From: Limnohabitans sp.
GTDB taxonomy: Bacteria; Pseudomonadota; Gammaproteobacteria; Burkholderiales; Burkholderiaceae_C
Assembly (NCBI GenBank): GCA_021300495.1
Contig: JAJTDK010000005.1
Location: 1-41,367 of the forward strand
Length of the DNA: 41,367 nucleotides
Direction: 5' to 3'
A program made the position numbers and the translations under genes. Below the pieces are notes generated by a model. The model was given only the letters and a program-made list of their open reading frames with translations, did not search any database and was not told where the DNA came from. Below are positions 1-41,367 of the stretch, one piece after another (position 1 is the first letter of the stretch; each line of letters begins with the position of its first letter).

Positions 1-335
1 GAAAGTGCCTCGAGCGCACGCTGTTTGCAAGCAGCCCAGCCCAACTGAAGACTTCGGTCCAACCACAAGCCAATGGCCACATTGTTCAAGCTGCTGGTGC
101 GAAGCATGTGGGGTCTTTGGAACAACATGGCTTGTCGGCAGTGGGGCAACTCCAAGGTACCGTGAGAAGGCTGGTGCAGCCCGTTCAATAGGCGCAGCAT
201 TGTGCTTTTACCAGAGCCGTTGGCACCAATGAAGGCCACCTGCTCACCCGTAAAAATTTCTAGGCTGATGTCTTGTAGCGCTTGCACCCCTCCCAAGTTC
301 AGGCTGACATGACGAAGTGACAACAACGCACTCAT
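1..335 (-). CDS. tupC: ABC transporter ATP-binding protein, tungstate/molybdate type (TupC-like), C-terminus outside window
   Basis: Reverse-strand reading from ATG at 335: [60 protein letters not shown]..., with Walker [10 protein letters not shown]. Open to the window edge. Start overlaps the stop of the tupB-like frame (ATGA). Not listed in the ORF track because it has no stop in the window. Confidence 0.8.
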
Positions 336-980
336 GCTACCCACCCGCGCAAACTGTTTTGTCCTTTGAGCTGTGATTGATCTTGCCAATATCTGAAGAG
401 TGACAGCAGTGCATTCAGGCAACCCACAATGCCCAACAAAATAATTCCCAACGCCAACGCCAAGGGCAAATCACCTTTGCTGGTTTCAAGTGCAATGGCG
501 GTGGTCATCACGCGGGTAAAGCCCTCAATATTGCCGCCCACAATCATGACGGCGCCCACCTCAGAAATAGCGCGGCCAAAGCAAGCCACCACAATGGTGA
601 GCAAGGCAAATCTTTCGTTCCAGGAAAGCAACAGACATCTGAACGCATTGCCTGCACCCAATGAACGCCATTGCTCGCCATAGGCACTCTCTGCGTCTTC
701 CACAACTTGGCGGCTTAATGCCGCTGCAACGGGCACCACCAGCACCACCTGCGCCAAGACCATGGCTTTGAAACTGAACAGCCAGCCAGGTGAGCACCAT
801 GCCGCGGCCTCTGAACTTTGAGACGCCCAAAAAACCGCCTAAAGCAATACCTATCAGGCAACCCACGAAGCACGCCGTGGCACTCACCCCTAAGGAGCGG
901 CCAGCAATGGCCCAGAGGCCAGGATCAAAGTCACTGATGAGCTGAAAAGCTGTGGCGGCGCTGTCTAAAAAAGTATTCAT
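332..980 (-). pseudogene. tupB: Tungstate-type ABC transporter permease (TupB-like), frameshifted with apparent internal deletion
   Basis: N-terminal part (MNTFLDSAATAFQLISDFDPGLWAIAGRSLGVSATACFVGC...) is in the frame of ORF 561..1106(-). The C-terminal part (FKAMVLAQVVLVVPVAAALSRQVVEDAESAYGEQW...) is in the frame of ORF 332..763(-). The 649-bp start-to-stop distance is not a multiple of 3. Confidence 0.65.
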
Positions 981-1113
981 ACAAGTAAGTGAGTGCGCCG
1001 ATGCTAAACCTTTTAAATGCCCTGAACTACGCGGGTGTTCAGCTATGAAATGGCGTGCATAGGATGCCGGTCTTTGATTCAGAAACAAGGCATAAATGAG
1101 GCACACTTAAGCT

Positions 1114-2244
1114 GTGTCAAAAATTGAACTTTCATACCATTTGGGATCTGAAAATTCAGCCCCCCATGCAGCTGATTTAAGCAAGCAGCGTCAGCAAGCT
1201 TTGCTGCGCAATGCCCTGATGGACTTACTGCAAGCCGTGCGCGTGCAAGGCTCGATTGCCGCTGCCGCCAAATCTTTGGGCATGTCGTATCGGCACGTTT
1301 GGGGTGAATTAAAAAAATGGGAAACCAAGCTCAATCAAAACCTCATTGTTTGGGAAAAGGGCATGCCGGCTGAGTTGTCTGAATTTGCCAGCAAGCTACT
1401 CTGGGCAGAACGACAAGCGCAAGCCCGCTTGGCCGCACCCATTGAAGCCCTGATGGCAGAGCTAGAGCGCACCTTTGCTGTTGCCTTTGACCCCGATGCT
1501 CACTTGCTCACCCTTTATGCGAGTCATGACGATGCGCTAGTAAGGCTGCGCGAATTCACAGCAGGTCAGTCGCTGCATTTGGACATTCGGTTTTGCGGCA
1601 GCGTAGATGCCGTCAGGGCACTCAATGAAGGCAGGTGTGAATTGGCTGGTTTTCACACGCTCAGCCAGCCCAAACTCAACAGTCTTTCAGCGCAAACCTA
1701 TAAACCCCTCCTAAAGCCAGGCCAACACAAACTCATTGGTTTCGCCCAACGCACACAAGGGCTGCTGGTCAAACCTGGCAACCCTTTGAACATAAATTCT
1801 TTGCAAGATGTCATGTCCAAGCGACTTCGGTACGTCAATCGAGGTCTAGGCACGGGTACTCGCCTGCTACTCGATGAATTGCTGACCAATCAGGGGCTGG
1901 CATCAGATCAACTCTTGGGCTACGATCACCAAGAACTGTCTCACAGCGCTGTGGCCAACTGCATTGCATCGGGTCAAGCAGATGCCGGATTGGCCATCGA
2001 AAGTGCCGCCTTGTCCTCCGGGCTCGATTTTGTGCCCTTGGCCATTGAAAACTACTGGCTGGTCTGCCTCAAAAGCGCCCTAGACTCCCCACCCGTCCAG
2101 GCGCTCAGAAAGCACCTGGCAAGTCCAGAATGGCAAATGGCGCTGCAAGACATGTTGGGCTACAAAGCAAACCAATCTGGCAACGTTCACTCCCTTAGCA
2201 AAGAACTGCCCTGGTGGGCTTTGAAACCCAGAAAAACCACCTAG
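1114..2244 (+). CDS. Transcriptional regulator with ModE-type winged HTH and periplasmic-binding-protein-like effector domain
   Basis: N-terminal HTH (RVQGSIAAAAKSLGMSYRHVWGELKKWE) resembles ModE; C-terminal part resembles a substrate-binding domain. Divergent to the tupBC-like genes. GTG start. Confidence 0.75.
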   Translation: MSKIELSYHLGSENSAPHAADLSKQRQQALLRNALMDLLQAVRVQGSIAAAAKSLGMSYRHVWGELKKWETKLNQNLIVWEKGMPAELSEFASKLLWAERQAQARLAAPIEALMAELERTFAVAFDPDAHLLTLYASHDDALVRLREFTAGQSLHLDIRFCGSVDAVRALNEGRCELAGFHTLSQPKLNSLSAQTYKPLLKPGQHKLIGFAQRTQGLLVKPGNPLNINSLQDVMSKRLRYVNRGLGTGTRLLLDELLTNQGLASDQLLGYDHQELSHSAVANCIASGQADAGLAIESAALSSGLDFVPLAIENYWLVCLKSALDSPPVQALRKHLASPEWQMALQDMLGYKANQSGNVHSLSKELPWWALKPRKTT

Positions 2245-2385
2245 ATCAAACATTGCTTGATCGAAGGGAAAACCCTTGCCAAAAGGGGCTTGCAAATTTC
2301 CTACAATCGGCTCATGACTGTCTCCAGTCATCAGATACGTCTTGGCGTGCTGAATTCATCAACTTAGACTTCCGGAGTGAACCCC

Positions 2386-3468
2386 ATGGATCGTCGTTCC
2401 CTTATTAAAAATGCCGGTATTGCTGGCGTCTTGGCCGCAGGCGCAGCCCCAGCTGTGATTCACGCTCAAGCCACATTGCGCTGGCGCTGTGCGTCGAGCT
2501 TCCCTAAATCGCTTGACACATTGTTTGGTGTTTGCGACGTGTTTGCTAAGAAAGTTAGCGAATTGTCTGGCGGCAAGTTCACCATCACCACACACGCTGC
2601 TGGCGAATTGATGCCTGCATTCGGCGTGCTCGACGGCGTGTCCAACGGCACCGTCGAAATGGCCAACACTGCGCCTTACTACTTCTTCGGTAAAGATCCT
2701 ACATACGCTTTGGATTGCGCCATTCCATTTGGTTTGAACGCCCGTCAAATGAACGCTTGGATGTACGAAGGCAACGGCTTGAAGCTGCTCCGTGAGTTCT
2801 ACGCCAAAGTGGGCATCGTCAACTTCCCAATGGGCAACACAGGCGTTCAAATGGGCGGCTGGTATCGCAAAGAGATCAAATCTTTGGCCGACATGAAGGG
2901 CCTGAAATTCCGCGTCGGCGGTTTCGGCGGCAAAGTGTTGGAGCCCTTGGGTGTAGTGCCCCAAAACATTCCTGGTGGCGAGATTTACCAAGCCCTGGAA
3001 AAAGGCACCATTGACGCAGCTGAGTGGGTTGGCCCTTATGACGACCAGAAATTGGGTCTGAACAAAGTGGCGCCTAACTACTACTTCCCTGGTTTTTGGG
3101 AAGTGGGCCCACAGTTGGCTTTGTATGTCAACCAAAAGGCTTATGACGGCTTGTCAAGCGAGTACAAAGCCATCATTGAATGCGCCTCTACTTATGCAGG
3201 CACTGACATGATTGCAAAGTATGACTACAAAAACCCAGCGGCATTGAAGACCCTCATTGGTCAAGGCGCCAAATTGCGGGCATTCCCCCGTGATGTCTTG
3301 GAAGCTGCGTTCAAGTCTTCACAAGAAGTCTACTCAAACTTGAGCAACACCAACCCAGAGTGGAAAAAGATCTACGCAGATTACTCTAACTACCGCCGTG
3401 AAGCCAATCAGTGGTTCAGCTTGGCTGAGTCCAGCATGAACAACTTCATGGAACGCCAGAAGCTGTAA
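2386..3468 (+). CDS. TRAP transporter substrate-binding protein, DctP family (Tat-like signal)
   Basis: MDRRSLIKNAGIAGVLAAGAAPAVIHAQATLRWRC..., a twin-arginine-like leader, with DctP-family features (GVLDGVSNGTVEMANTAPYYF). GTG at 2377 is an alternative start. Confidence 0.85.
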   Translation: MDRRSLIKNAGIAGVLAAGAAPAVIHAQATLRWRCASSFPKSLDTLFGVCDVFAKKVSELSGGKFTITTHAAGELMPAFGVLDGVSNGTVEMANTAPYYFFGKDPTYALDCAIPFGLNARQMNAWMYEGNGLKLLREFYAKVGIVNFPMGNTGVQMGGWYRKEIKSLADMKGLKFRVGGFGGKVLEPLGVVPQNIPGGEIYQALEKGTIDAAEWVGPYDDQKLGLNKVAPNYYFPGFWEVGPQLALYVNQKAYDGLSSEYKAIIECASTYAGTDMIAKYDYKNPAALKTLIGQGAKLRAFPRDVLEAAFKSSQEVYSNLSNTNPEWKKIYADYSNYRREANQWFSLAESSMNNFMERQKL

Positions 3469-3511
3469 TCAAACTGGGCTGCCCTCAAAAGCAGCTTTTA
3501 ACCAGTCCAAC

Positions 3512-3537
3512 AAAAAACCCGCCTAGGCGGGTTTTTT
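3512..3537. terminator. Bidirectional intrinsic terminator between convergent dctP and dctM
   Basis: AAAAAACCCGCCTAGGCGGGTTTTTT: perfect GC stem with A/T runs on both sides. Confidence 0.9.
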
Positions 3538-3556
3538 GTTGTCTGATCTCAGCCGA

Positions 3557-5278
3557 TCAAGGCTTCTTGGCTGGGTCATCCTTCATCGACTCCATCAGAG
3601 CCTTCACAGGATCAACCTGATCGCCTTGATTCTCTGTTTTTTCAGCCTCCGTTACTTGATCGTCCGATTCTTGGCGCATTTGCATCATGACGGCTTCGGC
3701 ATCCACGGTCGGCTCTTTGCTACCGCCCGTAGAGACGATGCCTGGGAACGCAATGATCAATGCCACCATGATCAATTGAATGATCACGAAGGGCACTGCG
3801 CCCCAATAGATCTGTTCAATGGTGACTTTCTTAATGGTCTTCTTGGTGACCCTGTCGACGTAGTCTTCAGTGGGTGCCACACTGCGCAAATAGAACAATG
3901 CGAAACCAAAGGGTGGGTGCATGAAAGATGTCTGCATGTTCACAGCCAACAATACGCCGAACCAGACCAAGTCAATGCCAATCTTTTCTGCGACTGGACC
4001 AATGAGCGGAACAATGATGAATGCCAACTCAAAGAAGTCTAAGAAAAAGGCCAAGATGAACACCAAGATATTCACCACAATCAAGAAGCCCAATTGACCG
4101 CCTGGCAAGCCCGTCAGCAAATGCTCAACCCAAATGTGACCATCCACACCTTGGAATGCCAAGCTGAAAACAGTGGCACCAATCAAAATGAACAACACAA
4201 AGCAAGACAGTTTCATGGTGGAGTCCATGGCCTGTCGCATGAGTTTCATGTCAATGCGATTGCGGGCCATGGCCATGACCAAGGCACCTACGGCCCCCAT
4301 AGCACCGCCTTCTGTGGGGGTTGCAATGCCCAAGAAAATGGTACCAAGCACCAAGAAAATGAGTGCCAACGGAGGAATGAGCACAAAAGTCACTCGCTCT
4401 GCCATATTGGACAATAAGCCCATCTTGGTCACTTTGTTGATGATGGCTGCAAAGAAGGCAACACCCACACCCACACACATGGACACCACGATGGTTTCAT
4501 CAAGTGGGGTTGTGTCAGGCAAAAATTTGGCAAAGGCGATCGCGATGGCCAATGAAACACCAGTCAAGATGGTCAAGGACCGAAGACCTGAAGTGCCATC
4601 ATCTTCCTTGATGGTTCGAGCTTCTGGAGGCAGTGCAGGTACCCATTGAGGTTTGATGAAGCTGATCAGGACGATGTAGCCCACATACAAGCCTGTGAGT
4701 ACAAAGCCTGGAATGAAGGCGCCTTTGTAGAGGTCGCCAACGCTCTTGCCCAATTGGTCAGCCAACACAATCAACACCAAAGAAGGCGGAATGATTTGAG
4801 CCAAGGTGCCCGAGGCAGCAATCACACCCCCCGCAATGCGGCGGTCGTAGCCATATCGCAGCATGATAGGCAACGAAATAAGGCCCATTGAAATGACGGA
4901 AGCTGCCACCACACCGGTTGTGGCGGCCAACATGGCACCCACAAAAATAACGGCAAAAGCTAAGCCACCTCGAATAGGACCAAAGAGCTGGCCAATGGTG
5001 TCCAGCAAATCTTCCGCCATGCCAGAGCGTTCCAAAATCAAGCCCATGAAGGTGAAGAATGGAATGGCAAGCAAGGTGTCGTTTTGCATGATGCCAAACA
5101 TGCGGAGCGGCAAACTTTGCAAGAAACTGGCTTGAATCACACCCAATTCAATACCCACAAAACCAAAGAACAAGCCGCAAGCAGCCAAGGAGAATGAGAC
5201 CGCATAACCGAACATCAAAAAGATGATCAGCGACACGAACATGATGGGCGCCATGTTGGCGATCAGAAATTCAGTCAT
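3557..5278 (-). CDS. TRAP transporter large permease (DctM family)
   Basis: 573-aa ORF with many TM segments and DctM-type motifs (IPFFTFMGLILERSGMAEDLLDTIGQLFGPIRGGLAFAVIFVGAMLAATTGVVAASV). Confidence 0.9.
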   Translation of the reverse strand: MTEFLIANMAPIMFVSLIIFLMFGYAVSFSLAACGLFFGFVGIELGVIQASFLQSLPLRMFGIMQNDTLLAIPFFTFMGLILERSGMAEDLLDTIGQLFGPIRGGLAFAVIFVGAMLAATTGVVAASVISMGLISLPIMLRYGYDRRIAGGVIAASGTLAQIIPPSLVLIVLADQLGKSVGDLYKGAFIPGFVLTGLYVGYIVLISFIKPQWVPALPPEARTIKEDDGTSGLRSLTILTGVSLAIAIAFAKFLPDTTPLDETIVVSMCVGVGVAFFAAIINKVTKMGLLSNMAERVTFVLIPPLALIFLVLGTIFLGIATPTEGGAMGAVGALVMAMARNRIDMKLMRQAMDSTMKLSCFVLFILIGATVFSLAFQGVDGHIWVEHLLTGLPGGQLGFLIVVNILVFILAFFLDFFELAFIIVPLIGPVAEKIGIDLVWFGVLLAVNMQTSFMHPPFGFALFYLRSVAPTEDYVDRVTKKTIKKVTIEQIYWGAVPFVIIQLIMVALIIAFPGIVSTGGSKEPTVDAEAVMMQMRQESDDQVTEAEKTENQGDQVDPVKALMESMKDDPAKKP

Positions 5279-5892
5279 TTTTGAGCTCCCATTTGAACTG
5301 CTTCACGGGCAGCAACTTCTTTTTGCAATAAGAATTCTGCAAATTCTTCCTCGGGTGTTTTGACCCCTGGCTTTTTGGAAGGATCTGGAATCATGCCTTG
5401 CAAGAAGGCAAACCGCTTAATGACTTCAGACACACCTTGAATGCCCAACAGCAACAAGCCCAAAGGCAACATGGCAAACACGGGCCAGCGCATCAAGCCA
5501 CCTGCATTGGAAGACATTTCCTTCGTGATGAAAGCATTGATCACCAAGGGCATGGCCAAAATGATGATGTAAGTCACAAAGGGAATCAAGAAAAAGCAAA
5601 TGCCCGCAATGTCAATCCAAATTTGAGTTCGCTTGGAGAAACGGCCCGACACAACGTCGATTTTGACGTGCTCTTGGCGCAACAGGGTGTAACCAGCAGC
5701 CAGCATGAAAACTGCTGCAAACATGTACCACTGAACTTCCAGAAAAGCGTTGGAACTGAGGTTGAACGCCTTGCGTGAAATGGCATTACCCGCACTGATC
5801 AGCACTGAGAATAGGACCAGCCAGGCCACCCACTTGCCAACCCACTCGCTGAATTGGTCTATCCTTTTGGACAGAGATAACAAAGAATCCAT
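5275..5892 (-). CDS. TRAP transporter small permease (DctQ family)
   Basis: MDSLLSLSKRIDQFSEWVGKWVAWLVLFSVLISAGNAISRKAF..., a 4-TM DctQ pattern, overlapping the dctM start. Start placed at 5892 rather than 6072 because the longer frame runs through the dxs terminator and dxs 3' end. Confidence 0.85.
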   Translation of the reverse strand: MDSLLSLSKRIDQFSEWVGKWVAWLVLFSVLISAGNAISRKAFNLSSNAFLEVQWYMFAAVFMLAAGYTLLRQEHVKIDVVSGRFSKRTQIWIDIAGICFFLIPFVTYIIILAMPLVINAFITKEMSSNAGGLMRWPVFAMLPLGLLLLGIQGVSEVIKRFAFLQGMIPDPSKKPGVKTPEEEFAEFLLQKEVAAREAVQMGAQK

Positions 5893-5930
5893 ATTGACTC
5901 CGAAAAAAACAATAACCACCGATTGTAGAA

Positions 5931-5972
5931 AAATTGAAAAGCCCTGCAGAAGGGGTTTACCCTTCAGGGCTT
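5931..5972 (-). terminator. Intrinsic terminator downstream of dxs
   Basis: Minus strand AAGCCCTGAAGGGTAAACCCCTTCTGCAGGGCTTTTCAATTTTTC: stem with a 3-nt bulge then a T-rich tract, beginning about 8 nt after the dxs stop. Confidence 0.75.
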
Positions 5973-5980
5973 GTCGCAGA

Positions 5981-7828
5981 TCAAGACTTGAAGTCGGGCC
6001 ACTGATCCAAAATGGCTTTTTCAATGCCTGAAGCATCAAGCCCCTGCATCGCCATGAGCTTAGCCGGGTCACCGTGTTCGATGAACTGGTCCGGAAGGCC
6101 CAATGATAACAAGGGCTTCAGCAGGTTTGATTTTTGCAGGAACTCCCCCACGGCACTGCCCGCGCCACCCATCACGCAGGCATCTTCCAAGGTCACAAAA
6201 CAGGTGTGTTTGGCAGCCATTTGTAAAATCATGGCCTCATCCAAAGGCTTTGCCCAGCGCATATTAACCACAGTGGCGTTCAATTTTTGTGCCACTTCAA
6301 GCGCAGGATAAAACAAGGTGCCAAATGCCAAGATGCACAGACCAGTGCCTTCGCGGCGAAGCTCTGCTTTGCCCAAGGGTACCGTGTCTAAATCTGTACC
6401 TGCCCCAACACCGACCCCCGCACCCCGGGGATAACGCACTGCCACCGGATGGTTTTGCGCAAAGGCTGTGCTAAGCAGCAAACGGCACTCGCGCTCGTCG
6501 CTTGGGCAAGCAATCGACATATTGGGAATACAACGCAAATAAGCAATGTCGTAGGCGCCAGCATGCGTGGCACCATCGGCACCCACCAGGCCCGCACGGT
6601 CCAAGGCAAATACAACCGGTAAGTTTTGCAAGGCCACGTCGTGGATTAGCTGGTCGTAGCCGCGCTGCAAGAAGGTGGAGTAAATGGCCACCACAGGCTT
6701 GAGGCCTTCGCAAGCCAAGCCTGCAGCAAACGTCACCGCATGTTGCTCAGCAATGCCCACATCGTAATAACGATCTGGAAAGCGCTTGTGAAACTCCACC
6801 ATGCCAGAGCCCTCGCGCATGGCGGGTGTGATGCCCACCAAGCGCTTGTCGGCCGCAGCCATGTCACAAAGCCATTGGCCAAAGATGTGCATGAAGGAAG
6901 GCTTAGCAGGCTTGACAGCAGGCACCAAGCCTACTTTGGGATCGAACTTGCCAGGGCCGTGGTAATTCACAGGATCTTCTTCGGCCAGCCTGTAGCCCTG
7001 CCCTTTTTTGGTGATGACATGCAAAAACTGAGGTCCTTGCAGATTTTTGATGTTTTCCAAAGTGGGAATCAGGGAATCTAAATCATGGCCATCAATGGGG
7101 CCGATGTAGTTAAAGCCAAATTGTTCAAACATGGTGGCAGGCACCACCATGCCCTTGGCATGCTGTTCAAAGCGCTTGGCCAACTCAAACAGCGGTGGCG
7201 CACTTTTCAAAACATTTTTACCCATGTTCTTTGCGGTTGAATAAAAACGGCCGCTCATAAGTTGCGCCAAATAACGGTTCAAGGCCCCCACAGGCGGGCT
7301 GATCGACATGTCGTTGTCGTTCAAGATGACCAACAATTTGCAGTCTTCAATGCCCGCGTTGTTCATGGCTTCAAAGGCCATGCCAGCGGTCATGGCGCCA
7401 TCGCCAATCACGGCAATGGCGTGGCGTGATTCGCCCTTTTGACGCGCCGCAATGGCCATGCCAAGCGCTGCAGAAATACTGGTGGAGGAGTGAGCTGTAC
7501 CGAATGTGTCGTACTCACTTTCATCACGGCGCGGAAAACCAGACAGACCACCCAATTGACGCAAGGTGGGCATGCGCTCGCGCCTGCCCGTCAGAATTTT
7601 GTGCGGGTAAGTTTGATGCCCCACATCCCACACAATGCGATCTTCTGGGGTGTTGAAAACATAGTGCAAGGCCACGGTGAGTTCTACGGTGCCCAAGTTT
7701 GAACTTAGGTGTCCGCCAGTTTGCGACACGTTGTCTAAAACGCACTGGCGCACATCAGCAGCCAAGCGGGGCAAGTCGCCACGTTTCAGTTTTCGAAGGT
7801 CGAGGGGAGAGTGAATTGATTCAAGCAT
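5981..7828 (-). CDS. dxs: 1-deoxy-D-xylulose-5-phosphate synthase
   Basis: 615 aa; DXS motifs [63 protein letters not shown]. Confidence 0.97.
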
Positions 7829-7829
7829 A

Positions 7830-8777
7830 TTAGTTTTTTCTTTGCACCACTTGGGTGGCCAGTGCGCGCAGTGCGGCAGTGGCCGTGGTGTTCAAGCCGC
7901 TGGCATCAAGTGCTGCCAAAGATTCTGTGTAGAGTTTGGCGGCCAATAGTTGGGCCTGCTCTAAACCCATGAGGGAGACATAGGTGGGCTTGTCGGCCGC
8001 AGCATCTTTGCCCGCTGTTTTGCCCAAAGTGGCCGAGTCAGAAGTGACATCCAAGATGTCGTCCACCACCTGAAAAGCCAAGCCCAGTGATTGCGCATAT
8101 TGCGTGAAGGCATCGAAAATCAGAGCAGAAGGCTTGCCAGCACTGACCGCACCCAGTTGCACACTGCAGAGCAGCAGTGCACCTGTTTTGAGACGGTGCA
8201 TTTGTCGCAATTGGGCCTCATTCAAGGGCACACCCACACTGGCCAAATCGATGGCTTGGCCGCCCGCCATGCCTTGATAGCCAGAAGCTCTGGCCAACAA
8301 GGCAACTTGAGAAGCTTGCACCGCGACGTCTGTGCTGCCATCTTGTGGCGTTAAAAATTCAAAAGCCAAGGCTTGTAGGGCATCGCCTGCCAACAAAGCC
8401 TGCGCTTCGCCATACTTCACATGCACAGTAGGTTTGCCTCGGCGCAATACATCGTTGTCCATGCAGGGCATGTCATCGTGAACCAAAGAATAAGCGTGAA
8501 TCAATTCAACTGCACAAGCAGCGCGCAGTGCCGCCAAAGCGCTGGGCTGATCAGAGACAGTAGCGGCTTCCAAATCGACACCCACAGCTTCAGCCGCGGC
8601 CAATACCAATAGGGGTCTGAGGCGTTTACCGCCATCCAAGACCGAATAGCGCATTGCTTCACCCAAACCAGCGGGGGCGTGGGCATCGATGCCTTGTTTC
8701 AAAACTTGTTCAACTTGCGCCAAGCGTTCTTCGGACCAAGCTTTGAAATTGAAGTTGTTTGAAAACGGAGAGTTCAT
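7830..8777 (-). CDS. ispA: Polyprenyl (farnesyl/geranyl) diphosphate synthase
   Basis: Aspartate-rich motifs (DDMPCMDND and DDILD) and GGKRLRP; start [21 protein letters not shown] at 8777, upstream of dxs. Confidence 0.95.
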
Positions 8778-9028
8778 GCACCGTCCCAAGGTTTCAAGGT
8801 CCCTTCGTCCAACACGCTGATTTGGTTTTCGATGGCCGTCAACCGTTCGCGACAAAAAGCCAGCAGGCCAGCGCCGCGTTGGTAATGGGTCAGCAATTGA
8901 TCAAGGGGCAACTGACCTGATTCCAATTTGGCCAACAATTGCTCCAACTCTTGAACCGCCTCTTCATAGTTGGCGGGCAGTTCCTGGTCGGTCTGAGCTT
9001 TGGCTGAAGTAGAAGGGGCTTTTGGCAT
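8774..9028 (-). CDS. xseB: Exodeoxyribonuclease VII small subunit
   Basis: [44 protein letters not shown]..., overlapping the ispA start. The exact N-terminus (MPKAPST) is inferred. Confidence 0.9.
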
Positions 9029-9111
9029 GACGGATTTAGATCTAAAGAAAGTCATTTTAGGTCGACTTCGGCCCCAAATTGCTGACCTGAGGCTACAATG
9101 CCCCTTCATCG

Positions 9112-9133
9112 GCGGTCTTCGGGCCGCTTTTTT
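9112..9133 (+). terminator. Terminator-like hairpin (UUCG tetraloop + U6) in the 5' region of the Rieske oxygenase gene
   Basis: GCGGTC-TTCG-GGCCGC-TTTTTT (one G-U pair), between a TACAAT (9094-9099) and the ATG at 9204. Confidence 0.6.
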
Positions 9134-9203
9134 CGCGGGAGAGCCCTGGGTTACCCGCATGTTCCTGCCCCTTCATAGGGGGAGTCTCTAGGTCAGGTCA
9201 CCA

Positions 9204-10349
9204 ATGTCTGATTTAAGTCTTCAACTGCAGCAGGCCTCAAGCCAACTACCAGTTTCAAGCTATTTCAATGAAGCGCTGTTCCAGCGCGAGCTGAAAACCA
9301 TTTTTCAGCAAGGCCCCAAATATGTGGGCCACCAACTGTCGGTTCCCGAAATCGGGGACTACCACGTGTTGCCCCAAGAATCGGGTGGGCGCGCGCTGGT
9401 TCGCTCCGAGCAAGGCATTGAACTGATCTCCAACATTTGCAGGCACCGCCAAGCCGTGATGTTGCAAGGTCGAGGCTCACTCAACACCCAGCAAAAAGGC
9501 AGTGCCGGTGGCAACATAGTGTGCCCCTTGCACCGCTGGACTTATGCCCCCGAAGGTCAGCTTTTAGGTGCGCCTCATTTCGCACAAGACCCTTGTCTTA
9601 ACCTCCAAAATTATCCGCTTCGCGAGTGGAATGGTTTGTTGTTTGAAGACAATGGGCGCGACATCGAGGCCGACTTGGCCGAAATGGGGCCGCGCGCCGC
9701 ATTAGATTTCACCGGCTTCAAACTCGATCATGTTGAGATGCATCAGTGCAATTACAACTGGAAAACCTTCATCGAGGTTTACCTCGAGGACTACCATGTT
9801 GAGCCGTTCCACCCAGGCCTTGGCAATTTCGTGACTTGCGACGACCTCAGCTGGCAATTCAAAAAAGAATTCTCAGTTCAAACGGTCGGCGTCGCCAATC
9901 GTTTGGGCAAGGCCGGAAGCCCTGTGTACGAACGCTGGCAAAAACAACTCATGCAATACCGTCAAGGTACCGTTCCTGAATATGGCGCTATTTGGCTCAC
10001 CTACTATCCCCACATCATGGTGGAGTGGTATCCGCATGTGCTCACGGTGTCCACACTCCACCCCATCAGCCCCGAGAAAACGCTGAACATGGTGGAGTTT
10101 TATTACCCCGAAGAAATCGTGGCCTTCGAGCGCGATTTTGTAGAAGCCCAAAAAGCGGCCTACATGGAAACATGTTTAGAAGACGATGAAATTGCAGAAC
10201 GCATGGATGCGGGCCGCAAAGCTCTGATGCAGCGGGGCGACAACGAAGTGGGGCCTTACCAGAGTCCTATGGAAGACGGCATGCAACATTTTCACGAGTG
10301 GTATCGCAACAAGATGAGCACATCGATGAACGAAGCTTCAAGCGACTAA
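9204..10349 (+). CDS. Rieske [2Fe-2S] aromatic ring-hydroxylating oxygenase alpha-subunit family protein
   Basis: Rieske motif CRHRQ...CPLHRWTY; C-terminal catalytic-domain residues in NWKTFIEVYLEDYHVEPFHPGL. Confidence 0.9.
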   Translation: MSDLSLQLQQASSQLPVSSYFNEALFQRELKTIFQQGPKYVGHQLSVPEIGDYHVLPQESGGRALVRSEQGIELISNICRHRQAVMLQGRGSLNTQQKGSAGGNIVCPLHRWTYAPEGQLLGAPHFAQDPCLNLQNYPLREWNGLLFEDNGRDIEADLAEMGPRAALDFTGFKLDHVEMHQCNYNWKTFIEVYLEDYHVEPFHPGLGNFVTCDDLSWQFKKEFSVQTVGVANRLGKAGSPVYERWQKQLMQYRQGTVPEYGAIWLTYYPHIMVEWYPHVLTVSTLHPISPEKTLNMVEFYYPEEIVAFERDFVEAQKAAYMETCLEDDEIAERMDAGRKALMQRGDNEVGPYQSPMEDGMQHFHEWYRNKMSTSMNEASSD

Positions 10350-10354
10350 GTTGC

Positions 10355-11233
10355 ATGCAAGCACTTTGGATGGTTTTAGCCTCTCTGATTTTTTCAATCA
10401 TGAGTGTGTGTGTGAAATTTGCAGCAGTGCATTTCAGCACCTTTGAATTGGTTTTCTATCGCGGCGCCATTGGCACCTTGCTCATGGCCTATGTCTGTCA
10501 GCGCAAAGGCATTTCACTTCTAACACGAGTGCCCAAAATGCACACTTGGCGAGCGTTCACAGGGGTGGTGTCTTTGGCTGCATGGTTTTATGCCATTGCT
10601 TATCTGCCCTTGGCCACAGCCATGACTTTGAACTACATGAGTGGCATTTGGGTGGCTGCTTTTTTGGTGGGCGCCACGCTTTGGAAAGGCCATCTTCTGG
10701 ATGTGAAGCGCCAGTTGCCTGTGGTGCTCAGTATTGTGATCAGCTTTTTGGGTGTGGTCATGATTCTCAGACCCACCATCGAACAAAACCAAGTGATTGC
10801 AGGATTGGTAGGCTTAGCCTCCGGCATGATTGCCGCAATGGCCTACATTCAAGTCGCTGAACTTGGCAGAGAAGGCGAGCCTGTTGAGCGCACAGTCTTT
10901 TATTTTTCCTTGGCAGCCGCCGCATCTGGCGCACTTGTGATGCTGTTCACAGGCATCAGCGAATGGGTCTGGACAGAAGCTTGGCTGTTATTGCCCATTG
11001 GCATCTTGGCCGCATTGGGCCAATGGTGCATGACCCGCGCCTACAACGATGGGGCCACCATGGTGGCCGCTAACTTGCAATACTCTGGCATTGTATTTTC
11101 AGCCTTGTTTGGCTTGTTTTTATTTGGCGATCAAATACCATGGATCGGTTGGGGTGGTATTGTGATCATTGTTTTAAGTGGCATTGCAGCCACCGCCTTA
11201 AGCGGCAAAAACAAGGCAAGCACACCCTCTTAA
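10355..11233 (+). CDS. DMT-family transporter (EamA domain)
   Basis: MQALWMVLASLIFSIMSVCVKFAAVHFSTFELVFYRGAIG..., about 10 hydrophobic segments, two EamA-like halves. Confidence 0.85.
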   Translation: MQALWMVLASLIFSIMSVCVKFAAVHFSTFELVFYRGAIGTLLMAYVCQRKGISLLTRVPKMHTWRAFTGVVSLAAWFYAIAYLPLATAMTLNYMSGIWVAAFLVGATLWKGHLLDVKRQLPVVLSIVISFLGVVMILRPTIEQNQVIAGLVGLASGMIAAMAYIQVAELGREGEPVERTVFYFSLAAAASGALVMLFTGISEWVWTEAWLLLPIGILAALGQWCMTRAYNDGATMVAANLQYSGIVFSALFGLFLFGDQIPWIGWGGIVIIVLSGIAATALSGKNKASTPS

Positions 11234-11264
11234 TTGCAAACTGACAACGACCGAAGGAATCAAC

Positions 11265-12125
11265 ATGCACACCACTCTCATTTCTGTTCAACAACTCAAA
11301 GACTTGCAAACTTCTGGCAAAGCTTTCATGGTGTTTGATTGCACCGGCGACCTCATGAAACCCGAAATGGCGGACACCTTGTTTGCCACGGTTCGCATTC
11401 AGGGTGCACAGCAAGCCCATTTAGATCGCAACCTCAGCACGCACGGTTCTTCGGCCGTCAATGGCGGCAGGCATCCGCTGCCCTCGCGTGAAGAAGTTGC
11501 CACATGGTTAGGCAGCTTAGGTTTTGAAAACCATATGCAGGCTGTGGTGTACGACCGCAATGGCGCCAACTACTGCGGCCGCATGTGGTGGATGATGAAA
11601 TGGTTGGGTCACGATGCAGTGGCCGTTTTAGATGGCGGTCTTCAGGCCTGGGAAGCATCGGGCGGGGCCGTTGAAAAAGGTGCACCTGCAGCGCTCAAGC
11701 CTATCGCCAGCAAGTTTGAATTGAAATCAGCTTTGCGCGAATGGATCAGTACTGATCAATTAGCACCGCAAGTGGGGCACCCCAATTTAACCTTGATCGA
11801 TGCCCGCGCTGGTGCGCGCTATCGCGGCGAAATGGAGCCCCTCGATCCTGTGGCTGGCCACATACCTGGCGCATTAAACAGACCCTTTGCCGAAAACCTT
11901 GGCGCAGATGGCTTCTTCAAATCGCCAGAAGTATTGAGAGCTGAATTTGAAAAGCTTTTAGCAGGCAGAGACCCTGCCACTGTGGTTCACCACTGCGGCA
12001 GTGGCGTCAGTACAGTGCCCAATATTTTGGCCATGGAAATTGCGGGTTTAGGTATCACGCGCTTGTATCCTGGTAGTTGGAGCGAGTGGTGCAACACACC
12101 CGGACTGCCCTGCGCAAAGGGTTAA
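11265..12125 (+). CDS. Thiosulfate/3-mercaptopyruvate-type sulfurtransferase (two rhodanese domains)
   Basis: YDRNGANYCGRMWWMMKWLGHDAVAVLDGGLQAW and active-site loop HHCGSGVST. Confidence 0.9.
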   Translation: MHTTLISVQQLKDLQTSGKAFMVFDCTGDLMKPEMADTLFATVRIQGAQQAHLDRNLSTHGSSAVNGGRHPLPSREEVATWLGSLGFENHMQAVVYDRNGANYCGRMWWMMKWLGHDAVAVLDGGLQAWEASGGAVEKGAPAALKPIASKFELKSALREWISTDQLAPQVGHPNLTLIDARAGARYRGEMEPLDPVAGHIPGALNRPFAENLGADGFFKSPEVLRAEFEKLLAGRDPATVVHHCGSGVSTVPNILAMEIAGLGITRLYPGSWSEWCNTPGLPCAKG

Positions 12126-12135
12126 GAGTGCTGTC

Positions 12136-13002
12136 TCAATGCGCGGTGAAAGAATGCGCCAACACACTGACCGCGCTTACCAACGCAATGCCACTTATCA
12201 GCCAAACAATTTGCGCGGCCGTCTCACGTGAACTTAAACGTTTTTGCAATTGCGGAATTAAATCGGCCAGTGCCACATAAATAAAACTGCTGCTAGCAAT
12301 GGCCAACATGTAGGGCAAAACGCCATGCAGTTGGTCTAGCAACGCGTAGCCAGCCAATCCCCCCAAGGCCGTAATGGCACCCGCCAGAGAGACTTTCAAG
12401 ACGGCTGTTTGCCGGCTTTGGGAGCCCTGGCGCAGCACCACCAAATCGCCCATGTGATGAGGCACTTCGTGGGCCAAAACAGCCAAAGCCGCCACCACGC
12501 CTAACTTCAAATCGACCATGAAGGCAGAGGCAATCAGGACACCATCTCCAAAACAGTGAACGCTGTCGCCAGCTAAGATGGCCCAGCCACCGGCCAGCGG
12601 CTTTGCGTGTGCGCCTTCAACGTGTGATGCATCCGAAGCAGTTGAATGCGCATGATCATGATCATGATCGTGGTGGTGGTCGTGAGCCTCATGGTGATCA
12701 TGGCCATGGTGTGCATCGCCGTGGTGATGCTCGTGGCCGTGGTGCCAGAGCTCTGCCTTATCGAGCAAAAAGAAAAACAACAAACCGAACAACAAGGTCA
12801 TGAACAAGTTGTGGGGTTCTACACCTGCGTCAAAAGCCTCAGGCAACAGGTGCAAAAAAGCTGTTGCAAGCAATGCACCTGCAGCCAAGCTCAGCATGTG
12901 TTGGGTATAGCGACTCACAATGCCAAAACTAAGCCAGGCTGCCAACCAAACACTTCCAATACCAGCGGCCAGGGTACCTAGCAAAATAGCCAATAAGGTC
13001 AT
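12136..13002 (-). CDS. ZIP-family metal transporter with histidine-rich cytoplasmic loop
   Basis: His-rich loop HHGHEHHHGDAHHGHDHHEAHDHHHDHDHDHAHS and TM segment ALAVLAHEVPHHMGDLVVL, typical of ZIP proteins. Confidence 0.9.
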   Translation of the reverse strand: MTLLAILLGTLAAGIGSVWLAAWLSFGIVSRYTQHMLSLAAGALLATAFLHLLPEAFDAGVEPHNLFMTLLFGLLFFFLLDKAELWHHGHEHHHGDAHHGHDHHEAHDHHHDHDHDHAHSTASDASHVEGAHAKPLAGGWAILAGDSVHCFGDGVLIASAFMVDLKLGVVAALAVLAHEVPHHMGDLVVLRQGSQSRQTAVLKVSLAGAITALGGLAGYALLDQLHGVLPYMLAIASSSFIYVALADLIPQLQKRLSSRETAAQIVWLISGIALVSAVSVLAHSFTAH

Positions 13003-13079
13003 TCAAGTTCCAAGTGAAGCTCAGAAAGATGCTGAGCAAAGGCTGAATTATGCATGCCTGCTTGCTTGAAGCCGTTGAA

Positions 13080-15497
13080 TCAAGCTGCTTCTTGAATCAC
13101 AACGTCGACAGGCACCCCCCATAACTCAGCATGCGCTTGCAGGTTTTGGATCTCTTGTTGTGCCCAATGGCCTCGGATGTAGCCCAAAGCCACCACAGTG
13201 CCGGCCTCATAACCCCAACCAGCCGAGGTGACCTCACCCACAAATTGACCTGCCACACTCAATGGTTCACCACCCCACAAATAATGGCGCGCATCTTTCA
13301 CAACAACTTTGACAAGCTTTTTCTCAGGTTTAAATTCTGCTTGTGCTTTTTTGGCCAGCAAGGCTTTCTTGCCTTTAAAGTCGCTTGTCTTATCGAGTTT
13401 CACACCCGCCCACAAACCCGCTTCAAAAGGTGTTTCATCGGGTCCTATTTCAGCACCCCATGCTCTCCTTTGACGCTCGATCCGCAGTGCATCCAACGCG
13501 TAGTAGCCAGCATCTCGCAAGCCTAGGTCTGCGCCTGCACTTTGCAGAGCCAGGTAAACATGACGTGTCATTTCAACAGGCACATACAACTCGTAGCCTG
13601 GGCCGCCCACGTAGCTCATGCGTGCTGCACGCACTTTGGCATAGCCCACATCTATTTCACGCGTGTGTGCAAATGGCAAAGCTTGCGGCGACAAGTCATC
13701 ATGGCAAAGCTTTGACATCAAAGCCAGAGAATTGGGGCCCATCAATGACAAGACACACAGCTGAGTAGAAACATCATCGATGTAGACCCGCATTTCTGGC
13801 GTGACATGGCGCTGCAGCCAATCTAAATCGCGCGTTGTTTGACCCGATCCTGTAATGACCATGAACCGATCAGCACTGAGTCGAATAACAGTGAGATCAC
13901 TTTCAAAGCCGCCTCTGTCGTTGAGCAGCGGGGTGTAAACCATTTTTCCAATGGCCACATTCATTTCGTTGGCGCACATGCTTTGCAAAAACGCCAATGC
14001 ATCTGCACCTCTGACCGAGATTTTTGAAAACGAACTTTGATCGTACAAAGCCACAGCCTCACGGGTGGCTTTTTGTTCAGCTTGCACCCAAGGTAACCAA
14101 TCGGGTGTGTCCAAGGTATCTCGCGCAGGCGGCGCACCTGCAGGTCGGAAATAGTTCGCGCGCTCCCAGCCATTTTTACTGCCAAACTCTGCGCCCTTCG
14201 CTGCCAAAACGTCATACAAAGGCGAGCAACGCAATGGCCGAACCGTCTGCAACTCTTGTCTAGGCCAACGCATGGCATAGTGCAGGCCCAGGGTCTCGGC
14301 GGTGCGTTCAGAGAGTGCCTTTCGATTGCCTGTAAATGCGCCAAACCTGCGCACATCGACATCCCACAAATCAACACTGGGTTCACCACCCACAATCCAC
14401 TCCGCCATCAAGCGCCCTGCACCACCAGAGTTGGCAATGCCTGCTGAATTGAAACCAGCACACACAAAATAGTTTCGAACTTCAGGTGCCTCACCCAAAA
14501 TAAAATTGCCATCGGGCGTGAAACTCTCAGGTCCATTGAGCAACATTTTGACTTTGGCTGTTTCCAAACAAGGCGTGCGGTGAATGGCGTTTTGCATCAA
14601 AATTTCAAACTGATCCCAATCCTCGCCCAGCAACTCAAATTGAAAAGTTGAAGGAATAGGGTGCACATTCCAAGGTTTGGCCACAGGCTCAAAGCCGCCC
14701 ATCACCAGACCACCCACTTCTTCTTTGTAGTAAATGTAGCCATCTGGGTCTCGCACAACGGGCCACATGGGATGGATGCCCTCTATCTTGTCGGTCACAA
14801 TGTAGAAATGCTCGGCAGAATAAAGCGGCACGTTGACACCGGCCAACTGACCAAATTGACGCGCCCATTGGCCCGCACAGTTCACCAAGATATCGCACTG
14901 AATGTCGCCTTGTTTGGTTTTCACACCCTGCACGCGACCTTCATTCAAGTCAACACCTGTGACTTCAATGTCCTCAAAAATTTTGATGCCATGCAGCCTT
15001 GCCCCTTTGGCCAAGGACATGCACAAATCAGCAGGATTGGCCTTGCCGTCTCCAGGAATCCAAATGCCACCTGCTAAGTCATCGGTTCGAAGCAAGGGTG
15101 CACGCTCACCCACCTCTTGTGGCGTGATTTCATGAACCTCCACACCAAAGCTTCTGGCCAAAGCAATTTGTTTTCGCAAAACTTTCATGCGCTCTGGCGT
15201 GCGCGCCACATTCACGCTGCCGCATTGTTTCCAACCTGTGGCTAAGCCCGTTTCTGCTTCTAGCGTTGAATAAAGTTCAATGCCGTACTTGCTCATGCGC
15301 GTCATGTTTCGATTAGGACGCATTTGACCCACCAAGCCAGCCGCATGCCAAGTGGTGCCACTGGTTAACTTGCCCTGCTCTAACAAGACCACATCGGTCT
15401 GACCCAATTTGGCCAAGTGATAAGCCACAGAACAGCCCGCAATGCCACCGCCTACGATGACAATTTTGGCCTGAGTTGGAAAGCTTTGTGTTGCCAT
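13080..15497 (-). CDS. FAD-dependent oxidoreductase fused to GcvT-like domain (dimethylglycine/sarcosine dehydrogenase-like)
   Basis: 805 aa; N-terminal FAD motif IVIVGGGIAGCSVAYHLAKLGQTDVVLLEQGKLTSGTTWHAAGLVG (HAAG flavinylation-like motif); C-terminal aminomethyltransferase-like region (GYYALDALRIERQRRAWGAEIGPDETPFEAGL). Confidence 0.9.
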   Translation of the reverse strand: MATQSFPTQAKIVIVGGGIAGCSVAYHLAKLGQTDVVLLEQGKLTSGTTWHAAGLVGQMRPNRNMTRMSKYGIELYSTLEAETGLATGWKQCGSVNVARTPERMKVLRKQIALARSFGVEVHEITPQEVGERAPLLRTDDLAGGIWIPGDGKANPADLCMSLAKGARLHGIKIFEDIEVTGVDLNEGRVQGVKTKQGDIQCDILVNCAGQWARQFGQLAGVNVPLYSAEHFYIVTDKIEGIHPMWPVVRDPDGYIYYKEEVGGLVMGGFEPVAKPWNVHPIPSTFQFELLGEDWDQFEILMQNAIHRTPCLETAKVKMLLNGPESFTPDGNFILGEAPEVRNYFVCAGFNSAGIANSGGAGRLMAEWIVGGEPSVDLWDVDVRRFGAFTGNRKALSERTAETLGLHYAMRWPRQELQTVRPLRCSPLYDVLAAKGAEFGSKNGWERANYFRPAGAPPARDTLDTPDWLPWVQAEQKATREAVALYDQSSFSKISVRGADALAFLQSMCANEMNVAIGKMVYTPLLNDRGGFESDLTVIRLSADRFMVITGSGQTTRDLDWLQRHVTPEMRVYIDDVSTQLCVLSLMGPNSLALMSKLCHDDLSPQALPFAHTREIDVGYAKVRAARMSYVGGPGYELYVPVEMTRHVYLALQSAGADLGLRDAGYYALDALRIERQRRAWGAEIGPDETPFEAGLWAGVKLDKTSDFKGKKALLAKKAQAEFKPEKKLVKVVVKDARHYLWGGEPLSVAGQFVGEVTSAGWGYEAGTVVALGYIRGHWAQQEIQNLQAHAELWGVPVDVVIQEAA

Positions 15498-15529
15498 GAA
15501 TGAGATCTCCTAATGCGTGTCCTCAACCA

Positions 15530-16372
15530 CTAACCCAAACGAAGTGCTGCAACGCCAGAAAGAATGGCCACAGTCCCTGCAATTCTTTGTCGAGTCCAAA
15601 CTTCTTTCAAAAACCAAGCGCCAATCAGCGCTGCAAAAAAAACCGATGTTTCTCGTAGCGCAGCCACCATGGCCACAGGCGCGACGGTCATGGCCCACAG
15701 TGCAATGGCGTAAGACCCAATGGAGGCAAATGCGCCACCTGATGCGACAGGCCAACGCTTGCGCACATAGGGCCAGACTTGCCCTTTGCGCTGCATGAAA
15801 ACCAAAATGGCAAACGGCCAGCCATCCAATACAAACAACATGCAGATGTATTGCACTACGTGGCCTGAAATGCGCGCGCCTTTGGCATCGATGACGGTGT
15901 AAATGGCAATCAGCACAGCATTGATCAAAGCAAACACGATGGCTTTGCGGTGAGTCCACCACTCGCGCGTAATGCCCAACAACAAAACACCGCCGCTGAT
16001 ACAAGCTACACCCAACCAAGCCAACGGTGTCAAGTCTTCACCGATGAATGCAAAGGATGTAAGTGCCACCAACATGGGCGCAGTACCCCGCATCAAAGGA
16101 TATGTGAGCCCCAGTTCACCATGACGATAGGCTCCGGCTAACGCAAAGTAATAACCGACGTGAACCACCAAGGAGCCCAAGATATAAGGCCAAGATTCTG
16201 CAGGCGGTGGGCCAACATACAAACAGACAGGAAGGGCCAACAGCGAGCACAGGACATGGATCAGGGCCGTGTCTAGGGTTTTGTCGGAGCTAGACTTCAC
16301 AAGCGCGTTCCAGCTGGCGTGAAGCAGTGCCCCAAAAAGGACCAATAACAAAACGGGCCAAGTCATGGCCAT
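15530..16372 (-). CDS. DMT-family transporter (EamA domain)
   Basis: MAMTWPVLLLVLFGALLHASWNALVKSSSDKTLDTALIHVLCSL..., EamA-like hydrophobic pattern. Confidence 0.85.
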   Translation of the reverse strand: MAMTWPVLLLVLFGALLHASWNALVKSSSDKTLDTALIHVLCSLLALPVCLYVGPPPAESWPYILGSLVVHVGYYFALAGAYRHGELGLTYPLMRGTAPMLVALTSFAFIGEDLTPLAWLGVACISGGVLLLGITREWWTHRKAIVFALINAVLIAIYTVIDAKGARISGHVVQYICMLFVLDGWPFAILVFMQRKGQVWPYVRKRWPVASGGAFASIGSYAIALWAMTVAPVAMVAALRETSVFFAALIGAWFLKEVWTRQRIAGTVAILSGVAALRLG

Positions 16373-16373
16373 C

Positions 16374-16925
16374 TCAGTCTTTCAACGCACAGCGTCTTGC
16401 AATTTGCATGTAATGGGAAAGTTCTGGCGTCTGAGTCTCTGGCTGTTTGGCCAAGTCATCCCAGAGTCTCAAACGAACTGCATCTGAAGCTCCGGGCTCT
16501 TCTATGAATTGTGCAGCTTCTTCTGCAGTAAAAATTCCACCTTGCAGTTTCAAGCTTCGCTTGGAGTCTTCAGACAAAGCACCATAGTATTCAGGACGCG
16601 TGGCGCACAAATATCGTTTGGCGTCCACATGACGCTGAACAACATCAATTACAGCTTCAGAGAAAAGTCCGCGCAAAAAGGGAACAACGCGGTATTGATG
16701 CACGTCATCGACACCCTGCATGCTGGGCGTTTCTCCCAAGTCATGCAGCAAATGCCCCAAGTCGTGCAGAAAAGCCGCCGTGACCAATTCGTCGCTAGCT
16801 TCCTCTTGCTCACCCAAGTGAGCTGACTGTAAAGCATGCTGAAGTTGTGTCACAGGCTCACCGCTGTACTGCTCATGCCCGCGTTGTTGAAACAACGCTT
16901 CGATGTCGTTAAGTGTCAAGGCCAT
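16374..16925 (-). CDS. phnZ: HD-domain protein of the phosphonate-degradation-associated family (PhnZ/TmpB-like mixed-valent diiron oxygenase)
   Basis: 183 aa; EQYSGEPVTQLQHALQSAHLGEQEEASDELVTAAFLHDLGHLLHD ... RHVDAKRYLCATRPEYYGALSEDSKRSLKLQGG ... RLWDDLAKQPE, matching my recollection of PhnZ proteins; operonic with phnA/phnY. Confidence 0.8.
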   Translation of the reverse strand: MALTLNDIEALFQQRGHEQYSGEPVTQLQHALQSAHLGEQEEASDELVTAAFLHDLGHLLHDLGETPSMQGVDDVHQYRVVPFLRGLFSEAVIDVVQRHVDAKRYLCATRPEYYGALSEDSKRSLKLQGGIFTAEEAAQFIEEPGASDAVRLRLWDDLAKQPETQTPELSHYMQIARRCALKD

Positions 16926-16951
16926 GGTACCAATATGCTCTCATTAATGAA

Positions 16952-18607
16952 TTAATCGGTTAAAAGATCAGGCTGTTTAAGCCGAGTGCTTGTCAGTGCA
17001 CCTGCTTGTTCCAAAATAGGATATGCAATGGAACAAATGTGCGAATTGATGCGTTTCAAATCGCTGATTAAATCAATGTGCAAAGAGCTGGTGCCAATAC
17101 TTTCAGGTGTGTTTTCCTGCAAGCGCGCCAAATGACGATTGGCGTATTCATGCTCTAGATTTCTAAATTGCACTTTTTGCTCCAACAGTGCTTCTGCATT
17201 ACGAACTCCACCCTCTAAGAAAACACTCATACCCAACTGCAAATTGGCCACCAAGCGTTGGTGCAAATCGTCGATTTCTGCAAAACCAGCTTCTGAGAAA
17301 TTTCGACCTTTGGCTATTTTTTTGTCTTCAATGTCTTGAAGCACTCGCTCAATGATGTCGCCCACTTGTTCCATATTGATGGCAAATGACATGATATCGG
17401 CCCAACGCTGTCCCTCTCTTTGCGACAAAGCCTCACGTGAAATTTGCGTCAAATAAAATTTGATAGCGGAATACAAATCATCCACACCATCGTCCATTTC
17501 ACGCAATTTAGCAGCCAGTAAAGCATCGTTGTTTTGAATCACTGGCACGATACCGCGCAACATTGTCTCCACCACATCAGCTTGGTGCAAAGCTTCACGC
17601 GCCGCACAGGAAATGGCCAAGGAAGGCGTTGATAAAGCTGTAGGGTCAAGATATTTGGGCTGAACTTTGTTGTTATCGACCTCAACGGAAGGCAAGTATT
17701 GGGTCAACAACTTACCAACTTTTCCCGTAAACATGATCATTGACATTGCAAGTAGCATATTGAACAAGAAATGAAAACTCACCACAGCATCAAACCCTAG
17801 GGCTTGAATATCGTCTGCAAAAGGTATGTACATACTTAAAAAAGGAATAGCCAGCGTACAACCAAGCGCTTTAAAGATTAAATTCCCCAAGGGCACACGC
17901 CGTACATCAGCAGATGATTTGGACATGGTTAAAAAAGCCAGTAAGCCACTGCCCAAATTGGCACCCAAGACCAAACTCAAGGCCATGGACATGGACACTA
18001 CTTGTGTATGGCACAGCGTTGCTGTCAATAGGACCATGGCCAAACTAGAATACGAGACGACCGTTAAAAGTGCACCAATCAAAATCAAAATAACTGGGTC
18101 GTTGGGCAAAACGCTGAGCAACACATGCATGCCATGCGACTGAGTAATAGGCGTTGTTGCTTCAACAATCAAGTGCAATGCCAGGGTCATCAAACCCAAA
18201 CCAATCGATACGCGACCCCAACGGCCCCACGTATTGTTTTGATTGGCAACAAACACCACTACGCCCAGCACAATCAACAAGGGAGACAACCAACTTAAAT
18301 CAAATGAGAACATTAAGGCCATCAAGCTGGTGCCGACATCAGCACCAAGCATCATGATGAGTGCCGTTGACGTGAGAAATATACCCTGCCCAACAAAAGA
18401 GCTCACAATCAAACAAGTTGCGGTACTAGATTGCAACAGGCTACTAACCCCCAAACCTGATACAAAAGCCAAAGCAGGCTTATTCATGCTGCTGGCCAAC
18501 AAATCTCGCAGAGAACCGCCTAAAACTCGCAAGATGCCTGTACGCACGGTGTGCGTGCCCCACACCAAAAGTGCAATGGCTGCCAGCAAGTTCAATAAGT
18601 TGTACAT
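16952..18607 (-). CDS. Na/Pi cotransporter family protein with C-terminal PhoU-like domain
   Basis: Na/Pi repeats SGLGVSSLLQSSTATCLIVSSFVGQG and GALLTVVSYSSLAMVLLTATL, then a soluble helical PhoU-like region. Start at 18607 (MYNLLNLLAAIALLVWGTHTVRTG). Confidence 0.9.
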   Translation of the reverse strand: MYNLLNLLAAIALLVWGTHTVRTGILRVLGGSLRDLLASSMNKPALAFVSGLGVSSLLQSSTATCLIVSSFVGQGIFLTSTALIMMLGADVGTSLMALMFSFDLSWLSPLLIVLGVVVFVANQNNTWGRWGRVSIGLGLMTLALHLIVEATTPITQSHGMHVLLSVLPNDPVILILIGALLTVVSYSSLAMVLLTATLCHTQVVSMSMALSLVLGANLGSGLLAFLTMSKSSADVRRVPLGNLIFKALGCTLAIPFLSMYIPFADDIQALGFDAVVSFHFLFNMLLAMSMIMFTGKVGKLLTQYLPSVEVDNNKVQPKYLDPTALSTPSLAISCAAREALHQADVVETMLRGIVPVIQNNDALLAAKLREMDDGVDDLYSAIKFYLTQISREALSQREGQRWADIMSFAINMEQVGDIIERVLQDIEDKKIAKGRNFSEAGFAEIDDLHQRLVANLQLGMSVFLEGGVRNAEALLEQKVQFRNLEHEYANRHLARLQENTPESIGTSSLHIDLISDLKRINSHICSIAYPILEQAGALTSTRLKQPDLLTD

Positions 18608-18611
18608 TCTT

Positions 18612-20069
18612 TCAAACCCAAGGGATTGAATAGGTTTTGATATTCGTAAAGCTCTTAATGGCTTCTTGCACTCCTTCTTTGTAGCCCAAGCCAGAATCCT
18701 TGATGCCGCCAAATGGCGTGAGTTCGAGTCGGTAGCCTGGCACCTCACGCACATTGACCGTGCCCATTTGAAGCTCATTCACAAACCGCACAATGTAGTC
18801 CATTCGATTGGTACAGACACCGCTAGAAAGACCATAGGCTGTACCATTGGCAATACGAATGGCCTCATCAATGTTCTTGAACTGAATGATGGGTGAAACA
18901 GGACCAAAGGTCTCCTCTTTCACAAGCATCATTTCGGGCGTTACTTGGTCCAAAACTGTAGGCGAATACAAGGCACCGTGGCGCTGGTTTCCGACTAACA
19001 AACGTGCGCCCTGTGCGATGGCCTCGTTGACGCGAGACTCAAAGAATTGGGCCGCCGCTTCATCAATCACAGTGCCCATGAGGTTCTCTAAATCGGCAGG
19101 ATCGCCATACGGCCACGCCTTGGTTTTTTGTACCACCAAATCAGTAAATTCAGCAGCTACCGATTGGTGCACCAACATGCGCTTGACAGCAGTACAACGC
19201 TGACCTGAATTTTTATATGACCCCTGAACAGCCAAGTTAGAAGCCTCTTCTAAATCAGCGTCTTCCATCACGATGAGGGGGTCGTTGCCACCCAACTCCA
19301 AGATAATGCGGCGATAGCCAGCTTTGTTTGCAATGTACTTGCCAATAGCAACACCACCGGTAAATGTAATGAGATCAACACAGGGGTGCGTCAACATCTC
19401 ATCGGCAATTTCTCTTGGATCGCCTGTAATCACACTCAGCATCTCTGGCGGCAAGCCAGCTTCGTACAAGAGGTCGGCAAAATAAATGGCCGAGAATGGC
19501 ACCTTCTCCGAAGGCTTCAAAACCATGCGGTTGTTGGTAGCCACGCTGGGAATCACTTTGTGTGCCACCTGATTCATGGGGTGATTGAATGGTGTGATGG
19601 CTGTGATCACGCCCAGCAAGGGCGCGCGCTGTGTATAAACCCGTCGCTGTTTGCCATGGTGCGTTAAGTCGCAACTGAAAATTTGCCCATCGTCTTTTAG
19701 CACTTCTTGCGCACCAAACAACAACACATCACTGACGCGACCAGCCTCATAAACGGCATCCTTGATGCACAAGCCAGCTTCTGCTGAAATGAGATTGGCA
19801 ATGTCATTCAAGTGATCTCGCACCAAGGCTGCTGCCTTGTTCAAAATGGCTGCTCTGTCGAACCTGGTCAATTGCGGTTTGTAGGCATGGGCCAAAGCAT
19901 AAGCCTGTCGCACCTCTTCCAACGTAGCCTTGGGCACAGTACCAATGCGCTCTGCCGAATAAGGATTGAACACCTCAATGGCACGATCTCTGCCAGCACC
20001 TACTTTTTGGCCGCCAATGCGCATGGCATCGAGTTGATGATCTCGGATAAATTGGGCAACTTGACTCAT
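18612..20069 (-). CDS. phnY: Phosphonoacetaldehyde dehydrogenase (PhnY-type aldehyde dehydrogenase)
   Basis: ALDH motifs (ELGGNDP, NSGQRCTAVKRM) and PhnY-like C-terminus FGGIKDSGLGYKEGVQEAIKSFTNIKTYSIPWV; overlaps the phnA coding end. Confidence 0.88.
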   Translation of the reverse strand: MSQVAQFIRDHQLDAMRIGGQKVGAGRDRAIEVFNPYSAERIGTVPKATLEEVRQAYALAHAYKPQLTRFDRAAILNKAAALVRDHLNDIANLISAEAGLCIKDAVYEAGRVSDVLLFGAQEVLKDDGQIFSCDLTHHGKQRRVYTQRAPLLGVITAITPFNHPMNQVAHKVIPSVATNNRMVLKPSEKVPFSAIYFADLLYEAGLPPEMLSVITGDPREIADEMLTHPCVDLITFTGGVAIGKYIANKAGYRRIILELGGNDPLIVMEDADLEEASNLAVQGSYKNSGQRCTAVKRMLVHQSVAAEFTDLVVQKTKAWPYGDPADLENLMGTVIDEAAAQFFESRVNEAIAQGARLLVGNQRHGALYSPTVLDQVTPEMMLVKEETFGPVSPIIQFKNIDEAIRIANGTAYGLSSGVCTNRMDYIVRFVNELQMGTVNVREVPGYRLELTPFGGIKDSGLGYKEGVQEAIKSFTNIKTYSIPWV

Positions 20070-20089
20070 GACAATCACCTTCTCAAACT

Positions 20090-22055
<1,966 letters not shown>

Positions 22056-22078
22056 GCAAAGAATTTGATCACAACTCA

Positions 22079-22098
22079 GTAAATTGTCAACAATTTAC
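22079..22098. promoter_or_regulatory. Candidate GntR operator: perfect 20-bp palindrome
   Basis: GTAAATTGT-CA-ACAATTTAC: 9-bp arms, 2-bp centre, between gntR and the divergent transporter gene; contains TTGT..ACAA typical of FadR-type operators. Confidence 0.65.
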
Positions 22099-22149
22099 AA
22101 AAAACAATTGACATTCAGTTATTCTTCGATTCCAATGATTTTCATGGGC

Positions 22150-22167
22150 TTGTCACATCGCTGTCAC
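22150..22167 (+). promoter_or_regulatory. Candidate Pho box (PhoB site)
   Basis: TTGTCAC-ATCG-CTGTCAC: two 7-bp repeats with 11-bp period, close to the PhoB consensus CTGTCAT-N4-CTGTCAT, 45 bp upstream of the AEP-binding-protein ATG. Confidence 0.6.
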
Positions 22168-22212
22168 AGCTCTGGTGGAAAGTTATCGTTTTTAACTTGA
22201 TAAGGATGACGA

Positions 22213-23244
22213 ATGCGCGCACTTTACAAATCTGCACTCTTGATAGGCGGTCTACTGCTAGGCTCAATGGCTTTGGCTCAAAAAACGCAGCTGTTGGTCT
22301 ACACAGCTTTGGAAGTGGATCAACTGAAGGCTTATCAAGAGGGTTTCAACAAAGTCCACCCCGAGATTGAACTCAAATGGGTTCGCGATTCAACCGGCGT
22401 CATCACTGCCAAACTTTTGGCGGAAAAAGCCAACCCACAGGCAGACGCTGTGATGGGCGTAGCTGCCACCAGCTTGGCCTTGATGAAGAAAAACGGCATG
22501 CTCGAGCCATTTGCGCCCCTGAATTTGGACGCCATCATGCCCCAGTACCGCGACAAAGCCAATCCACCTGCTTGGTGGGGCATGGATGTCTGGGGCGCGA
22601 CCATTTGCTTCAACACAGTCGAAGCCAAAAAACGCAATATTCCAAAACCAGAAACTTGGAAAGACCTCACCAAGCCTGAATACAAAGGCCAAGTGGTCAT
22701 GCCCAACCCCGCTTCCAGTGGTACAGGTTATTTTGATGTCATCGCATGGCTCACTTTGTTTGGTGACCAAAACGGCAAAGGCGGCGGTTGGAAGTACATG
22801 GACGGCCTGCATGAAAACATTGCGCAATACACGCACTCCGGATCGAAACCTTGCAACATGGCCGCCAGCGGAGAATATGTTGTAGGAATTTCATTTGAGT
22901 ACCGCGCCAATGCCAACAAAGCCAAGGGCGCTCCTATCGACTTGGTGTTCCCTAAAGAAGGTTTAGGTTGGGACCTTGAGTCGTTCGCCATTCACAAAGG
23001 CACCAAGAAATTGGATGCTGCCAAGAAACTGGCCAACTGGGCTTCAAGCAAAGACGCCATGAAACTTTATGGCAAAAACTTTGCGATCACCGCTCACCCT
23101 GGCGTGGCAGAACCATTGGCCAACGTACCCAAAGACTATGAGTCACGCTTGGTCAAATTGGACTTTGAATATGCTGCTGAGCAACGCGAGCGTATCTTGG
23201 CCGAATGGAACACTCGCTACAACGGCAAATCTGAAAAGCGCTAA
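22213..23244 (+). CDS. phnS: Putative 2-aminoethylphosphonate ABC transporter substrate-binding protein
   Basis: Signal peptide MRALYKSALLIGGLLLGSMALAQ; iron/AEP-type SBP fold motifs (LLVYTALEVDQLKAYQEGF, MPNPASSGTGYFDVIAWL); first gene of the transporter cluster with phnW. Confidence 0.85.
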   Translation: MRALYKSALLIGGLLLGSMALAQKTQLLVYTALEVDQLKAYQEGFNKVHPEIELKWVRDSTGVITAKLLAEKANPQADAVMGVAATSLALMKKNGMLEPFAPLNLDAIMPQYRDKANPPAWWGMDVWGATICFNTVEAKKRNIPKPETWKDLTKPEYKGQVVMPNPASSGTGYFDVIAWLTLFGDQNGKGGGWKYMDGLHENIAQYTHSGSKPCNMAASGEYVVGISFEYRANANKAKGAPIDLVFPKEGLGWDLESFAIHKGTKKLDAAKKLANWASSKDAMKLYGKNFAITAHPGVAEPLANVPKDYESRLVKLDFEYAAEQRERILAEWNTRYNGKSEKR

Positions 23245-23256
23245 ATTCATTTAAAC

Positions 23257-23289
23257 GGCCGCCTGGCATCGCCAAGGCGGCCTTTTTTG
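23257..23289 (+). terminator. Intrinsic terminator between substrate-binding-protein and ATPase genes
   Basis: GGCCGCCTGGCATCGCCAAGGCGGCCTTTTTT: strong GC hairpin followed by T6. Confidence 0.9.
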
Positions 23290-23299
23290 TTGGTCACTC

Positions 23300-24370
23300 A
23301 TGTCTGCAAGCCCCTTCATTTCTCTTTCAAATCTCCACAAAGCTTTTGGTCAGTTTGTTGCGCTTCAAGACATAAACTTAGACATATTTCCTGGTGAGTT
23401 GGTGTGTTTCTTAGGCCCCTCGGGCTGTGGCAAAACAACTTTGCTGCGCATCATTGCGGGGCTTGAAGTCCAAACTCGCGGCGTCATTCATCAAGCAGGG
23501 CGCGACATCTCAAAAGCCCACCCGGCAGAACGCGACTACGGCATTGTGTTCCAGAGCTATGCCCTGTTTCCTAATCTCAGCGTTGCAGACAACGTGGCTT
23601 ATGGCTTGGTCAATCGCAAAGTGTCGAGAGATTTAGCTCAACAAAGGGTGCAAGAACTTTTGAAGCTGGTGGGATTGCCTGGCAGTGACCACAAATATCC
23701 CAGCCAACTTTCTGGCGGGCAGCAACAACGCATTGCTTTGGCGCGAGCCTTGGCCACATCGCCAGGTCTGCTGTTGCTGGACGAGCCCTTGTCTGCGTTA
23801 GATGCCCTTGAGCGTGTTCGATTACGTGGAGAAATCAGGTCATTGCAACAAAGCTTGGGCGTCACCACCATCATGGTCACGCACGACCAAGAAGAAGCTT
23901 TAAGCATGGCCGATCGCATTGTGGTCATGAACCATGGCTGCATCGAACAAGTGGGCACACCGACTGAAATCTACAGAGAACCTGCCAGCGCATTTGTGGC
24001 AGATTTTGTGGGCCAAGTGAACGTTTTAAATGGCCATGTTTCGAACAACGCATTGCAATTGAGCGAGATGCAAATTCCTTTAACGGACATCCCCACCCAG
24101 TCACGCAGTGAGGGTGATGTCAAAGTGTATTTGCGGCCTGAAGATGTATTGGCCATGCCCGTTTTGACGGGCGAAGCTTATGTCTTTCAATCTACCATTC
24201 ACGAGATAGAGTTCATGGGGGCTTTCTGCCATGTCCATGTCTTGGCACCCACACTCTCCAAAGAACCACTGACTGTTTATTTGTCGCTCAATTATTTGGC
24301 AGAGCAAGGGCTTCAAGCTGGCTCTAACCTTCTACTCAAACTGATGCCAGAGCGTCTCAAATTGTTTTGA
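23300..24370 (+). CDS. phnT: Putative 2-aminoethylphosphonate ABC transporter ATP-binding protein
   Basis: Walker A GPSGCGKTT, signature LSGGQQQRIALARALA, Walker B LLLLDEPLSALD, TOBE-like C-terminus. Confidence 0.88.
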   Translation: MSASPFISLSNLHKAFGQFVALQDINLDIFPGELVCFLGPSGCGKTTLLRIIAGLEVQTRGVIHQAGRDISKAHPAERDYGIVFQSYALFPNLSVADNVAYGLVNRKVSRDLAQQRVQELLKLVGLPGSDHKYPSQLSGGQQQRIALARALATSPGLLLLDEPLSALDALERVRLRGEIRSLQQSLGVTTIMVTHDQEEALSMADRIVVMNHGCIEQVGTPTEIYREPASAFVADFVGQVNVLNGHVSNNALQLSEMQIPLTDIPTQSRSEGDVKVYLRPEDVLAMPVLTGEAYVFQSTIHEIEFMGAFCHVHVLAPTLSKEPLTVYLSLNYLAEQGLQAGSNLLLKLMPERLKLF

Positions 24371-24388
24371 AACAGACTTGACCCTCGC

Positions 24389-26086
24389 ATGACGTACGTT
24401 TTATCCCAAGTGACACAGCGCAAGCATTGGAGCGATTGGATTGGATTCGCGGGTTTGGCCTTGGTTCTCTTCATGTTGTTGGCGTTTTTAGCAGCACCTC
24501 TGCTGGCCATTCTTCTGCAAGCGGCCCAAGATGATCAGGGCCAATTTGTTGGCCTGCGCAACTTTTCTAGTTACCTGCAAACACCCTCTTTGTTGCAGAG
24601 TCTTTGGAACAGTATTTGGGTTTCTTCTTTGGTCACGTTCATTGTGGTGCCATTGGCTTTTGTCTTTGCATACGCCCTGACCAGAAGCTGCATCCCTGGC
24701 AAAACCATTTTCCGAGCCATCAGCCTCATTCCACTTTTAGCACCCTCCTTGCTTTCGGCCATTTCACTCATCTATTGGTTTGGCAACCAAGGGGTCTTGA
24801 AAGACGCCATGCAAGCTATCGGGATTGATCAAATTTATGGCGCACCAGGCGTGGTGATCGCAGAATGTTTCGCCGTTTTTCCGCATGTGCTCATGATTTT
24901 GGTCACCGCCCTCACGCTGGCCGATGCACGCCTTTACGAGGCGGCCGATGCCCTGGGCACCAGCGCTCAGAGAAAGTTTTTCACCATCACATTGCCAGGC
25001 GCCAAGTACGGTTTAATCTCGGCTTCCTTGGTCAGCTTTACTTTGGTCATGACTGATTTTGGCATTCCTAAAGTCATCGGTGGCAACTTCAACATGATGG
25101 CCACTGATATTTTCAAGTTGGTCATTGGTCAACAAGATTTTTCCAGAGGTTCGGTGGTGGCATTGCTGCTTTTGTCGCCAGCCGTCTTAAGCTTTGGTGT
25201 AGACCGCTATGTAAGTGCTCGCCAAACGGCCATGCTAAGCGCAAGAGCCGTGGCCTTTTTACCCAAACCCGACGCGCGTCATGACCTGCTCATGATGTCT
25301 TTCTGCACCTTCATTGCATGCCTTATGCTGGCCATGTTGGGCATGGCTGTTTTTGCATCTTTCGCCAGTTTTTGGCCATACAACCTAACACCTAGCCTGA
25401 TTCATTACAAGCTGGGTTTGATCGATGGCGATGTAGGCCAAGGATTTATCAACAGCTTGAAAATGGCATCGGGTACCGCCGTCTTTGGTACCTTGCTGGT
25501 GTTTGTCACAGCCTATTTGCTTGAAAAAACCAAAGGCATGAACTTGGTTCGCGCACCACTTCATATGTTGGCCGTGATTCCTATGGCAGTGCCAGGATTG
25601 GTCTTAGGACTGGGTTATATCTTTTTCTTCAACATGCCTAGCAACCCATTGCACGGCATGTACCAAAGCATGACCCTGCTAACCCTTTGCACCATTGTTC
25701 ACTTTTACACCACAGGGCATTTAACGGCCACCACGGCACTGAAATCTTTGGATGCCGAATTTGAATCGGTCAGCGCTTCACTCAAAGTGCCTTTTTACAA
25801 AACCTTCTGGCGCGTGACTCTGCCCATTTGTACACCTGCCATGGTGGACATCGCACGGTATTTTTTCATCAATGCCATGACCACTATCTCAGCGGTGGTG
25901 TTTTTGTATTCTCCAGAGAATAAAGTGGCTGCCATTGCTATTTTGAATTTAGATGAAGCCGGTGACATAGGCGCGGCTGCGGCCATGGCTGTTTTAATTG
26001 CACTTATTTCAGCTTGTGCCACTGTATTTTTTGCTTGGCTCAGCTGGCTAGTAGACAAACGAACGCAAGCTTGGCGTCGCCGATAA
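24389..26086 (+). CDS. phnU: Putative 2-aminoethylphosphonate ABC transporter permease (two fused BPD-type halves)
   Basis: 565 aa, about 12 hydrophobic segments, two EAA-type loops ([25 protein letters not shown] and [25 protein letters not shown]). Confidence 0.85.
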
Positions 26087-26145
26087 TTTTTGATTCTGAT
26101 CTGATACATTTTTTAAATCCCTTTGAGACAAGAGACACATTCACC

Positions 26146-27261
26146 ATGCAACGCGAAGCCATTCTTCTCACACCCGGCCCCTTAACCACCACCCTGCGCA
26201 CCAAGCTGGCCATGCTGCGAGATTGGGGGTCATGGGACAGTGAGTTCATTGCCATGACTGCACGGGTTCGCAAAAGCTTGCTGAACATTGTTCACGGACA
26301 CGAAACCCATGTGGTGGTGCCACTTCAAGGCAGCGGTACCTTTAGCGTGGAAGCTGCAGTTGCCACACTGGTCCCCTCAAGCGGCCACATTTTAGTTTTG
26401 GACAATGGCGCCTATTGCAAAAGAGCAGCCAAACTGTCCACCATGATGGGGCGCAAAACCACCGTTGTGCCAACACCAGAAGATCAATGCGTCTCGCCCA
26501 GTGCACTAGAGGCCCTGCTCCAAAAAGACGCCAGCATTACGCATGTGGTGCTGATTCACTGCGAAACAGGGGCGGGGGTTTTAAACCCTCTCCACGACAT
26601 TGCCAAAGTTTGCGAGAAGCACAGCAAAGGTTTGATTGTGGACGCCATGAGTTCATTTGCCGCGCTGGAAATTGACGCACGCACCACACGCTTTGACGCC
26701 CTCATTGCCGCCAGTGGCAAATGCCTAGAAGGTGTACCCGGTATGGGCTTTGTGTTTATTCGCAAAGCCATTTTGGACAACTGCGCTGGCAACAATTCTT
26801 CCTTGGCCATGGACTTACACGACCAATACGTGTACATGGAAAAAACCGGTCAATGGCGCTTTACACCACCGACCCATGTGATGGTGGCCTTGGCAGAAGC
26901 CATTCAACAGTTTGAAGAAGAAGGTGGACAGCCCGCCCGTTTGAAGCGTTACCAAAGCAATTGCAAAACTTTGATTGAAGGCATGTCCGCATTAGGCTTC
27001 AAACCCTATTTAGACCCTGCAGTTCAAGCGCCGATCATTGTGACCTTCCATGCACCGGCTGATGCCAACTACGAATTCAGAAAATTTTATGAAGCTGCCA
27101 AGAAGCATGGCTTTATTTTGTACCCAGGCAAGCTGACTGAAATTGAAACATTTCGTGTGGGCTGCATTGGTGCCATTGGCCCCATTGAGATGCAACAGGC
27201 CGTGCATGCGGTGGCGCTTACATTGAAAGAGTTGGGCATCGCAAGCGGTGCTCCTGCTTGA
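26146..27261 (+). CDS. phnW: 2-aminoethylphosphonate--pyruvate transaminase
   Basis: [49 protein letters not shown]...[18 protein letters not shown]...[18 protein letters not shown] (PLP Lys region); typical PhnW. Confidence 0.93.
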
Positions 27262-27305
27262 ATCTTGTAGTGCATTGATTTTTTAAAATTTTTAAAGGAC
27301 AGAGC

Positions 27306-28679
27306 ATGGCCACCTCCAAAGTACACCCTGCACTTAAAGCAGTTGAAAAAAGCGGTGCTCAAAAAGTCAAAGTAGCCGTGAGCGACATCGACGGCATTTT
27401 GCGCGGCAAGTACTTGCACATTGACAAATTCAAAGGTGCGGCAGAGCCTTACCCTGCAGGCGGTTTTGGCTTTTGTGATGTGGTGTTTGGCTGGGACTCG
27501 TCAGATCAGTGCTATGACAACACCTCCGTCACGGGCTGGCAACATGGCTTTCCAGATGCCTTGGCGCGTTTGGATTTAGACACCGCGCGCAATGTGCCGT
27601 GGGACAACAACGTACCATTTTTCATTGGCGAATTTATTAATGCCGATGGCACACCCCATCCACTTTGTCCGCGGCAAACTTTGAAAAAGGTTTTAAAGCG
27701 TGCCGAAAAAATGGGCGTCAACCCCATGTGTGGCATGGAGTTTGAATGGTTCAACTTTTTAGAGAACTCTCACTCCTGGGAAAGTAAAAAAGGTGTAGGG
27801 CCCACACCACTCACACCCGGCATGTTTGGTTATTCATTGCTGCGCATGAACCAAAATCGCGAATTCTTCAATGCCATTCAAGACGAAATGCTGCAGTTTG
27901 GCGTGCCCATTGAAGGCCTGCACACAGAAACAGGCCCTGGAGTTTACGAAGCTGCCATTGCTTTCAGCGATGCGCTGACACAAGCCGACCGCGCCATTTT
28001 GTTCAAAACAGGCACCAAAGAAATTGGTGCGCGTTTTGGCATCATGCCCAGTTTCATGGCCAAGTGGAATGCCGCTTATCCAGGATGCAGTGGCCACATT
28101 CACCAAAGCTTGAGTGACGGCAAAAAGAATTTGTTCGCTGACGCCAAAGGCCGTCATGGCATGAGCAAAATGTTTGAAAGCTATTTGGCTGGCCAAGTGG
28201 CTCACCTCATGGAATTTGCTCCCATGTTCTGGCCCACCATTAACAGCTACAAGCGCTTGGTCGATGGCTTTTGGGCACCGGTCAAACCTACATGGGGTGT
28301 GGACAATCGCACCGCCAGCTTCCGCGTGATTGCCGGCTCACCCAAATCAACCCGCCTAGAAACCCGTTGCCCTGGCGCCGACGTCAACCCCTACTTGGCC
28401 ATGGCTGCAGTCATTGCTGCAGGCTTAGATGGCGTTGAAAAAGGCATGAAGCTAAGCGCTCCCCCCATTCACGGTACCAACGGCGGTGCTGAGAACATTC
28501 CCCGTGCACCCCGCACACTGATTGAAACCACGCGCAATTTCCAGCAGTCCAAAGTGGCGCGCGATTGGTTAGGCGATACATTTGTGGATCACTTTGCCGC
28601 CACCCGCGAATGGGAATGGCGCCAATGGTTAGATGGCGTAACCGACTGGGAACTCAAACGTTATTTTGAAATTATTTAA
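27306..28679 (+). CDS. Glutamine synthetase family protein (gamma-glutamyl-amine ligase-like)
   Basis: 457 aa; GS catalytic patterns (GMEFEWF, HTETGPGVYEAAIAFSDALTQADRAILFKTGTKEIGARFGIMPSFMAK, GCSGHIHQSL, NRTASFRV, ETRCPGADVNPYLAMAAVIAAGLDGVEKG). Confidence 0.9.
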   Translation: MATSKVHPALKAVEKSGAQKVKVAVSDIDGILRGKYLHIDKFKGAAEPYPAGGFGFCDVVFGWDSSDQCYDNTSVTGWQHGFPDALARLDLDTARNVPWDNNVPFFIGEFINADGTPHPLCPRQTLKKVLKRAEKMGVNPMCGMEFEWFNFLENSHSWESKKGVGPTPLTPGMFGYSLLRMNQNREFFNAIQDEMLQFGVPIEGLHTETGPGVYEAAIAFSDALTQADRAILFKTGTKEIGARFGIMPSFMAKWNAAYPGCSGHIHQSLSDGKKNLFADAKGRHGMSKMFESYLAGQVAHLMEFAPMFWPTINSYKRLVDGFWAPVKPTWGVDNRTASFRVIAGSPKSTRLETRCPGADVNPYLAMAAVIAAGLDGVEKGMKLSAPPIHGTNGGAENIPRAPRTLIETTRNFQQSKVARDWLGDTFVDHFAATREWEWRQWLDGVTDWELKRYFEII

Positions 28680-28710
28680 TTGAACCCTACAGATCAAACT
28701 GGACATTGAT

Positions 28711-29844
28711 ATGAGCATTGAAAAATTTTCCTTCCCAACACCCATCCACTTTGGCGTTGGTTCACGCAAGTTAGTCGGCTCGCATTTGAAAAATTTAGGC
28801 TTCAAGCGTCCCCTCATCGTCACCGACAAAGCCATGGCCGATTTGCCTCTCATGGCTGAGTTCATCCGTCACTTGGATGGCCTTGAGGTGTCTGTTTATG
28901 CCGGCGTGCATGGCAACCCCACCGCCTCACAAGTCACAGCGGGTGGCGCAGCTTTCAAAGCGCACAATGCCGATTGCGTCATTGGCTTAGGTGGTGGCGC
29001 ATCGCTTGACGTGGCCAAAGTGGTGGGCTTGGCTGCCACCCACGATGGCCCCATTTTGGAATATGCATGGGATCACCCCAAGGTGCGAAGCATTACAGGC
29101 ACCCTACCCTATTTTGTGGCATTGCCCACCACCTCTGGCACTGGCTCTGAAGTGGGCCGCTCTAGTGTGGTCAGCGAAGATGACACACACCAAAAGCGCG
29201 TCATCTTTCACCCCAAGTTATTGGCTCAAACCGTGTTTGCCGATCCAGAACTCACAGTGGGCTTGCCTGGCAAGATCACTGCAGCCACTGGCATGGACGC
29301 CCTGACTCACAACATCGAAAGCTATTTGTCACCGGCCTACCATCCCTTGTGCGATGGCATTGCCTTGGAAGGCACTCGCATTGGGGCTGCAGCATTGCAC
29401 ACAGCTGTGCATGAACCCAGCAACCTCAAGGCCCGCAGCGACATGATGATGTCGTCCATGATGGGCGCCATTGCCTTCCAAAAAGATTTGGGTGCTGTGC
29501 ACTCCTGCGCCCACGCACTGGGTGCAGTGGTCGACATGCACCATGGCTTGGCCAACGCGCTCATGATCGATGTGGTGATGGCTTGGAACTACGAAGCCGT
29601 GCCTGAAAAATTCAACGAACTTGCGCACGTTTGCAATGTCAAAGGCGGCGGCAGTGCCTTTGTGGCTTGGCTCAAAGAATTGAAAGCGTCGATTGGCATC
29701 ACGGGTACTTTGTCTTCGCACGGTGTTAAACCCGAACACATGGCGCGTTTGGTTGAAATTGCTACGGCCGATATTTGCCATCAAACCAACCCGCGCCCTT
29801 GCACATCAGCCGATTTCGAGAAGCTGTTCAAGGCTGCCATGTAA
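28711..29844 (+). CDS. Iron-containing alcohol dehydrogenase
   Basis: GLGGGASLDVAKVVG, LPTTSGTGSEVGRSSVV, metal-binding HSCAHALGAVVDMHHGLANAL. Confidence 0.93.
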   Translation: MSIEKFSFPTPIHFGVGSRKLVGSHLKNLGFKRPLIVTDKAMADLPLMAEFIRHLDGLEVSVYAGVHGNPTASQVTAGGAAFKAHNADCVIGLGGGASLDVAKVVGLAATHDGPILEYAWDHPKVRSITGTLPYFVALPTTSGTGSEVGRSSVVSEDDTHQKRVIFHPKLLAQTVFADPELTVGLPGKITAATGMDALTHNIESYLSPAYHPLCDGIALEGTRIGAAALHTAVHEPSNLKARSDMMMSSMMGAIAFQKDLGAVHSCAHALGAVVDMHHGLANALMIDVVMAWNYEAVPEKFNELAHVCNVKGGGSAFVAWLKELKASIGITGTLSSHGVKPEHMARLVEIATADICHQTNPRPCTSADFEKLFKAAM

Positions 29845-29861
29845 TTTTGGATGAGGTCATC

Positions 29862-30647
29862 ATGTCTTCTAATTCCAAACGTCTGAAAATTGGCGTCTCT
29901 GCTTGCTTCTTTCACCCTGACCACGAACGCGTGATCTTCAAGGGCAAGACGCTTCAATACGTTGAGCAGTCGGTGATGCATTGGGTCATGTCGCAAGGCG
30001 ACTTGGCGGTCATGATTCCTTCCCCCGAAGGCGAAACCCAAGTGGGTGATGCGCAAATTGCCGACTACGCCCAATGGCTGGATGGCGTGGTGCTCATGGG
30101 CGGCAGCGATGTGTGGCCAGGCAGCTACGGCGAAGAAGTGATGGACCCAAGATGGACAGGCGACCGTGTGCGAGATGCTTACGAAAAGAAGCTGATTGAA
30201 TCTTTTGTAGCAGCTGGCAAACCAGTGCTGGGCGTATGCCGCGGCATGCAAATGATCAATGTGGCGTTTGGTGGCACTTTGTACCAAGACATTGCCACGC
30301 AAAGACCTGAAGCCCTGATGCACCGCGACGGCGTGAAGTACGACCTCAATTTGCATGAGGTGCAATTCGAACCCAATAGCACACTGTCTAAGCTATTGGG
30401 CGGCGCCACCAAAGCCAAAGTCAACAGCATTCACCATCAAGGCGTGAAAGATTTGGCCGCCAACTTTGTAGTGGAAGCTTTCTGCCCTCACGACCACATT
30501 CCAGAAGCCATTCGATTACAAGGCGACGCTTATGTGGCCGCCGTTCAGTGGCATCCTGAATTCCATAAATCGACCTTAGGCACCTTGGATGACTCACCCA
30601 TCCTGACTGATTTTTTAAATGCAGCACGCAAGAAGCAACCGGCTTAG
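29862..30647 (+). CDS. Gamma-glutamyl-gamma-aminobutyrate hydrolase-like class I glutamine amidotransferase (PuuD-like, peptidase C26)
   Basis: LGVCRGMQMINVAFGGTLYQDI (nucleophile Cys), VNSIHHQGVKDL, VQWHPEF. Confidence 0.9.
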   Translation: MSSNSKRLKIGVSACFFHPDHERVIFKGKTLQYVEQSVMHWVMSQGDLAVMIPSPEGETQVGDAQIADYAQWLDGVVLMGGSDVWPGSYGEEVMDPRWTGDRVRDAYEKKLIESFVAAGKPVLGVCRGMQMINVAFGGTLYQDIATQRPEALMHRDGVKYDLNLHEVQFEPNSTLSKLLGGATKAKVNSIHHQGVKDLAANFVVEAFCPHDHIPEAIRLQGDAYVAAVQWHPEFHKSTLGTLDDSPILTDFLNAARKKQPA

Positions 30648-30689
30648 GCTTCCTCTCTTCAAAAAAACACCGAACCACATTGGACTTGT

Positions 30690-32075
30690 ATGAAATTGCT
30701 TGACGTCGTCAACCCAGCCACCGATGAACTGATCACTCAACTGCGCATCGACGATGGCGCAGCTGTGGCCATCAAGGCCCAAAAAGCACGCAACGCACAA
30801 GCCGCATGGGCCGCTACGCCTTTGGCAGACCGCATGGCATGCATTCAGCGCTTTCGAGGTTTGGTTGAAGCGCAACTTGAAGACTTGGCTAAAACCATGA
30901 CCCAAGAAACCGGCAAGCCGCTGGCCCACTCGCGCAATGAGTTGAACGGCTTCTTAGGTCGCATCGACTTCTTCTTGTCAGAAGCCGAAGCAGTCCTAAA
31001 AACTGAAACGGTTTACAAACAAGACGGCATGTGCGAGCAAATTCAGCACATTCCCCTTGGCTTGATTGGCAACATTTCTGCATGGAACTACCCGTGGTTT
31101 GTGGGCGGCAATGTGTTTGTACCTGGCCTGCTCATGGGCAACGCCATTTTGTACAAACCGTCAGAATTCGCAGCCATGAGCGGCATGGCCATGGCCCGTT
31201 TGCTGCACGAGGCTGGCATTCCCCAAGATGTGTTTGCCACGCTCATTGGTGCCGCTGACACTGGCAATGCTTTGCTTGCACAACAACTCGATGGTATGTT
31301 TTTCACAGGCTCATTGGCCACGGGACAGCACATTGCCAACGTCATGGGGCCGCGTATGACCAAGCTCCAATTGGAATTGGGCGGCAAAGATCCCACCTAT
31401 GTGTGTGCCGATGCCGACCCTGTGGCGGCCGCACAATCCTTGGCAGATGGTGCCATGTACAACGCCGGTCAAAGCTGCTGCTCGGTCGAGCGTATTTATG
31501 TGCATGCCAGCATTCATGACAAATTCGTGGAAGCACTGGTCGACACGGTTCGGAGTTTCAAAATGGGCGATCCGTTGGCCGCGGACACCTACTTGGGCCC
31601 GCTTACACGCGCACCTCAACTGAAAGTTTTGGAAGCTCAAATTGCCGATGCCAAAGCCAAAGGCGCTCGTTGTTTGCTGGGTGGGCAACGCAGTAAAGGC
31701 CCCATGGGCGGCAAAGGCAATTGGTTTGAAGCCACGGTGTTTGACAACGTGAACCACAGCATGTCCCTCATGCGCGACGAAAGTTTTGGACCCATCATTG
31801 GCATTCAAAAAGTCAATGACGATGCTGAGGCCATTCGCCTCATGAACGACACTGCCTATGGCCTCACCGCTGGCGTTTACACACCCAACGAACAACATGC
31901 GCGTGAAGTGCTTTCTCAAGTTCGTGCTGGCTCTGTTTATTGGAATTGCTGCGACCGCGTCAGCCCACGCTTGCCTTGGAGTGGCTATGGTCACTCAGGC
32001 ATTGGCCTGACTTTGTCTCGCGAAGGCCTAGCCACTTTCACACGCCCCAAAGCTTGGCACTTGCGCAGCAACTGA
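30690..32075 (+). CDS. NAD(P)-dependent aldehyde dehydrogenase
   Basis: GNISAWNYPW, LELGGKDPTYV, NAGQSCCSVERIYV, ESFGPIIGI. Confidence 0.93.
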   Translation: MKLLDVVNPATDELITQLRIDDGAAVAIKAQKARNAQAAWAATPLADRMACIQRFRGLVEAQLEDLAKTMTQETGKPLAHSRNELNGFLGRIDFFLSEAEAVLKTETVYKQDGMCEQIQHIPLGLIGNISAWNYPWFVGGNVFVPGLLMGNAILYKPSEFAAMSGMAMARLLHEAGIPQDVFATLIGAADTGNALLAQQLDGMFFTGSLATGQHIANVMGPRMTKLQLELGGKDPTYVCADADPVAAAQSLADGAMYNAGQSCCSVERIYVHASIHDKFVEALVDTVRSFKMGDPLAADTYLGPLTRAPQLKVLEAQIADAKAKGARCLLGGQRSKGPMGGKGNWFEATVFDNVNHSMSLMRDESFGPIIGIQKVNDDAEAIRLMNDTAYGLTAGVYTPNEQHAREVLSQVRAGSVYWNCCDRVSPRLPWSGYGHSGIGLTLSREGLATFTRPKAWHLRSN

Positions 32076-32076
32076 C

Positions 32077-32736
32077 ATGCGCTTGGCTTTGTTTGACTTA
32101 GACCATACGCTGCTCAATGGCGACAGCGATCAGTTGTGGTGTGATTTCCTCATCGACAAAGGCTTGCTCGACAAGGCCATCTTCTCGGCCAAAAACGAAG
32201 CCATGGCGCGCGATTACAAATCTGGCGCAGTCAATGTGCAAGCGTTTTGTGAGTTTTACATTGGCACCCTCACACTTCACTCGCCTTCTGAATGGGAACC
32301 ACTGCGTCAAGAATTTTTAAGCGAGTGGGTGGCGCCCAAATTGTGCGCTGGTGGCAAAGCACAAATCAAAGCTCACCAAGCCAAAGGCGATCGAGTGGTC
32401 ATGACCACCGCCACCAATCGGTTCATCACAGAATTGACGGCCAAACACTTAGGCGTGCAGGACCTCATTGCCACAGAGGCCGAATTGCAAAACGGTTTGT
32501 TCACCGGAAAAACTGCAGGCGTGTTAAACATGCGTGAAGGCAAAGTTACGCGCCTTAAGATGTGGTGCCATGAACAGCAATTGGACTGGCCTCAGCTTGA
32601 AACATGGGGCTACAGCGATTCCATCAACGACCTGCCCTTGCTAGAAGCCGTCACGCACGCCACCGTGACACAGGGCGATGTAAAGTTGAGAACAGAAGCC
32701 GCCAAGCACGGCTGGCCCCAAATTGAGTGGTTTTAA
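32077..32736 (+). CDS. HAD-superfamily hydrolase (subfamily IB, phosphoserine-phosphatase-like)
   Basis: FDLDHTLLNGDSD motif I, VVMTTATNRF motif II, GYSDSINDLPLLEAV motif IV; 1-bp gap after the ALDH stop. Confidence 0.88.
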   Translation: MRLALFDLDHTLLNGDSDQLWCDFLIDKGLLDKAIFSAKNEAMARDYKSGAVNVQAFCEFYIGTLTLHSPSEWEPLRQEFLSEWVAPKLCAGGKAQIKAHQAKGDRVVMTTATNRFITELTAKHLGVQDLIATEAELQNGLFTGKTAGVLNMREGKVTRLKMWCHEQQLDWPQLETWGYSDSINDLPLLEAVTHATVTQGDVKLRTEAAKHGWPQIEWF

Positions 32737-32760
32737 CTTTGTAGCCAAAGCAGGATTCAC

Positions 32761-33771
32761 ATGACGAGCACTGTATTCACCGACATTGACTGGGACAAAG
32801 ACGGCAAGCAAATTGGCACCCTCAACTTGCCCCACTCTCCCGACGACGATGCATGGGGCGTGATTCCGTTTCCCGCCGCCTCCATTAAAAATGGCAACGG
32901 CCCAGTGGTGGTGGTTACCGGCGCAGTACATGGCGACGAGTACGAGGGCCCCATCGTTATTTCGGAGTTAATGCGCAACATCGAAGCCCACGAAGTCAAC
33001 GGGCAATTGATTCTGCTCCCTACCTTCAATGCGCCAGCATTGAAAGCTGGGCGACGCACATCCCCCATCGATCAATTGAACCTGAACCGTGTTTTTCCAG
33101 GCGATGACTACGGCCTGCCGACGCAGCAAATAGCGCGCTATGTCACCGACCACCTCTTTAGCAAGGCAAATTTCTACATCGACCTGCATGCGGGAGGTCG
33201 GTCTTTGTTTATCCAGCCAAGCGCTCATGTGGTCATGGCCGATGGCATGGCTGCAGAACTCATACAAGCGAATGCGCGCTTAGCGGAAGCATTTGGCGTG
33301 GCCATGACGGTTCAGACCAGCAACATGGGCGACTACAGAACATCAGCTGGTTATGTCACCTTCAAAGGCATTCCCATGTTGGCTGCCGAGATGGGCATGG
33401 GCGGCTGGGCTACAGCAGACTCTGTTCGGGCAACACGCGAGGCCACACACCGAGTGCTCAAGCACACGGGGGTCTTGCCAAACATTGAAACCTGTCCCGG
33501 TGAAAAAACACAATGGACACGCATTCACGGCACTTCAGCCTATGTCTTTGCACCCATGGATGGCTATTTTGAAAGACACTTCGCATTAGGCGATGACATT
33601 CAAAAAGGGCAATTGGCCGGTTTAATGCACCACCTCGATCGACCCAGCCTCAAACCCGAGCCTGTGTACTTTCAATCAAGCGGCACGCTCTACGCGCATG
33701 GATTGATAGGACATGTTCGTGCAGGGCAAAATTTAGCAGTCTTGGTTGAAAAGCTTGAATCGCCTGTTTAA
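32761..33771 (+). CDS. Succinylglutamate desuccinylase/aspartoacylase-family (M14) deacylase
   Basis: VVVTGAVHGDEYEGPIV (H-x-x-E zinc site), NLNRVFPG, FYIDLHAGG. Confidence 0.88.
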   Translation: MTSTVFTDIDWDKDGKQIGTLNLPHSPDDDAWGVIPFPAASIKNGNGPVVVVTGAVHGDEYEGPIVISELMRNIEAHEVNGQLILLPTFNAPALKAGRRTSPIDQLNLNRVFPGDDYGLPTQQIARYVTDHLFSKANFYIDLHAGGRSLFIQPSAHVVMADGMAAELIQANARLAEAFGVAMTVQTSNMGDYRTSAGYVTFKGIPMLAAEMGMGGWATADSVRATREATHRVLKHTGVLPNIETCPGEKTQWTRIHGTSAYVFAPMDGYFERHFALGDDIQKGQLAGLMHHLDRPSLKPEPVYFQSSGTLYAHGLIGHVRAGQNLAVLVEKLESPV

Positions 33772-34508
33772 AAAACAGTGCCTCGCAAGGCTCTGGCACA
33801 CAACACAAGCCCACTGAGACATAAAAAACTGTGAATAAAGGGCTTGAGAAAAGCCGCTTGAATTCGGACTGCCAATTGGTGTCCCAGCCACACCCCGGCC
33901 ATGGCAAAAGGCAGAAGCAGCATCAAGCATGTCCAAAGCGCTACATCGTTCAAGCCACCTGAAACACCCACCATACAAAGCGCTATAGAAGACAGACCAA
34001 TGATGGTCATGGGCATGGTCGCCCTGATTGAAAATGGATCCGACAAACGCTGCGCCAACCAAGACATGACGACTGGGCCTGCTGTGCCAAACATCGTTTC
34101 AACCAAGCCCATGGCGAATCCTGCGAAGTGTCGCATTGAAGGCCTGAGCTGAACTACCACTGACGCCCCCTTGAGCCCACGCCACCCAATGAAGATGACA
34201 TAGAGCCCCAAGCAAAAAAGCAGGCCATCACCTTGGGTTATGCGAATGAGCACGATGCCAGCAAGTGCGCCAACAATGACAGAGGGTAGCAAGGGCGGCA
34301 ATTCTTTCCACATGACTTGCCTAAAATTCAAGCCCGTATGCAAGATGGCCGCAGGCACATCAATCAGCAGCACCAAGGGCACCACTACAGCTAGCGGCCA
34401 ATCCCATGCCAACAAGGGAACAATGATCAGGGCAGAACCGAACCCTGCAATTCCCAACACAAAATAGCCTACAAACACGACTGCAAATTGAAACAGGCCA
34501 GCTTCCAT
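33768..34508 (-). CDS. TauE/SafE-family sulfite/organosulfur exporter-like permease
   Basis: AVVFVGYFVLGIAGFGSALIIVPLLAWDWPLAVVVPLVLLIDVPAAIL..., TauE/SafE pattern. Ends overlap the convergent M14 gene by 4 bp. Confidence 0.85.
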   Translation of the reverse strand: MEAGLFQFAVVFVGYFVLGIAGFGSALIIVPLLAWDWPLAVVVPLVLLIDVPAAILHTGLNFRQVMWKELPPLLPSVIVGALAGIVLIRITQGDGLLFCLGLYVIFIGWRGLKGASVVVQLRPSMRHFAGFAMGLVETMFGTAGPVVMSWLAQRLSDPFSIRATMPMTIIGLSSIALCMVGVSGGLNDVALWTCLMLLLPFAMAGVWLGHQLAVRIQAAFLKPFIHSFLCLSGLVLCARALRGTVF

Positions 34509-35375
34509 CTAGTTCAAAACACCTTGTGCTATGACGCACGCTGCGTCCACAGTGAAAGCATGATTCGCAATGGCCTCAACAACTTGCTTAGGCGACATAC
34601 AAGCAAACTCGCTCACTTCACCATCTTGATTGATGGGCGTTATTTCAGGCGGCACAAGCAAGTTGTAAACCCAAAGTGTTTCATGGTGCCAGCCAGTGGC
34701 AACCGATCTGCAGGTACTCACTTTGCCGTGCGCAACCGCCGTCATGGCCAAGGCTTCAGAAATGCCAGCTTCCTCCGCCATTTCTCTGACGCCGCAAGTT
34801 TGAAGCAACTCACCCGCAGGCAACCCACCTGCCGCTATGTTGTCCAACATGCCTGGATCGGTAGCTTTAGTTTGAGCACGGCGACCACACCACACATGAC
34901 CTTCAAGCGTGAAGCCATTCACATGCACAGCATGACTGCGCAAACCAAAAAACCTGAAGGCCGATCGTTCCATTTCAAAAGCCGCAGGCAAGTGGCTTGT
35001 AGGTTCTAAACTTTGTTTACCTACGCCAATGACTTGATCTTCCCAAAAGCTGAATTTTTCATTGCGCCAACCCGTGACATGACCCTGATCATGCAACTGT
35101 TTTGCCCACTCCGCCAAGGCCAGACTGCGTGAGCTTGGTGTCCCTTCTTGAGTATCCCATCTCAGGCCTAGAGGCAACTGCACCCATTGCGCACTCAGTT
35201 GTTGAAGTGCTTTGGCATGCAGCGGTTTGAGGTGCCCTGTGGCTGTATGCGAGCCCCCCAAATACCAAGGAACTGATTCTTTCGGCAAAGGCTGCATGGC
35301 CTGCTCCAAGCATTGATGCAATACTTGGATTTCTGAACCGCTGAGGGCGGCCTTGAACTTTTCAATGGGGCTCAT
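34509..35375 (-). CDS. NUDIX hydrolase with N-terminal DUF4743-like region
   Basis: NUDIX box-like GGLPAGELLQTCGVREMAEEAGISEALAMTA. Confidence 0.85.
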   Translation of the reverse strand: MSPIEKFKAALSGSEIQVLHQCLEQAMQPLPKESVPWYLGGSHTATGHLKPLHAKALQQLSAQWVQLPLGLRWDTQEGTPSSRSLALAEWAKQLHDQGHVTGWRNEKFSFWEDQVIGVGKQSLEPTSHLPAAFEMERSAFRFFGLRSHAVHVNGFTLEGHVWCGRRAQTKATDPGMLDNIAAGGLPAGELLQTCGVREMAEEAGISEALAMTAVAHGKVSTCRSVATGWHHETLWVYNLLVPPEITPINQDGEVSEFACMSPKQVVEAIANHAFTVDAACVIAQGVLN

Positions 35376-35411
35376 GCTTTCTGCAAACTGAAGTGGGTGA
35401 TGAATGCCATT

Positions 35412-38198
35412 TCAGTGTGCCTGATCCCAATTCAATCCCACTCCTACCTCGGCCAACAAAGACACCTTGAGAGATGCAACCTCTGCCATCCATTTTGGGA
35501 CTGCAACTTTGAGCCATTCAACTTCATCTTCTGGCACTTCAAACACCAGTTCATCGTGCACCTGCATGATGACCTTGGTTTTGCGTTGCTCGCGGTCAAT
35601 GCCTGCTTGCACTGCAATCATGGACAGTTTGATCAAATCGGCCGCGGTACCCTGCATGGGCGCATTGATGGCCGCTCGCTCAGCGCCCGCACGACGAGGG
35701 CCGTTGGGAGAATTGATTTCTGGCAAATACAACCTCCGGCCAAACACGGTTTCAACATAGCCTTGCGATTTGGCTTGCTCGCGCGTTTCATCCATGTAGC
35801 GCTTTACACCTGCAAAGCGTTGGAAGTAACGCTCGATGTAGTTTTTGGCAGCGCCGTTGTCAATGCCTAAAGCCTTGGCCAATCCGAATGCACTCATGCC
35901 GTAAATCAAACCAAAGTTGATGGTTTTGGCATAGCGGCGTTGCTCACTGGAAACTTGATCGGGTGTTAAACCAAACACTTCAGCGGCCGTCGCCTTGTGC
36001 ACATCAAGCCCTTGATGAAATGCACGAAGCAAGGCTTCATCGCCACTCAAATGCGCCATGATGCGCAGTTCAATTTGTGAATAATCAGCACTGGCAATCA
36101 GACTGCCTGAAGGTGCGACAAAAGCTTCGCGCACTTTGCGTCCTTCAGCAGTGCGAATGGGAATGTTTTGCAAATTAGGGTCGTTGCTAGACAAGCGCCC
36201 CGTCACAGCCACGGCCTGTGCGTAATGGGTATGGACTCGGCCCGTTCTAGGCAATGCCATTTGCGCCAGTTTGTCGGTATAAGTACCCTTCAGTTTGGAC
36301 AAACTGCGATGCTCCAAAATGCGCGCAGGCAAGGGGTAGTCTTCTGCCAGTTTTTCCAACACTTCTTCATCGGTACTGCGCGCACCCGTCGCGGTTTTTT
36401 TGATAACTGGCAAACCCAGCTTGTCAAAAAAGATTTCACCGAGTTGTTTGGGGCTGCTCAAGTTGAAGGGCTGACCTGCAATTTCATAAGCTTCAGTTTC
36501 TAGCTGCAAAATGCGTTGCCCCAAGGCTTGGCTTTGTGCGGCCAGTGTAGGTCCATCAATTAGCACGCCATTGCGCTCAATGCGAAACAATGCTTCGCTG
36601 GTGGCAATTTCGATGTCATATATAGCACGCAGTTTGGCATCTGCTTGAATGCGCGGCCACAGCACGCCATGCACGTCCAAACATTGGTCGGCATCTTCAC
36701 AAGAATATTCAGAGGCCTTATCGACATCCACTTGGGCAAAGGAAATTTGATGCGCACCTTTGCCGCACATGTCTTCGTAGGTCAAGCCCGTACGGCCCAC
36801 ATGCCGCAGTGCCAAACTGGTCAGGCTGTGCGGCTTGTGAACTTCCAGCACATAACTCTGCAGCATGGTGTCGTGCGCATAACCGCGCACCTCAATGCCT
36901 TGATTGGCGAACACATGCCGGTCGTATTTAACGTGCTGGCCTACTTTGAGTTTGAGCGGGTTTTCAAGCCAAGCTTTGAGCCTGGCCAGAACTTCCAACA
37001 AGGGCAACTGCACAGGTGCATCGGGGCCTTCATGTCTCAAGGGCAAATAAGCGGCTTCACCCGGTTTGACACTCCAACTGATGCCCACCAAATCGGCGCG
37101 CATGGCATCGAGCGATGTGGTCTCGGTGTCAATGGCCACACACTCGGCGGCCTCTAACCTCGGCAGCCATGTGTCGAATTGCGTCCAAGTCAAAATGGTT
37201 TCGTAGTGCTTGTCGCCAGTGACAGTGACGACTGGTTCTGGCTCTGCAAACAAATCGTCATTGGGTACGAACGCCGCTTTGGCAGAGGACTTGCTGGCTG
37301 CAGACTCAGGGGCGCCTGCACCACGGCTTCTGACTAAACCTTTGAAGCCATACTTTTCGTAAAAGGCCAACAAGTCGGCCTCGTTGGGCGGTGCCAAGCG
37401 AATGGATTCCAGTGAGGGGAGTTCGGGCACGTACTCGTTCAAATCACAATCGGTGCGAATTTTCAAGAGCTGACGGCCAGTGGGCAACCAATCGACCGCC
37501 TTTCGAAGATTCTCACCCACCACTCCTTTGACTTGATCGGCGTTGGCCATCAAGTTATCGAGCGAGCCATATTCAAGCAAAAGTTTAACCGCCGTTTTAG
37601 GGCCTACTTTTTGCACGCCTGGCACATTGTCGACCGTGTCACCCACCAAAATTTGGTAGTCCAACATGAGGCTGGCAGGCACACCAAATTCTTCTTGAAC
37701 GCCCACCAAATCACGGCGTTTTCCATTCATGGTGTCAATGATGGTGATGTGTTCATTCACCAATTGGGCCAAGTCTTTGTCGCCACTTGAAACCACCACC
37801 TCTATGCCTTGAGATGAGCCCACAGCAGACAGTGTGCCGATCACATCATCGGCCTCAACGCCTGGCACGTCCAAGACTTTCCATCCCATCAAACGAACCA
37901 ACTCATGAATCGGCTGAATTTGCGAACGCAAATCGTCGGGCATGGGACTTCTGTTTTGTTTGTATTCTGGGTAAATTTCATCGCGGAATGTAGGGCCTTT
38001 GGCGTCAAACACACACACTGCAAAGTCTGCGGGAATGTCTTTCCGAAGGCGCTCCATCATGTTGATCATGCCTCGGATGGCACCGGTGGCAGGACTGCTA
38101 GGGTCGCCAGGTACGGCCCGCAAATCAGGCATGGCATGAAAGGCTCGGTAGAGGTAACTGGAACCATCCACCAGCAAAAGGGTTTTCTTATCGCTCAT
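35412..38198 (-). CDS. polA: DNA polymerase I
   Basis: 5'-nuclease domain (MSDKKTLLLVDGSSYLYRAFHAMPDLR), 3'-5' exonuclease domain (AIDTETTSLDAM), polymerase motifs (SADYSQIELRIMAHLSGDEALL, RRYAKTINFGLIYGMSAFGLA, QVHDELVFEV). Confidence 0.97.
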   Translation of the reverse strand: MSDKKTLLLVDGSSYLYRAFHAMPDLRAVPGDPSSPATGAIRGMINMMERLRKDIPADFAVCVFDAKGPTFRDEIYPEYKQNRSPMPDDLRSQIQPIHELVRLMGWKVLDVPGVEADDVIGTLSAVGSSQGIEVVVSSGDKDLAQLVNEHITIIDTMNGKRRDLVGVQEEFGVPASLMLDYQILVGDTVDNVPGVQKVGPKTAVKLLLEYGSLDNLMANADQVKGVVGENLRKAVDWLPTGRQLLKIRTDCDLNEYVPELPSLESIRLAPPNEADLLAFYEKYGFKGLVRSRGAGAPESAASKSSAKAAFVPNDDLFAEPEPVVTVTGDKHYETILTWTQFDTWLPRLEAAECVAIDTETTSLDAMRADLVGISWSVKPGEAAYLPLRHEGPDAPVQLPLLEVLARLKAWLENPLKLKVGQHVKYDRHVFANQGIEVRGYAHDTMLQSYVLEVHKPHSLTSLALRHVGRTGLTYEDMCGKGAHQISFAQVDVDKASEYSCEDADQCLDVHGVLWPRIQADAKLRAIYDIEIATSEALFRIERNGVLIDGPTLAAQSQALGQRILQLETEAYEIAGQPFNLSSPKQLGEIFFDKLGLPVIKKTATGARSTDEEVLEKLAEDYPLPARILEHRSLSKLKGTYTDKLAQMALPRTGRVHTHYAQAVAVTGRLSSNDPNLQNIPIRTAEGRKVREAFVAPSGSLIASADYSQIELRIMAHLSGDEALLRAFHQGLDVHKATAAEVFGLTPDQVSSEQRRYAKTINFGLIYGMSAFGLAKALGIDNGAAKNYIERYFQRFAGVKRYMDETREQAKSQGYVETVFGRRLYLPEINSPNGPRRAGAERAAINAPMQGTAADLIKLSMIAVQAGIDREQRKTKVIMQVHDELVFEVPEDEVEWLKVAVPKWMAEVASLKVSLLAEVGVGLNWDQAH

Positions 38199-38337
38199 AC
38201 CCCAATTGTGCCTGTCCTGAAGCGGGTTTGCCGAGTCAAAGTCTGTCAAATTTGGCGCCAACACCCTCTACAATCCTTGCATGCATTTCGCCATGCCTTC
38301 GGGCACCTATTCCACCCTTTCGAGCCCCCGCTAAGCC

Positions 38338-39288
38338 ATGGCAGTATTTACGCCCGTTACCGAAGAGCAAGCAGCCCTGCTGATGTCCCAATTAGGCTTA
38401 GGTGAACTGACCGAGTTAAGGGGGATTGAGGGCGGCATCGAAAACACCAACTATTTCGCCACCACCGATTTGGGCGATTACGTTCTGACCTTGTTCGAGC
38501 GTCTCAATCACGAACAATTGCCCTTTTATTTGTACCTGATGAAGCACTTGGCAGAAAAAGGCATTCCAGTGCCCAACCCTGCTGCCAATTCAGATGGTGA
38601 CATTCTGCACACCCTTTGCGAGAAACCAGCAGCCGTGGTCAACCGACTGCTTGGAAAAAGCCAACTGACCCCCGATGCTGTTCACTGCGCCGCGGTCGGT
38701 GCCATGATGGCTCGCATGCACTTAGCGGGTGAAGACTACAACCGCAGCCAACCCAATTTAAGAGGCTTGGCTTGGTGGAACGACACTGTGCCCGTGGTGC
38801 TGCCCTACTTGGAGGAAGACCAAGCGAGGCTCTTGCAAAGCGAATTGGCCTTCCAAAATCACATTGCACAGGGTGCCGCTTATCAAGCCCTTCCAAAGGG
38901 CCCTGTCCACGCCGACCTTTTTCGCGACAACGTGATGTTCGAAGGTGAAAAGCTGACCGGCTTCTTCGACTTTTATTTTGCAGGCAATGACACTTGGTTG
39001 TTTGACTTGTCGGTGTGCATGAACGATTGGTGCATCGACTTAAACTCAGGAGAGCACGCTCCTGAAAGGGCCTTGGCCATGCTGAACGCGTACCAAGAAG
39101 TGCGCCCACTTCGCTCCGCCGAGAGACAGTTGCTACCAGCCATGCTGCGCGCCGGAGCGTTGCGCTTTTGGATTTCCCGGCTTTGGGATTTCCATTTACC
39201 CAGAGAAGCATCCATGCTAAAACCACACGATCCCACCCACTTTGAACGGGTATTGCGTGCTCGTTTAACTTCGCCCTTTAAGCTCTGA
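38338..39288 (+). CDS. thrB: Homoserine kinase (APH-fold ThrB)
   Basis: MAVFTPVTEEQAALLMSQLGLGELTELRGIEGGIENTNYFATTDLGDYVLTLFE...VHADLFRDNVMFEGEKLTGFFDFYFAGND. Confidence 0.93.
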   Translation: MAVFTPVTEEQAALLMSQLGLGELTELRGIEGGIENTNYFATTDLGDYVLTLFERLNHEQLPFYLYLMKHLAEKGIPVPNPAANSDGDILHTLCEKPAAVVNRLLGKSQLTPDAVHCAAVGAMMARMHLAGEDYNRSQPNLRGLAWWNDTVPVVLPYLEEDQARLLQSELAFQNHIAQGAAYQALPKGPVHADLFRDNVMFEGEKLTGFFDFYFAGNDTWLFDLSVCMNDWCIDLNSGEHAPERALAMLNAYQEVRPLRSAERQLLPAMLRAGALRFWISRLWDFHLPREASMLKPHDPTHFERVLRARLTSPFKL

Positions 39289-39290
39289 AT

Positions 39291-40079
39291 ATGAAGCTTC
39301 AAATCGTTCCTGCCAAGCAGGGTCTGCTGTGGGTCAAACAAGGTATTCGCACTTTCTGGCGCCAGCCACTTGCTTTCACTGGTTTGTTCTTTTTGTTCAT
39401 GGCATGGGTTTCTCTCTTGTCCATGGTTCCCTTTATTGGCGCGGCCTTGGCCTTGCTCGTTTTGCCAGCCGCCACTTTGGGGCTTATGGTTGCCACTGAA
39501 CAGGCAGCTGGCGGAAAGTTTCCCATGCCGACTGTGATGTTGGTGGCCTTTCGCGCAGGTCAACAGCGACTCAAGGCCATGTTGCTACTGGGTGTCCTTT
39601 ATGCCCTGAGTTTTTTGGCAGTCATGGCCATTTCAGCCCTCGTCGATGGCGGCGGGTTTGCCATGGTCTATCTGGCCAATGCGCCCATCACCCCTGAAGT
39701 CGTCAACGATACAGACTTTCAGACAGCCATGTGGTTGACCACCATCATGTACGTGCCTTTGTCAATGCTCTTTTGGCACGCGCCGGCTTTGGTTCATTGG
39801 CACGGCGTTCCACCCGTCAAAAGCCTGTTTTTCAGCGCCATCGCTTGCTGGCGCAATTTAGGCGCATTTGCCGTGTATTTGCTAGCGTGGGCAGGCGTGT
39901 TTGTAGCGGGTGCCATGCTCATTCTTCTCATCAGCAGCGCCTTAGGTGGCAACGATTTGTCTGCTGCTGTTCTTATGCCGGGCGCCTTGCTCATGGCGGC
40001 CATGTTTTTCACATCGGTTTACTTTAGCGTGAAAGACTGTTTTGAATTGCCCGAGCCAGGCAGCGAACACCAAGCATAA
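39291..40079 (+). CDS. Integral membrane protein of the BPSS1780 type (unknown function)
   Basis: MKLQIVPAKQGLLWVKQGIRTFWRQPLAFTGLFFLFMAWVSLLS..., hydrophobic, 2 bp after thrB; family named from memory. Confidence 0.75.
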   Translation: MKLQIVPAKQGLLWVKQGIRTFWRQPLAFTGLFFLFMAWVSLLSMVPFIGAALALLVLPAATLGLMVATEQAAGGKFPMPTVMLVAFRAGQQRLKAMLLLGVLYALSFLAVMAISALVDGGGFAMVYLANAPITPEVVNDTDFQTAMWLTTIMYVPLSMLFWHAPALVHWHGVPPVKSLFFSAIACWRNLGAFAVYLLAWAGVFVAGAMLILLISSALGGNDLSAAVLMPGALLMAAMFFTSVYFSVKDCFELPEPGSEHQA

Positions 40080-40082
40080 AAA

Positions 40083-40559
40083 TCAATGGTGATGGCCATG
40101 TGCACCATGCACATGGCGATGTTCAATTTCCTCTGGAATGGCCGCGCGCACGTCCAGCACATTCAATTGGAATTGCAAAACTTGACCCGCCCAAGGATGG
40201 TTGCCATCCAACATCACGGTGTCGCCTTTGATTTTCAGCACATTGAAAATGGCTTCGCGGCCATCTGGTGTGCGGCCTCGCAATTGCCCACCTACCTTCA
40301 CGCCAGGTGGGAAATCTTTCTTGGGCATGGTTTGCAGCAGACTTTCATCGCGCTCACCAAAGGCATCGGCAGCACTCAGCACCAATGTGGTTTGGTAGCC
40401 CTTGTTTTGGCCATCTAGGGCCTCTTCAATTTTGGGCAAGGTGTTTTCATAACCGCCATGCAAATAAGCCATGGGCTCTTGTGCAGCTTCTAACAATTTA
40501 CCTTGCGCATCGGACACTTTGTATTTCAAGGTCACCACGGTGTCTTTTTCAATTTTCAT
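40083..40559 (-). CDS. slyD: FKBP-type peptidyl-prolyl cis-trans isomerase (SlyD-like)
   Basis: MKIEKDTVVTLKYKVSDAQGKLLEAAQEPMAYLHGGYENTLPKIEEALDGQNKG... and His-rich tail HRHVHGAHGHHH. Confidence 0.9.
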   Translation of the reverse strand: MKIEKDTVVTLKYKVSDAQGKLLEAAQEPMAYLHGGYENTLPKIEEALDGQNKGYQTTLVLSAADAFGERDESLLQTMPKKDFPPGVKVGGQLRGRTPDGREAIFNVLKIKGDTVMLDGNHPWAGQVLQFQLNVLDVRAAIPEEIEHRHVHGAHGHHH

Positions 40560-40584
40560 AAAGTTCTCTTCCTTCGGTCCTAAA

Positions 40585-41367
40585 TTATTCCACAGGTGTT
40601 AACTTGGCAACCGACAAGGCCAGCCACTTCACACCATGCCTTGGGAAATTCACTTGGGCCCGCGCATCTGCGCCAGCGCCCTCCACGGCCAAAACTTGAC
40701 CCTCACCAAACTTGGTGTGAAACACTTTCATGGCCACCTTGATGCCATGCGAAGGCTCTGCTTTTTGCACAGGCACAGGCGGGCTTTTGTAGGTTTCTGC
40801 CGAGCTCAAACTGCTTTGCCCCCACGCAGGCTTGGCTTGAAATGCTTGAGCGGGTGAAGTCCAGCCGCCGCCAAGCCCCGTGGCAAAGCCTGGGTTTTTA
40901 GGCGTTATCCATTTCAAGCATTCTTCAGGCAACTCATCCAAAAAACGGCTCTTCAAGTTATAGCGAGTTTGACCATGCAGCATGCGCGTTTGAGAATGGC
41001 TGAGGTACAAACGTTTGCGCGCACGCGTGATGGCCACATACATGAGCCGTCGCTCTTCTTCCAAACCGTCAAAGTCGTTCATGGAATTTTCGTGAGGAAA
41101 CAAACCCTCCTCCAAGCCCGAGATAAACACCGCGTCAAACTCCAAGCCTTTGCTGGCATGCACCGTCATGAGTTGAATGGCATCCTCACCCGCTTGCGCT
41201 TGATTGTCCCCGGCCTCTAAGGCCGCATGCGTTAAGAAGGCCGCCAATGGCGACATCACTTCACCATCTTCTGCATTGGGTGCCATCTCTGAAGCCGTGG
41301 CCTCAGCATCACGACCAAAACCTTCTTGCGTGACAAAGCTTTCTGCAGCGTTGACCAACTCTTCCAA
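40585..41367 (-). CDS. uvrD: UvrD/PcrA-type ATP-dependent DNA helicase, C-terminal part (5' end outside window)
   Basis: IQLMTVHASKGLEFDAVFISGLEEGLFPHENSMNDFDGLEEERRLMYVAITRARKRLYLSHSQTR: SF1 motifs V/VI. Open to the window edge. Confidence 0.92.
   Translation of the reverse strand: MEELVNAAESFVTQEGFGRDAEATASEMAPNAEDGEVMSPLAAFLTHAALEAGDNQAQAGEDAIQLMTVHASKGLEFDAVFISGLEEGLFPHENSMNDFDGLEEERRLMYVAITRARKRLYLSHSQTRMLHGQTRYNLKSRFLDELPEECLKWITPKNPGFATGLGGGWTSPAQAFQAKPAWGQSSLSSAETYKSPPVPVQKAEPSHGIKVAMKVFHTKFGEGQVLAVEGAGADARAQVNFPRHGVKWLALSVAKLTPVE

Follow-up and report, generated by a model that had tools for sequence, protein, structure and literature searches.

In a 41,367-nt window of Limnohabitans sp. 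(the whole stretch of DNA that was analyzed), genes for the degradation of aminoethylphosphonate (AEP) share a single divergent locus with a four-enzyme ligase module whose most likely substrate is ethanolamine. We consider it probable that this locus operates as one PhnR-controlled regulon scavenging two-carbon amino compounds, namely AEP and ethanolamine.

Gene content of the divergent block

The initial annotation had described a divergent block of 17 genes around the 157-bp phnR-phnS intergenic region, and our analysis of ORF positions, strands and gaps agreed with it. Seventeen tightly packed genes leave this region in both directions; measured from their likely starts, the minus-arm gaps are 32, 1, 26, 4, 20 and 13 bp and the plus-arm gaps 55, 18, 59, 44, 31, 17, 42, 1 and 24 bp. 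We did not retain the M14 deacylase gene, which had been counted as a member of the plus arm. It was otherwise found only in a near-identical relative (L122), and in L123 a Nudix gene directly follows the HAD phosphatase gene; the conserved block therefore ends at HAD and comprises 16 genes, from 13080 to 32736 (Table 1). Since L122, L123 and L124 are independent MAGs (PhnS 94-97% identical) with identical gene order, this order is not an accident of binning or assembly. An Rfam search of the whole window gave no matches, a promoter scan returned fewer predicted promoters than shuffled sequences did, and predicted terminators were in excess but mostly intragenic.

Table 1. Genes and candidate regulatory sites of the conserved block, with the evidence for each assignment (scores in bits).
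Feature	Position	Strand	Basis
FAD-DAO + FAO_M + GcvT + GcvT_C protein (FAD-GcvT), dimethylglycine-dehydrogenase type, 805 aa	13080..15497	-	Pfam domains
EamA-family permease, TIGR03340-like	15530..16372	-	Best match TIGR03340 "phosphonate utilization associated", 235 v 288, below cut-off
Phn-HD di-iron oxygenase, PhnZ/TmpB family	16374..16925	-	Above TIGR03276 hypothetical-equivalog cut-off
Na/Pi cotransporter with PhoU domain (NaPi)	16952..18607	-	Pfam; above TIGR00704 hypothetical-equivalog cut-off
phnY, phosphonoacetaldehyde dehydrogenase	18612..20069	-	TIGR03250 849, cut-off 636
phnA, phosphonoacetate hydrolase	20090..21307	-	TIGR02335 585, cut-off 408
phnR, GntR/FCD regulator	21321..22055	-	TIGR03338 (PhnR_burk) 276, cut-off 272
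Presumed PhnR operator, 22-bp palindrome AGTAAATTGTCAACAATTTACA	22078..22099		PWM 31.9
Pho-box-like site TTGTCACATCGCTGTCAC, facing phnS	22150..22167	+	One mismatch to CTGTCAYN4CTGTCAY
phnS2, AEP ABC transporter binding protein	22213..23244	+	TIGR03261 485, cut-off 393
phnT2, ABC ATPase	23300..24370	+	TIGR03265 491, cut-off 458
phnU2, fused ABC permease	24389..26086	+	TIGR03262 780, cut-off 593
phnW, AEP-pyruvate transaminase	26146..27261	+	NF010006 563, cut-off 296
GS-like ligase, proposed gamma-glutamylethanolamide synthetase	27306..28679	+	Orthologs; lost flap Glu
Fe-dependent alcohol dehydrogenase (Fe-ADH), proposed gamma-glutamylethanolamide dehydrogenase	28711..29844	+	Pfam Fe-ADH
PuuD-like class-I amidotransferase-fold hydrolase, proposed gamma-glutamylglycine hydrolase	29862..30647	+	Peptidase_C26
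Aldehyde dehydrogenase (ALDH), proposed gamma-glutamyl-aminoacetaldehyde dehydrogenase	30690..32075	+	Aldedh 434; conserved in module
HAD-IB phosphatase, proposed O-phosphoethanolamine phosphatase	32077..32736	+	Diverged histidinol-phosphatase paralog

PhnW, PhnY and PhnA are encoded together and all score above their NCBIfam equivalog cut-offs, which establishes the phnWAY gene set. PhnW also exceeds the cut-offs of TIGR02326 and TIGR03301 and keeps the lysine of the ASGK motif (K192), and for phnY an alternative TTG start at 20093 is possible. PhnSTU would import AEP-like compounds, and PhnW, PhnY and PhnA would convert AEP to acetate and Pi. This hydrolytic pathway (phnWAY or phnWYA) is often accompanied by phnZ or pbfA; a published survey of phnWAY clusters found phnZ in 32% of them, in no case together with pbfA (PMC8154272).

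The phnZ-like gene of this locus encodes a Phn-HD oxygenase with TmpB and PhnZ as its best PDB matches, and the aligned di-iron-ligand His/Asp and substrate Tyr and Glu residues are kept. It probably converts a hydroxylated AEP, (R)-HAEP, to glycine and Pi; none of the 17 genes encodes a 2-oxoglutarate dioxygenase that could be its partner hydroxylase PhnY* or TmpA. FAD-GcvT has dimethylglycine dehydrogenases (DMGDH) as its nearest solved relatives. FAD oxidases of phn clusters are known to make methylamine from N-methyl-AEP (PMC10590968), but we rejected FAD-GcvT as one of these enzymes (PbfB-PbfD), for which a single-domain DAO protein is expected rather than a DMGDH-like one of 805 aa with GcvT domains. 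Because it has FAO_M and GcvT folate domains, FAD-GcvT likely demethylates with transfer to THF and without methylamine release, and it is probably an N-methyl(amino)phosphonate demethylase feeding CH2-THF. The proposed roles of the two enzymes are supported by mutual exclusion: no locus has both FAD-GcvT (18 loci) and a TIGR03329/TIGR03364 FAD oxidoreductase (11 loci), and none has both Phn-HD (30 loci) and PbfA (8 loci). The EamA permease occurs in nearly all related loci, including beside GS modules without PhnA, and NaPi probably serves Pi export or balance.

Linkage and control of the two arms

We surveyed 151 genomes of the family, mapping neighborhoods by TBLASTN; p-values for linkage are from Fisher tests, which ignore phylogeny. 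Of the 151 genomes, 27 have an ortholog of the GS-like ligase. PhnA is also present in 20 of these 27 (p=2e-11), and in 17 of the 20 the two genes lie on one contig within ∼10 kb. FAD-GcvT orthologs were found in 19 genomes, every one of which has PhnA (p=5e-16). We also examined 32 named phnYA-type loci whose flanks were long enough: 20 have GS, 3 have eutB and 4 a convergent ALDH-PuuD module. The initial annotation had proposed a composite system rather than a plain phnWAY cluster, an idea that would fail if the GS and FAD-GcvT modules usually occurred without phn genes and were not co-induced by phosphonates; the survey found both mostly together with phn genes, and the shared operators described below serve as a proxy for co-induction. 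Beyond this part of the Burkholderiales, the ligase module is missing from most phn clusters.

It could be argued that these are two unrelated operons, neighbors in one lineage and not co-regulated, since the module occurs without phnYA in 7 family genomes. Five of the seven also lack PhnR, so the module is separable from the phn genes. However, the same gene arrangement is found in ∼20 related genera, a replacement (described below) falls in the same slot, module and phn genes have become linked convergently elsewhere in the Burkholderiales (L180, L183, L185 and L186), and an operator precedes a detached module. Mere adjacency is thus largely refuted and we regard it as very improbable. Conservation of the arrangement in ∼20 genera indicates that the pairing of AEP genes with likely ethanolamine genes is a real metabolic unit and not due to chance.

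The 22-bp palindrome between phnR and phnS is presumably the PhnR operator. Its core, ATTGTCAACAAT at 22083-22094, is kept in ∼47 of 57 phnR-phnS regions and has no other exact occurrence in the 2.43-Mb genome. Other GntR genes carry the same 12-bp core, so we rejected it as a PhnR-specific mark and used a PWM of the full 22 bp. Conservation of the operator extended from the divergent promoter to detached members of the putative PhnR (TIGR03338) regulon. The best PWM match in 2.7 Mb (36.8 bits, outside the training set) lies upstream of the detached GS module of G040, and a site of 30.8 bits lies ∼30 bp upstream of the detached NaPi ortholog of G113 (L213). No PhnR-type site was found in GS-module genomes without a PhnR ortholog or in G111, which also lacks PhnR, nor upstream of the detached FAD-GcvT genes of G144, G119 and G111. 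Pho-box-like sites with two or fewer mismatches occur in 24 of the 57 orthologous regions, compared with 17 of 1200 random windows. Both arms would be transcribed from this one region with its palindromic operator, the right arm also with the Pho-box-like site.

Substrate of the ligase module

No NCBIfam equivalog cut-off was passed by the GS-like, Fe-ADH, PuuD-like, ALDH, HAD or M14 proteins in our profile search, and we propose substrates for these and the other accessory enzymes from their context. The ligase, with orthologs at 77-84% in 26 other family genomes, scores below all GS (GlnA) and GGputSyn cut-offs, and the Glu of the ammonia-site flap in true GS (PGYEAP) is replaced by Trp (DGFWAP); judged by its sequence it is not a true glutamine synthetase. 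Fe-ADH, which follows the ligase in most loci, was ruled out as PsrA (TIGR03405 146 bits, cut-off 424). The PuuD-like hydrolase has its CRG nucleophile and WHPE motifs intact, and with ALDH the four-enzyme set (ligase, alcohol dehydrogenase, aldehyde dehydrogenase and gamma-glutamyl hydrolase) is complete. The ligase would join ethanolamine to glutamate, oxidation by Fe-ADH and ALDH would turn the alcohol into the carboxylate, and the hydrolase would free glycine and glutamate, so that the module overall would convert ethanolamine to glycine. A gamma-glutamylethanolamide pathway has also been proposed for Chromohalobacter salexigens.

The module is best read as this pathway because of three observations. 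First, eutBC, encoding ethanolamine ammonia-lyase, accompanies phn genes in place of the GS module in four related loci, occupying the same slot, between phnW and HAD, in L131, L133 and L141; in L158 it lies close to phnSTU, together with a homolog of ethanolamine permease. The PhnS tree implies at least two separate swaps. Second, genes resembling ethanolamine permease adjoin the ligase in G100 and G041 (TIGR00908 373 and 360 bits, just under the cut-off of 382), and a closely similar gene lies by the module in a third genus (G063). Third, eutB is present in 1 of the 27 GS genomes and in 42 of the 124 others (p=0.0008, Fisher), indicating mutual avoidance; the present genome (86% complete) has no detectable eutBC. 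The initial annotation was thus right in kind in calling the plus-arm tail a gamma-glutamyl-amine pathway, but its most likely amine is ethanolamine itself rather than a product of N-substituted phosphonates.

We consider it unlikely that the module is an auxiliary of phosphonate breakdown acting on another phosphonate-derived amine, such as methylamine from N-methyl-AEP or an amino-alcohol phosphonate. Its linkage to phn genes, the common operator and the methylamine-forming FAD oxidases of phn clusters (PMC10590968) would fit such a role, but methylamine requires neither an alcohol nor an aldehyde dehydrogenase, the module is also found without phn genes, and the eutBC swaps and adjoining permease homologs point to ethanolamine. 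It is also improbable that this chemistry serves to degrade a different short amino alcohol or diamine, such as alaninol, aminopropanol or putrescine. The GGputSyn and PuuD models do match, though far below cut-off, and in G040 eutB coexists with the module, which is paired there with a different APC permease, so the amine may differ in that genome. However, Fe-ADH implies an alcohol, and EutBC, which replaces the module, is an ethanolamine enzyme. The ligase was rejected as the gamma-glutamylputrescine synthetase of the Puu pathway (169 bits v 650), and the module lacks the Puu oxidase and aminotransferase.

If ethanolamine is the substrate, the HAD phosphatase may supply it. This protein was rejected as a histidinol-phosphatase, scoring 232 bits against the NF052360 cut-off of 280, which the genome's other copy (L203) passes with 282. 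The HAD gene is also found behind eutBC and in clusters of the phnX type. O-phosphoethanolamine is the ester counterpart of AEP. We tentatively suggest a more general scavenging of aminoethyl-phosphorus compounds, in which PhnSTU would also import O-phosphoethanolamine, HAD would split it, releasing Pi, and the ethanolamine set free would be consumed by the GS module or by EutBC. Such a system would account for HAD keeping its place after the ethanolamine genes when these are swapped, and for an ethanolamine pathway being controlled by a Pho-box-like site.

Relation to known systems

Phosphonate catabolism is usually treated as a phosphorus story. The parts of this locus are of known kinds, and their coupling of AEP and ethanolamine in one regulon is apparently unreported: a literature search that covered few subscription papers found no ethanolamine ammonia-lyase together with phnW and aminoethylphosphonate or with phosphonoacetate hydrolase, and no glutamine synthetase with phnW and iron-containing alcohol dehydrogenase. 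A conserved, putative regulon in which B12-free and B12-dependent ethanolamine routes are swapped in one slot suggests that C-P and C-O-P headgroups, from phosphonolipid and phosphatidylethanolamine debris, may be one nutrient class for these bacteria. It also assigns a testable function to an uncharacterized GS-like family and to a HAD phosphatase that phn clusters repeatedly contain, and it defines a candidate operator for PhnR.

Short eutBC-eat ethanolamine operons use B12 and yield acetaldehyde and ammonia; eutBC takes the GS-module slot in some relatives and is absent from this genome. The locus has in common with the phnWAY pathway (PMC8154272) phnW, phnY, phnA, an AEP ABC transporter and a phnZ-like gene, and adds the GS-FeADH-PuuD-ALDH (or eutBC) module, HAD, FAD-GcvT and NaPi on one control region. 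Like the Pbf FAD oxidoreductases (PMC10590968), FAD-GcvT is a flavin enzyme tied to AEP clusters, but it has FAO_M and GcvT folate domains and excludes the TIGR03329/TIGR03364 enzymes here. The ligase module would carry out the same four chemical steps as the GlnA4 pathway described for Streptomyces coelicolor (PMC6529630, PMC9397018), which comprises GlnA4, SCO1611, 1612 and 1615 (PMC6529630). In relatives an ethanolamine-permease-like gene adjoins the ligase; the hydrolase here is of the PuuD/C26 type, whereas that of S. coelicolor is of the formylglutamate-amidohydrolase type, and the module lies inside a putative phosphonate operon presumably under PhnR, while the Streptomyces genes are under EpuRI.

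Composition and extent of the block

The window corresponds to a single contig (C28) of a genome of 2.43 Mb that is 86% complete. All 17 genes that the initial annotation had assigned to a divergent block were found where it placed them, tightly packed (1-59 bp between neighbours) in two arms that diverge from a 157-bp region. PhnA, PhnY, PhnW, PhnS2, PhnT2, PhnU2 and PhnR passed curated equivalog cut-offs, and at the level of sequence the identity of the aminoethylphosphonate (AEP) core is secure. None of the equivalog cut-offs searched was passed by the GS-like ligase, Fe-ADH, PuuD-like hydrolase, ALDH or HAD, so that their function must be drawn from context and residues. The M14 gene, originally counted as a member, proved to be a recent neighbour: among relatives (L numbers denote their loci, G numbers other genomes of the same family) it occurs only in the closest, L122, and the conserved block is therefore shorter. 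The left neighbours are unrelated to the block. A Nudix gene recurs beside phn blocks at many loci (L123, L126, L136, L137, L159, L162, L180, L182, L183, L185, L186), in varying orientation and with 29-83% identity, and may be functionally associated with the blocks or simply a frequent neighbour.

Features of the window in and around the AEP block
Feature	Coordinates	Details
Left neighbours	1114-12125	LysR/PBP-type regulator, TRAP transporter (DctP/M/Q), DXS, polyprenyl synthase, Rieske dioxygenase, second EamA permease, rhodanese
Conserved block	13080-32736	
Palindrome core	22083-22094	Genome's sole exact core match
Pho-box-like site	22150-22167	Faces phnS; one mismatch
M14/AstE-AspA deacylase, DoeB-like	32761-33771	232 vs cut-off of 403
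Nudix gene (DUF4743-like)	34509-35375	

Linkage of the modules to phn genes

That the arms are linked, not merely adjacent, had been proposed at the outset and is borne out by co-occurrence in 151 genomes of the same family (ortholog identity at least 77% for GS and at least 66% for FAD-GcvT). PhnA was found in 32 genomes, a GS ortholog in 27 and FAD-GcvT in 19; by a test that ignores phylogeny, PhnA is associated with both GS (20/27 genomes, Fisher p=2e-11) and FAD-GcvT (19/19, p=5e-16). GS and PhnA lie on the same contig within ~10 kb in 17 of the 20 genomes with both; of the remaining three, G056 has a contig that stops inside GS, after phnW, G102 carries PhnA on a different contig from phnSTUW-GS, and G113 is split. 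The adjacency of modules and phn genes is not due to chance, and the GS module is separable from the phn genes. Anchoring a scan on PhnS yielded the 80 named loci closest to the query; of the 32 phnYA-type loci whose right flank extends for 8.5 kb or more, 20 carry GS, three eutB, four a convergent ALDH-PuuD module and five none of these. Second phnA-phnY clusters were observed at L102 (G043), L103 (G135), L104 (G086) and L109 (G117), with another ABC transporter and, between phnA and phnY, a distant Fe-ADH (24-26% to that of the window), perhaps of PsrA type; G043 and G135 carry the composite block as well.

Candidate regulatory sites

The palindrome core ATTGTCAACAAT, part of the presumed operator of the GntR/FCD regulator PhnR, is kept in ~47/57 phnR-phnS regions. 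By itself the 12-bp core is non-specific, being common to unrelated GntR genes. Other GntR/FCD genes, at L214 (G131) and L215 (G049), likewise have the ATTGTYRACAAT core upstream, so related FCD regulators have the core motif in common; both genes adjoin what look like urate-type genes. When 2.7 Mb of loci were scanned with a 22-bp matrix from 40 distinct operators, the top match (36.8 bits) lay outside the training set, 78 bp ahead of G040's detached GS module, with a phnR ortholog and an APC permease on the opposite side. The detached Na/Pi cotransporter (NaPi) gene of G113 has a 30.8-bit site, and extra sites precede EamA or phnX (L129, L136), pbfA (L149) and an aminophosphonate oxidoreductase gene (L190). 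No operator site was found near the GS modules of G028, G101, G097, G041 and G098, all without a close PhnR ortholog, or in G111, which is without PhnR.

G040 (L046/L047 and L224) offers a naturally split regulon. One of its two PhnR paralogs accompanies the GS module and APC permease, the other a phnX-type cluster (PhnHD, PhnSTU, FAD, PhnX) with a weaker operator, and eutBC occupies a third contig. At L205 (G010), a ~3.5-kb tandem duplication (2273-2878 and 5813-6418), which takes in a 201-aa ORF together with the palindrome upstream of it, is a possible assembly artefact.

Taken singly, the Pho-box-like match in the window is unremarkable; the case for it comes from enrichment, since 24/57 orthologous regions have a site with two mismatches or fewer (22 of the 24 facing phnS), vs 17/1200 random windows and 7/2280 shuffles. 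Given both candidate sites, the right arm, including the ethanolamine module, may respond to substrate as well as phosphate limitation.

Proposed roles of the accessory genes

The substrates of all accessory genes are those that we infer. The HD protein is a member of the PhnZ/TmpB oxygenases, whose metal and substrate residues it retains in alignment. Its gene (30 loci) and pbfA (8 loci) never share a locus (p=0.002), in agreement with a published survey (PMC8154272), and both products are thought to handle hydroxylated AEP, (R)-HAEP. FAD-GcvT, of the dimethylglycine-dehydrogenase type (18 loci), never shares a locus with TIGR03329/TIGR03364 FAD enzymes, possible counterparts of PbfB and PbfC (11 loci; p=0.01). 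Since oxidation of N-methyl-AEP has been reported for FAD enzymes from phn clusters (PMC10590968), the likeliest role of FAD-GcvT by analogy is an equivalent one, with the methyl transferred to folate. The probable task of NaPi, which contains a PhoU domain, is to balance released Pi.

In many loci, phnX-type clusters included, the HAD gene lies downstream of ethanolamine genes or of phnU/phnW. Its protein falls under the histidinol-phosphatase cut-off, which the genome's second copy exceeds. Because histidinol phosphate contains the O-phosphoethanolamine skeleton, we propose, with considerable doubt, that HAD is a phosphoethanolamine phosphatase.

The exact slot between phnW and HAD is filled by eutB and eutC at L131 (Rubrivivax pictus), L133 and L141, and at L158 (Hylemonella gracilis) phnSTU has eutBC and an ethanolamine-permease homolog nearby. 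On the PhnS tree GS and eutBC were swapped at least twice, L141 being sister to GS-carrying L145 and L158 to GS-carrying L153. Among the family genomes, eutB (43) and the GS module (27) occur together only in G040 (p=0.0008; the test ignores phylogeny), and no eutB was found in the window's own 86% complete genome. An ethanolamine-permease-like gene adjoins GS in G100 and G041 (TIGR00908, 373 and 360 bits, below the cut-off of 382), and a permease gene of G063 is closely similar. In several genera an SBP_bac_5 peptide-type ABC binding protein, and in others a GNAT acetyltransferase, is inserted between GS and Fe-ADH (L058/L059 in G006, L068/L069 in G101, L060 in G047, L151, L157, L163). The flap glutamate of true glutamine synthetases guards the ammonium site; the GS-like ligase has Trp in its place (DGFWAP vs PGYEAP).

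A literature search, with subscription journals mostly outside its reach, found no paper linking ethanolamine ammonia-lyase to phnW or phosphonoacetate hydrolase; the parts are known and their combination appears to be new. The GS module has the same four-enzyme set as the ethanolamine pathway proposed for Streptomyces coelicolor, namely GS, alcohol dehydrogenase, aldehyde dehydrogenase and gamma-glutamyl hydrolase, which ends in glycine and glutamate (PMC6529630, PMC9397018).
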